Shown here: positions 1-64,000 of the stretch, one piece after another
Numbering within the stretch: position 1 is the first letter of the stretch
Layout: each line of letters opens with the position of its first letter
Source: Pocillopora verrucosa
Lineage: Eukaryota; Cnidaria; Anthozoa; Scleractinia; Pocilloporidae
Direction: 5' to 3'
DNA: 64,000 nucleotides
Assembly: GCF_036669915.1 (NCBI RefSeq)
Contig: NC_089324.1
Coordinates: 16,992,631 to 17,056,630, forward strand
The notes under the pieces: generated by a model
The model's input: the letters and a program-made list of their open reading frames with translations, nothing else
What the model was told of the DNA's origin: nothing
The model's database searches: none
Position numbers and translations under genes: made by a program

Positions 1-336
1 ACATGGGTAAATTTTTTTCCTTGCCAAGAAAAACTGTGACCCTCCCCCGGTTGCGAATAAAACAGGTTTGAGCCTCCCCAATTTGCAAAAGATTGACTAA
101 TGACCCTCCCCTCCGAAGCCCCGGCCCACCCCTCCCCCCCAATAAAAAATGTACCGTCCCTTAGAATCTCATGATCCAATGAAATGCTACATTTGTTCTG
201 ATAGACATCATTAACTTATTCTCATTGACAACTCCTGATTTCTTCTTACCTTCAGCATTGCATAAAATAATAGATATCTTATTCAAAATGGCTGATGTTG
301 GAGATATTGATCGTATTTTGGAACACAGTGACGCTG

Positions 337-357
337 ATGATGATGCTGATGATGATT

Positions 358-421
<64 letters not shown>
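337..421 (+). repeat. (GAT)n trinucleotide microsatellite
   Basis: Near-uninterrupted GAT/ATG repeat of more than 25 units. Read in one frame it gives poly-Asp and in another poly-Met, which creates two spurious open frames. Confidence 0.95.
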
Positions 422-422
<1 letters not shown>

Positions 423-1115
423 GGAAATACATCAACACTTTTTCAATCAGAATATATTTCAACTCACATTAAGCAAGAAACAATAAAGTTTCACAAATAA
501 ACGTGTAAAAAATAATGGAAATTATGAATTTAAAAGAGTTTCGTAAAATAAATACCTGCTTTAGAATTTATTTATTTTAAACGAGTGCGTGACACGATAT
601 CGGCAAAGAGCGAGATCGCGTGAGAACTCGTAAGAATGGAGGTGCTTCGTGACAAAAGTCACGCACTTTCGGTTTCAAGCTTGCACAGAATTATGGGCCA
701 GGGGACTGCCCCTTTCGTTTTCACAACGCGCAACTGAGATTCTTCGTTCTCTAGCAAAGGTTTCGACTCTCTCTTCGTACTTTCTCAGTCTTAGTGACTT
801 TTTGTGAAACATTTCTATGATGGATTGAGGAAGCAAGGTCGTAAAGCAGTCAAACGTGCCTTCCATTTCCGCGACAGAGGTAAGAACGCGTGGTTGTTTC
901 AGATTTTTGAATGTAAGGTAAATACTTTTATTTCGCGTTTCTCAGTCAAAATTTTCCCCTTCAAATGCTCCTAATCTGTCCTAATTTTCTCTGATTTCCG
1001 GCAATGATAGACTTTCCTGCTGCTAACTGACGAGGATTGCCAACTTTTATTTGATTCTGGCGTGCATTAATTGTATTGTGTTGCTTGTGAGCTGAGCTTA
1101 CACCAACATGGGCTA

Positions 1116-1248
1116 AACTTCAGAATACCCCGCAACTCATTTCCGCCTCACTTACATGTGTCTGTAGGCTTTGAAGATCGAGGCATAACACAATAGACGC
1201 TATTCTTATTCAATGACATGTAAATGAGTTGCGGGGTATTCTGAAGTT
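1116..1248. repeat. Perfect 27-bp inverted repeat
   Basis: Bases 1116-1142 and 1222-1248 are exact reverse complements (core ATACCCCGCAACTCATTT), separated by about 80 bp. This could be the termini of a very short foldback element or a hairpin. I see no flanking duplication that decides. Confidence 0.8.
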
Positions 1249-2081
1249 GCTCCCGAACATGTTACAACTGTCGAATTCACAAAAATTCTCAGCCAATACC
1301 TGGCATTTACCTCTAAAAAATAGTTAATTTGGGAGAGTTAAAAGGAATCTCTAAATTACCGATTCGATTTAGTGCAAGCGCTGATGATTGAAACACTTTC
1401 AGTTTCGTTTGCGTGTCATGTGAATGTGGAGCATGCACACGAAAGTGTTTTCCGCTAGCTCTCATGTCTGGATTATGTGTTAACTTAAACTGCTCCCGTA
1501 TTTGAGATGCATTCAATCAAAAAGCCATAAACATTTCCAGCGTATTTCATGTGTTTATGTTCAATATTTTATATTTTGAAAGTAATTTTTTCTTTTTGAT
1601 AGACTGCTTAGATTGTCCTTCCAAACTGTACTGCTGTACTGATTTCCTTGTTAAATATTGAGATAAGTTGATTTTTCTTCAAATGTTAGCTGGTGATTTA
1701 ATGGAAGCGTCCTTTCAATGAACTGAATTCCAGTTTTAGGAATCCAATTTATCAACTGGTAATGATTGATTGGTATCTGAGTATAGTTTTACCTTTTGTC
1801 CTCTTTTAATCAATATATGATCAATCAATGATCACATTAAAATTGGTTTAGTTCTGCATGTGGCCGCATGCATCTAAGTATGTGTCTGGTGATGATTTAT
1901 GTTATCACATGGCAAAGTAGGCTTGAAGTAAATAAAAGGTTCTGATTGGTTCTTACTTGGTCAGGATTTTGCCATACACAGCATCCTCGCACCCTACAGA
2001 CAATCACAAAACATGTAAATTCAAAGCAAACTAGTTTAGTCCAAGTGATGTGCATGAAAATTACCTTGCTTTCTTGAGCTG

Positions 2082-2147
2082 TACTGGGGAATATTGGCAC
2101 TATGCCATTTCTTTACTGCTGCAATCTTGGGCCAATATTCCCCAGTA
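2082..2147. repeat. 17-bp inverted repeat (hairpin)
   Basis: TACTGGGGAATATTGGC at 2082-2098 is matched by its exact reverse complement at 2131-2147, leaving a 32-bp loop. Function is unknown. Confidence 0.8.
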
Positions 2148-2729
2148 AAGCCCTGGTGCTTATCTGGGTAATTGGAAGTTAGAAATGGCTTTTGTAAAAA
2201 CTATTTACACTGTACATGTATCTCTGGCTATTTTGAATTTCAGAACAATTGATTTCCTTGTTACTCTTTATTGAATTTATTTGTACATGAAGACAGCTAG
2301 CAAGGATTATTTGATATTCTAAAAACAAGCCATCTTTATTATTAGGAGAATTAAAGTTAGCATCAAAGACAAATCAATTTTGTGCACAAAACAATGTAAA
2401 CATGAAATGAATACAAAAACAATTTGTTAAATATATATATATATATATATATATACTAGTAAATCACAAATGTCAGCACCTGTACCAAATTGAAATCCCT
2501 TTCAAAATACATTAGCATGCATAAATGTATATATTTCACTGTTTTTCCAGCAATAAGTGTAACAGTTGAACAAACACTCACCCATATGAACATGAGTGTC
2601 AGCTCAATTGTTGGAAATTGAATTAAAGAAATATATCTTTATAAGTTTTGACCAGTAATCCCTATTTAAAAATCAGATAATTATTTTTCTTTGGTGTTGT
2701 AAAAGTTGTTTCTTATGAGAAAGGATTCA

Positions 2730-3110
2730 GCATAAACTCTCCCCATGGTGGTCTTATGATTAGTGAGGTGGACTCATGGTCAAGAGGTCTGCATTTGTAG
2801 TGTGGCCTGGCCTGTGCTGGACTCATGGTCAAGAGGCCTGGGTTCCAGTCAAATGTGTTGTGTTCTTGTGCAAAACACTTTACTCTTACAGTGTCTGTCT
2901 CCACCCAGGAGTATAAATGGGTAGCAAAAATTAGTTGGGGAAACCTTATAAAATGCTAGGGGGGTGAAAGGAGGGGGGGGGGGATAATGGTGGAATGGAC
3001 TTGCATCCTGTCCAGGGTTGGGTAGTAATACTCCCAATTGCTTCATGTGAGGAAGCCAGGAGTAATTAAAGCTCAGGTCCTGGATGGGTCACTGTTCAAA
3101 TCCAGATGTG
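2730..3110 (+). mobile_element. Degenerate tRNA-derived SINE
   Basis: A B-box-like GGGTTCCAGTC is followed by the stretch TGTTGTGTTCTTGTGCAAAA and by a stretch on 'stating' header-like text found in widespread animal SINEs (CACCCAGGAGTATAAATGGG). A short internal duplication (ACTCATGGTCAAGAGG twice, near 2772 and 2822) is present. The family assignment is from memory of the motif, not from a search. Confidence 0.6.
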
Positions 3111-4056
3111 ACCTAACTACCTACCACCTCTTAGTTTATCAATAAATGATTTAAATTGCTACTGTTACAAATTATATGAACTTGAAACACACAGATGTTG
3201 ATTTTTGCCCAATTTATTTCAGTCAATTGGGAATGTCTTTTGTAAATCTTGAAATTTATTGTAATGAGAAGTGAATTACTGTTCATTTAAATATTAATGC
3301 TTGTTTGCTTCAGTATATATATATCTTTTGTTCTTTTACTGCTTTAAATATGCTATTAATATTAATTTATTGTGATTTTGTGTCTATGTATTCCTCCCAT
3401 TCTCAGAAGGGAAAAATATTCAGTTTATTTTATTTACGTTCTTGCTCTGAGCCTTTCAATTGGGTAATATGTTGAGCTAAATTTTTACCATTTGCAACCA
3501 TCTTTTTTCCAGGCCAGGATGACTTAAAACAGCAACTTTTTGTAAGAAGCATCCCCTTACAGTTGCTATGGCTAAAGAAAGAAGTCCAATTACGGTTCCA
3601 TCTGAAAATGAAGACTTACCTGACAAAGAAAATGCTCCATTTTTTGATGAGGACACTTTACGAGGTGAGCTAGGTTCAACTTTGGCTTCAGTCACTGTTA
3701 AAACATTTTCTATTCCACCAGTTTCAAGAATGTAAGCAGATGTGGAGAACAATATTAATACACTGCATTATCACTTTAAAGGATATTTGGCCAGTCATGA
3801 CTCTCTTCTATGATTATAATATGTTGCTCATTGACTGAGAGGATCTATGACATATTTATTATTTTCTTTCCTCAAAAAGTTATAATAAGTAAAGACTTTA
3901 TTTGATCATCATACAACATCCATTTTTTAAGTTTGCATCATAAGTACCACCATCATCATCATCTTTCCATTATGCAACAATCAATTGAAAGTTTCAACTT
4001 CCCCCCAAGCAACCAATTTCCAGTAGAGTGCAAGTGTTATATCATTGAATATGGAG

Positions 4057-4275
4057 GTGTTTAACCCTTGACACCCTAACATCAGTATCCATATTCTCCA
4101 TACTATTCTTTGTATGTTTCTTGTGGTACTGAAAAAGAGAAGTCATTTGAAGATCAATGCTTCTTAGGTTGGTGATCATTTCCTTTATTCTCATGAGCTT
4201 AGTGAATGATTCAGCAGTATTACTGTAAGGAGAAGTGAGATGCTGGTCACTCTTAGGGTTTAAAGGATTAAGGTA
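4057..4275. mobile_element. Diverged TTAACCC-type MITE
   Basis: Begins GTTTAACCCTTGACACCC and ends in GGGTTTAAAGGATTAA, with internal similarity to the better-preserved copies at 10625-10845 and 50755-50955. No coding capacity. Confidence 0.55.
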
Positions 4276-4849
4276 GTGTATTGTTTGTGAATGTTTAAGT
4301 CTACCCTCCTCACCCCTCTTGTTTGTATGTTGGATTCCTTTCAAAGGTGTTGTTTACTGTTTGTGTTAAATCTGTAAATACATTACAGGTTGATAGTGAA
4401 CTTTCACTAACAAATGGCTGAGAAGAAAAAAGTCTACAAGGTCTAGATTTTAAAGCTTGGTCTTGAAATTAGTTGAAAGTCAGGTTGCTAATTATTTTTT
4501 TTTTGCATAAAAATTGTGTCGGGCATTTGAACACATTATTGATTTTGCTTGTGGAATAGAAATTTTAGGAAACCTATTTCCAAAAGTTTAAATTCCAAGG
4601 GGTTTGCTTCAAATGGAGTGATGTTAAATTCTCATCATTAGTATTACCACTGTTGTCACCCACATTATTAACATCATTATAAATATTAATCTCATCTTCT
4701 CTATCATTATTCTTATCATTTATATAATAACTATTTTTCTATAAGTAATATATTGCTTCTGGTTTTTATGATTGCAACATTTGGATCTTATTGACTCATT
4801 AACAAGCTATCTAAATGTATTAAAGGTAGTAGACTCTTCTACACTTATA

Positions 4850-5230
4850 GTGGAGCTCGCAGGGCGTAGCCCCATAATTATACAAAATAATAGTAACCCA
4901 TCAAGCTGATAAGATTTGGGTGTACGACTGTACGACCGTACAGAGTGCTACTTTTAACATGCGTGGTCAAATGTACTGTGGGCATGTCAACGCCACGGCT
5001 TTGAGCACTGGGCTCTGAGTTGGATGACCTGGGTTCTAGTTCTGGCCGGGGCAAGGCATTGAGACGTGTGGGGGGAAAAAAAAAATGCGCTCCGCTTTTA
5101 GGCTTGGCTAAATCTATATATTTATATGCCGACTCTCCCTGATTATCAGGGAGTCTCACAGACACAGAATGAGACTCTAATTTTCTTGATTGCACTTTGA
5201 TTGTTTGAAAGTACGGATTACACTTTCTTT

Positions 5231-5264
<34 letters not shown>

Positions 5265-5390
5265 CCACAACAGCAACTGAGTCTGCTTAGTTGAGCTTTC
5301 AACCAAAAAATCTCTCATGAATTTACTGAATGGAGTGTGTCCTGTGAAGGGGGTGGGGGGGGGGGGGACTGCACACATCCTCTAAACTTT
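4850..5390 (+). repeat. SINE-like segment followed by (CAA)n
   Basis: GACCTGGGTTCTAGTTCTGG at about 5026 resembles a Pol III B box in a tRNA-derived repeat. A (CAA/ACA)n tract lies at about 5236-5266 and a G-run at about 5350-5368. A 166-codon minus-strand open frame here is low complexity (poly-Leu from the CAA tract) and is not supported as a gene. Confidence 0.45.
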
Positions 5391-6772
5391 TCAGGGATGG
5401 ATCAAGAAAGTCAGGCAGGTGCAAAAGTGGTCACTGGCACAAGAGGAAAAATCTGCAGATTTTAAATCTCCAGATCTTAGCAGCTTTGTTTATACACTAA
5501 TTAACTACAACCACAGATAATTATTAACTACAAACACAGACTTTGACAAAATTATTTTTATTTTTTCTTTGCAGCCACAGCTGATGTTTATAGGAATGAG
5601 GGTAATGAGGCCTTCAAGAATTTCATCAATGCTATTCATTTTTACACCAAAGGAATTAAAATGAATTGCAATGACAAAGAACTGAAGGCCAAACTGCACA
5701 ACAACAGGGCTATTGCACATTCTAAACTTGGTAAGATGATGAGAGCTTTAATATGCATTCTTTTTCTCTTTTGAAGCTATTGAGTTGTCAGTAGTAGTTT
5801 TCTGAGATGTCTTCTGAGTTTTCTGGTGATTATTTTTGATGCATCCCAGAAAAATATACATCTTATTTAATTGGCCTCTCAAATATACAAAGAAGTAACC
5901 TCTTACCCCAGATATCAGTGAGCATTGCAAGTTTTTCCCCAAAATTATTGTAATGGAGTGGTGGTTGGTTTGCTACATGTATGGCTAATCGGAGATATTT
6001 ATTTTGATAACAGGAAATCACCAGGATTCACTAAGGGGTGCAGAAGCAGCCATTGAGTTAAATCTAACTTTCCTTAAGGCAATTGTGAGAGGTTAGATAT
6101 GTAAGCTGTGCTATAATAGTAATAATAAAAAAGAACTCAACACTCTAAGGTTAACTGAGGAGTTTAATCTTTTCTCAATTAACTTTAATTAAGAGGTTGA
6201 GACCACCCTGATGTACATCTGAATCCAGCTCTTGACTGCTACTTTCCATTAATTATGATGAGAATATTATTTTGAGCTGGATGAAGAACTTGATGGGGAA
6301 TGCAAAGCAAAATTTCAGCACAAGTATTTCAGTTCCTTAAGCTCACTGAGTGAGGTAGTCACAGGTGTCAGATACGTTAAGTCAATATCTAGCTGTTTTA
6401 AAAAGAAGTAAGGATCAGGTCTTATGTAACTCTTTAGGTAAGGAATTATTGGTCCCAATTTAAATGTTCTTAGAAGTTTCAGTTGTCTTAAAAGCTAAAT
6501 AAATGTAACTGAAACCTAGTAAGGCCTGTTTATTCTTTTCCATTCAGTTTTTTTGTTTTGTTTTGTTTTTTTTGTCTTTTTTTCTTCTGGTCTGTAATGA
6601 TTTCAATGGTTTCAGGTTCTTTTCTCAGAATTGAGCTACAGTAATAATATGCTTCTTTATGTTGTTGCCTACAGGAGCCACTGCTTGTGTTGAACTGAAG
6701 AGATTTGTAGAAGCAATCACTTGGTGTGATAAGGGACTAGCTGTATCCTTTGAAGGAATCTTTCATTTTTAA

Positions 6773-7843
6773 CTGTGGGTATAATGGAAAAAGTTTCTAT
6801 AATTTGATGTTTCAAGGGAGAAAATACAAAGAAGGGTATTAATTATGATGGGAACTTGTCAGCTCATATACTTTAAGTGTGTGTGATTAAAAACATAGGA
6901 GAAGTTATTACCTCATGACTTATTAACAAAATTACTCCTTTTAGCCAATTTGACTTAGTTCTACTATCCATGCCAAAAACTGGTACATTAGTTTAAATAA
7001 CCCTTTAATTTCCCAGACCAAATTTGTAATTATCCTTACTGTCAACCATACAATTCTTGTAATTTTAGTACAGAGAATTCAGTATTGCATCAACTAACTA
7101 TTTTCAAATTGATATATTTTTCTTTTCTCTCAACACTTATCTGATTGATTGGTCACTCAGGGGAGTTAAAGGGTTAGAAGACTAATATTCATCCAGTTTA
7201 TACATAGTACTTGGGTAGATGATCTCTCTAAAACAAGCCAGAACAAAAAGCTTGGTAATGTTTACATATCTTATGCAGATTTTCTTGCCTTTGACTTTTT
7301 CCACTACTTAGAGACTCAAAAACTTCCGTTGTGCTTTCCTATGGACAAATAAAAATTTTAAAGACATGTATTTGTGTTGTAGACTAATTTCTTCCACTGC
7401 TGTAAAACATTTGTCTGATGCTAAAGCTATATTAATTTAAAAATTGAGCAAGTGCTGCTCAGTTTTTGGAAACTATGGATTAAATCTAGATATTTTGCTT
7501 TAAATTTTGAGGCTGCACACAGAAAAAACATTTTTTGAAGTGTAGATTTACTTCATAACTGACTTTAAGACTGAATGTTGATAAATCATCTACCTTTCAT
7601 GCAAAGCCCTCCTAATGGGCCATTTCATAGTTGTGTACTTAGTTGCCAAGCCTTTGATTTGGAGTGAGGCTGAAGGTGACCTTTAACGATAGAGACCAGT
7701 GTCTAGAAATGATAATAACAAAGTAGTTTGCTTTGAAAAAGCAACAATGTTTTTATCATAACAAGGTCACCCTTAGTATTGCTCTTGTTCAGAGGCTTGG
7801 GAACCAAGCATGCAAATGTTAAAATGGACTATTACATATCAAT
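6773..7843. other. Non-coding spacer
   Basis: Apart from the MITE at 6996-7176 I see nothing recognisable. It separates the truncated TTC4-like exons from the TPR-peptidase gene. Confidence 0.5.
6996..7176 (-). mobile_element. TTAACCC-type MITE
   Basis: Starts AATAACCCTTTAA and ends TTAAAGGGTTAG, with an inverted relation to the copy at 10625-10845 (shared internal AATTTGTAATT, CAATTCTTGT and TTCTCAACACTTATCTG blocks). Confidence 0.65.
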
Positions 7844-9874
7844 ATGATCAGAAACATTATCTTTTTTGTTTTTTCCACATTTTTAACCTTTAACATAAAA
7901 AAGATTGACAAAAACAACCTGGATCTTAAAATAGCTAAAGAAGTAGGAGACAAGCATGGGGAAGGTAAAGCTTATGGCAATCTTGGCAATGCTTATCGCT
8001 TTCTGGGTGATTTCAAAAAAGCCATAGAGTACCACAACCTACATCTTAAAATAGCTAAAGAAGTAGGAGACAAGCATGGGGGGGGTAATGCTTATGGAAA
8101 TCTTGGTAATGCTTATTACAGTCTGGGTGATATCAAAAAAGCCTTAGAGTACCCCAACCTGAATCTTAAAATAGCTAAAGAAGTAGGAGACAAGCATGAA
8201 ACAAACAACATTGTTGTGATGGCTATGGAGTTTGAAGCCAAGCACAGAGAATGTGTCCGTGTTCTAACATATACAAATAATGACCATGTCAAGGTTAAGT
8301 TGTATGTGTTTTCTGGAAAGTCTGGTATACCTGAAACATTAAAAGCTGCTGCTAAAGATTTCTTTAAGGAGATGGATGTGAAACTTGAGTGGTTCGATCT
8401 TTACAAGGATGCAGATGAAATTCTGAAGATAAGACCTCTTGAGTATTCATTTGGTATGCAGCAGGCATTGAATGACTCTCAAGTGAATGAAATGAACAAA
8501 ATTATATCTGAAAATCTCCATGTTCTTGTCAGGCATCGTAACATAACTGCTGTGCAACCCTCACTTAAAATCACAAATTCTAAGCAGACAGGAATCCCTT
8601 GCATCACATTTTATGTTTTATGTAAAGGTGTCATCCCAGATGGTGAATGTTCCTTCCCACTCACTCTTGGTTCTTACCCAGTGGATGTTGTGGATGGAAT
8701 ATGGTTCAGAACTGATGATCCTTGGCCGCCAAATGAAGCACAGGAAAGAAACGAGGTACTTCGTTTGGGAGCAAGTATTGGTGTGCAAGGAGAGGATGCA
8801 GCCGGGACCTTGGGTGCCATTGTGAAAGATGGTAAAACCTTCTATGCACTTTCCTGTCATCATGTTATGAGACACAGTACAAAGTCAGAGATAATTCATC
8901 CTGCACTGAATGATCATTTGAATTATCTAAATTACCATTTACAGCAGTATGGGTTACGAATAAAGCACATTATTAACCGGGAAAGTTGCCACAGACTGGC
9001 AGACAAGTTCTTATTTAGCCATATTGCAGGGTTGGAAGAATTGTTAAATAAATTTCAAGAGCTAAAAAGGATTAAAGAAAACCACCAACACCATGCAAGG
9101 GTGACAAAGAGAAAATTAGAAGCTTTAGAGCTGCATGAAAGAGCTTTTGAGAAAGGTTTGACACCACCCAGGGTCATAGCAAAATACTCTGTTGGCATCT
9201 CTGGTAATGTGACTTGGAATGATGGTCAACAATACTATGTTGATGCTGCCCTGGCTGAGTTGGCTCCAGAAGAAGTTGATAGTTTAAGACAGAGTCAAAC
9301 AGCTGAAATGATTGGAACAGGAGATCATCCGAGTGGGGAATGTAGTTCAAGACTACAAGCCAGCAGGGAACTGTGCAAGAGTGGCCGAACCACAGGATTC
9401 ACCAATTCTGGTCGTCATGTGCAACCATCAATGTTCCTCAATGCTTCCTTATATGAAGTGAATGCCCAAAATGAGGGTTTGGTCAGTGTGTTGAAACGTG
9501 TCAGACTCTGTCAAAGTTGTAAGGAAAGATCTGGAATTGGAGAGCAATTAGAGTCTACTGCCTCAGATTGTGACTCTTGTAAAATAGACACAGCCTCTCT
9601 GCGTGACAGTCTTTGGTTAAAGAACTGCTTATGTATAGATCATCCGTTTGGTCTTGGTTATGCAAAAGTTTTTGCTACTGAAGGAGATTCTGGAGCAGTA
9701 CTCTTTGAAAGAGATGAAGATAGAAATCTTGAAGCTTTTGGCATTATCTTTGGCGAGCATCGAAATTCATATAAACTTTGTGCTTTAGCCACACCAATGC
9801 AAATTGCTCTTGAAAGCTTATCCAGAAAGATCTCTAAGGACACCAACTTGAGACTGCTTTCAAATTATGAGTAA
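7844..9874 (+). CDS. TPR-fused trypsin-like serine peptidase (copy 1)
   Basis: Open frame of 676 aa. Residues about 25-120 hold two TPRs and a partial third, encoded by a 120-bp tandem repeat (unit starts near 7924, 8044 and 8164). They are of the GNLGNAYxxLGDxKKA type seen in cnidarian TPR arrays. From about residue 122 the protein matches copy 2 (15556-17328) almost residue for residue. The C-terminal half looks like a chymotrypsin-fold peptidase: His340 (LSCHHVM), Asp467 (VDAALAEL) and Ser616 (GDSGA). A pair of CxxC motifs (CQSC, CDSC) between Asp and Ser could bind zinc. The region between TPR and peptidase is unrecognised. The true start is unclear: the first 24 residues are hydrophobic and AT-rich and may be intron, so upstream exons may exist. 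The substrate is unknown. The open frame and conserved triad suggest function. Confidence 0.75.
   Translation: MIRNIIFFVFSTFLTFNIKKIDKNNLDLKIAKEVGDKHGEGKAYGNLGNAYRFLGDFKKAIEYHNLHLKIAKEVGDKHGGGNAYGNLGNAYYSLGDIKKALEYPNLNLKIAKEVGDKHETNNIVVMAMEFEAKHRECVRVLTYTNNDHVKVKLYVFSGKSGIPETLKAAAKDFFKEMDVKLEWFDLYKDADEILKIRPLEYSFGMQQALNDSQVNEMNKIISENLHVLVRHRNITAVQPSLKITNSKQTGIPCITFYVLCKGVIPDGECSFPLTLGSYPVDVVDGIWFRTDDPWPPNEAQERNEVLRLGASIGVQGEDAAGTLGAIVKDGKTFYALSCHHVMRHSTKSEIIHPALNDHLNYLNYHLQQYGLRIKHIINRESCHRLADKFLFSHIAGLEELLNKFQELKRIKENHQHHARVTKRKLEALELHERAFEKGLTPPRVIAKYSVGISGNVTWNDGQQYYVDAALAELAPEEVDSLRQSQTAEMIGTGDHPSGECSSRLQASRELCKSGRTTGFTNSGRHVQPSMFLNASLYEVNAQNEGLVSVLKRVRLCQSCKERSGIGEQLESTASDCDSCKIDTASLRDSLWLKNCLCIDHPFGLGYAKVFATEGDSGAVLFERDEDRNLEAFGIIFGEHRNSYKLCALATPMQIALESLSRKISKDTNLRLLSNYE
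7921..8199 (+). repeat. 120-bp tandem repeats encoding TPRs
   Basis: CTTAAAATAGCTAAAGAAGT recurs with exactly 120-bp spacing, in phase with 40-residue TPR units. The last unit is cut at GACAAGCATG, where peptidase sequence begins. Confidence 0.9.
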
Positions 9875-10403
9875 AAATGAAACTTTTTCGGAGATCTAGT
9901 CGAAATCTCTGAAGATGCTGCATTGAACGATAATTGTTGTATTAATTTTGAACAGATTTTGGGGTAAAGTTGAAATTACAACAACTTTTTTTATAACAAC
10001 TTTATTTAAATAATAACATATAATTTCTTATTATTAAAAAGGGTTATAAAAGGGAGGAGCTTAATCCTCATTGTAAACTATACCCCAAATTTAAATATTT
10101 AATACTATGCAATATACAAAATTATACACACTGAAACATTTTACATACAAGCATTTATCTATATAAATATAAAATCTAAGTAAAGAAGACATATCAAAGA
10201 TAAAAATTCTGTTGAAATGATGAATAATTAAATGATGTATAATACATAGAATAATTCAATTTTGTACTTGTAGGCCTAGTTAAATAATGTTGATTTTAAG
10301 GCTTTCTTAAAAAAGGTCTCTTTCGATGCAGAAATCTCACTGAAATTTGAATCATTGTCTGTGAAACTGATGGTTATTCACTTGTTCTTTTAAAATTGGC
10401 AAT

Positions 10404-10495
10404 TGCTCCAAAAACAAATGAAATATTCCACTCAACAAATGGTTGAGAAAATTTTTAATTGTGTTCCTCTACTGCTTTAAAACTATGAGTGACTA
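10404..10495 (+). pseudogene. Highly decayed HEPN-gene 5' relic
   Basis: Bases from AAAATTGGCAATTGCTCCAA correspond to the start of the HEPN exon (compare 26660) by way of the better-preserved relic at 19085. The initiator is destroyed and several stops are present. It is recognisable only because it lies in the same duplicated flank as the 19085 relic. Confidence 0.55.
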
Positions 10496-10624
10496 AACAC
10501 ATATTGTGAAATGAAAGACTTCAAAAAGAAAATCAAATAATGTCAGTTTGCTCTGTGAAAAGACAAATTGAATTTAGGTCCTTTATGAGGAGTGTCCTTT
10601 AATTAAGAGAGTTATTTGGACAAA

Positions 10625-10845
10625 TTAACCCTTCAACTCCCATGAGTGACCAGGACAGAATTTCTCCTTACAATATCAATGCTATATTAACCAGATAAGT
10701 GATGAGAATAAAGAAAAATATCAATTTGGGGATAAATAGTTGATCCAATACTAAATTCTCTGAACTACCGGTAACATTATAAGTCAGAATTGTATGATTG
10801 AGAGTGAGGAGAATTACAAATTTGATCTGGGAGTTGAAGGGTTAA
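10625..10845. mobile_element. TTAACCC-type MITE with 18-bp perfect TIRs
   Basis: TTAACCCTTCAACTCCCA at the left end is exactly matched by its reverse complement at the right end. The element is 221 bp and non-coding. The TTAA at each end may be the target duplication, as in piggyBac or Kolobok-type elements. It is the cleanest copy of the family in the window. Confidence 0.85.
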
Positions 10846-11410
10846 AAACTGTAGATAATATAATCATAGACATGTGGCCATTAGTTGATGCTTTTGAGCA
10901 ACAATACAAAATAAAGTTTACTTGTGATTAATTATTGTGTTTTAGACTTATTATTGTATTATAGTCATTACTTTTAAGATTTATTATTTTATTTCAGTAG
11001 TTATGATTTTATTCAAGAATTTCTTTGATTTGATTATTTTTACGTAATCTGTATTACTTTGCATATAATTTCTCTCTAAAATATCTTAGATTACCTTGGT
11101 CATCAAAATAAAATGCATCATTGTCCAATTCACTATCACCAATAAAGCTACTACAATAACTATCACTACTATCTGAGTAATCTTCTTGACTATCACACAC
11201 ATAATCATTATCTTGGCTTCTATGATAACTAACTTATCATATGAATATGTTTCTTGAGAATTAATGTATACTAAATATTACATTAGATAAAAATTACTTC
11301 CTAACCTGTAAAATACCCACACAAACATAAAATAGTAGGGTTACCACTATAGGTGCTGTGGATGTTCATTATTTGTCTGGAATATCATTATTTTTTACCT
11401 ATGATGGCTC

Positions 11411-11620
11411 TTAACCCTCTAACTCTCATGAGTGACCAAGATAGAATTTCCTCTTACAATATCAATACAATATCCACCAGATGAAGGATGAGAATAAAGA
11501 AAATTTCAATTTGAGGATAATTAGCTGATCCAATACTAAATTCCCTGAACCAATATTAAAAGAATTGTATGGTTGACAGTAAGGAGAACTACAAATTTGA
11601 TCTGGGAGTTGAAGTGTTAA
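11411..11620. mobile_element. TTAACCC-type MITE
   Basis: Same orientation as the copy at 10625-10845 and about the same length, with shared internal blocks (GATCCAATACTAAATT, CTACAAATTTGATCTGGGAG). Confidence 0.85.
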
Positions 11621-12104
11621 TAAATGGCTTGAATTTTTGGCATTACAGCACCTGTAGTATCAAAATAAGATTAAGTAGAAACACATCTGTAATCGGGCTT
11701 CACTTTTTCAATGAAACTTGATTATTTTTTAATACAGTTTATATATATTATAATGACAAAACTGTGACAACTGTGCATCACTTCATATACAGCTATGAAA
11801 GTGTTTTATACCTACATGACAAGATGGAATGGTCAGCTGGAAATTTCCATATTTAATAGTTTACAAAAAATCTACAACACTTTATTCTTGTTTGTATAGC
11901 TAAGGTTAGAGTTAGTAAATCCTTTTCCTCTCATTAATCATTTTGCACCGATTTTCTTTTGACATTGCATAGTTTGATTTTAGAATTTTTTTGTCAAAAA
12001 TTCAGTGTCGCTTTTAAATTACTCTGTTTCCACATGTCTTTGCTTAAGAAGAATAAAAATAAATGAAAAGACATTTCCATGTCATTTTTGGTTATTTACA
12101 TCCA

Positions 12105-12185
12105 GGAATAGTTTGAGCCTCTAGCTCAGACACCTTGGGTAACCTAGTCCCTTGAATGGACAATAAAATGTATTGTATTGTATGA
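12105..12185 (+). mobile_element. Possible LINE 3' tail
   Basis: The stretch CTTGAATGGACAATAAAATG followed by TGTAT repeats resembles the 3' end of L2/CR1-type LINEs. No coding part is attached. Confidence 0.35.
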
Positions 12186-12458
12186 TTACCCACCCTGGTG
12201 AAGTTATAATCTTGCACTTTATGATTTGAAATTTCTGCATTTAAACCTTTGTTTATTACCAGCAGAATGATTCAAACCAATAGGTATAACTTGATCTGGC
12301 TTCCAAAACAATAGGAAAAGTAATTTTAACTAATACTTAAATTTTAAACTGGATCTTACTCCAGCATAATATTAGAAAACAAGATCTTATTTGTTAATAC
12401 CTGAAACAAGTGTTTTCATAAATATTACATCTGCAAACATCTTCGTAAACACAATGTA

Positions 12459-12645
12459 TTAACCCTTCAACTCCCAAGATCTCATTAGTAATTCTCCTTA
12501 CTGTCTGCCATGTAGTTCTTGTGATGTTAGTTTGGAGAATTTGGTATTGGATCAACTAAGAATCCCCTGATTAATATTTTTCTTTATTCTCAACACTCAT
12601 CTGCGTGATATTGTATTGATATTGTAAGGAGAAATTCTAGGTGTT
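12459..12645 (-). mobile_element. TTAACCC-type MITE, inverted, right end decayed
   Basis: Begins TTAACCCTTCAACTCCCA and carries the internal blocks of the family in reverse orientation. The distal inverted repeat is not preserved. Confidence 0.7.
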
Positions 12646-13364
12646 GTCATCCATAGATATTACATCTGCACACATCTACTTCCTAAATACAAAAATGCCA
12701 GTGTAACTTTCACTGTATTCCAGTTTATAGTCAGTATCAAGCTCATTTAAAATTGTAGGTAATTTTTTCTGCATTAAATAGGACTGTCTGGCTAATTGAG
12801 ACAAACTTGAATACCACAGATTCCCAATATTCATTATTAGAATGAGGTCATTTGCTGAAATGATTTCTTGTTTGGTGTTTTAAATGAAGCAGCACAAACT
12901 CATTTCAACACATTGTTGTCCAGCATTTTTTTCAAATACAAATTCATTAACTCGGCTATATGGTGCTGCTACTGTTTAGCTGGAATCAACATACAATGGG
13001 CGAGGGCCAGGGTTCTTTTCTCTATCTGTGCTCAGCTTAAATTTACAATAATTTTGCCACATGGGCTTGACTCTCGTAAAGACACATAACTTTGTTACAA
13101 GAAAACAGTGAGCCATACCGTCTACTTCAAGATTTTAAATTTATTAAACTTTACGTATTTTCTCAAAGGATTTAAGCTTACGATTCCTAACCTTAATATA
13201 ACAATGCATTTTGAAGACATAGTGAACTCGAACAAATACATTTGAAAACAAATTCTCTAACCTTTGTGCTCTTGTTCCTGAGATATTGTAGAGTTCGTGC
13301 TGGAATACTATTTGGTTCACGATCACGTCTTAAAATAGGATGACGCTTCTGAAGATGCTTTTTA

Positions 13365-14320
13365 TAAAGATTAACGATGACTTAAAACGTATATGTAGGT
13401 GGCTTCGGGCAAACCAACTGACTCTGAATGTTCAAAAATCCAAATTTTTGCTTATCGGTAGTAGTTCCCGCTTGAACAAAGTTGAGTCCATACTTATTTC
13501 GGCTGATGATACCCCTCTCGATAACGTAGATTCTTTTACTTACCTAGGCATTGTGATTAATAACCACTTCTCCTGGACTGACCACATTGATTATATTCGT
13601 AGTAAGGTCAGTAGAAAGTTAGGTCTTTTAAGGCGTATTAAATCTTGCCTCCCCCTCAACGCTAGAATTATGTTTTTCAATAGTTTCATTTTACCTATTT
13701 TTGACTATGGGGATATCATCTGGGGAGATCGCGGAAATGCGTCCTTAATGTCTGAGCTGCAAGTGTTGCAGAATAAGGCCGCTCGCCTCATTTTAGACTT
13801 ACCTGTTTATTTTTCCGCAACTGAGGCCCTAAAGAGACTTGGCTGGAAACCATTACTGCGTCGTAGAAAAGAACACCATGCCATCTTTATGTACAAATTA
13901 ATTAACAACCATTCATGTAATACTATTCCTGTCACATTTAATCGGGACTTTCATGGTTACAATACAAGATCGAGAAATGACGTTCGAAAATCCAGTGCCA
14001 CAAGAAGATGGGGTCATTGGTCGTCAGTTAACTTTAGCGCAGATGTATGGAATGGTTTAGACATCTCACTAAGAAATGCAAACTCACTGCCTGCCTTCAA
14101 ACGTGGCCTGTCTAAATTTAATTTTGAATTTTAATTTACCTTACTAGTATTACTCTTAGTTAATACTTTGTGATTAGTATTTTTAATTAGTTCTTAGATT
14201 TAGTTATTTGTTTTTTATTTGTAATTTATCTTTGTATTAGTATTTAATTTAAGAGGACCCTCCTGTAAACCACTTTTGTGACGCTGGCATCCTCATTAAA
14301 GATTATAGTATTAAGGTTTG
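13365..14320 (+). mobile_element. 5'-truncated CR1/L2-like LINE, RT C-terminal part
   Basis: The open frame ends at 14134 and encodes the thumb and C-terminal region of a non-LTR reverse transcriptase: motifs WLRANQLTLNVQKSKF, YLGIVIN, HIDYIRSKV, LPIFDYGDIIWG and LQNKAARLIL. Endonuclease and the catalytic palm are missing, as expected for 5' truncation on insertion. A 3' UTR of about 180 bp follows. The nominal start Met at 13340 lies at or before the truncation point and is not a real start. Confidence 0.85.
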
Positions 14321-14589
14321 ATAGCTCATTTTGTATAACATGGTTCCCGATAGGTTAACTAAAATGTTCGCTCGTAAATTGATCTTTCGTACGGCATGCG
14401 GACCGATCCGTTCCAAATATACTCAACTTCTTTTCGTGTGGGTCTACGGCGAACGGCGTGTTCGTTTCTGTGTAATTTCAGCTCCTTTGAAGTCATGGAA
14501 TCCGTGCAAACAAACAACAACTTCTTCCTACTATGTACTCAGCTGAGAGACCGCTCACTTGCCCTATTCCACGCATGCGCCAAAATGCT

Positions 14590-14754
14590 CCATTCTTTGA
14601 ACAATAGGGTCTTGAAACAACAATTTGATGCCGTACCATTCCTGCCCTTGTGTTATCTTTTTGACGGGCTTTCCCCTGATTCGTTGCGAACCCAAACAAA
14701 CGCTCAAAAACACAGATCGTAGTTCGATGTAGTTCGAAGGAAAAAATTCTAAAG
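14590..14754 (+). promoter_or_regulatory. 5' exon/promoter module 1, upstream of peptidase copy 2
   Basis: This matches the module in front of HEPN genes (compare 25240-25369, 32825-32941, 43015-43146, 48080-48187 and 63700-63838), including CGTTGCGAACCCA, GTTCGATGTAGTTCGAAGG and a donor at 14754/14755 (AAAG|GTAAG). It has no consistent reading frame across copies, so it is probably untranslated. Confidence 0.65.
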
Positions 14755-14879
14755 GTAAGACCCTTCATTCACCATTTTCTCTGCATTAGCTAATCGCCAA
14801 CTCTTCAATGAAATTTTTACTGAAGATCTGTTGAAGTCATGATGGCTTTTGTGACTGAGAAATTTATCGAATGAGTGCA

Positions 14880-15085
14880 ATTTAAGTCACAGGCGACTCA
14901 AGCTCACGTCTCTAGGGGAAGTGAACGATTAATTCAGGAAAGCGTCACGCGTTGTGTGACCAAGTGTTAAGTTGAGGAACCGTTGAAATTTGAACACATT
15001 CTAAGGAATACTTTGAGGAACGAAATATGGTCGATTTACAACGATTATTATTTCGAAATATGAACATTTTACACGTAAAATCAGT
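14880..15085 (+). repeat. Segment shared in inverted orientation with 42405-42600
   Basis: About 200 bp (including TATGGTCGATTTACAACGAT and TGACCAAGTGTTAAGTTGAG) is the diverged reverse complement of bases inside the hAT-like element at 40971-42835. It may be a solo fragment of that element or its source. Confidence 0.6.
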
Positions 15086-15555
15086 AAAATTTATTGTCCT
15101 AATATAATCAACCAATCAGACAGCGAGGTTAAACTAAAACAAAATTGAATATTCTGCGGGGTTTGCTGTGAGCACTTAAGCTTGGATTATTTTCTGGAAA
15201 CTTTGCCATCTTTACTCTTTTATGATTCGCTTCGCAGTCAATTTCACCGCATCTCCTCCCCTCTGCTAGCATTTTGGCAACAATTTTCTGTTCTTTATAT
15301 TGCTGTTCCCCCAGCTGTTTGATGGTACTTGATACTTTTGGATTGAGCTGAAAGTTTTTTTTTATCATGTGATTTGATTCATTTCCAATTATTTCTTTAT
15401 TATAATACGAATGACTCAAATAAGTGGTCTTGATTTGTATTTTGTTGCTACTGTGTCTTTTTTTCATCCTCATGGGTGAATAAGTTATGTTAACTGGGAT
15501 AAGTTCTACAAATGTGGAAAACTTGACCCGTTCTGAGACACTGTCTAACCTTTAA

Positions 15556-17328
15556 ATGATATTCCTTTTTCCAGAATTCCAAACTGGAGTTGTGCTTGCC
15601 TCAGATAAAGATTTTGCAGGAAGCCTTCTCTCACCCTTGGCTGCTGAGCATAACACAAACAACATTGTTGCTATGGCTATGGAGTTTGAAGCCAAGCACA
15701 GGGAATGTGTCCGTGTTTTAACATACACAAATGATGACCATGTCAAGGTTAAGTTTTATGTGTTTTCTGGAAAGTATGGCATACCTGAAACATTAAAAGC
15801 TGCTGCTAAAGATTTCTTTAAGGAGATGGATGTGAAACTTGAGTGGTTTGATCTTTACAAGGATGCAGATGAAATTCTGAAGATAAGATCTCTTGAGTAT
15901 TCATTTGGTATGCAGCAGGCATTGAATGACTCTCAAGTGAATGAAATTAACAAAATTATATCTGAAAGTCTCCATGTTCTTGTCAGGCATCGTAACATCA
16001 CTGCTGTGCAACCCTCACTTAAAATCACAAATTCTAAGCAGACAGGAACCCCTTGCATCACATTGTATGTTCTATGTAAAGGTGTCATCCCAGATGGTGA
16101 AGGTCCCTTCCCACTCACTCTTGGTTCTTACCCAGTGGATGTTGTGGATGGAATATGGTTCAGAACTTATGATCCTTGGCTGCCAAATAAAGCACAGGAA
16201 CAAGACGAGGTACTTTGTTTGGGAGCAAGTATTGGTGTGCAAGGAGAGGATGTAGCCGGAACCTTAGGTGCCATTGTGAAAGATGATGAAACCTTCTATG
16301 CACTGTCTTGTGATCATTTTATGAAACATGATGCAGAATCAGAGATAATTCATCCTGCACTGAATGATTATTTGAATTATCTAAATTACCATTTACAACA
16401 GTATGGATTGTGGATTAAGCACATCATTGACAAGGAAAGTTGCCACATACTGGCAGACAAGTTCTCATTTGGCCATATTTCAGGGTTGAAAGAATTGTTA
16501 AATAAATTTCAAGAGCTAAAAAGGATTAAAGAAAACCACCAACACCATGCAAGGGTGACAAAGAGGAAATTAGAAGCTTTAGAGCTGCATGAAAGAGCTT
16601 TTGAGAAAGGTTTGACACCACCCAGGGTCATAGCAAAATACTCTGTTGGCATCTCTGGTAATGTGACTTGGAATGATGGTCAACAATACTATGTTGATGC
16701 TGCCCTGGCTGAGTTGACTCCAGAAGAAGTTGATAGTTTAAGACAGAGTCAAACAGCTGAAATGATTGGAACAGGAGATCACCTAAGTGGGAAATGCAGT
16801 TCAAGACTAAAAGCCAGTGGGGAACTGTGCAAGAGTGGCCGAACCACAGGATTCACTAAGTCTGGTCGTCATGTGCAACCATCAATGTTTCTCAGTGCTT
16901 CCTTATATGAAGCAAATGCCCAAAATGAGGGTTTGGTCAGTGTGTTGAAACGTGTTAGACTCTGTCAAAGTTGTAAGGAAAAATCTGGAATTGGAGAGCA
17001 ATTGGTGTCTACTGCTGCTGCTTGTGACTCTTGTAAAAAAGACACAGCCACTCTATGTAAAAGTCTTTGGTTAAAGAACTGCTTGTGTATAGATCATCCA
17101 TTTGGTCATGGTTATGCAAAAGTGTTTGCAACTGAAGGAGATTCTGGAGCAGTACTCTTTGAAAGAATTGAAGATAGAAATCTTGAAGCTTTTGGCATTA
17201 TCTTTGGTGAGCATCGAAATTCATATAAACTTTGTGCTTTAGCCACACCAATGCAAATTGCTCTTGAAAGCTTATCCAGAAAGATCTCCGAGGACACCAA
17301 CTTGAGACTGCTTTCAAATTATGAGTAA
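15556..17328 (+). CDS. Trypsin-like serine peptidase (copy 2)
   Basis: Open frame of 590 aa, near-identical to copy 1 from VMAMEFEAKHREC onward but without TPRs. A strong acceptor (TTTTTCCAG) sits at about 15568-15576, so the real exon probably starts at about 15577 and the ATG at 15556 lies in the polypyrimidine tract; initiation may be at 15673 (MAMEFEAK) or in an upstream exon. The unique N-terminal part reads EFQTGVVLASDKDFAGS. The catalytic triad is intact: His254 (in LSCDHFM, so only the second His of the copy 1 HH pair is needed), Asp381 (VDAALAEL) and Ser530 (GDSGA). The two CxxC motifs are conserved. The module at 14590-14754 could supply a non-coding first exon. Function and substrate are unknown. 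Confidence 0.8.
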   Translation: MIFLFPEFQTGVVLASDKDFAGSLLSPLAAEHNTNNIVAMAMEFEAKHRECVRVLTYTNDDHVKVKFYVFSGKYGIPETLKAAAKDFFKEMDVKLEWFDLYKDADEILKIRSLEYSFGMQQALNDSQVNEINKIISESLHVLVRHRNITAVQPSLKITNSKQTGTPCITLYVLCKGVIPDGEGPFPLTLGSYPVDVVDGIWFRTYDPWLPNKAQEQDEVLCLGASIGVQGEDVAGTLGAIVKDDETFYALSCDHFMKHDAESEIIHPALNDYLNYLNYHLQQYGLWIKHIIDKESCHILADKFSFGHISGLKELLNKFQELKRIKENHQHHARVTKRKLEALELHERAFEKGLTPPRVIAKYSVGISGNVTWNDGQQYYVDAALAELTPEEVDSLRQSQTAEMIGTGDHLSGKCSSRLKASGELCKSGRTTGFTKSGRHVQPSMFLSASLYEANAQNEGLVSVLKRVRLCQSCKEKSGIGEQLVSTAAACDSCKKDTATLCKSLWLKNCLCIDHPFGHGYAKVFATEGDSGAVLFERIEDRNLEAFGIIFGEHRNSYKLCALATPMQIALESLSRKISEDTNLRLLSNYE

Positions 17329-19084
17329 AAATGAAACTTTAATTGATGTATTTATGCTTATTGCTGATCAAAGTTTGTATTCGTGAATTTTTTTTTGAGT
17401 GGGGAGGGGAGGTTACACCTTTCAAATGCTAAGGACTAATGCCGTTCCCACTTCAACAAACCATCCCACAACTGTACATATAAGAAGAAAAAATTTACAA
17501 AGAACAACAAAGAATTTTTGATCGTAGAGAAATGGACCCCATTGGTTCCCAGCATTTCTTTTGAGATATATCCGAGATCTAGTCGAAATCTCAGGAGGAA
17601 AAAAATCTGCATTGAATGATAATTGTATTACTTTTGAACAGATTTTATGGCAAAGTTGAGATTACAACAACTTTTTTTAAAACAACTTTATTTAAATAAT
17701 AGCATATATAATATATTATTATTAAAAAAAAAGTTATAGAAGGGAGGAACTTAATCCTCATTGTAAACCATACCCCAGACATAAATATTTAATACTATGC
17801 AATATACATAATTATACACACTGGAACATTTTACATACAAGCATGTATCAATATAAATATAAAATTGAAGTAAAGAAGACATATCTAAGATAAAAATTCT
17901 GTTGAAACGATGAATAATTAAATGATGTATAATATATAGAATAAGTTAATTTTGTACTTATAGGCGTGGTTAAATAATGTTGATTTTAGAGCTTTCTTAA
18001 AAGTATTCATCGATTACAAAATTGCCTCAGCCTTTATTAAGAGATCGCCTTCGTTACTAAACGCTGCAGATGTCACAAAATGCCGCTGCCGATGTCACAA
18101 AATGCCGCTGCCGATGTCACAAAATGCGTAGGTTATTATAAAATGCGTAGGTTATTACAAAATGCATCGTTTTTACAAAATTACAAAAAATCGCTGCACA
18201 GCGCGATCGTAAATCATTAATTTTGTATTTGTTAACTAGGTGACTAGAAGAAGTTGACGTGAAAAGTCATCAATCTCGCGCCTTCTCTTCTGCTCTCAAA
18301 TCACGTTTTTCTTTATATCTCCAAAAGTGAAAAAGATACCTAAATAAAAATTTTGGAAATTTTTAGATCTTTGTGTTTATTTAGCAGGAATAAAATAATG
18401 ATTTTCAGGAAATTGAAAAAAAGTAACATTTTTTCCCTTCTGTGATACGTTAATAACCTTGTAACTGCTTCATCTGAGCGTTGCATTGCACGGGGAGAGG
18501 GTCATTGGAAAATCTCTATCCTTACTACTACATGCGAATTATTAATAGCGATTAGACGAACCCTCAGTGTCCAACCTTTCCAAGTGTATACAGAAGTAAC
18601 GATGCGGTTCGTGTTAACCTTTTTTTTTCCCCAAAAGTGACAAGCATCTAATTTCTCCTTGCTGTATCACCCCTTAAACACATCGTGATGAAGGTCACGA
18701 GAATAAAGGAAAAAAAATTCACCTCATCAACACCTTAGGAAATGTACAGGAAATAGTATGGAGAATATGCCTACTGATGTTGGGGTGTAAGGGCACTAAG
18801 GCAGTTAATTAAATACCATGGATGATCTTATGCTGTCACGTATTCAGTGATGAAACAAACATGGTCAATGTATATAGTGCCAAGCCCTTTCCTTTACTAC
18901 CCAGTCGATCTTCTCCTTGAGGGGACATTTTATTTATGGACCAAGATTCTGTTAACAGTTCTAACCGTTTCTTAATTTGCTCAGAGACAGTGCTTACGAA
19001 TTCAACGTCTCTTTCGATGCAGAAATCTCACTGAAATTTGAATCATCGTCTGTGAAACTGACGGTTATTCACTCGTTCTTTTAA
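17329..19084. other. 3' flank of copy 2 with a 1-kb segment absent from copy 1
   Basis: Bases 17640-18000 and 19010-19084 align with 9950-10400, but 18001-19009 has no counterpart there. That extra segment holds a tandem repeat near 18065-18125 (TGCCGCTGCCGATGTCACAA-type unit) and a diverged MITE at about 18617-18810. No gene is seen. Confidence 0.65.
18617..18810. mobile_element. Diverged TTAACC-type MITE
   Basis: It starts GTTAACC, ends near GTTAATT, and shares the TTTCTCCTTGCTGTATC and GAGAATAAAGG blocks with the family. Confidence 0.45.
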
Positions 19085-19254
19085 AATGGCGGTTGCTCCA
19101 AAACCAAATGAAATACCCCGTTTGACGAGTAGTAGAGATAATTTCCACCGTGTTTCTTGACTGTTAATAAGTGGAGGAGCCGAACGTTTGACAGTAGGTG
19201 TCCATCAGTTTCTCTTCCAACAATATTGAAAAATCAAGCTATAAAAAAGCTGCT

Positions 19255-19262
19255 CAAAGCAG
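19255..19262 (+). repeat. Left target-site duplication CAAAGCAG
   Basis: Eight bases identical to 23520-23527. Removing the element and one copy restores continuous homology to the HEPN exon. Confidence 0.9.
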
Positions 19263-19300
19263 GGGTTATCCTCGGTGTAAAAACCTCACAACTGACGTCA
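19263..19300 (+). repeat. Left terminal inverted repeat of the transposon
   Basis: 38 bp, matching the reverse complement of 23482-23519 at 37 positions. The mismatch is at position 3. Confidence 0.9.
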
Positions 19301-19324
19301 CAGCATCTATGACAGCCAGGGCTT

Positions 19325-19790
19325 GATCGCTAATGAATGGATCAGTAGATCAATGGATCGATGGAAGATCAGTATGGATCACTAGATCAATGGATCACTA
19401 GATCGATGGATCGCTAGATCGGTAGATCGATGGATCAGTAGGTCGATGGATCGGTAGATCGATGGATCAGTAGATGGATCGGTAGATCAATGGATCGGTA
19501 GATCGATGGATCAGTAGATGGATCGGTAGATCGATGGATCGGTAGATCGATGGATCGGTAGATCGATGGATCGGTAGATCGATGGATCGGTAGATCGATG
19601 GATCGCTAGATCGATGGATCGCTAGATCGATGGATCGGTAGATCGCTGGATCGGTAGATCGATGGATCGATGGATCGGTAGATCGATGGATCGGTAGATC
19701 GATGGATCGATGGATCAGTGGATCAGTAGATCAATGGATCAGTAGATCGATGGATCGCTAGATCAGTAGATCAGTGGATCAGTAGGGTAC
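19325..19790 (+). repeat. Left subterminal array of 16-bp unit GATCGATGGATCGGTA
   Basis: More than 25 imperfect units; variants replace CGGTA with CAGTA or CGCTA. Each unit carries two GATC sites. The opposite array at 23210-23460 is in inverted orientation. Confidence 0.95.
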
Positions 19791-20997
19791 ACTATATCTT
19801 CAGAGGGCTACTTTTTGTTGAAAATTTGTCTCCCCACTGAAAGTGAAAATCTAACATTACCAAAAAAGGAAAGCAAAATCTTAAAACGCGCACGAGATAT
19901 TTCGAAAAAAAGGGGTTTTATATAAAATTTTTATATAAAAGTTAATAGAATATGGATAGGTGCCATATTCCTCACAGTGCCTTGACTCCCGGGCGAACTT
20001 TCCGTGCGAAATGTCCTCGTGCAGGGAGCTCTTATTCCGAGAACTCATAAGCATTTCTTTTGGTTACATGCGATTTCACTACGTGGCTCTTCAATTGTCT
20101 TTACTTAAAGTTGACTACACTGAGATCATGAAACGAGTTCTAAAGAATAGAGAAAAGTCCTTGCGCAGCGAAAAAATGAACGCAAAAGGGAATGCTAGTT
20201 CGACAGTGTCTTGGGTGTTGTTTGGTTTGATCAACCTTCAAACGTGCAACTCGAAGAAAACACGTATAATGAAACTCAACCGTATTTTTCGTCTGCTTAT
20301 TTTCCCATTGCGATCGCCAGGTGAACTTTATAATTAGGAGAACGTGACTGTCACACCATTGGAATTGCTTGGCTGGTGGCATGTCATGTTGACATACATC
20401 TCAGGTGAAGGCGTGACATGTGTAGAATCGACAGATTTTAATGAAATTTGGCCTGAAAATTCATTAAACATCAAACAATAAAAGCGTGTCGGGGATTAGC
20501 TTTAATTTAGATATTTCTCATTTTACGGCCGCAAACGCCACAGGGTCGGCAAATTATCCGCTACAAAAACTTTGCGTGTCTATAAAAAGATAACCAATAA
20601 GAAACCAGAGAAATCCTGACACACATTTAGAGACTGATCCTTGCTGATTGATACTGTGCAGTACTTTTGAAGAAGCGATGGTGTTTGATACCTGATTAAT
20701 TCAGCGGAATGTCAATCGATCTTTTTCTGTTTACTGGCTTCTAACTTCTTAAAGAAGGCTCTGCATACATAGTGGATATTTTTTTTCGAAATCTGCAGTT
20801 CATAACCTTTCTATTGATATATAGTTTGTGGTAGTTAACTTCGAAACAACACGCGTACGATTTTTTTTCGAAGGACCCGCGAAGGTATTGTGTCAGCTTA
20901 ACGTGACAAAAACATCACACGAACCAATCAAAAGGTGAGATTCCCACGTGTATTTTGTTTGGAGTTTTCCCTGAGAGCGTCTTTCATTTCGCGCACA

Positions 20998-22838
20998 ATG
21001 GCTGCTGTTGGAGGATTTGGAGAGGTAAATTCAGTAAGCGATCTTGAGAAAAAGCTTGCCGAAAGCCACATTCCATGGGACGAAATTGCTCCGGCCCACA
21101 TTCACGAATGGCTGAAAGTATACTCGAAAAGCCACGGTACCTCACCGGTGCTACTCTTGGCTGGAATATTGCCATGCACTAGTGCATTAATTGGCAACAC
21201 CACAGTAAAGCTGCTTGATTCCTTTCAAGAGAAGGGAAATCTGTTTATGTTGGGCCTGGCTCCATCCGGAGCTGGAAAAACCCCCGCCTGCAACATTGGA
21301 TGCGTGGGACCGTTAATTTCGCATTTGGAGCTACGAATTGATCGAAGCATTCTGCTTGACGAAACGTCGTCGAATGGTCTCTTTAACCATTTTGTGAACT
21401 TCCAAAAAAGTGCCGCCGGGGAATGTGTTCCCGTCTTGTGCATTGATGAAGGTTATACCTTCCTGAGCAAACTGATTTCAACGTCGAAGTCAGCATCGCA
21501 TACTTGTCTGACAATGGAGCGTATGTGCAAGCTGTACGACGGCGATTATTGGTATTCCGTTAAGGGCAAATGAAAGCGGGTGGGCGTTCAGAGTGCGCGT
21601 ATGAGTATGGCGACCTTCACAACACCTCGAAGGTTTTTGACTGAAATATGGCCAAACGTTGTCGCTTGCCGCAACGGACTTGCGGATCGCGTCTTAATTA
21701 TGTACCAGGATCGCCACCAAATGGAAATTGAAGAGATGGAACAGTGTTCCTCTGATATCCAGCAAGGTCCATTGAAAGGCTTAGGGACGGTGTATGAACA
21801 TATCTACACAGAGCACCACCAGGAAAACCCTGTCGAATACACATTAACTGCAACCGCCCGCGAGCTGTACATAAAATACTGCAAGGGGAAGACCAATATG
21901 CCATCTTCAGTCGGTGCGTTTAATCCTGAGTGCAACGCCAAAACAGGGAAAAACGCCCTCAGGTTGGCCCTAAATCTTCACGTGCTATGGCATCGTCTTG
22001 ACAAGGCCTTAAATCAACTTGCTGGACCAACCCCAACGACAATCAGCGAAAGCACCATGAACATGGCCTTGACTCTGCACGACACCCTTCTCGCTTTCGG
22101 AGGAGTTGCTGAAGCAGTAAGTGTTCATTTCTTTTTTATTTGTCGAACTCAATCGGACATTGCATTATTTCTGAACTCTTAATCTTTGGTAAAACTGGTT
22201 TTCAAAATCAAGTTCTTGGAGGCTCCAATTAATTCTGTATACCCGGGATTGTAGCACGTGTTTTTAGTACACGCAGAAATTCAGGAATGCATTCAGATGC
22301 ACTGTCGCTTAGCCTTGAATACGTAGTAAAAGACTCCCTAGCATTTCAGCTTTAACGTAAAGGAAGGCGAAGATCATGTTTCAAAGTCTGCAGTTTTCAT
22401 TCCTAGACCAAGTTATGACGAGAAGATTTTCCACCGTAACTTTTGAATCCTTGGACAAAATCCACGGATTGAGTTCGATTTGGTTCGATTTTCGAATGTT
22501 CGATTGAAGGGGCTAGGTCACGCTATTTTAGGTAATTTTACAAAATTTAATTTTGTTAATTACGAGCTCCAAAATTTTTCTGTTGTTTTCTTTTATGACA
22601 GTGTTTGCAGTTGAAACAAGGGGCTTCAGCAATACGTCTGGAAGTCTCGAAAGAAGACATAAAGAAGAAAATTCTATGCTTACCTGGGCCGTTTTGCAGT
22701 GCAAAACGCGTCTACAACAGTTTTTCTTCAAGTTCGCGACCCAGCCCTCAAGTCACAGAACAGTGTTTTCAAGCGATCGCTTACTGGCCAGCATTAAGTA
22801 TGCCTCAAGTATGTCATGATACGTTATGGTTATGGTAG
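20998..22838 (+). pseudogene. Transposon-borne P-loop ATPase, DUF3987-like, one nonsense codon
   Basis: Start chosen at ATG 20998 (MAAVGGFGEV), because this Met opens the alignable, non-transposon-like protein; the frame is open back to 20935. Exon 1 (20998-22116) has a Walker A at residues 88-95 (APSGAGKT), a Walker B-like VLCIDEG with Asp150-Glu151, and a downstream segment with RMSMATFTTPRRF. An in-frame TGA at 21571-21573 interrupts it, with the same frame continuing to a good donor (GCA|GTAAGT) at 22116. Exon 2 (about 22611-22838) continues in phase with VSKEDIKKKILCLPGP and CFQAIAYWP. The layout resembles the primase/helicase-associated DUF3987 family, an assignment made from motifs only. 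Without the stop it would be close to 450 aa. It may be inactive or may need readthrough. Confidence 0.65.
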
Positions 22839-23209
22839 GACAGAGAAGGACTAGCTCTGGAAAATGTAACAGCGGATCCCACAACAAGACATCTGGTACC
22901 AGAAAAGCACTGGGGGAATCACCAACTGCATTCTTGACACGCGTTCCACGAGGAATTGCACGAACAGGCCCACTTGAGAAGCAGATGACTTGTCTGTTGC
23001 TATTTTCAATGACAAGCCGAATAAATTCTTTTGTTTCCTTATTTACCTTGACTAAAGAACTCCGAGTCGTAAGACAAACCAAGAAAAACTGTGAAAACCA
23101 TAGCTCTAGCACTTTGGCCGTGACCGCCATGTTTTCTACCGGAACTCTTTACCAGGACAAACAGAGAGACCTCTTCCCCAGGCTGATTTCCTCCAGTATT
23201 TCTACCCGT

Positions 23210-23460
23210 CCACTGATCTACCGATCCATCGATCTACTGATCCATCGATCTACCGATCCATCGATCTGCCGTTCCATCGATCTACCGATCCATCGATCTA
23301 CCGATCCATCGATCTACCGATCCATCGATCTACTGATCCATCGATCTACCGATCCATCGATCTACTGTTCCATCGATCTACCGATCCATCGATCTACTGT
23401 TCCATCGATTTACAGTTCCATCGATCTACTGATTGATCTAATGATCCATTGATTTACCAC
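23210..23460 (-). repeat. Right subterminal array, inverted copy of the 16-bp unit
   Basis: Units of GATCCATCGATCTACC are the reverse complement of the left array. The long open frame ending at 23452 (RSIDLLIHRSTDPS repeats) is a by-product of the array. Confidence 0.95.
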
Positions 23461-23481
23461 TGACTGACGCCGATCGTTTCG

Positions 23482-23519
23482 TGACGTCAGTTGTGAGGTT
23501 TTTACACCGAGGATAAGCC
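23482..23519 (-). repeat. Right terminal inverted repeat of the transposon
   Basis: 38 bp, ending in GAGGATAAGCC directly before the second CAAAGCAG. Confidence 0.9.
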
Positions 23520-23527
23520 CAAAGCAG
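23520..23527 (+). repeat. Right target-site duplication CAAAGCAG
   Basis: Identical to 19255-19262. Confidence 0.9.
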
Positions 23528-24050
23528 CAAAACCACAGCGGGACTGTCTAGACTCCTCCCCAAGGATGTACGGCAAATCAAAAGATTTTGATGTCACTCT
23601 CCTCTTCAGATTACTGGGGACGATTTGCAGCCTCATCCCTCCCGTTACAGGGTGGGATACTCAACCGTTGAATACAGATCACAGTGTATGATCATGTGAA
23701 GTCTGATATATAGCTAGCAGATGACTTCCAGTTCTTATTTTTGTGGCGTGAAATCAGCGAAGCCCTTGTAGCAATTACAGGCAAAATCCACCCTTCAAAG
23801 ACGCATGACTGGCAGGTAGTTATTGATAAGTTCCTGGACGATCTCCTCACATCAGAGGATGAAAGATAGGTACAGGAACTTTTCGACTGATATAAACAGG
23901 ATGCGAAAGTAAATAAATCCGTGGAAGACCTACAAGAAATCACTGTTCATATATTAGAGGAGCCACGAAGTGTGGCTGAAGGGAAGACGCCAGCGATTCA
24001 GGCAATCAACGAAAACATGGAAGACCTCAGGAGTGCAGCCTATTGTTTCC

Positions 24051-25110
24051 TATATGGGGCGGGTGGAATGCGCCTATACGCGTGTATTATTTAGGATATT
24101 TAATGTTCAGAGCTGATACTTGTGAAAGTGCTGTCTTAGTTTGGTCGAGAATGGTGATTGAGTCAGTTGGAGGTGGCCCTGAAGCGACAGATTTAGCCAA
24201 TGCTGGCTTGAAATAGTAAATATACTGACAGTTCCATAGATAAAGAGTATTATGGTCTCGATGTGATTTTAAATTAAAAGCTAATTTCTTTGAGTAAACA
24301 GCAGAGATATATATGGTCATCCGTCTGAGAAATATGTTTTGTAGACCTGAGAGAGAAGGATATTTTTGTGACTTCTTAATTGGGTTACATTACCCTCATA
24401 CTGATGGATAAGTTCGTACAAGGAGTAACTAAAACAAATAAAAAACACTTTAGAAAGAAAGGAATGTAATTGACATTGATGAAGTTTACTGCGATCAATC
24501 ACTCAGCTTATTTATTAAGGGTTAAGAAGTAGGAATAGGTTACAGCGATAATCTTGAATTAGGTCGATGCAATTTAATTTTTTTCATATTTCCTTTCAGA
24601 TCGTGGTCCACTTGGTATGAAAAGAAGCAGAAGTATGGGAATCGGCCAAGAATTGACATCCTGTGAAAAGCTCAAGAATATCGCACCAGGAACACTAGCA
24701 AAAGGCTCAGTTTGCTTACCAATTGCCTTACTTTTCATCCACGCAAATGTCATTGTCAAAAGGCACAAGGCCATCTTTCATATGTTTCAACTGAATTATG
24801 GTTGTTTGTGTGCGTGTGTATGAGCGTAATAAATTAGTGAGTTCAGAGGTCACCAATCGAGACGATTACCTTTCAGAGGAACTCAGCTCAGAGGAAGATA
24901 TTCCGGAAGAGAACATTGTGGAAGTTCAGAGCATTCTAATAGATCATGGCCCTATCCTGTTTTTATTGATTCAATTCGTTTTATTGTCAATGGCTTGTAC
25001 AAGAATGTCTCTGGAATGATTCTCGTGATTTTCCGTGATCGAAACCAGAAATAAACCATTAACGATACTACATCGCGCATGTAAAGATAGAATGAAAAAA
25101 GGAAAATAAA
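24051..25110 (+). pseudogene. Unit A tail relic: Ubl-leader exon and one acidic repeat
   Basis: Bases 24085-24599 match an intron of the array (compare 31265-31823). At 24600, after TTTCAG, a segment encodes RGPLGMKRSRSMGIGQE and SCEKLKNIAPGT, equivalent to the leader of the Ubl exon in gene F (55693). About 24838-24940 encodes one copy of the acidic repeat (SEVTNRDDYLSEELSSEEDI). No ubiquitin-like domain follows. Bases 24945-25075 then match the upstream flank of the next unit. It looks like a recombination remnant, not a gene. Confidence 0.65.
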
Positions 25111-25119
25111 TAAATGCTT

Positions 25120-25369
25120 TTCTGAAGGGTTCCATTCTTTGAACAAAATAAGAGTAGCAATTGCATGTCCAGAAGTCTTGAAAAGGATAAACTGACCTAA
25201 GGACGACAATTCGATGCCCTACCATCCCTGTCCATATGTTATTTTTTTGTTGAGCTTTTCCATGTTACATTGCGAACCCATTCACTTCCGCTTCTCACGG
25301 GTCTGAAAACAAATTTGCAGACTGACAACGTTAAAGTTCGATGTAGCTCGAAAGGAAAAAACTCTAAAG
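25120..25369 (+). promoter_or_regulatory. 5' exon/promoter module 2, for unit B
   Basis: Shared sequence starts near CCATTCTTTGAACAAAATAA and runs to the donor AAAG|GTAAG at 25369/25370. The distance to the HEPN ATG is 1,290 bp, about the same as in units D and E. Confidence 0.65.
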
Positions 25370-26659
25370 GTAAGAAGCTTAATGTGACATTTTTCTGCAT
25401 GAGCTAATCTCCCACTCTTCATTTAAAGTTTGACTGAAGATCTGTTGAAGTTATAGCTTTTGTGATTGAGAAATCAGTCAAGTGAGCGCAGTCAAGTGAA
25501 CCAGCTCCCATAGGAAATCTCAGAGATTTTCATTAGTTTGGAATCTCTAAGAAATGTCGTTTGCGATACTTGAAGGATGATTTACTGGCAAACCAGCTCA
25601 ATCAGAATATTACTAGTATTTTAAGCCTCGCTCAGTTCCTGTTCGGTTGAAATTTAGGTTGAAGTCAATCAATTAATTCCTTTACAGATAATGATCATAG
25701 CAGCCAGCGTGTCCTTATCTTGTTATCATTACCCTGCTCCAGCAAGTATAAAAAAATTGTTTTTGATAAGTGATGCATCATACATAGTTACCTCGGGAGA
25801 GAATGATGATATGAAATTTGTGTATCTATTCCTGTAAATCATAGGGAGTAGACGCAGTGGGTGGCAATCAACCATGTCGATCGTGACTGCTAAGTGTTTT
25901 CTGTCTTGTGTCACGCAATGTACTACACATTCCAGCCCGCCTAGTTTCCCTTCTTTGAGCAAACGTATTTCAAGTCTCTTGTGACTGAACAATGTATTCA
26001 AGTCCTTAAATAGAGTCTTTTGATAACCAGGTGAAACTCAGAACCTAAATAGCTGTATTAGTGCTAAACTTTCTCATCTTTAATTTATTTATGGTATAAA
26101 AAAATAGATAAAAAGTAAACGGACATCAGGCTTCTGAGTCATTTGCGTTTTTAAGTTTTCATCAGCGCTGCCGTAAACTGAAAAGCTTGAAAAGTAAAAG
26201 GATTATAAACTTTTTGTGCGAACTATCCTTAAATTTGATTTAAATAAGGACGAAGGTCTGGAGATTTCAAGTCATTTGTTCGACCCGCTATAAATATATG
26301 TCGCTTTTGTTAAAGGGGCTAAGATCAGAGTATTTCAGGTATTTTTGTAAAATTTCTCTTCTAAGATAGCCTTCAGAAAAGCGCATGTGAGTTGCTGAAT
26401 ACCAATTCCGTGCCAGCAAAATCATACACACATGATGTGGAATGAAAATGTCTAAGTATTATTGAAAGCAATCCGTTTTGATCCTCTCCTCTTAAATCAT
26501 CCATCTAACCTATTTATGCAGGGACGATTTATATTAGCCATATCTGTCTTCTGCGAGATTAATCATTCATTCCATTGATCTTTTTCACAGTTTGGGTTGC
26601 AGTCATGAGGTAAGGACGGTCTGGTAACTGATCCTGCCTCAGTTTTTCCTTCTTTAAAA
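25370..26659 (+). other. Unit B intron 1
   Basis: Co-linear with 32942-34234 and 43147-44429. It ends with GGTTTGCAG- or GGTTGCAG-type acceptors about 55 bp before the HEPN ATG. No gene inside. Confidence 0.6.
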
Positions 26660-29250
26660 ATGGCAGCCGCTCCGGACCCAGATGAGGTGTTTCGTTCTTC
26701 GAAAGGGAGAGATAATTTTCAACGTTTGGCTCGGCTTTTAATAAGTGGAGGTACTGTGCTATTGAGGGAGGTTTTTGACGTTAAATGTCCACCAAGTAAT
26801 CTACCCGCAACACTTCAGAATCCAGCCACAGAAAAGCTCCTTAAGGCAGCAAAGCTCACCAAACCACAGTGGGACTGCCTATACCCTTCTGCAGGGACGT
26901 ATGGAAAGTCAACAGACTTTGATATAACTCTCCTTTTCCGGTTGCTGAGGACAATATGCGGCCTCACCCCTCCTGTCATGGGCTGGGATTGTTTTCCTTT
27001 AAATACAGACCACAGCTTTGGAGCTGATTTAGCGAGAATTAAGTATTACCGCAATTCGATACACGGCCATGTGAACGAGAACATGGAATTAGCAGGTAAT
27101 GAGTTGTCACGTCTTTGGAAAGAAATCAGCGAGGCTCTGGTGAGAATTGCGGGTCAAATCAGCCCTGTGAAGTCCAAAGAATGGAAGACTGCTATTGATA
27201 AATTTTTAAAAGATCCCCTTACAGAGGAAGACAAGAGGCACGAGCAGGAATTGCAGCGCTGGTACCAGAATGATACAGAAGTAAAGAAATACCTTGAAAA
27301 GGTTGAATCTTCAATGAAGCATTTGGAGAAAGAAGCTCGATCCTTACAAGAGGTTCAAGAAAAAGCCCAAGATATTAAAGATGAGCTTGGAGGGAAAGTA
27401 GAATCTGCAGCCCAACAAGTGCAGCACTTGAGGCAAGACGTCAAAGACATCAAAGATTGATTAGACATAGATGGCCGACCCAATTCCTCAGCTGGAGGTC
27501 AGCTTGTTGATTTATTCTGTATATCTGTTATTAGTAAGGTATTTTCCTCTAACATAGACACTTACGCAACGTATCAGGGTTACCTGTACGGTGCACATTG
27601 TGCTCTTATTTTGACAGAAATGGCCTGGTATATTTTTGAAGCATAAAAAAAATTTCAATTAGTTAATATATAGTTACTTGACTTTAGCCGGACGACCACT
27701 CATGTTAATAGCCTGCTTTGCCTTTGTTGTAAGTGGCTAGTCGCTGCAAATAATGATACTTTTTCCCCTTACAGTTAAAATTCGAGTGCAGATTTGTTGT
27801 GCGACTAACCCAAACCCTCATTCGCGACTTGAGACATCAGAGACAGTGGTTATAACCGGTCAGGGTACCCAAGCTTGTGGCGACGAGCTGGTAATTACTG
27901 GAACATCAGGAAGAACGCCTCAAGACACACCACAAGCCATGAGATGGTAGTTACTAGTGGTACGCGCGAGGCAGTGGAACCTGTTGCATCTGCTGGTCTA
28001 CCACTCGCGGGAAGAACAGAAAGCGTCGAAGAAGCAGGTGTTGGAACCGATGCAGCACGCAACGCACAAGGAGTTTTGAATTACATCGCACACAGGTACT
28101 TTCAGACAGTTGATACAACCCAACCTGAGGAACGAAATGAGTTTCTACGGTATCTAGAAGATGTGCGCAAAGTTCTTGTCCTGGATCCCAAGTCAGGAAG
28201 TTTGATAGTAACAGTACTGTGTACTTCACTGGAGATACTGGATGCCCTCTGGTGTGACTATTGCACAGGTCACCTGAATGACATGGCACAGAAATATCTT
28301 GTGACAAAGGACGTTCTGAAGGAGTTTGACCTGATTGAGCTGAAATTGAAAACAACAATTCAGGTGGAGGAGTACATGGCTGCACGAGATTTTTTCCTGC
28401 AGGCTCCAGGTGAGCACATACAAAGTTTTTCGGAAGGTTGTCTTTAATCGAGTCAATAGAGTATCGTCTTCGTCTATGCTTTAAAACATGTGAGCATAGG
28501 TTTGCTCGTTATGTTTTTTGCATGCCTCCTCAAACATGTTCACAAATTTGTTTCACCAGATTCAGAGGGTATGATTCAAAAAATTTAATGGCCAGATCTG
28601 ATACCTGTGCACTCTCTATTTAATCGAAAGATGGGGATCGACGATGAATGGATGTGACGCAGAGAAGACCTTACGGCGACCTTTTAACATTTTATAGGAA
28701 ACTGATCTTAACATACACATTCCTAATTAAAGAGAAGGTCTTCGTTGCACGACCCGTAGTCAAGTTTAAATTGTATCCGTTGCATTTCATTTCAGTCCAT
28801 GATCCACCCGGCACGACCAAGGACAGAAATGAAGGACTTGACTCAGATTTGACAATAGAGCAAAGTCCTCTCTCAGCGACTGAAGGAACAGTCCCACATG
28901 TTGAATCTGAAACTAAGCGAAACAAAGAAGCATTCTCGGAGGGTTCCCTTATCGCCGGGGAAATGATGGTGGACCGCTCTGGTCGTAAGACTCCTGCATC
29001 TGTCGCGAGGTCATCAGTCCATGGTAGCATGCAAATCTATGTTAAAAAATTGACTGGAAATACGATTTCTTTGTGCGTGAAACCTTTAAGTACCATAGCA
29101 TATGTGAAAATTAAAATCCTAGAGCATGAAGGAATCCCGCCGGACCAGCAACGTCTTCCCTTTGCCGGGAAATGACTCAAAAGTGGCTTCTCTCTGAGTT
29201 ACTACAATATTTCGAAAGAATGTACCCTAAACTTGGATCTCTGTGGCAGA
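26660..29250 (+). pseudogene. Unit B: HEPN / TRADD-N / Ubl gene, inactivated
   Basis: Exon 1 (26660-27497) encodes an intact HEPN domain with R131-x5-H137 (YRNSIHGH) and a short helical tail, but a TGA at 27458-27460 ends the frame at a position where D and F read GAT CGA. Exon 2 (27775-28409) has a frameshift in the linker near 27930, then a TRADD-N-like domain ([34 protein letters not shown]). Exon 3 (28796-29250) has a 78-residue linker unlike D or F, then one Ubl ([12 protein letters not shown]) stopped by TGA at 29173-29175. Splice sites and phases match D. The first exon could still give a HEPN-only protein of 266 aa; otherwise it is a pseudogene. The Ubl array after the first domain has been lost. 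Confidence 0.8.
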
Positions 29251-29719
29251 AATATCTACGCACATAATCTCAATTTAGGGCACTGTTCATATTAATGTTT
29301 GCCACCCAAGAGAATAATGTACTGCTCATAAGAGTTAACAATTACCTTTGCTGATAGTTAAAATTGGTTAACTTTATATTTTTTTTCTTAGTTTCAGATT
29401 AATTTTCAAATTGTTTTGCCGACAAAACACATCTTTTATTTTCAATTTCAATTCCAGGGTCAATTCGTGGCCGGGGTGATGCTAAAAAAAATTATGAAGA
29501 AGACATTTCACTCCTACACTGTCTCTTTGTGTCCAAGGAGTGTAAATGAATTCCAACATACTATTAGGAAATTTGAAGAAATGCTGTTAGAGGGGTGGGG
29601 GGGGGGAGGGGGAGGGGTAGGGGGGAAGGGTAAGTGTGATGCAATAGCATTCTATTTAGTAGGATTTGCTTCCATTTGCTTTTTTGCTGTAGAAACTATG
29701 TGGGTTTGAGACAGGACAC

Positions 29720-29995
29720 TTAGACCGTTCCGTCTTGGAATAAAAACCAAAAATAAAAAGTAAGAGCAACTTCAATTGGTGGAAGCTCTCTTTGACCCTT
29801 GGTTAAGCCTAAAACATGCAACTTTGTTATGATAACTATGGGGTTTGATTCCAAGCACAAGGATTGGGTACTTGTATTATCATACCTAGAATATGTTTGT
29901 GCTGACGATACAGCGGCAAAACGAAGGCGCATGCTTGTAACTCGCGAGAAAGTTACGCGTGCAAAGGAATGGGAACGACAATACTTCCATAGTAA
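29720..29995 (+). pseudogene. Decayed relic of the peptidase gene 5' exon
   Basis: FVMITMGFDSKHKDWVLVLS encoded from about 29820 parallels IVAMAMEFEAKHRECVRVLT of the peptidase copies. The preceding DNA (GGAAGCTCTCTTTGACCCTT) parallels GGAAGCCTTCTCTCACCCTT at 15620. Homology fades after about 29890. Confidence 0.55.
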
Positions 29996-30659
29996 CACTA
30001 CCGAGGTAAAATGGTGACATTTTTAAAATTTCTATTGTTTGTTCTTATTTCGTGGGGATAAGCCCAAACCAAAACAAAAAAGGTTGCCTTCTCCAGGAAA
30101 GTTTCTATCGACCCTCCTTCGTCACATATCTCTCTCAACAAAAACGTATTGTGGTTACAGGTGCGCATTTAATGGCTGAAGTTGAGCAGCCGTAACATGG
30201 CTACGCATCAGCCTATGTTTGCAGAAGAATCATAGCCTAGACGCTCAATGCATGTGCACTCATTTTGCTGCTGTGTTCGTGCTGATGAAAAACGACTGAA
30301 CATGCTCTTACGCTTCTGGCGTCATGACTCCCGCCATTCGATATTCCTAATGAGTTGTTATGTAAGTATTATTTGTCCTCATTCTAGGGACCAGGAGAAA
30401 ACTGCATAGCTGTAGGAAACTTTAATTTTATAACCGGAATTAAAAAGTGTCCATAAACATTTACCACTCTCCTCTTTTGACTCCCGAGTGTAACTTGTTC
30501 ATTTGAAAATGGTCTCCAAAATTGCCAAAGATCGACTGTTGACGCCGCCTCTCAAAACGCGGTCGGTGTCATAATTTCCATGTATACTAATTCATAGCGG
30601 GGAAGACTAATATTTGCCGGCAAGCAACTCTGAATATGGCCGCTATTTGATAGAATACA

Positions 30660-31200
30660 CCATTCAGAAAGAATCGGCCAAAAACTTGTCTGTGAAAAAC
30701 ACCCGAAAAGAAGCTTCAGACATCTTTGACAAAATGGGGGTTAGTGAAATAGGGCGTAAGTGCCTGTTTACTTCACGGACAGGCTTTTGCTTTAGCACAG
30801 GGACTACATATGAGTGCTTCCATGACGATGGCAAGCGTCCTTCATGGGACGAGGAGTTCAAGATGTTAGATACCGTACCAGCTAAAATGTCTGCGTGTTC
30901 CTTTAACAACCATCCTGGGATGTTGTCTGAACCGTTGGCTTTGCACGGGTTCAACTTTGATAGTTTCTTGCGGACTGACTCAACCGATACAACAAGGGAG
31001 TTTTCGAAGTAGTTACTGAAAGTAGTGCACAAAAAAGCAGCAGGAAGCGGTGTGAAGCAGTGCATTGGCGATAAGAAAGCCTCATTGATGATGTTAGCCA
31101 GGCCGATTTGGTCAATACCCTCATGCAGATGTTGTAGCAATTTCAAAGTGTCACTTCGCGCCGTGGAGGCAACTGAGCGCCCACTAAGCTCTTTCACTTC
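30660..31200 (-). mobile_element. LINE reverse-transcriptase N-terminal fragment
   Basis: The minus-strand frame carries KLNPCKANGSDNIPGWLLKE, LPSSWKHSYVVPVLKQKPV and LRPISLTPILSK, the fingers region of non-LTR RTs. The catalytic YxDD region is absent. The overlapping plus-strand frame at 30614-31012 is its shadow. Confidence 0.85.
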
Positions 31201-31260
31201 TTTCTACCACTCAGATGGTTTACATTTAAGGCCGTTGACCAATTTGTTGTTTTACCAGAT

Positions 31261-32580
31261 TCAGATGGGTATTATTTAGGACATTTAGTGTTCAGAGCTG
31301 ATACTTGTGAATGTGCTGTCTTAATTTGGTCGAGGGATGGTGATTGAGGCAGTTGGAGGGGGCCTGGGGGCCACAGTTCTAGGCAACTGATCGAATTCCT
31401 TCATCTAATGGTGGCTCTAGTAAATATACTGACAGGTCGATAGATAAAGAGTATTGACAAACCTATATGGTCTCGATGTGATTTTAAATTAAAAAATAAT
31501 TTCTTTCAGTAACCAGCAGAGATATATATATATATATATGGTGATCCGTCTGAGAAATAAATTTTGTAGACCCGAGAGAGAAGGATATTTTTGTTTCCTC
31601 TTAATTGGGTAACATTACCCTCATACTGATGGATAAGTTCGTACAAGGAGTAACTAAAACAAATAAAAAACACTTTAGAAAGAAAGGAATGTAACTGAGA
31701 TTGATGAGACTTACTGTGATGAATCACTCAGTTCATTTATTTGGGTTAAGACGTAGGAATAGATTACAGCGCTAATCTTGAATTAGGTCGATATAATTTA
31801 ATTTTTTTCATATTTCCTTTCAGATCATGTTCCACGTGGCATGAAAAGAAGCAGAAGTATGGGAATCGGCCAAGAATCGACAACCTGTGAAAAGCTCCAG
31901 AATATTGCACCAGGAACGCTAGCGAAAGGTTCAGTTTGCTTACCAATCGCCTTACATGGTATAACGCCACCTTTCATATATTCCAACTGAATTATAGTTG
32001 TTTGTTTCTGTTTATGCACGTGTGTGTGAGCGTAATAAATAAGTGTGTTCAGAGGTCACCAATCGAGATGATTACCATTCAGAGGAACTCAGCTCAGAGA
32101 AGGATATTTCGGAAGAGATCATTGTAGAAGACAACTGTTCAGAGCATTCTAATAGAGACGTAAGGAATGTAGGTTCAAAGGATAACAGTTTAGAGGACTA
32201 TTTCTCGCAGGATAAGGGTCAGAGGACGCCATTCCAGACGAAGGAATTGTAAGAGTGAAAAGACCAGAGAAAAATATTGAAGGATATTACATTGACTAAG
32301 GTAACATTCCAATAAAAGCATTACCCGATCAGATTAAGAAAGATGGGAATGATCCCGAGGTGCTAACTGCTGGAGATAACCCTGATACAATCATAGCAGG
32401 CGCAGGAGAGTTTATAAAGAGATTTATTGCATAGAGGGACATCTCAGGAGGCAATGTAGACGACGATATTCCAGAAGTAAATACATGGAGTAACATCGCC
32501 GACAAACATCCAGGAGAAAATGATCACGGACTATAAGACTCAAGAAGATATAACAGACCGTTGCGATATAAATGATTGAG
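31261..32580 (+). pseudogene. Unit C tail relic: Ubl-leader exon and acidic region
   Basis: Co-linear with 24085-25000. After TTTCAG at 31823 it encodes RGMKRSRSMGIGQE and CEKLQNIAPGTLAK. From 32043 it encodes one acidic repeat (SEVTNRDDYHSEELSSE) that runs into the non-repeat acidic tail seen in gene E, but with a stop at 32250 and shifted frames to about 32580. It has no HEPN, TRADD-N or Ubl. An AT microsatellite sits at about 31521-31540. Confidence 0.65.
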
Positions 32581-32824
32581 GCTTTTTCAAAAATGTTTTT
32601 TTTTTGTATTACAAAAAGACATTTACGACATATCTGATAGCTAGATAGCTGGAGATCTTAAAAACACGTAAATATAAAAAGAAACACTATTAAAACATGA
32701 CGTTTTCCCTAGCGTGAAAACAAATGTACTACCGAAGTATTTCGCTTTCCATATTCTACGGTGGCGATGTATATTATCAACTCAGTTGATCATCTTGTAA
32801 TACCTCCTCCCCCCCTCTATGATA
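32581..32824. other. Array spacer
   Basis: Matches the DNA after the acidic exon of gene E (47095-47290) and 60690-60900, including GCGTGAAAACAAATGTACT. No gene. Confidence 0.6.
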
Positions 32825-32941
32825 CGCTGCGAACCCATTGACTTTCGCTTTTCACGGTTGAGAGAGGAAATTTGCATATCTGCCAACGCTAAAGAATCAC
32901 AGACCGTAGTTTGATGTAAATCGAAGGAAAAAACTCTAAAG
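32825..32941 (+). promoter_or_regulatory. 5' exon/promoter module 3, for gene D
   Basis: ATACGCTGCGAACCCATTGA to the donor AAAG|GTAAG. The short ATG-led frame present in modules 4 and 6 is lost here (ATATCTGCC and a TGA), which supports an untranslated exon. Confidence 0.65.
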
Positions 32942-34234
32942 GTAAGAAGCCTGTTTGACATTTTCTCTGCATGAGCTAATCTCCCTACTCTTAATTTTAA
33001 GGTTTGCTGAAGATCTATTGAAGTGATTGCTTTTGTGATTGAGAAATCTGTCCAATGAGCGTAATTTAAGTGAGTGGCGTGTATGAACCAGCTTCGAAAT
33101 GCAAATCTGAGAGATTTTCATTAGTTTCGAATCTCTATGAAATGTCGTTTGCGATACTTGAAGGATGACTGACTAGCAAACCAGCTCAATCAGAATATTA
33201 CTATTATTTTGAGCCTCGCTCCTTTGGTTCCTATTCGGTTAAAATTTAGGTTGAAGTCAAATTCAATTAATTCCTCCTCAGAGAATGATCAGAGCGGCCG
33301 GCGTGTCGTTATTTCATTATCATTACCCCGCTCCAGCGAATAGATGATACTCTTTGTTTTGATAAGTAAGGCATCACCTCAGGAGAGAATGATGATATGA
33401 AATGTGTGTATCTACTCCTGTAAATCATAGGGAGTAAATGAAGTGGGTGACTATCAACCACGTCGTGACTGCTAAGTGTTTTCTTCCTTGTGTCACGCAA
33501 TGTACTACACATTCTAGCCCGCCTAGTTTCCCTTCTTTGAGCAAATGTTTTTAAAGTATTTTGTAATTGAATCATGTTTTCACCTCCTTAAACAGACTCT
33601 TTTGACAACCAGGTGAAACTGGGAACCTATATAGCCGTATTAATGCTGAACTTCCCAAACTTCTATTTATTTTTGTTAAAGAAAATAAGTAAAAAGTAAA
33701 TGGAAATTAGGCTTCACAGTCATTTGCGTATTTAGTTTTCCTAGGTGTTGTCATAAACTGAAAAGCTTGAAAAGTAGAGGATAATAAACTTTTTGCGCGA
33801 ACTATCTTTAAATGTGATTTGAATAAGGGTGCAGGTCCCGAGATTTCAAATTACTCGTTCGACCCACTATATATGTCGCTTTTGCTAAAGGGGTTAAGAT
33901 CAGAGTATTTAGGGTATTTTTTTACAATTTCTCTTCTCATTTAAGCTTAAGAAAAACGCATCTAAGTTGTTGAACACTGATTCCTTGCCAGAAAAATCAT
34001 GCCCACATATCGTGGAATGAAAATGTCTAAGTACTATTGAAAAAAATCCGTTTTGATCCTCTCCTCTTAAATCATCAATCCATTCTATTTAAGCGGGTAC
34101 GTTTTATATTAGCCATATCTGTCTTTTGTGAGATCTACCGTTCACTCCGTTGATCTATTTCACAGTTTGGGTTGCAGTCATGAGGTAAGGACGGTCCGAT
34201 AACTGATACCGCCTCAGTTTTTCCTTCTTTCTAA

Positions 34235-37200
34235 ATGGCTGCCGCTCTGGACCCAGATGAGGTGCTTCGTTCTTCGAAAGGGAGAGATAATTATCAGCGT
34301 CTAGCTCGGCTTTTGATAAGTGGCGGTACTGTACTGTTGAGGGAGGCATTTGACATCAAATGTCCACCAAGTAATCTTTCCACAACACTTCAGAATCCAG
34401 CCACGAAGAGGCTACTTAAGGCAGCAAGGCTCACCAAACCACAGAGGGACTGCCTGTACCCTTCCCCAGGGATGTACGGAAAGTCAACAGACTTTGATAT
34501 AACTCTCCTTTTCCGGTTGCTGAGGACAATATGCGGCCTTGCTCCTCCTGTCACGGGCTGGGATGCGCTACCGACAAGTACAGATGACAGTTTAGAAGCA
34601 GATTTAGCTAGAATCAAATATTACCGCAATTCGATATATGGTCATGTGAACGAGAACATGGAGATCTCAGATGACGAGTTTTCAGTTCTTTGGAGAGAAC
34701 TCAGCGGGGCTCTGGTGGGAGTTGCGGGTCAAATCAGCCCTGCAAAGGCAAAGGAATGGCAGAATGCTATTGATACATTTTTAAAAGATCCTCTCACAGA
34801 GGAAGAAAAGAGAAATGAGCAGGAATTGCAGCGCTGGTACCAGAATGATACAGAAGTAAAGAAATACCTGGAAAAGGTAGAATCTTCAATGAAGCATTTG
34901 GAGAAAGAAGCTCAATACGTAAGACAAAAGGTTCGAGAAGAAGCGCAAGATATTAAAGATGAAGTGCAACGCTTAGGACAAGACATCAAAGATGAGCTTG
35001 GATGGAAAGTAGAGTCTACAGCCCAAGAAGTGCAACGCTTCGGACAAGACATCAAAGATAAGCTTGGAGGGAAAGTAGAATCTACAGCCCAAGAAGTGCA
35101 GCGCTTGAGGCAAGAGTTTCGAGATGAGGCCCAAGACATCAAAGATCGATTGAAACTGGGTAGGCGACCCAATTCCTCAGCTGGAGGTCAGCATGTTGAT
35201 ATTTACTGTATATCTATTACTAGTAAAGTATTTTTCCTTTTACATAAGCACTTACGTAACGCACAAGGGTCACCTGTACGGTGCACGTTGTACACTTTTT
35301 ATGACAGAAATGGCTTCATATATTTTTGAAGCGGAGAAATGTCAATGATTTCTCGTTACTTGACTATAGCCGGACGACCACTCATACTAATTGCTTGTTT
35401 TGCCTCTGTTGTGAATGGTTAGTCGCTGCAGTTACTGACACTTTTTCCCCTTACAGTTAAAATTCGAATGCGGATTGATTGTGAGACCATCCCAGACCCT
35501 CATCCGCCACTTGAGACATCTGAGACAGCGGTTATAGCCAGTCAGGGTACCCAAGCTTGTGGCGACGAGCTGGTAGTTACTGGAACGTCAGAAGAAACGC
35601 CTGAAGATACACAGGATACCCAGGCAAGAAGGCACGAGCGTAAGGCAGTGGATCCTGTTGCATCTGCTGGTCTACCACTCGTGGGAAGAACAGAAAACGT
35701 CGAAGAAGCAGGTTCTCAAGGAGTTATGAATTTCATCGCGCGCAAGTACTTTCAGACAGTTGACACAACCAAACCTGAGGAACGAAATGAATTTCTACGG
35801 TTTTTAACAGATGTGCGCAAAGTTCTGGTCCTAGATGCTCAATCAGGAAGTTTGATATTGACAGCACTATGTAGATCATTGGAGATACTGGATGCCCTGT
35901 GGTATGACTATTGCACAGGTCACTTGAATGACATGGCTCAGAAATATCTTGTGACAAAGGACGTTTTGAAGGAGTTTGACTTGACTGAGCTGAAACTGAT
36001 AACAACTATTCAGAGGGAGGAGTACATTGTTGCACGAGAGTTTTTTCTGCAGAGTTCAGGTGAGTACACAGAAAATGTTTCGGAGAGCTGTCTTTAACCG
36101 AATGAATAGGACATCATCTTCGTCAATGCTTTAAAACACGTTAGCAGAGGTTTGCATGTTATGTTTTTTTTTTTGTTTCGTCAAATTCAGCCAGGCATCA
36201 TTCAATAAATTTAATGATCACATCAAATACTTCTGCTCTATCTATTTAATCGAGAGATGGGGATCGAGGACGGGGGGAGGCGACGCAGAGAGAGACGACC
36301 TCACGACCTTTTGACATTTTTAGGAAACTGATCTAACTCCTTTATCTTGGGTTAGCCCAAAGTAATATATATATTTTCGAGCCGATAGTTTAACAGAATT
36401 AACAAATGTCTTTGAATTGCCGGCTGAAGAATGTAAAGTCATCAATTTGAAGAATTGTTCTCTATAGATTTCTGTAAAAAGGGTAATTTATGTGACCCGA
36501 GCACTCAATTCGGCTATCCTTCTCTTTTACTGATGGACAGATTCGTACTGGGAGTAACTAAAATGATCCAAAAATACTTTCTAAAGACAGCTCAAATATA
36601 TTTTCGATAGATAAAGCTTACTATAATCAGTCACTCAGCCAATTTATGAGGGCTTTTGATGATGTTACCTGCTATATCATCTCTAATCTTGAGCGACGCC
36701 GATGTAATTTCTTTTTATATTTGTTTTTAGATAATGGTGCGCCACAACGCCTAAATCTTCATAGTGACATACAAATATTTATAAAAACAGTGACTGGAAA
36801 GACGATCACTTTGGAGGTGGAACCGTCAGACTCCATTGAGGAAGTGAAAACAAAAATTCAAGACAAAGAAGGAATCCCTGCAGATCACCAACGTCTTATC
36901 TTTGGCGGGCAGCAATTGAAAGATGGCCTTTGTCTGAGTGACTACAATGTTCCGAAAGAAGCGACTCTTTACTTGGTTTTAAGACTTCTTAGTGGCATGA
37001 AAATCTTTGTAAGAACATCGACTGGAAAGACGATTACTTTGAAAGTGGAACCGTCAGACACCATTGAGAATGTGAAAACAAAAATTGAAGACAAAGAAGG
37101 AATCCCACCGGATCAGCAACGTCTTTTCTTTAAAGGGCGGAAATTGGAAGATGGCCTTTGTCTGAGTGACTACAGTGTTCCGAAAGAAGCGACTTCTAGC

Positions 37201-38169
37201 TTGTTCTTAAAACTTCGTAGTGGGATGCAAATCTTTGTAAAATTATCGACTGGGAAGACGATCGCTTTGGAAGTGGAACCATCAGACACCATTAAGGATG
37301 TGAAAGCAAAAATTGAAGACGTAGAAGGAATCCCACCGGATCAGCAACGCCTTCTCTTTGGCGGGAAGCAATTGGAAGATGGCCGTTGTCTGAGTGACTA
37401 CAATGTTCCAACGGAATCGACCTTATACTTAAGTTTAAATCCTCGTGGTGGCATACTCATCTTTGTCAAGACTCTTACTGGCAAGATCCTTGCTCTAAAT
37501 GTGGAGCCTTCAGATACGATTAAGAATATGAAACTGAAAATTCAGAGCAAATTGGGTATCCCACCGAGCCAGTTACATCTGATCTTTAGGAGGCAAGAAC
37601 TCAAAGACCACCAAACGTTAGATGAATGTAAAGTCACAGACAAATCTTCTGTACATTTGCGACTCCAGGACGAACTTGATAGAATCCTTATAAATGTGGA
37701 GTTTCCTAGTGGAAGGAAGATCTTTATAAACGTTTCACCAGGGGATGATTTTGAGAGCGTGAGAAAGATAATCTATGATAGAGAAGGGATTCCAGTTGAT
37801 CAACAACGCCTCAGATTTGTTGGCAAAGAAGTTGTAGACAATCACCTTCCTTTGAGTGAGTACGACAATCAGATTGAATTATCTCTGCAACTGGATGTGA
37901 AACAACGAAAAAATGAATTCCTGCTTCAGGTGAAGACACGATCTGGAAAAACAAATATCAAAATTGAAGCTGTATCTGGAGATACCATCCACGATGTGAA
38001 AATGAAAATAATGGAGGAGATTGGAATACCGCCAAATCAGCAACTACTTATGTTTAACACTCAAGAAATTGAAGATGAACGCCGCACACTGGAAAGCTAC
38101 GACATCAACAGCGACTCCATCATTGAACTGGTTATTAGAAGAACACATGGTAATGAAAGGCATACTTAA
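34235..38169 (+). CDS. Gene D: HEPN - helical repeats - TRADD-N-like - six ubiquitin-like domains
   Basis: Three exons, 34235-35186, 35457-36059 and 36731-38169, join at phase-1 introns into 997 aa plus stop. Residues 1-200 form a DZIP3-type HEPN domain with R131-x5-H137 (YRNSIYGH), the spacing of the HEPN ribonuclease motif. Residues about 215-315 are charged amphipathic helical repeats ([20 protein letters not shown] type). A linker leads to a TRADD-N-like domain at about 406-519 ([32 protein letters not shown]). Residues about 533-990 are six Ubl domains. The first three resemble ubiquitin closely ([16 protein letters not shown]); the last three are diverged. The joints read LLSG-M, LRSG-M and PRGG-I, so most lack the LRGG cleavage site. 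The ATG context is AAATGGC after a TAA, which fixes the start. The role is likely signalling or RNA-directed defence, by inference only. Confidence 0.85.
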
Positions 38170-38345
38170 ACGAAAATGCAGAATGGTATAAGAACCGTAA
38201 TAGATGTATCACCGGAAGATACCATCACGGATGCAGCAGCTGATCACTTTTGGTGACACGAAACTCGAAGGTGACAACAAACTAAGCGATTTCGGTGTGT
38301 AACATGGATCCACAGTTTTAATAACTACCAGTTCTAAAACTCAGA
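38170..38345 (+). pseudogene. Decayed terminal Ubl after the stop of gene D
   Basis: In the same frame three codons beyond the TAA, MQNGIRTVIDVSPEDTITD begins a further Ubl, parallel to the open one at 58017 behind gene F. A deletion after ITDA shifts the frame and a stop follows. Confidence 0.75.
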
Positions 38346-40970
38346 AGAAGTGTATCGTAAGTTAATTAAACTAGGCTTAACACAAATCCCAAATGGAAGA
38401 CGAAGATATTCGACAGCTCCATAAAAGAACGAGACAGACTTTGCCTCAATCAGGGAAAAAGTTAAATACAATCTTTGAGAGAATCCTTTCAGCATGTTTC
38501 CTAGATCTGACCATGCAGATACCATTGATCACTAAAACTTATTTAGCCTGTATTTAGCCTGCATTGCGGGTTCGATTTTCTATTTTGTTGCTTCTGAGCG
38601 TTGTTTACTTGCTACTTTTCTTTTACAGGACAATCTCCAAAACTTTGTACACCCCCTAAATATTTTCAAAATTAACTTTCTCCTTAAAAACACTGAAAGT
38701 AGGAAAATGCCTACAACGGTAACAAAATGCCTCTGTTTTAATCGCTAGCCCCTTTTTTCTCCGCAAATTTCGCTGAATTTTTGATCTCGCGCGTTTGAGC
38801 CCGCGTTATTTACCACATACCTTTCACGTAGCATTTCGTTATTCAGCTCATCCAGCATTATCATAAGTTGCCCTAAGCAGGGGCTGGTATGTGAAAGGCT
38901 CTCCAAACGCAGATCAAAATTTTTATGAACCTGTTTCTCTTGCCTATATTAGGAAGGACTTGGAATATCGCTGTCACAAAGTAGAACTATTTTTCCCATA
39001 GGAATTTCATTAGTCGAAAGGCATCAGAATCTTGAAGCATGTAAAAGATGTTAGAATCTAAATTACGATCGGCTTTTTATAGAGACACTTATACTGATAA
39101 CGTTTTCCAGCTCAAGATATCGCGAGGTAACTATGTAACAGTCGTTTTGCTCAACCATATACCTTACGTGACAGTCTTAGCCCCTATCGCAACCTCTACA
39201 GGACGTCACGTGACATGCGAGGGAAGCTGTGATAATCTCAGATCAGATACAATCTGAGGTGAACTTTCCTCGTTAAGAATTTTGATATACTAAATGTATT
39301 GCAATTTATAGTTTTTCACTTGCGCGCGGTTGGTTTAAACGCTTCACGTGATCGAATATGCCTCAGCTAAAAATAGGGAATATCTGAGGATGTACCCAAA
39401 ATGATGTTCCCCTATTTTCAAACCTTACATCTTCTACGATAAAAGCGCTCGTTTGAAATTGAATTCAAGATGAAAGAGCATCAAGCTGCTGTTACAGAAG
39501 AAGGGACATGTTTGTTTGTTTGTTTGTTGATAAGTCATACCGCGGAACACACTGAAAAGTAAACATCCCACGCAGCAAACAGTAAGCTGTTCGTAAACAT
39601 CTTTCCTCCGCGTTGCAAAACTATTTGAAGGATAATAAACACAATACTTGTATATTTGTTCTGGAACATAAGCTATTCCTCGAAGCTCATAGCTTTCTTC
39701 TGGGTTCGCTACCAGAAAACTGTTCGCATCTCGTAACAGATTGTGTCCGCGAACAAATATTTTCTCAATAAACGGAAGCTCTTGTTTTTATATTTGCAAT
39801 ATTCACTCTAGAGTCTTAAGATATTGTGAAATAACTATGTAATAGTTTTTCAATTAAACTATATGCCTTGTGTGACAGTCTTAGTCTCTTTCGTAACATT
39901 TTCCAGGATGTCGCCTGACATACGAAACGTTAAGTCACACATGATATGGTTCTTCTCTATTTTTAACTACAAACCAAACGCAATTTATACAAACACTTTT
40001 TGCGAATTTGATGCTAGACGAGATGTGGATGAAAGTTTTTCATAGTAAACCTTATTTTATAATCCATAATTTTGAACAGGATTTGTTTCCAAATAACCAC
40101 CACTTTCCTAACTGAAGATTTTGCTCCTTATTTTTGGTAGGGTAGGAAAAGGATTGTCCTGATCACGTCTCACGCAGGAATTTCAGCAAAATTCACGCGT
40201 CACGAATTTATTTTCTATGGTGGCAATTTACATTATCAACTCAGTTAATAAAACTAAATAATCTTGTAATACCCCTTTCCACACACCCACACCCACACAC
40301 GCAGTACCTCAACTTCTTTGCAAACTCAACTTGCTCCCTATTTCTGAAAAGACACACGGCAAAATGGGATCTATTTGTTGAACAGACTGATATTTCAGTG
40401 CCATTTCCTTCAGCAAAGGTTCGTTCCTTTCCTACTGTCAGATGACTTTTCTTTTTCCTTGAGATCTACGTTTGCTTAAAAATTAACGTGCAAAATACAA
40501 ACTAAGAAATTTAATTGTCTTTACCTTGACCATGTTGACATGCGCTGTTTAAGATATGTGTGGGTTTTTTCGTCAGAAAAGGACAGCCAATTAGTGAGCG
40601 TATAAAAGGACCTCTTGTTGCAGCGTTTAGATCACCCCTAATGAAGGCACTAGACAGGAGTGTCGAAACGTTGGGTCTATGAATTGTAACTTCTCGGTTA
40701 AATTCATTAAATCTTTAAACCAGAGTAACATCAAACCATGTCTAATTGTCCACCTGGTTGCCTTGTGAACTTAAATATAGTTTAATACTATTTCCACTCA
40801 AGTGGGCGCCGTCTTCTTTCATAGTTTCTTTGTTCCACAAGATCATGGCCTTATCCTGTTTTAATTGAGTCAATTTGCTATGTTGTCAATGGCTTGTATA
40901 AGAAATGTCTCTGGAACGATTCTCGTGATTTTCTGTGATTTTCAACCAGAAATAAACCATCAACAATACT
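38346..40970. other. Array 3' flank
   Basis: Bases 38450-40450 align in blocks with 58370-59520 and 63300-63440. At 40615-40720 a short repeat (GACAGGAGTGTCGAAACGTTGGG core) recurs at 63530-63640. From 40845 the flank upstream of the next promoter module begins. No gene is seen. Confidence 0.6.
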
Positions 40971-42835
40971 CAGGAGCCTATTACTTGGAGCGTTCGACTC
41001 CCATACTGGGCCTATGTCACGGCGTTTTCACAGAAAGATTTATTTTTAGACTATCTTTTCGCGGGAAATAGGCTACTCGAGCTCACTTGGGTAATAAGGT
41101 CCGTGAAACGCGAAGAAAAAAAATAGCGGCCCTAAGCGGGGACGTCTTCATATCAAAACTACACAAATTCCGCCTTTCTTTTGCTGCATTCCAGTATTCC
41201 AATCCTACATTTCCTTATGTATCCCACTATCTTTTGCACAGGCAGCCCAAGCTTCAGCTGTGAGATGATCATCTTGCACAATAATAGTCATAGCGGAATT
41301 ATAAGAGTTTGTATGAGAATATGTACGACCGCTCTAAGGAATAAAACAATACGTCAAATTCTCAATAAAAATACCTCACCTTACTTCCACAGCGTAACAC
41401 TTGTTATCTGACCGCTTTCTCGCTTTTAGCGAGTTGTCCAATTCGAGGTTTTCAACGTACATAAGAAAAGCTAAAATGGGTTTTTTTCATCAAAGTAAAC
41501 GGTCAGGTAACAAGTGATACGCTGTGCAAGTAAGGTGAGGTATTTTTATTGAGAATTTGACGTATTGTTTTATTCCTAAGAGCGGTCGTAAATATTCTCA
41601 TACAAACTCTTATAATTCCGCCATGACTGTTATTGTGCAAGATGATCATCTCACAACTGGAGCTCGGGCGGCCTGCGTCCTTTGCATATTTTTCACACTC
41701 GTGAAAAAGATTCGCAGGAGTGTGGATCATCGTTGTATTTTTATTTATATTTGTTCTTTTTTTAATTTCGTGTGTATCAAAGGTCACCCGTCTTCTGATT
41801 CTGGCCCCTCTAAAGAAAATTTCATGAAAAGAGTCCAAATTCAAGACGATGAAGAGGCAAAGTGCCAGCGATGATGGAGAGCGCGGAAAAAGAAATTGCG
41901 TGAGGAAGCTGTGTGCGAGTTGTTTTCATCTCGATAATCTTCATCCACACAGTCCGTAAAGAAAATTTTGTGACCTAGATTGAACAGAAGCGGGTGCAAC
42001 AAAATGAGGAGCGTTTTTCTAGATCGCAAGGTAATGCTACTCTTTCGAATTGGGCTTAGATCTTTTCAAATCTTGGTTATTTTTGTGAAGTGCGGTCGAT
42101 AACAGTGCTGCATGCGGCAAAATTCACGGTGCCTATTGTCGCTTTGATCATTGAACAGTCAAGAGTCGGGTTTATCTTCATTAGAACTTTCCTCGGAACT
42201 GCTGCTTCCCGAGGTATTTTCAAAATACTCACACCACAAGCGTCCCAAGCTCACTGTTATTCCTGTTATAAGACGAAGTCAAGGCTGCGCACTTCGATTT
42301 TGACCGTTGTATAACGGGAATAACAGTGACGGCAAAACAATTAAAACGGCAGAGAACGCCGGAAACCACAACGGACACAAAAGATGTGAGTAAATGCTAT
42401 TGATTTAACGTGTAAAATGTTCATATTTCGAAATATTTATCGTTGTAAATCGACCATATTTCGTTCCCAATGTTATTCCTTGTAACATGTTCAAATTCTC
42501 AACGGTTCCTCCCGTAAGTTAACACCAAGTCACACAGCATGTGACGCTTTCATGAATTAATCGTTTGCTTTTTATCGAGACATGAGCTTGGGGCGCCTCT
42601 CTTCACACGAATCTGCACTCGAACTATCGCAAGAAGCCTCGCATTTCCCTGTTGTTTTTCTTTCGATATATTAACGAGTACAGTTAGAAATTAACCAGGC
42701 GCTAATCTTGATTGGTCGATGTGCTCTCGTGGGGAGCCCTAGTTCGCGGTAAATTCAAACTAAAAATAGACTGGTCTGTGAAAACGCTATGACAAAAATA
42801 CAGGGCAGTTGAAAGCTCCAAGTGATAGGCTCCTG
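40971..42835. mobile_element. hAT-like element, 1,865 bp, non-autonomous
   Basis: Left end CAGGAGCCTATTACTTGGAG and right end, read inverted, CAGGAGCCTATCACTTGGAG continue as imperfect inverted repeats of roughly 100 bp (GCGTTTTCACAGA and TCTATTTTTAG blocks in both). Flanks CAATACT and CAACACT are a 7-base near-duplication. It interrupts the flank that is continuous at 25040-25090 and 47895-47930. It has no transposase and carries a foldback at 41237-41677. Confidence 0.75.
41237..41677. repeat. Long foldback with arms of about 178 bp
   Basis: 41237-41414 and 41499-41677 are reverse complements with few mismatches (GAGATGATCATCTTGCACAA and its partner), around an 85-bp centre. Open frames at 41181-41411 and 41503-41844 are mirror images of the same DNA. 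Confidence 0.9.
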
Positions 42836-42879
42836 CAACACTACATTGCGCATATAAAGATAGAATCAAGAAAGGAAAA

Positions 42880-43146
42880 TAAATAAGTGCTTTTCCGAAG
42901 TGTTCCATTCTTTGAACAAAATAAGGTTAAAAATTGCATGTCCAGAAGTCTTGAACAGGGGAAACTGACCTAAGGACGACAATTTGATGCCCTACCATCC
43001 CCGCCCTTTTGTCAGGCTCTCCTATGATATGTTACGAACCCATTCACTTCCGCTTTTCACGGTTGAGAGAAGGAATTTGCATGTCTGCCAACGCTAAAGA
43101 ATCACAGACCGAAGTTCGATGTAAATCGAAAGAAAAAACTCTGAAG
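42880..43146 (+). promoter_or_regulatory. 5' exon/promoter module 4, for gene E
   Basis: Includes TTCCATTCTTTGAACAAAAT and ACGAACCCATTCACTTCCGC, and ends at the donor GAAG|GTAAG (43146/43147). A 22-codon frame MSANAKESQTEVRCKSKEKT reaches the donor in phase 0, but stops before the HEPN ATG argue that it is untranslated or an upstream ORF. Confidence 0.65.
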
Positions 43147-44429
43147 GTAAGAAACCTAATTTGACATTTTCTCTACATGAGCTAATCTCCAACTCTTCAT
43201 TTTAAGGTTTGCTGAAGATCTGTTGAAGTTATAGCTTTTGTGATTGAGAAATCTGTCCAATGAGCGCAATTTAAGTGAGTGATGTGTGTAAACCAGCTCC
43301 CAAACACAAATCTGAGAGATTTTCATTAGTTTCGAGTCTTTACGAAATGTCGTTTACGATACTTGAAGATGGCTGACTAGAAAATCAGCTCAATCAGAAT
43401 ATTACTAATATTTTGAGCCTCGTTTGGTTCCAATTCGGATAAGATTTAGGTTGAAGTCGATCAATTAATACCTCAACCGAGAATGATTAGATCGGCCAGC
43501 GTGTCGTTATTTTATTATCATTACCCCGCTTCAGCAAATAGATAGTGCTCTTCGTCTTTGATAAGTAAGGCATCATACATTGTTACCTCAGGAGAGAATG
43601 ATGATGTGAAATTTGTGTTTCTACTCCCGTAAATCATAGGGAGGAAACGAAAAGTGGGTGACTATCAACCATGTCGTGACTGCTAAGTGTTTTCTTCCTT
43701 GTGCTACGCAATGTACCGAACATCCTGGCGCGCCTAGTTTCCCTTCTTTGAGCAAATGTAATTCAAGTCGCTTGTAGCTGAATAATGTATTCACCTCTTT
43801 ACATAGAGACTCTTGATAACCGGGTGAAACCGAGAACCTATAAAGCTATCTTAGTGCCTAACTCCCCAAACATGCATTCATTTATTTTTGTAAAAAAGTA
43901 AATAAAATGTAAAATTAATGGAAATCAGGTTTCTCAGTCATTTGCATATTTAAGTTTTTTTTAGCGCTGTCATAAAATGGAAAGCTTGAAAAGTAAAAAG
44001 GATAACAAACTATTTGCGTGGGCAATCCTTAAAAGTCACTCGTTCGACCCACTATATAGATATGTCGCTTTTGCTAAAAAGGCTAAGATCAGAGTATTTC
44101 AGATATTTTTGTAGAATTTCTCTTCGTATAAAGGCTTAAGAAAAGAACATCTGAGTTGTTGAGCACCGATTCCCAACCAGCAGCATCATACCCATATAGC
44201 GTGGAATGAAAATGTCTAAGTATTATTGAAAGCAATCCGTTTTGATCCTCGAGCTCTCTTCTTAAATCGTCCATCCATCCTATTTAAGCAGGGACGTTTC
44301 ATATTGGCCACATCTGGCTTTTGTGAGGTTAACTGTTCACTCCGTTGATCTTTCTCACAGTTTGGTTTGCAGTCATGTGGTAAGGAAGGACCGGTCACTG
44401 ATCCTGCCTTAGTTTCCCCTTCTTTGTAA
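43147..44429 (+). other. Gene E intron 1 and 5' UTR
   Basis: Co-linear with the other first introns (1.28 kb). No gene inside; the small minus-strand frames here are not conserved. Confidence 0.6.
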
Positions 44430-46861
44430 ATGGCTGCCGCTCTGGACCCAGACGAGGTGCTTTGTTCTTCAAAAGGGAGAGATAATTTTCAACGTCTGGC
44501 TCGGCTTTTGATAAGTGGAGGTACTGTGCTAATGAGGGAGGCTTTTGACATCAAATGTCCACCAAGTAATCTGTCCACAATACTTCAGAATCCAGCCACG
44601 AAGAAGCTACTTAAGGCAGCAAAGCTCACAAAACCACAGAGGAACTGTCTGTACCCTTCCCCAGGAATGTTTGGAAAGTCAACAGACTTTGATATAACTC
44701 TCCTTTTCCGGTTGCTGAGGACAATATGCGGCCTTGCCCCTCCTGTCACGGGCTGGGATGCGCTACCGGCAAGTACAGATGACAGTTTAGAGGCAGATTT
44801 AACTAGAATCAAATATTACCGCAATTCGCTATATGGTCATGTGAACGAGAACATGGAAATCTCAGATGACGAGTTTTTAGTTTACTGGAGAGAAATCAGC
44901 GAGGCTCTGGTGAGAATCGCGGGTCAAATCAGCCTTGCAAAGGCAAAAGAATGGAAGGATGCTATTGATACATTTTTAAAAGATCCCCTTACAGAGGAAG
45001 ACAAGAGACATGAGCAGGAATTGCGGCGCTGGTACCAGAATGATACAGAAGTAAAGGAATACATGGAAAAAGTAGAATTTTCGATAAAACATTTGATAAA
45101 AGAGGCTCAATCCTTTAGAAAAGAGGTTCGAGGAGAAGCCCAAGATATTAAAGATGAGCTCGGAAGGAAAGTAGAATTTACAGGCCAAGAGGTGCAACGC
45201 TTAGGACAAGACATCAAAGATGAGCTCGGAGTGAAAGTAGAATCTACAGCCCAAGAAGTGCTGCGCCTAGCACAAGAAGTTCGAAGAGAAGCCCAAGACA
45301 TCAAAGATGAGCTCGGGGGGAAAGTTGAATCTACAGTCCAAGAGGTGCAGCGCTTGAGGCAAGAGTTTCGAGATCGATTAAACGTGATTGGCCGACACGT
45401 TTCCCCAGCTGGAGGTCAGCTTGTTGATTTTATTCTGTATATCTTTTATTAATAAAGCATTTATCTCTAACATAGGAACTTATGCAATGTATCAGGGTTA
45501 CCTGTAAGGTGCACATTGTGCACATATTTTGACGGAAATGCCTTCGCATATTTTTGAAGCGGAGAAATGTCAATTATTTCTCGTTACTTAATTACAGCCG
45601 GGCGACCACTCATAGTAATTGTCTGTTTTGCCTTTGTTGTATAAGGTCGATCGCTGCAATTAATTAGACTTGTTCCCTTACAGTTAACATTCCAATGTTG
45701 ATGGATTGTGAGACCATCCCAGACCCTCATCTGCGACTTGAGACATCAGGGACAGTGGTTATAGCCAGTCAGGGTACCAAGCCTTGTGGGGACGAGCCGG
45801 TAGTTCCTAGAACGTCAAAAGGAAAGTTTGAAAACACACAGAATACCCAGGCAGGAAGCCACGAGATGGTAGCTACTAAAGTTAAGCGTAAGGCAGTGGA
45901 ACCTGCTGCAACCGCTGGTCCATCACAGGCTGGAACATCAGAAGCCGTTGAGATAACCCTAAACCAAACCATAAAAATTACATTAGTGAGGTCAGAGGTC
46001 ATTAATCGAGATGATTTCCATTCAGAGGAACTCACCTCAAAGGAAGATATTCCGGAAGAGATTATGACAGAGCAGGGAAGTTCAGAGGTCACCAATCGAG
46101 ATGATTACGATTCAGAGGAACTCAGCTCAGAGGAAGGAATTCCGGAAGAGATTATGACAGAGCAGGGAAGTTTAGAGGTCACCAATCGAGACGATTGCCA
46201 TTCAGAGGAATTCCGCCCAGAGGAAGATATCCCGGAAGAGATAATGATAGAGCATGAAAGTTCAGAGGTCACCAATCGAGATGATTACGATTCAGAGGAA
46301 TTCCGCTCAGAGGAAGAATTTCCGGAAGAGATAATGATAGAGCACGAAAGTTCAGAGGTCACCAATCGAGATGATTACCATTCAGAGGAACTCGGCTCAG
46401 AGGAAGATATTCCGGTAGAGATCATTGCAGAGGACAACTATTCAGAGCATTCTAGTAGAGAAGACGATATCCCATATGAGGGGGATTTTGAGGATGACAT
46501 TTATGACGTAATCATCGGAGCGGAAGTCACTGCTGAGAGAGAAACACCAGACTATGCGTCTGAAAGAGACGACATTCCAGAAGAGATCGTTACTGAGGGA
46601 GATGCCTCAGAAAACATGGTTGACAATAAAAATGATATCATAGCTGATGAGGTCAGGGAAGAAAGTATCTTCCCAGCTGATTATTTATTAGAAATTGACA
46701 TAGTCACAGAGAACAAAGATGACGAAAATTATGAAGACAATTGTACAGAGGCTGTGGAAATTATTGAAGAAGCCATCTATGAAAATGAAGGTTGTTTGGA
46801 CGATTTCGCCATTGAATGCCAGCGGATTTCAATGATTAACATTCCAGATGTTTTTCAATGA
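44430..46861 (+). CDS. Gene E: HEPN - helical repeats - acidic 30-residue repeats
   Basis: Exons 44430-45414 and 45684-46861 join at a phase-1 intron into 720 aa plus stop. Residues 1-200 are the HEPN domain with R131-x5-H137 (YRNSLYGH). Residues about 215-320 are the helical repeats. The linker ([22 protein letters not shown]) matches D and F up to about residue 425, but the frame then runs into five 30-residue acidic repeats (SEVTNRDDYDSEELSSEEGI) and a 140-residue acidic tail, with no TRADD-N or Ubl. There is no splice site between linker and repeats, so the swap is fixed in the DNA, not alternative splicing. The acidic part is probably disordered. The same repeat occurs as relics in units A and C, so this exon type was once more widespread. 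Function is unknown. Confidence 0.8.
45991..46440 (+). repeat. Five 90-bp tandem repeats
   Basis: GAGGTCACCAATCGAGATGA-type units start at 45991, 46081, 46171, 46261 and 46351 with exact 90-bp period. Each encodes 30 residues rich in Glu and Asp. Confidence 0.95.
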
Positions 46862-48060
46862 CGAACATTCCAGATGTTTCTTGGAAGATGTTCCTGGAAG
46901 ATGTTTCATAGAGGGCGCAGAGGAGTTTACAAAGAAATCCATTGCACAAAGTGACATCTGAGAAGGCATTGTAGACGACGACATTCCAGAAGTAGATGCA
47001 TGGAGTAACATGGCCGACGAACATTTAGGAGAAAATGATCGGGGACTCTAAGACTCAACAGGTTATTACAGGCAGTTGCGATGTTAATGATTGGAGCTTA
47101 TTCAAAAAAATTGTTTTTAATTACTAAAGGGTATTTATAATTATCACATATTTGGTAGCAAGAGATTCATAAAACATTTTAAGTTAAAAAAAAGAATGGT
47201 ATTAAAACATTACGTTTTCCCTAGCGTGAAAACAAATGTACTACCGAAGTATGTGGCTTTTGAAACTTTTAATGGCGGCAATTTACATTACAACTCAGTT
47301 GATAAAACCAAATAATCTTGTTATACCCTCCCCCCCCCAACACAAACGAAGCACCTCAGCTTCTTTGCAAACTTGACTTGCTCCCTATTTCTGCACAGAC
47401 ACATGGCAACTTGGGATCTATTTGTTAAATGGACGGATATTTCAGTGCCATTTCCTTCAGCAAAGGTTTGTTCCTTTCCTACTTAAGGAGGACTTTTCTT
47501 TTTCCTTGAGATTTACATTTGTTAAAAAATTACAAACTATGAAATATACCTTGACATGCACTGTTTAAGACGTGTGGATTACACAAAAATTCCTGCGATT
47601 TGACCAATCGTATAATTAGAAGTGAATTGCTCAGAAATCTATTCCCAGAGCCATCTAAGAAGAGGGAGGGGTGGGTGGGGAAATAGTGAAACTCCTGTCT
47701 ACGAGAATATCTGCTGACAGTTTAATACCATTTCCACGCGGGTGGGCACCCTCTTCGATCATAGTTTCTTTATTTCACATGATCGTGGCCTTATTCTATT
47801 TTAATCGATTTAATTCGCTTTATTGTCAATGGCTTGTACAAGAATGTCTCTGGAATGGTTCTCGTGATTTTCCTTGATCGACAACCAAAAATAAACCATT
47901 ATCGATACTACATCGCGCATGTAACGATGGAATCAAAAAGGAAAACGATTAAGTGCTTTTCTGAAGTGTTCCATTCTTTGAACAAAATGAGGTTAACAAT
48001 TGCATGTCCAGAAGTCGAGTCTTGAAATTAAGGACGACAATTTGATGCTCTACCATCCCT
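46862..48060. other. Array spacer after gene E
   Basis: 46862-47090 continues the acidic exon as decayed non-coding sequence matching 32395-32580. 47357-47490 recurs at 40305-40440 and 60962-61085. 47780-47950 is the flank upstream of the promoter module. No gene. Confidence 0.6.
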
Positions 48061-48187
48061 TCCCTTATGTTATCTTTTTGGTGAGCTTTCCCAGGATACG
48101 CTGCGAACCCATTCACTTCCGCCTTCTGCCGACGCTGAAGAATCACATATCGTAGATCGATCTAGTTCGAAGGAAAAATCTCTAAAG
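48061..48187 (+). promoter_or_regulatory. 5' exon/promoter module 5, for gene F
   Basis: GATACGCTGCGAACCCATTC to the donor AAAG|GTAAG at 48187. The HEPN ATG is 4.9 kb away because a LINE of about 3.67 kb sits in the intron; without it the spacing is about 1.23 kb. Confidence 0.65.
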
Positions 48188-49649
48188 GTAAGACGCTTAA
48201 TTTGACAATTTCTCTGCAAGATAAATAATCTACAACCCTTCATTTAAAGTTTTACTGAAGATTTGTTGGAGTTATAGCTTCTGTGATTGAGAAATCGAAC
48301 GAGCGCAAGTTAAGTGAGTGAAGTAGGTGAACCAGCTCCTAGCAAACCAGCTCAATCAGAATATTACTAGTATTTTGAGCCTCCTTCAGTTCCTGTTCAG
48401 TTAAAATTTTGTTTGGTTCAACTTCGACTTTAATTGCACTATTCAGATGAATTAATCTTACACAATTATATACCGAATATATTATCCCAGAAATGTATTA
48501 TCTATAATATTCATAGATGGAAAATCTAGAGAGGATGTGCACAGTGGCCAAAGGAGCCGAGGCTTTCGAGTTGGCCACTGTCATGTCTGAGATATAATCA
48601 GAAAAAAACCAAGATTTATACAACTCAGAATTAGAATTGACGGGCACATTGTTACCATAATTTACAGCAAATATCATACCAACTGAAGCATATCTTAATG
48701 AGAGGCATACTGTGACATCTACTATCATTGATTGGAAAGAAGAAATATTTTATGTTGCTTTCTAAAAGCAGGTTCAGTAAGGGACTTAAATTGTTTGGGA
48801 CACTTTCCCACATTTGAACTGCCCTATATTTAAACAAAAATTTGTCGGCTGTAGTCTGTTCAAATGTTTGTGCTATAAAAATTTCCTCAGGTAGCAAATT
48901 GAGTTTTATGAGAGTGTATATCTACTGCTGGGATGATAGTGTCAGAGAATATAGCTGGAATACCTCTATTTTTGAGAATTTTATGTGTAAATACAGCAGT
49001 CTTAAATTATACAAAGTTATCAAAATTGAAAATTTGTAGTAAATTATAATGTGGTGTTGAATGTTCTCTACTGTGAGCAAAAAAGGTATTGCACATACAT
49101 TTATTTTGCTTTGTATGGGGCATATTCAATCTTGTCTTGTAATTATTTCCTCAACTTAGAATGCCATAGTTGAGGTCAGGAAAAATTAATGTATAATATA
49201 ACATCATTGTTTTTAGTTCTTGATAATATCTGAGTTTGTTTATTATGCTAATGTTTTTGGCAACTCTGTTATTAACATGTTGTATATGGGCACCCCAGCT
49301 CAAATGCTTATCAATGAATACACCTGTATTTATCTCAACTTGTATTTTAGGGGATGTTACAACCATGTAATTAGTTTTTCTTAGATTTAGAGACAGCTTA
49401 TTAGTATTACAATAACTAAAAACTGATTTAATTGCAGAATTCATAACCAATTCTAATTCTCTTAACTATAAATGATATTAGTATCATCAGCAAAATTCTA
49501 AATGATTTTCCCTTACAGCAGTTAGGAAGATCATTAATATATAGTAGGAAAAGGAGAGGGTCTAATGTAGACCCTTGAGGTATCCCACAGAGGAGAGGCA
49601 ATTTACTAGATTCTACATGACCTAATTTAACATACTGTGTACAGTGTTT

Positions 49650-50120
49650 TAAATAGCTCTAAACACCACAACAGACAGAGGCTTGTTTTGGAACCAGACA
49701 GTTTATTAAATGTATATATCCTACGTAAATAACACACTAGACTATTGCATAAAAGATATTGGATGAATACATTAAATAGAGGCTCCAGTAATCAAGAATA
49801 AATTATGAACACAAATGAGATTAAGATACAATCAAAACTATCAATGGTGTGGGTGGGAGGGAAACTAAAACTTTCTTAAAGCTAGAAATAAACTTGTTGC
49901 TCACTTGCTTGTTAGATTTCTAATAACACATGCAGGATACCCAAGCGGTAATACTAAAGTAATTTTGCAATTAAAACGCGTTAGCGTGGTGAATAGCCAT
50001 TGGCTCTACCCAAGTCTTATGACTTATATGCTGGACAAATTGCTTCTTAAAGAAAAGGGAAAATACTAATACGCACCCTGCCTGTAACCAGTCCAGGTCT
50101 CTCAGTTAACAGTGTCTAGA
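49650..50120. mobile_element. Unclassified insert between RT motifs of the LINE
   Basis: The RT reading on the minus strand is continuous in sense up to LPLCWFKANI (about 50130) and resumes with TQYVKLGHVESS (about 49640). The roughly 470 bp between have no RT homology. I could not define the ends. Confidence 0.45.
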
Positions 50121-50754
50121 TATTAATGTTTGCTTTAAACCAGCAAAGAGGGAGACCCCTGATTCTATAGGCATATAGTTTTGAGAGTAATATTTCATGA
50201 TTTACAGTATCAAATGCCTTTGACAGATCAAGGAAGACTCCACAAGATATTTTCTTTTTATCTATTGCCTCTTTTAATTTGTCAGTGACCTCTTGTGTGA
50301 CTTGTTTGGAAGAGAAGTTCTTTCAGAAGCCAAATTGATATTTATATAGAATTTCCTTTATTTCTAGGAATGAATAGAGTTGGTCATGTACCAACCTTTC
50401 AAGAACTTTCCTAAAGAGTGATAAAACTGCAGTGAGTTGGTAATTTCTTGGTTCAGTTATTAAACCATTTTTACAAACAGGAGTAACTTGAGATATTTTG
50501 AAAATATCTGGCACTACACCAGTCTTGATAGGCTCATTATAGATATATGTAAAAGGTTTTGAGAGATCCTCAGAAGCTATCCTTGTCAATTTATTTGGAA
50601 TATGTAGTGAAGTTTTGCTATCATTTAATTTAGAGAAGAGATTACAAACCTATGCTTCAATTACCTCAGATAATACAAAACTTGAGGAAGGGGAAGATTT
50701 TATGTATTTATGTCATCGTTATTCCTTATAGAACTAGCAAGTGTAGGACCTCCA

Positions 50755-50955
50755 TTAACCTTTTTAAGTCCCATGAATGACCAAGACAGAATTTCTCCTT
50801 ACAATTTCAAACAGACAGGTGATGAGAATAAAGATAAATTTAATTAAGGAATTCTTAGTTGACCCAATACTAAATTTTCCAAACTAATATCACAATAACT
50901 TTAAAGCAGATGACAAGGAGAAGTTCTAATGAGATCTTGGGAGTTAAAGGGTTAA
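50755..50955. mobile_element. TTAACCC-type MITE nested in the LINE
   Basis: Starts TTAACCTTTTTAAGTCCCAT and ends GGGAGTTAAAGGGTTAA, in the same orientation as 10625-10845. It proves that MITE activity post-dates this LINE insertion. Confidence 0.85.
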
Positions 50956-52086
50956 CAAAATATTTGTTTAGTTGATCAACAATATCAAAATTTGTTGTAT
51001 AGATTTGATTGTTGACAATGATTTTTGTTGGGTCAGATTGCCCTTCAGTTTTACAATGAATAAGAGTTCCAATTAATTTCCTTGTTGACTTCATGTTATT
51101 TTTACACAAATTGAAGTGTTTGTGATAGTATAGAGTATTGCCTCGTGACTTAAGCCTGTTAAGCTTATTTGAATATATTTTGTATTTGTCAACTTTGGAT
51201 ACATCATTTGAAAGAAAATGGGTTTGATACATTCTTTGTTTAGTTTTTATTGATTTTAGGATGCCATTTGTTATCCATGGTTTTTTTAACTGTTTTTGTT
51301 AAGTCTTAGAAATATATTTTTTTGGAGCATGCTTGTCTACTGTTATAGCTTCAATAGTTTTGGTGGCAAGCTCATGCAAGTTGGTACATTTGCTTTGAAT
51401 GGTATTCCAGTCTATAGCTCTGATATCAATTTTATATAATTCTTTATTAAATGCTCTATAGTGTCTAAAAGATATGGGATGTGCTTGGTGCTTTACTGCT
51501 GTCCCACATATGCAAAACACTGGTAAATGATCAGAAATATCTACAGTAGCAATTCCAGAGACTTTTTGTTGGTTAAAAGAATTCGTATAGGTAACATGTT
51601 GTTGGTATAGAGCATTTCTAACTAATTTTCAGTTAAAGAGTGGCTATTACATTTGAGGAAATCAATGTTCATATTCCCCAGAATAGAAACTTCATATTTT
51701 TTATGATTAAGATTTTTCAATGATGCATCTAGTTTGGAAGTAAAATCTTCTATATTAGCTGATAGGTGTCTATATATACAGCCTACTACTATATGAGCTT
51801 TGTTGTTACATGGATCAATTTCAATCCAGCATGATTCTACCAATGGCATATTCAGATCTATATCAGGTTTGAATGTAGTTTTTAAATTCTTTTAACTATA
51901 GATAATTGCATTACCAGCTGCTGTTGGTGAATCATTGTAGAGGAAGTTATAATTTATGAGATCGGTATTTGAAACTGAGTAACTATTAGGTCTTGTCTCT
52001 GAAGTCGCTATTACATCTTTCCTGTCGTTCAGATAGTAGAGCATATCATTTAATAAGTTTGAGTTCTTGGAAAGGCTTCTAATATG

Positions 52087-53083
52087 GTTGAAGTCGATCA
52101 ATTAATTCCTCCACAGAGAATGACCAGAGTGGCCAGCGTGTCGTTATTTTATTATCATTACCCCGCTCCAGCGAATAGATGATACTCTTTGTTTTTTATA
52201 AGTGATACATCATACATTGTTACCTCGAGAGAGAATGATGATATGAAATTTGAGTATTTACTCCTGTAAATCATAGGAAGTAAATGAAGTGGGTGGCTAT
52301 TAACCACGTCGTTACTGCTAAGTGTTTTCTTTCATGTGTCACGCGATGCACTACATATTCTAGCCCGCCTAGTTTCCCTTCTTTGAGCAAATGTATTTCA
52401 AGTATTTTATAAACTGAATCATGTTTTGACCTCCTTAAATAGAGTCTTTTGATAACCAGGTAAAACTGAGAACCTATATAGCTGTATTAGTGCTGAACTC
52501 CCTGAACTTTTATGTATTTATGTTAAAAAAAATAGGTAAAAGTAAATGGAAATCAGGCTTCTCAGTCATTTGCGTATTTTAGTTTTCCTAGGTGTTGTCA
52601 TAAACTGAAAAGCTTGAAAGGTAAAAGGAATATAAACTTTTTGTGCGAACAATCCTTAAATGTGATTTAAATAAGGATGCAGGCCTTGAGATTTCAAATT
52701 ACTAGTTCGACCCACTATATATGTCGCTTTTGCTGAAGGGGCTAAGATCAGAGTATTTCAGGTATTTTTGTACAATTTCTCTTCTTATACAGGCTTAAGA
52801 AAAACGCATCTAAGTTGTTGAACATCGATTCCTTGACAGCAAAATCACACCCACACAACATGGAATGAAAATGTCGAAGTATTATTGAAAGCAATCCGTT
52901 TTGATCCTCTCCTCTTAAATCATCCATCCACCCAATTTAAGCACGTACATTTTATATTAGCTATATCTGTCTTTTGTGAGATTAACCGTCGACTCTGTTG
53001 ATCTATTTCACAGTTTGGGTTGCAGTTATGGGGTAAGGAAGGTCCGGTAACTGATCCTGCCTCAGGTTTTCCTTTTTTAAAAA
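52087..53083 (+). other. Gene F intron 1, distal part
   Basis: Co-linear with 33250-34234 and 43450-44429, ending in an acceptor region and 5' UTR. No gene inside. Confidence 0.6.
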
Positions 53084-56000
53084 ATGGCTGCCGCTCTGGA
53101 CCCGGATGATGTGCTTCGTTCTTCGGAAGGGAGAGATAATTATCAGCGTCTGGCTCGGCTTTTGATAAGTGGAGGTACTGTGCTATTGAGGGAAGCTTTT
53201 GACATCAAATGTCCACCAAGTAATCTTCCCACAATACTTCAGAATCCAGCCACGAAGAAGCTACTTGAGAAACCAAAGCTTACGAAACCACAGAGGGACT
53301 GCCTGTACCCTTCCCCAGGGATGTATGGAAAGTCAACAGACTTTGATATAACTCTCCTTTTCCGGTTGTTGAGGACAATATGCGGCCTCACCCCTCCTGT
53401 CACGGGTTGGGATACGCTGCCAGCAAGTACAGATGACAGTTTAGAAGCAGATTTAGCTAGAATCAAATATTACCGTAATTCGATGTATGGTCATGTGACC
53501 GAGAACATGGAGATCTCAGATGACGAGTTTTCACGTCTTTGGAGAGAAATCAGCGAGGCTCTGGCGAGAGTTGCGGGTCAAATCAGCCCTGCAAAGGCAA
53601 AAGAATGGCAGAATGCTATTGGCAAATTTTTAAAAGATCCCCTCACAGAGGAAGACAAAAGACATGAGCAGGAATTGCAGCGCTGGTACCAGAATGATAC
53701 AGAAGTAAAGGAATACCTGGAAAAAGTAGAATCTTCAATGAAGCATTTGGAGAAAGAAGCTTACTACTCAAGACAAGAAGTTCGAGAAAAAGCCCAAGAT
53801 ATTAAAAATGTGCTCGGTGGGAAAGCAGAATCTACAGCCCAAGAAGTGAAGCGCTTAGGACAAGAAGTTCGAGATGAAGCGCAAGACATCAAAGATGAGC
53901 TCGGAGGGAAAGTAGAATCTACAGCCCAAGAAGTGAAGCGCCTAGGACAAGAAGTTCGAGATGAAGCGCAAGACATCAAAGATGAGCTTGGAGGGAAAGT
54001 AGAATCTACAGCCCAAGAAGTGCAACGCTTAGGACAAGACATCAAAGATCAGCTCGGATGGAAAGTAGAATCTACAGCCCAAGAAGTGCAGCGCCTGAGG
54101 CAAGAGTTTCGAGATGAAGCCCAAGACATCAAAGATCGATTGAAACTGGGTGGCCGACCCAATTCCTCAGCTGGAGGTTAGCTTACTGATTTTTTCTGTA
54201 TATCTATTACTAGTAAAGTATTTTTCCTCTAACATAAGCACTTATGTAACGTATCAGGGTTACCTGTACGGTGCACATTGAGCACTCTTTATGACAAAAA
54301 TGGCTTCGTATATTTTTGAAGCGGAGAAGTGTCAATTATTTATCGTTTATCAACTATGGCCGGACGACCACTCACGGTAATTGTCGTTTTGGCTCTGTTG
54401 TAAATGGCTAGTCGCTGCAATTAGTGACACTTTTTTTCCCTTACAGTTAAAATTCGAATGCGGATTGATTGTGAGACCATCCCAGACCCTCAGCCGCGCC
54501 TTGAGACATCAGAAGAAACGCCTGAAGGCAAACAGGATAGCCAGGCAGGGAGCCACGAGATGGTAGTTACTGGAGTTAAGGGTAAAGCTGTGGAACCTGC
54601 TGCAACCACTGGTCTATCACAGGCTGGAAATTTAGAAGCCGTTGAGATAGCAAATTTTGGAAGTGATGGACTACCCAGTTCACAAGGAGTTATGAATTTC
54701 ATCGCGCACAAGTACTTTCAGACAGTTGACACAACCAAACCTGAGGAATTGAATGGTTTTCTACGGTATTTAACAGATGTGCGCAAAGTTCTGCTCCTGG
54801 GTGCTCAATCAGGAAGTTTGATATTGACAGCCCTCTGTAGATCATTGGAGATACTGGATGCCCTGTGGTATGACTATTGCACGGGTCACCTGAATGATAT
54901 GGCACAGAAACATCTTGTGACAAGGGACGTTCTGAAGGAGTTTGACTTGACTGAGCTAAAACTGATAACAACTATTCAGAGGGAGGAGTACATGGCTGCA
55001 CGAAAGTATTTCCTGCAGGGTTCGGGTGAGCACATTCAAAGTGTTTCAGATAGCTGTCTTTAACCGAATAAATAGGGCATTGTCTTCGTGAATGCTATAA
55101 AACACGTTAGCAGAGGTTTGCATGCTATGTTTTTTTTATGCCCCCTCAAGCATGTTTTCAAATTTGTTATTTCACCAAATTCAGACAGGTATCATTTAAA
55201 AAATTTAATTATCCGGGATCTTGAGCTCTCTCTATGTAATAGAGAGATGGGGATTGAGGACGGAGGGAAGCGATGCAGAGACGACCCCACGACCTCTTGA
55301 CATTTTTAGGAAATTGATCCAACTCCTGTATCTTGGGCCAACCCAAAGTAGTAAATATCCCTTCAAGCCAATAATTTAACAGAATTAACAAATCTCTCTA
55401 AATAGCCGACTGAGAAATGTATGGTCATCAGTTTTCAGAAGTGTTCTCTATAGATTTCTGTAAAAAGGGTAATTTATGTGACCCGAGCACTCAATTTGGT
55501 TACCCTTCTCTCATACGGGTGGACAAACTCGTTTTGGGAGTAACTGAAACGATGGAAAAATACTTTACAAAGACAGCTTGAATTTATTTGTGATGTATAA
55601 AGCTCACTATAATCAGTCACCTGGCCAATTTATTAGGGCGTCTGGTGATGTTACCTGCTATATCATCTCTTTCCCTTTAAATTTGTTTTCAGATCATGGT
55701 CCACTTGGTATGATAAGGAGCAGAAGTATCGCAACCGGCCAAGAATCGACTTCCTGTGGAAAGCTCCACGATATTGCACTAGGAACAATGGAAAAAGGTT
55801 CAGTTGGCTCACGGGAGAGTCCGCTTCAAAAAATTGAAGGAGTCCCAGACGATATCCCTGTTTTCAAGGTTGAAGTGGAGGGAGATCCTACCCCTAAAAT
55901 GTCCTCAGGGCCACCACAACACCTAGATCTTCGAGGTGGCGGGCAAATTTCTATAAAAACAACGACTGGAAAGACAATCACTTTGGAGTTGGATCTCGAA

Positions 56001-58016
56001 ACAGACACCACAGAGAAAGTGAAAAAGAAAATTCAAGATAAAGAAGGGATACCAACGGATCAGCAACATCTTATCTTTGGCGGGCAGCAATTGGAAGATG
56101 GCCGTTTTCTGAGTGACTACAATGTTCCGAAAGAAGCGACTCTTCACTTGGTTTTAAGTCTTCGTGGTGGCATGCAAATCTTTGTAAAAACATTGACTGG
56201 AAAGACGATCACTTTGGAAGTGGAATCGTCAGACACCATTGAGAAAGTGAAAACAAAAATTCAAGACGAAGAAGGAATCCCACTGGATCGGCAATGTATT
56301 ATCTTTGCCGGGAAAGTATTGGAAGATCGCCGTTGTTTGAGTGACTACAATGTTCCGAAAGAAGCGACTCTTTACTTGGTAAAAAGACTTCGTAGTGGTA
56401 TGCAAATCTTTATAAAAACATTCACTGGAAAGAGGATCACTTTGAAAGTGGAACCGTCCGGAAGCATTGAGAAAGTGAAAACAAAAATTAAAGACATGGA
56501 AGGAATCCCACCGGACCAGCAACGTCTTATCTTCGACGGGAAGCAATTGAAAGATGGCCGTTGTCTGAGTGACTACAATGTTCCGAAAGAAGCGACTCTT
56601 CACTTAGTAATGAGACGTCGTAGTGGCATGCAGATCTTTGTAGAAACATCGACTGGAAAGAAAATCACCTTGGAAGTGGAACCGGCAGACACCATTGAGA
56701 ATGTGAAAAGAAAAATTCAAGACGAAGAAGGAATCCCACCGGCTCAGCAATGCCTTATCTTTGCCGGGGAGGTATTGGAAGATAGCCGTTGTCTAAGTGA
56801 TTACAATGTTTGGAGAGGATCGACTCTTCTCTTGGTTTCAAGACTTTATAATGGTATGCAAATCTTTGTAAAAACATTGACTGGAAAGACGATCACTTTG
56901 GAAGTGGAACCGTCAGACACCATTGAGAATGTGAAAACAAAAATTCAAGACAAAGAAGGAATCCCACCGGATTACCAGTGTCTTATCTTTGCCAGGAAGA
57001 TATTGGAAGATGGCCGTTGTCTGAGTGATTACGATGTTCGAAGAGAATCGACTCTTTACTTGGTTTTCAGAGTTCCTAGTGGCATGCAAATCTTTGTGAA
57101 AACATTGACTGGAAAGACGATCACTTTGGAAGTGGAATCGTCAGACACCATTGAGAGTGTGAAAACACAAATTCAAGACATAGAAGGAATCCCTCCGAAT
57201 CAGTACCATTTATGCTTCAATGGTCAGCTACTTAACGGTAAACGTACTCTGATTGATTACAGTGTTTCGAAAAAAGCGACCCTAGTTTGTGACATACTTA
57301 TCTTTGTAAAGACTCTCACAGGGAAGATCCTTGCTCTAGACGTGGAGCCTTCAGATACGATTAAGAATGTGAAACGGAAAATTCAGGGCAAAGAGGGTAT
57401 CCCACCAAGCCAGCAACATCTGATCTTTAGGAGGCAAGAACTCAAAGACCACCAAACGTTAGATGAATACAAAGTTACAGACAAATCTTCTGTACATTTG
57501 CGACTCGATGACGAACTTGATAGAATACTTATCAATGTTGAGTTTCCTAGTGGAAGGAAGATTTTTATAAATGTTTCACCAAAGGATGATTTTGAGAGCG
57601 TGAGAAAAATAATCTATGATAAAGAAGGGATTCCAGTTGATCAACAACGCCTCAGCTTTGTTGGCAAAGAAGTTGTAGACAATCACCTTCCTCTGAGTGA
57701 GTACGTCAATCAGATTGAATTATCTCTGCAACTGGATGTGAAACAACGAAAAAATGAATTCCTACTTCATGTGAAGACACGATCTGGAAAAACAAAGATC
57801 AAAATTGAAGCTGTATCGGGAGATACCATCCAGGATGTGAAAATGAAAATAATGGAAGAGATTGGAATACCGCCACATCAGCAACTACTTATGTTTAACA
57901 GTCAGGAAATTGAAGATGAGCGCCGCACGCTGGAAAGCTACGACATCAACAGCGACTCCATCATTGAACTGGTTATTAGAAGAACACATGGCAACGAAAG
58001 GCATATTTACGCATAA
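53084..58016 (+). CDS. Gene F: HEPN - helical repeats - TRADD-N-like - nine ubiquitin-like domains
   Basis: Exons 53084-54176, 54447-55025 and 55693-58016 join at phase-1 introns into 1331 aa plus stop, the largest intact member. HEPN is at residues 1-200 with R131-x5-H137 (YRNSMYGH). At about 215-360 are 29-residue helical repeats ([20 protein letters not shown]). The linker leads to TRADD-N-like at about 446-556. A leader ([18 protein letters not shown]) of about 80 residues precedes nine Ubls at about 640-1325. Ubl 2 and 5-6 keep [18 protein letters not shown], close to ubiquitin; the last three are shared with gene D. The equivalents of Leu8, Ile44 and Val70 persist in several units, and Lys63 (VPKEAT) in most early ones. 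Only the first joint reads LRGG-M; others are LRSG, RRSG, LYNG or VPSG. The start is fixed by homology with D and E. Confidence 0.87.
53820..54110 (+). repeat. 87-bp tandem repeats (29-residue amphipathic helix)
   Basis: Units around GCCCAAGAAGTGAAGCGC and GACATCAAAGATGAGCTCGG repeat about three and a half times in gene F, with fewer or irregular copies in D and E and one in B. No proline is seen in the unit and heptad-like hydrophobics are spaced along it. Confidence 0.8.
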
Positions 58017-58241
58017 ATGCAGGGTGGTGTAAGAATCGTAGCAGACATATCATCGGAGGATACCACCACGGATGTGAAAGGGAAAATAAAACAAATGATA
58101 GGAACGCCGGTCGACAAGCAGCTGATCACTTTTGGTGACACAAAAATCGAAGGTGACAACAAACAGAGCGATTTCGGTGTGAAACATGGATCCACAGCTT
58201 TAATGACTAACAGTTCTAACACTCAGGAGAAGTGCTCGTAA
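58017..58241 (+). CDS. Orphan terminal Ubl directly after gene F's stop
   Basis: It starts with ATG as the codon next to gene F's TAA and in the same frame, giving 74 aa (MQGGVRIVADISSEDTTTDV, then GTPVDKQLITFGD). It is a further Ubl, complete enough to include a C-terminal tail. The position, in frame, means readthrough of one stop would extend gene F to ten Ubls. It could also be a downstream ORF that is not translated. Counterparts after genes D and G are broken. Confidence 0.6.
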   Translation: MQGGVRIVADISSEDTTTDVKGKIKQMIGTPVDKQLITFGDTKIEGDNKQSDFGVKHGSTALMTNSSNTQEKCS

Positions 58242-61106
58242 GTTAATTAAACGAGGCCTAGGACAATTCCCTAAATAGAGTGCTTAACTATGGAGACAGC
58301 TCCCTAAAAGAACAAGACAAACTTTGCCTCGATGGGGGAACGAGTTAAAATGCGATACATTTTTTAGAGAATCCTTTCAGCTCGTTTCATAGATCCGACC
58401 ATGCAGGTACTGCTGATCACTAAAAATTATTTAGCCTGCATTTAGTTCCAAGATGGCCAATCACCAAGGGATGACAGAGCTTAATAACGTTTCCGCACGC
58501 GCTAAGCTTCGACGCGGAAAACGTCAAGTCGCTTGCAGGTTCGATTTTCTATTTTTTTTCTTCTAAGCATTGTTTTCTCGCCGCTTTTCTTTTAAAGAAC
58601 AACCTCCAAAAACTTTGTACATCCCCTAAATATTATAAAAAAAACCGAGCTATTTTACCTTAAGAATTTCATTTATCGAAAGGCGTTAGAATCTTGAACC
58701 ATGTAAAAGATGTAGGAATGTAAATTACGATAAGCTTTTTATACGAAGATATTTATACCGATAACGTTTTCCAGCATTCATTTCTGAGTTTCAAGATATC
58801 GCGAGGTAACTATGTAACAGTAGTTTTGCTCAACCATATGCCATACGTGACACTATTAGTCCCTATCGCAACCTTTCCACAGGACGTCACGCCATTCTTC
58901 CTCGCGTGACATGCGAGGAAGGCTGTGATAGTCTCAGATCAGATATAATCTTAGTTGAACTTTCCTCGTTCAGAATGTTGAACATCCCAAACAGCAAACA
59001 GTAAGCTGTTCGTGAAAATTTTTCCCGCGCGTTGCAAATCTATATGAAGGATAATAGACACGATACTTGGTATATTTCTCCTGCAACATAAGTTGTTCCT
59101 CGAAGCTCACAGCTTTCCTCGAGCTGTTCGCTTCTCGTAACAGATAGTGTCCGCGGACAAGTATTTTCGTGCCAAACGGAGGCTATTGTTTTTATATTTG
59201 CAATATTCACTAAAGAGTCTTAAGATGTCGAGAGGTAACTATGTCGCAGTTTTTCATTTAAACCATATGTCGCGTGACATACGAAGGTTAAGTCACACAT
59301 AATATGGTTCTTCTGTAATTTTAACTACAAACCAAACGCAATTGATAGAAACATTTTTTACGAATTTGATGCTAGACAAGGTTAAGATGAAAGTTTTTCT
59401 TAAAAAACCTTTTTATAATTCATAATTTTAAACAGGATTTGTTTCCAAATAACCACCGTTTTCCTAACTGAAAATTTGGCTCCTTATTCTGGGTAAGGTA
59501 GTAAAGGGATGGTCCGGCTCCCGTTTCGCGCAGGAATTTCAAATCTCACCTTCCCCCGCCATTTGTAAAATTTACATGTTACGTACTATATTGGGCTTAC
59601 TCACGCGTTACGTGTAAACCCTTTGTAACCCTCTTTTAGGGGTACACGTTACACATGTGAGAAGTCTCCAACAGTTTTCAGCCTTGAGTAATATAATATC
59701 CCACGGGTATCATCCTTTGATAAGTTGTGTAAAAGTGTTTTTGTCCAGTCATTGTAAATATGACTCATTCACAGGAAAGATATGAGTTGCACATGACTCT
59801 TCAATTCGTTTTACATAGTCAGTATCGTAAAAGCTGTGAAATGACACAACAGGTGTTAAATGTACAGTTTTCTATTTAAGGCATTGAAGTTCTTTAACAA
59901 ATTCTTAAGCTTTTTTGGATGAGAAATACGAGATTTGAAATACGCCGTTACGTTTACGTTTACAAGTGTTGGAAACTTGGTCCCAGGCACCTCTCTCTCC
60001 CTCCTCGGAAATATATGAAGGTAGAGGAGCTCGGGAACAAGGTTCTTATTTTCGTTGCGAGGCCTTTTGAAGGAATTTTTGCTGATTAAAAGCGAATGCA
60101 ATTTAATACAAAATAACCTCAAGCCTCCAAATAAAAATCATTCCTAGCTAGTTACATGCTTAAATTTTGTGGCGCTGATAGCTGTTGATAACATCGAGTT
60201 CCGCTTATAGGTAAGTTTATTCCCTCTAAAAAGCCCACGTGATAAAAAGTTTTTGCGATGTTATGTTGAAAATTACGCAGCCTTCTTGATCAAGACAGCA
60301 ATATTTGACTTAAAACTGACTTGAAACATTAGAATGAAGATTAAACTTGGTGTAGAAAATCGATGAAACTTTTTCCAAGAAATCTTTTTTAGATCTTTAA
60401 CATGGTTAATTTCAATAATAACGAAAACTATATTCAGCTTAACCGTTCAATCGAGTTCTTGTTTTATCTCCTTTCATATCAAAAATGGATACTCTCTTAG
60501 AGCCCACACAATAATCCCCGGGAAGCTTTTCATCAAGGAAATCCTATTTTCTCTGAAACTGGGGAAATCTTTCGTTTTCTATTTCTTTTCTTTTAAACCG
60601 ACTTGAGACGCGCTTAGGACGATCTGTGATATTTCTTACATGTAAATTTCCTTGGTTCGTCTAAACATGTTCGTGTTTTTTTAGTCTACGATATTAATGA
60701 TTGGGGCTTTTTCGAAAAACATATATTTTTTTATTACAAAAAGGTATTTACGACATATTTGATAGCTGGAGATTTTATAAAACATTACAAGATAAAAAGA
60801 AACTAACGTGGCGTTTTCCCGAGCGTGAAAACAAATGTACTGCCGAAGTATATAGCTTTGTATACTCCAAGCTGGCAATTTACATTATCAACTCAGTAAA
60901 TAAAACTAAATAATCTTTAACACCCCTCAGCCCCCCCCCCCCCCAACACAAACACAGTACCTCTGCTTCTTTGCAAACTTAACTTGCTCCCTATTTCCGA
61001 AGAGACACACGGCAACTAGGATCTATTTGTCAAATCGACAGATATTTCAGTGCCATTTTCTTCAGAAAAGGTTTGTTCCTTTCCTGCTTTACAAGATAAA
61101 AAGAAT
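58242..61106. other. Array 3' flank joined to spacer
   Basis: 58370-59520 aligns with 38450-40200. 59590-60670 shows nothing I recognise. 60690-61085 matches the spacer after gene E. It then joins abruptly to a TRADD-N linker exon at about 61106. Confidence 0.6.
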
Positions 61107-61699
61107 CCGCGACTTGAGACAATGGTTATAGCCAGTCAGGGTACCCAAGCTTGTGGCGACGAGCTGGTAGTTACTGGAACGTCAGAAGGATTGTCTGAAG
61201 GCGCACAGGATAGCCAGCCAGGGAGCCACGAGAAGGTGGTTACTAGAGTTAAGCGTAAGGCAGTGGAACCTTTTGCATCTGCTGGTCTACCACTCGCGGG
61301 AAGAACAGAAGGCGTCGAAGAAGCAGGTGTTGGTAGTGAAGTTGTACCCAACGCACAAGAAGTTTTTAATTTTATCGCACATAAGTGCTTCAAGGTAATT
61401 GACCCATCTAAACCTGAGGAATTGAATGGCTTTGTACGGTATTTAAAAAAAGTGCGCAAAGTTCTGGTCCTGGATGCTCATTCAGGAAGTTTGATATTGA
61501 CAGCACTATGTAGATCACTGGAGATACTGGATTCCCTGTGGTATGACTATCGCACGGGTCACCTGAATGACATGGCTCAGAAATATCTTGCGACAAAGGA
61601 AGTTCTGAAGGAGTTTGACTTGACTGAGCTGAAACTGACAACAACTATTCAGGGGAAGGAGTACATGGCTGTACGAAAGTTTTTTTCTGCAGGGTTCAG
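61107..61699 (+). pseudogene. Unit G: TRADD-N-like exon, frameshifted
   Basis: From CGCGACTTGAGACAATGG the linker and TRADD-N-like domain ([32 protein letters not shown]) are open, with donor at 61699. A T-run of seven instead of six at 61680-61686 shifts the last codons, so splicing would leave the Ubl exon out of frame. The HEPN exon, its promoter and the acceptor of this exon are missing, replaced by array spacer. Confidence 0.75.
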
Positions 61700-62397
61700 G
61701 TGAGTACACAGAAAATGTTTTAGAGAGCTGTCTTTAACGGAATAAATAGGGCATCTTCTTCGTCAATACTATAAAACACGTTAGCAGATCTTTGTACGCT
61801 ATTTTTTTTATGCCCCCTCAAGCACGTTTTCAAATTTGTTATTTCACCAAATTCAGACAGGTATCATTTAAGAAATTTAATTATCAGATCTGATACTTGT
61901 GCCCTCTCTATTTAATCGAGAGATGGGGATTGAGGACGGAGGGAGGCGACGCTGAGACGACCTCACGACCTATTGACATTTTTAGAGAACTGATCCAACT
62001 CTTTCATTTTGGGTTAGCCCAAAGTAGTAAATATATTGTCAAGCCGATAGTTTAATAGAATAAACAAATTTCTTTGAATAGCCTGCTAAGAAATGCATGG
62101 TCATCAATTTGCAGAATTGTTCTTTATAGATCTCTGTAAAAAAGGTAATTTATGTGACCCGAGCACTCAATCTGGCTATCCTTCTCTCAAACTGATAGAC
62201 AGATTCGTACTGGGAGTTGCTAAAACGATCGAAAAATACTTTACAAAGACAGCTTGAATATATTTTCGATGCATGGATAAAGCTTACTACTGATCAGTCG
62301 CTCAGCCAATTTTTTAGGGCGTCTGATGATGTCACCTGCTATATCATCTCTAATCGTGAACGAAGCCGAAGTAGTTTCTTTTTATATTTGCTTTCAG

Positions 62398-62990
62398 ATC
62401 AAGGTTCACTTGGTATGACAAGTAGTAGAAATATCGCAATTGGCCAAGAATCGACATCCTGTGAAAAGCTCCACGATATCGCAATTGACCAACAACGCCC
62501 TAGCTTTCTTGGCCAGGAAGTCTTACACGACCACCTTACTCTGAGTGAGTACGACAATCAGGTTGAATTATCCTTACGACTGGATGTAAAACAACAGAAG
62601 AATAAGAAATTCCCTCTTTATGTGAAGACACGATCTGGAAAAATGATCACAACGGAGGCTGTATGGGCAGACACTATCCTGGATGTGCATGAAAAGGAAA
62701 ATAACAGAAGAGATGGGAACACCGGTAGATCAGCTACAACTCATGTTTGACAACCAGAAACTTGTCGATGAACATCGCACTTTGAAAAGCTACAAAGTCA
62801 CCAGAGACTCCACGATTGAACTAATTATCGGAAGAAAGTATGTAATCGAAACATTCACTCACGTTTAGAAGCAGAACGGTATTAAAATCGTAAGCGGTGC
62901 ATCACCGGAGGATAACATTAGAAACGTAAAAGAGAAAATATGGAGGACATGACAAGAACACCGGTTAACGAGCAAGGAATCATTTTTGAT
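62398..62990 (+). pseudogene. Unit G: shortened Ubl exon
   Basis: After TTTCAG the leader (GMTSSRNIAIGQESTSCEKL) joins directly into the middle of a late Ubl (IDQQRPSFLGQEVLHDH), so all ubiquitin-like early repeats have been deleted. A frameshift near 62690 breaks the last Ubl, which goes on in another frame (GTPVDQLQLMFDNQKLVDEH). After TAG at about 62866 a broken terminal Ubl follows (KQNGIKIVSGASPEDN). Confidence 0.8.
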
Positions 62991-63699
62991 TAAAAAAGAC
63001 TCAAAGGTGACAACACCTGAGTAAGTGAGGAATTTAGGCGAAGAACATGCATGAATCCACACTGTCTGTGACCACTGTATCTCTGACACTGTTTCATATA
63101 CTCTGTTGGTAACGACTGATCTCTCCTCTGTTCATCAGACGGTAAATAGCGACTGGCCCCTTATCGTCGGTGTGATGAAGTCAATGAGAGGCTCTGCAAG
63201 AATAAATCAAAATGATTATGAACTTTTATATTTTGCCTTTCTTAAGGTGTTGCTGAAAAAAAAAAGTTTTCTCAAAATCATGAAGCGTTTGTAAGAGATT
63301 TAGGAATATAACTTTCAATAGCCTTTTTCTATAGAGATATTAATGATAACATTAATTTTCCAATATTCATTCTTGAGTCTCAAGATATCGCGCACTAACT
63401 ATGTAACAGTCGTTTTATTAAACTACATTTCTTGCATGAATTTGATGTTAGTCTCCTTTCGCAACCTTTCCCCGGGATGTCACGCCTATTTACACCTCGT
63501 CAGAAAAAAGGGCAGCTGATTAGTGAGCATATGAAAGGACCTCTTGTTGCAGCGATTAGATCATCCCTGATGAAGGCACCAGACAGGAGTGTCGAAACGT
63601 TGGGTCTATGAATTGTAACTTTTCGGTTACATTCACCAAATCTTTAAACCATCATCATCATCTTTTGATGCCCTACCATCCCTTCCCTTATGTTACCTT
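62991..63699. other. Array 3' flank
   Basis: 63300-63440 matches 38980-39180. 63530-63640 repeats the element at 40615-40720. No gene seen. Confidence 0.6.
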
Positions 63700-63838
63700 T
63701 TTGTTGGGCTTTCCCATGATACGCTGCGAACCCATTGACTTCGGCTTTTCACGGGTGTGAGAGCAAATGTGCATGTCTGCCGACACTAAAGAATCACAGA
63801 CAGAAGTTCGATGTGGTTCGAATGAAAAAACTCCAAAG
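63700..63838 (+). promoter_or_regulatory. 5' exon/promoter module 6, for a unit beyond the window
   Basis: GATACGCTGCGAACCCATTG to the donor AAAG|GTAAG at 63838/63839, with a 22-codon frame (MSADTKESQTEVRCGSNEKT) as in module 4. First-intron sequence continues to the window end, so another array member is expected about 1.3 kb downstream. Confidence 0.65.
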
Positions 63839-64000
63839 GTAAGGCACTTAATATTACAATTTCTCTGCATGATCTAATTTCTGACTCTTCATTTAAAGTT
63901 TTACGGAAGATCTGTTGAAGTTATAGCTTTTTTGATTAAGAAATCAGTCGACTGATGAGGGCAATTAAAGTGCGTGACGTTTTGAACCAGCTTCCAAATA

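Follow-up and report, generated by a model that had tools for sequence, protein, structure and literature searches.

Three-exon genes of the array

The window, the whole 64,000 nucleotides of Pocillopora verrucosa DNA that were analysed, contains two three-exon genes that combine HEPN_DZIP3, TRADD-N and ubiquitin-type units: D, of 997 aa, and F, of 1331 aa. Profiles and splice models bore out the tandem array described in the first-pass annotation, with D and F complete, E a variant and A and G relics (Table 1). D and F each have two GT-AG introns of phase 1, and the splice models join their exons into one open frame; two phase-1 junctions suffice for each gene, instead of the three counted earlier. 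A search with the ubiquitin profile PF00240, which the annotation had proposed, matched six stretches in exon 3 of D and nine in that of F.

Table 1. Exons and relics of the array, in positions of the window
Feature	Position	Strand	Content	Support
Further HEPN fragment	19086-19258		listed with the older HEPN relic 23512..23962
Older HEPN relic	23512..23962	+	frameshifted; with exon-3 head fragment 24599-24712
A HEPN exon	26660..27337	+	open frame	PF18738 132.9 bits
A TRADD-N exon	27774..28402	+	frame broken between linker and core
A ubiquitin relic	28933..29241	+	one TGA inside
D exon 1	34235..35186	+	HEPN_DZIP3 ~34367-34807, then 22-aa helical repeats; R-x5-H motif ~34625-34645; 66-bp repeat; in-frame TAA immediately before ATG	PF18738 137.7 bits; splice model
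D exon 2	35457..36059	+	linker + TRADD-N (core 35714-36052, invariant Gly-Ser)	phase 1 both ends; relatives above PF20694 cut-off
D exon 3	36731..38169	+	six ubiquitin-type units ~36769-38151; stop 38167-38169	PF00240 x6; unit table
D last Ubl, 3' of stop	38170..38365	+	out of frame; end reads KKCIVS in a different frame
E exon 1	44430..45414	+	HEPN_DZIP3 + helical repeats	PF18738 145.4 bits
E exon 2	45684..46861	+	linker start common to the others, then acidic 30-aa repeats where the TRADD-N core stands elsewhere
F exon 1	53084..54176	+	HEPN_DZIP3 + helical repeats	PF18738 142.9 bits; splice model
F exon 2	54447..55025	+	linker + TRADD-N (core 54680-55018)	splice model
F exon 3	55693..58016	+	nine ubiquitin-type units ~55941-57992	PF00240 x9; 228-bp tandem repeat 55929-57203
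G TRADD-N exon	61179..61685	+	private changes: 1 synonymous vs 17 nonsynonymous
G Ubl relic	62478..62841	+

Beyond the window, the array continues with relic H (L033) and with copy I (L034), which lies 9 kb past the window and encodes 1032 aa in a frame that is open through canonical splice sites; a further copy, J (L035), is found at a distance of 0.9 Mb. The stop in D and F comes one Ubl sooner than in I, suggesting that the tail is partly being eroded; in F, the last Ubl 3' of the stop stays in frame and is readable to EKCS. Copy I ends in KKCIVS. The CaaX rule is the basis for expecting prenylation of ends of this type, and this end would permit prenylation and membrane placement of the protein. 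The frame of variant E is open to its stop and can be spliced to 720 aa overall; a Pfam search gave no match in its exon 2. No HEPN match was present between F and the TRADD-N exon of G.

We considered whether the exons could belong to separate neighbouring genes. This explanation is very improbable: canonical phase-1 sites give a single reading frame for each of D, F and I, and the HEPN–TRADD-N order recurs elsewhere in the genome, with phase-1 joins possible in L042, L043, L046, L047, K and E. On the strength of the joined frames and the recurring order, we rejected it. The earlier proposal of a single three-part protein per gene is well supported by the sequence for D, F and I.

The HEPN_DZIP3 profile PF18738 (Pfam cut-off, 27 bits) scored 132.9-145.4 bits in all four exons tested (the first exons of A, D, E and F), and an R-x5-H motif, which satisfies the R-x4-6-H active-site pattern, was intact in 7/7 HEPN copies. 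These matches agree with the annotation in making an RNase-type HEPN the well-supported prediction for the head. A profile search of solved structures with exon 1 gave matches in the helical repeats only.

TRADD-N assignment and the wider family

The TRADD-N exons of D and F had no Pfam match at E<=10, and that of G reached only E=0.11. Their assignment to TRADD-N comes through relatives, some of which match PF20694 (TRADD-N, DEDD2-like; cut-off, 23.7 bits), and not through D and F directly. Of the 90 places that resemble the D exon, 42 overlap PF20694 places above the cut-off; when four relatives were compared with the profile, L042 and L043 passed (29 bits), whereas L047 (22.1) and L036 (17.3) fell below it. 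Fourteen of the 16 aligned members matched PF20694 at E<=1, D not being among them, and Gly45-Ser46 was invariant in 16/16. The text of Kaur et al. 2021 (PMC8195603) describes TRADD-N as having a conserved small residue and a Ser within the turn that links strands 2 and 3, and we placed Gly45-Ser46 in that turn from this description. Profile searches against solved structures gave 0 matches with TRADD-N and none with exon 2 alone, and an NCBIfam search returned nothing informative. The TRADD-N-like domain proposed earlier is supported by relatives; a direct Pfam match was not found in D or F.

The genome is rich in HEPN and TRADD-N exons. A passage in a coral genome paper (PMC10236652) remarks that DZIP3-like HEPN domains are numerous. 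Among 150 HEPN places listed, 23 are closely followed by a TRADD-N exon, which in each case lies downstream on the strand of the HEPN; other frames near such pairs encode TPR and NB-ARC, and GT4 stands ahead of a TRADD-N exon. The text of Kaur, Iyer, Burroughs and Aravind 2021 (PMC8195603, section 11) describes cnidarian DEDD2-clade TRADD-N proteins with an N-terminal HEPN and names polyubiquitin and GT4 as fusion partners in this clade. Together with the 23/150 pairs, these fusions place the array, as one variant, in an immune family prone to shuffling. The novelty of architecture suggested in the first-pass annotation is therefore mostly unsupported, although the body text of that paper does not state the exact HEPN–TRADD-N–polyubiquitin triple and mentions neither Gly-Gly loss nor selection on the ubiquitin face. 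The class is largely known already, and the novelty seems to sit in the ubiquitin units.

Composition of and selection on the ubiquitin tail

Copies D, F, I and J carry 6, 9, 6 and 5 ubiquitin units, respectively (26 in all), arranged head to tail, and the stop-to-stop frames of the tail, 535 and 822 aa, remain open. In the unit table, Gly-Gly was kept at 4/22 junctions and 0/4 C-termini; its loss at the other 18 junctions suggests a mostly uncut chain. Identity to the genome's own ubiquitin was 25-67/76 over the 26 units and 55-67/76 in ten proximal units, which keep ubiquitin's 76-residue spacing. Leu8, Ile44 and Val70 were jointly kept in 4/26 units; two units of copy I retain Leu8, Ile44, His68, Val70 and LRLRGG. 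A pattern of K48 changed to Gln with K63 kept was dropped, as K48 is kept in 9/26 units and K63 in 8/26, which gives no clean rule.

Selection was tested on the ten proximal units of the 26 using a codon likelihood written for this analysis. The overall omega of these units was 1.16, indistinguishable from 1, with the core at 0.29-0.4 and the Ile44 recognition face at ~2.7 (p 9e-6 against 1). The face site set was fixed after the variable sites were known; the M1a/M2a comparison, which needs no such set, gave p 6e-5 in the same units and pointed to sites 8, 25, 33, 46, 48, 49, 68 and 71. The same comparison gave no signal of positive selection in HEPN, TRADD-N and the terminal Ubl, control sets of only 7, 4 and 4 sequences and thus of less power. 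Under a null with heavy recombination, the observed statistic was reached in 1/44 simulations, so that some of the signal could stem from gene conversion among the units. Between D and F, dN/dS was 0.31 for HEPN, 0.26 for TRADD-N and 0.26 for the terminal Ubl, with dS (0.15-0.20) close to intron divergence (0.15-0.16); across terminal Ubls, dN/dS was 0.26-0.46. In the ten proximal units, the Ile44 face appears to evolve faster than neutral while the core stays conserved, which seems new. Fast change on the side of ubiquitin normally gripped by other proteins hints at an arms race.

Several explanations of the tail were weighed against these results. It may be a passenger that was acquired a single time, multiplied through slippage, was shuffled by gene conversion and is at present adrift, so that selection acts on HEPN and TRADD-N only. 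The overall omega, the last Ubl lost in D and F, relics A, G and H, and the recombinant null that attains the statistic are in keeping with drift; the constrained core, the long open frames and the terminal Ubl ratios oppose it, and we regard it as unlikely. The annotation had suggested a ready-made scaffold for ubiquitin-binding partners that needs no E3; on this reading, the tail mimics a linear ubiquitin chain of the Met1 type that is impossible to dismantle, and the partners recruited are the ordinary ones of the host. The spacing of the proximal units, the 18/22 junctions at which cutting is unlikely and the two ubiquitin-like units of copy I fit such a chain, but the patch is lost in most units and the face evolves at more than the neutral rate, against which true ubiquitin receptors would select. 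The mostly uncut chain stood, whereas the generic scaffold is distinctly unlikely. The tail could also be a built-in ubiquitin bait. Enzymes of invaders that act on ubiquitin, whether by binding, cutting or modifying it, would touch the tail and thereby release the HEPN RNase. Residual Gly-Gly junctions beside those that lack Gly-Gly, and arms-race-like change on the enzyme-facing side with a conserved head, speak for a bait; however, a bait should resemble true ubiquitin closely, the patch is gone from most units, and no invader partner is known, leaving this possibility quite improbable.

Proposed function and relation to known systems

Few known proteins change as slowly as ubiquitin. We interpret the tail as a binding surface undergoing diversification and not as a plain ready-made ubiquitin chain. 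To our knowledge, no trigger has been established for HEPN–TRADD-N proteins. We propose, at somewhat less than even confidence, that D, F and I encode intracellular immune proteins of an expanded HEPN–TRADD-N–variable tail family, in which the tail would be the recognition end and HEPN the effector. The immune role is inferred from family resemblance and from the text of Kaur et al. (PMC8195603). Via the diversified ubiquitin face, the tail would bind proteins that recognise ubiquitin, most probably ones made by invaders or the host proteins that invaders target, with higher avidity from the tandem, mostly uncleavable units. Binding may then change the state or clustering of TRADD-N and bring HEPN domains together, and the assembled HEPN domains would cut RNA and halt translation or the invader. 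A more specific and rather doubtful version is an immune sensor with an integrated, diversifying and mostly uncleavable ubiquitin array, whose face is under positive selection as bait or variable receptor for invader ubiquitin handlers and which is wired by TRADD-N to an HEPN RNase. If true, a kept fold with a recognition face faster than neutral would be a route by which a core signal is turned into a contest surface. The locus also offers a concrete test of invader sensing by HEPN–TRADD-N proteins, which the text of Kaur et al. (PMC8195603) proposes from domain order alone.

The array resembles the DEDD2-clade TRADD-N proteins in the text of that paper in the Gly-Ser, the N-terminal HEPN, large expansion in one genome and varied partners; a Death-like domain, a usual though not obligatory partner, was absent among the Pfam matches listed for the D and F exons (for exon 1, the best 25 of 45 or 46 families). 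With the HEPN_DZIP3 family (DZIP3/hRUL138; Anantharaman et al. 2013, PMC3710099), the copies share the profile match above cut-off and the R-x4-6-H type motif; the partners given there are TPR, Zn-ribbon, RING, Ankyrin, CARD, NACHT, DEATH and LRR, ubiquitin not being among them. Polyubiquitin precursors likewise consist of 76-residue units head to tail, as in the 228-bp tandem repeat, but the tails of the array mostly lack Gly-Gly at junctions and have no processable C-terminus, and their units are not near-identical to ubiquitin. ISG15 and other immune ubiquitin-like proteins are ubiquitin-fold modules in immunity that are said to evolve fast; in contrast, the modules of the array do not have the terminal Gly-Gly that conjugation requires and are fixed within an HEPN–TRADD-N protein.

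Gene models and domain identity

The first exon of the array genes was clearly HEPN_DZIP3 (PF18738), and, on sequence similarity, the second exon is most probably TRADD-N, as identified via a chain of relatives. A direct Pfam scan of the second exons of the complete copies D and F was empty. A search of the genome (353 Mb, 52 contigs) gave 61 places over the cut-off for TRADD-like_N (PF20694), and these were overlapped by 42 of the 90 places similar to the D second exon. Two of four scanned relatives passed the PF20694 cut-off, and 14 of 16 aligned members matched it at E ≤ 1, D itself being among the misses. Gly-Ser, which Kaur et al. (PMC8195603) name in TRADD-N, was invariant in all 16 aligned members. 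A search of solved structures with the TRADD-N profile found nothing.

The window covers positions 16992631-17056630 of contig C13. For D, the first donor was set at 35187 and the remaining sites were searched near the exon ends; under these settings, a single combination of sites yielded a full open frame. The second donor of F had two workable choices 6 bases apart, and we adopted the better one, CGG|GTGAGC. In copy I, past the window end, the usual acceptor has lost its AG, and joining calls for a site 6 bases further downstream, giving 1032 aa with the C-terminus KKCIVS. The variant E was joinable to 720 aa with acidic repeats. In copy J, 0.9 Mb away, the HEPN exon was open and the ubiquitin frame long, but the TRADD-N exon has had its 3' end replaced; copies A, G and H were broken. 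The last ubiquitin-type (Ubl) unit lies behind a stop in D, out of frame, and in F, in frame to EKCS.

Features located in the window
Feature	Position	Strand	Remarks
D exons	34235-35186, 35457-36059, 36731-38169	+	997 aa; two phase-1 introns
F exons	53084-54176, 54447-55025, 55693-58016	+	1331 aa with donor CGG|GTGAGC
Two long frames	7823-9874 and 15556-17328		683 and 590 aa; closely alike by eye
DUF3987 frames	20902-22182		two abutting, one register, stop between them
16-bp tandem repeats, GATCTACCGATCCATC type	19337-19764 and 23215-23433	opposite orientation	between two old HEPN fragments

Among the other features, the first long frame carried TPR repeats in front (Pfam) and the second had no Pfam match; their shared part contains SCHHVM or SCDHFM and GDSGA stretches that resemble a trypsin-type protease. 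The second DUF3987 frame scored 38 bits (over the cut-off) and the first 17.7 (under). Three fragments (13334-14134, 30664-31203 and 49151-51628) resemble reverse transcriptase; in the Pfam scan, RVT_1 reached E = 0.06, under the cut-off, in the first and had no match in the other two. Retrotransposons near TRADD-N genes were noted by Kaur et al. (PMC8195603).

The HEPN–TRADD-N pair across the genome

HEPN_DZIP3 was listed at 150 places (150 of 267 candidates were scored). Matching 150 listed HEPN places against all 90 places similar to the D TRADD-N exon, with up to 5 kb allowed between them, yielded 28 pairs spread over 23 HEPN places. Every pair was on the same strand, and the TRADD-N exon lay downstream at each of the 23 places; the one upstream pair was due to the neighbouring relic G. 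The 19 HEPN places with the greatest similarity to D, counting D itself, each had a TRADD-N partner. The HEPN–TRADD-N set is a shuffling family. Frames further on from the pair encoded TPR repeats at L042 and NB-ARC at L046, and gave a weak PARP14-type KH match, under the cut-off, at L043; these are candidate tails, linked by position. Phase 1 had the top summed donor and acceptor score among frame-keeping joins in L042, L043, L046, L047, K and E, and the same search found no frame-keeping join in copy A.

On contig C5, a GT4-conflict frame lay upstream of a TRADD-N exon. At these loci (L036 and L037, 20.82-20.84 Mb; the frame was scanned in L036), the exon is ~60% identical to that of F and occurs as three equal-scoring copies within 11 kb. 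Among 29 listed places, C13 alone carried ubiquitin tails of the array type, in the array and at 16.11 Mb; the remaining places were canonical polyubiquitin (C9) or short or weak matches.

Selection on the head, adaptor and ubiquitin-type units

The head and adaptor have stayed conserved; in the proximal tail, diversification falls on the side gripped by ubiquitin partners. Between D and F, dN/dS (NG86) was 0.31 for HEPN, 0.26 for TRADD-N and 0.26 for the terminal Ubl triplet, with intron divergence (0.15-0.16) similar to dS; D-I and F-I values were 0.25-0.45. Private changes were short of nonsynonymous ones (Fisher) in the HEPN of F (p 0.009), I (0.006), A (0.042) and D (0.049), the TRADD-N of A (p 0.010) and the terminal Ubls of D (p 0.0014). 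This deficit was not significant in the HEPN of E and J, the TRADD-N of D, F and I, or the terminal Ubls of F, I and J, and the private changes of K HEPN showed no constraint (ratio 0.99). G looks dead, with 1 synonymous against 17 nonsynonymous private changes.

We set 26 units of D, F, I and J against the genome's own ubiquitin, excluding one very weak stretch in I. Gly-Gly was present at 4/22 junctions (D3, F1, I1, I2) and none of the four C-termini (D, F, I, J), and LRLRGG at 2/22 junctions; Leu8, Ile44 and Val70 were jointly kept in four of the 26 units (F2, F5, I1, I2). Between I1 and I2, the two best-kept units of copy I, there were 8 nonsynonymous changes and no synonymous ones.

Ten proximal units (D1-3, F1-5, I1-2) were aligned over 76 positions after removal of one inserted F1 residue; 16 others, divergent, chimeric or from J, were excluded from the tests. 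Pooled pN/pS was 0.77 over 45 pairs. Nonsynonymous departures per site were 0.73 at 15 positions of the ubiquitin core, versus 2.39 elsewhere. The extended Ile44 face, a set of 12 positions fixed after these counts had been seen, had an omega of 2.0 (bootstrap 1.4-3.0). In a purpose-written codon likelihood, a single omega over all sites was 1.16, not different from 1; four site classes fitted better than one (2dlnL 45.1, 3 df), with omegas of 0.40 (core), 2.7 (face), 2.3 (tail) and 0.92 (rest), and forcing the face omega to 1 cost 18.4 (2dlnL).

With no site sets named, M2a exceeded M1a by 19.5 (p 6e-5) on the FastTree tree and by 32.8 with a star tree. Sites above 0.8 were 8, 25, 33, 46, 48, 49, 68 and 71 on the former and 8, 46, 48, 49, 68 and 71 on the latter; face or tail held 6/8 of the M2a sites (hypergeometric p 0.004). 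The M1a/M2a controls gave no signal in HEPN (7 copies, p 0.84), TRADD-N (4, p 0.96) or terminal Ubl (4, p 1); nine TRADD-N sites exceeded 0.8, in an omega 1.27 class that the test does not support. For calibration, 88 simulations were run under M1a (40 optimiser steps versus 50), 44 without and 44 with recombination. The value of 19.46 was reached in 0/44 without recombination (maximum 4.2) and in 1/44 with four freely permuted blocks (maximum 20.3); therefore, the selection signal is strong if the units evolve as a tree and moderate if they have been heavily mixed.

Proposed function and relation to known proteins

KKCIVS ends the Ubl tails of I (L034:4983-5003) and H (L033 near 6290), an ending that fits a CaaX box and would localise the protein to membranes; the frames of D and F terminate before it. 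In D, KKCIVS persists in the tail behind the stop. Among the matches listed, no main text was found to state the HEPN – TRADD-N – polyubiquitin triple or selection on its ubiquitin face; related literature comprises PMC8195603, PMC3710099, PMC10236652 and PMC9334734. The tail may be the sensing or partner-choosing end and HEPN the output, with TRADD-N possibly acting as the switch, the role that Kaur et al. (PMC8195603) proposed for it.
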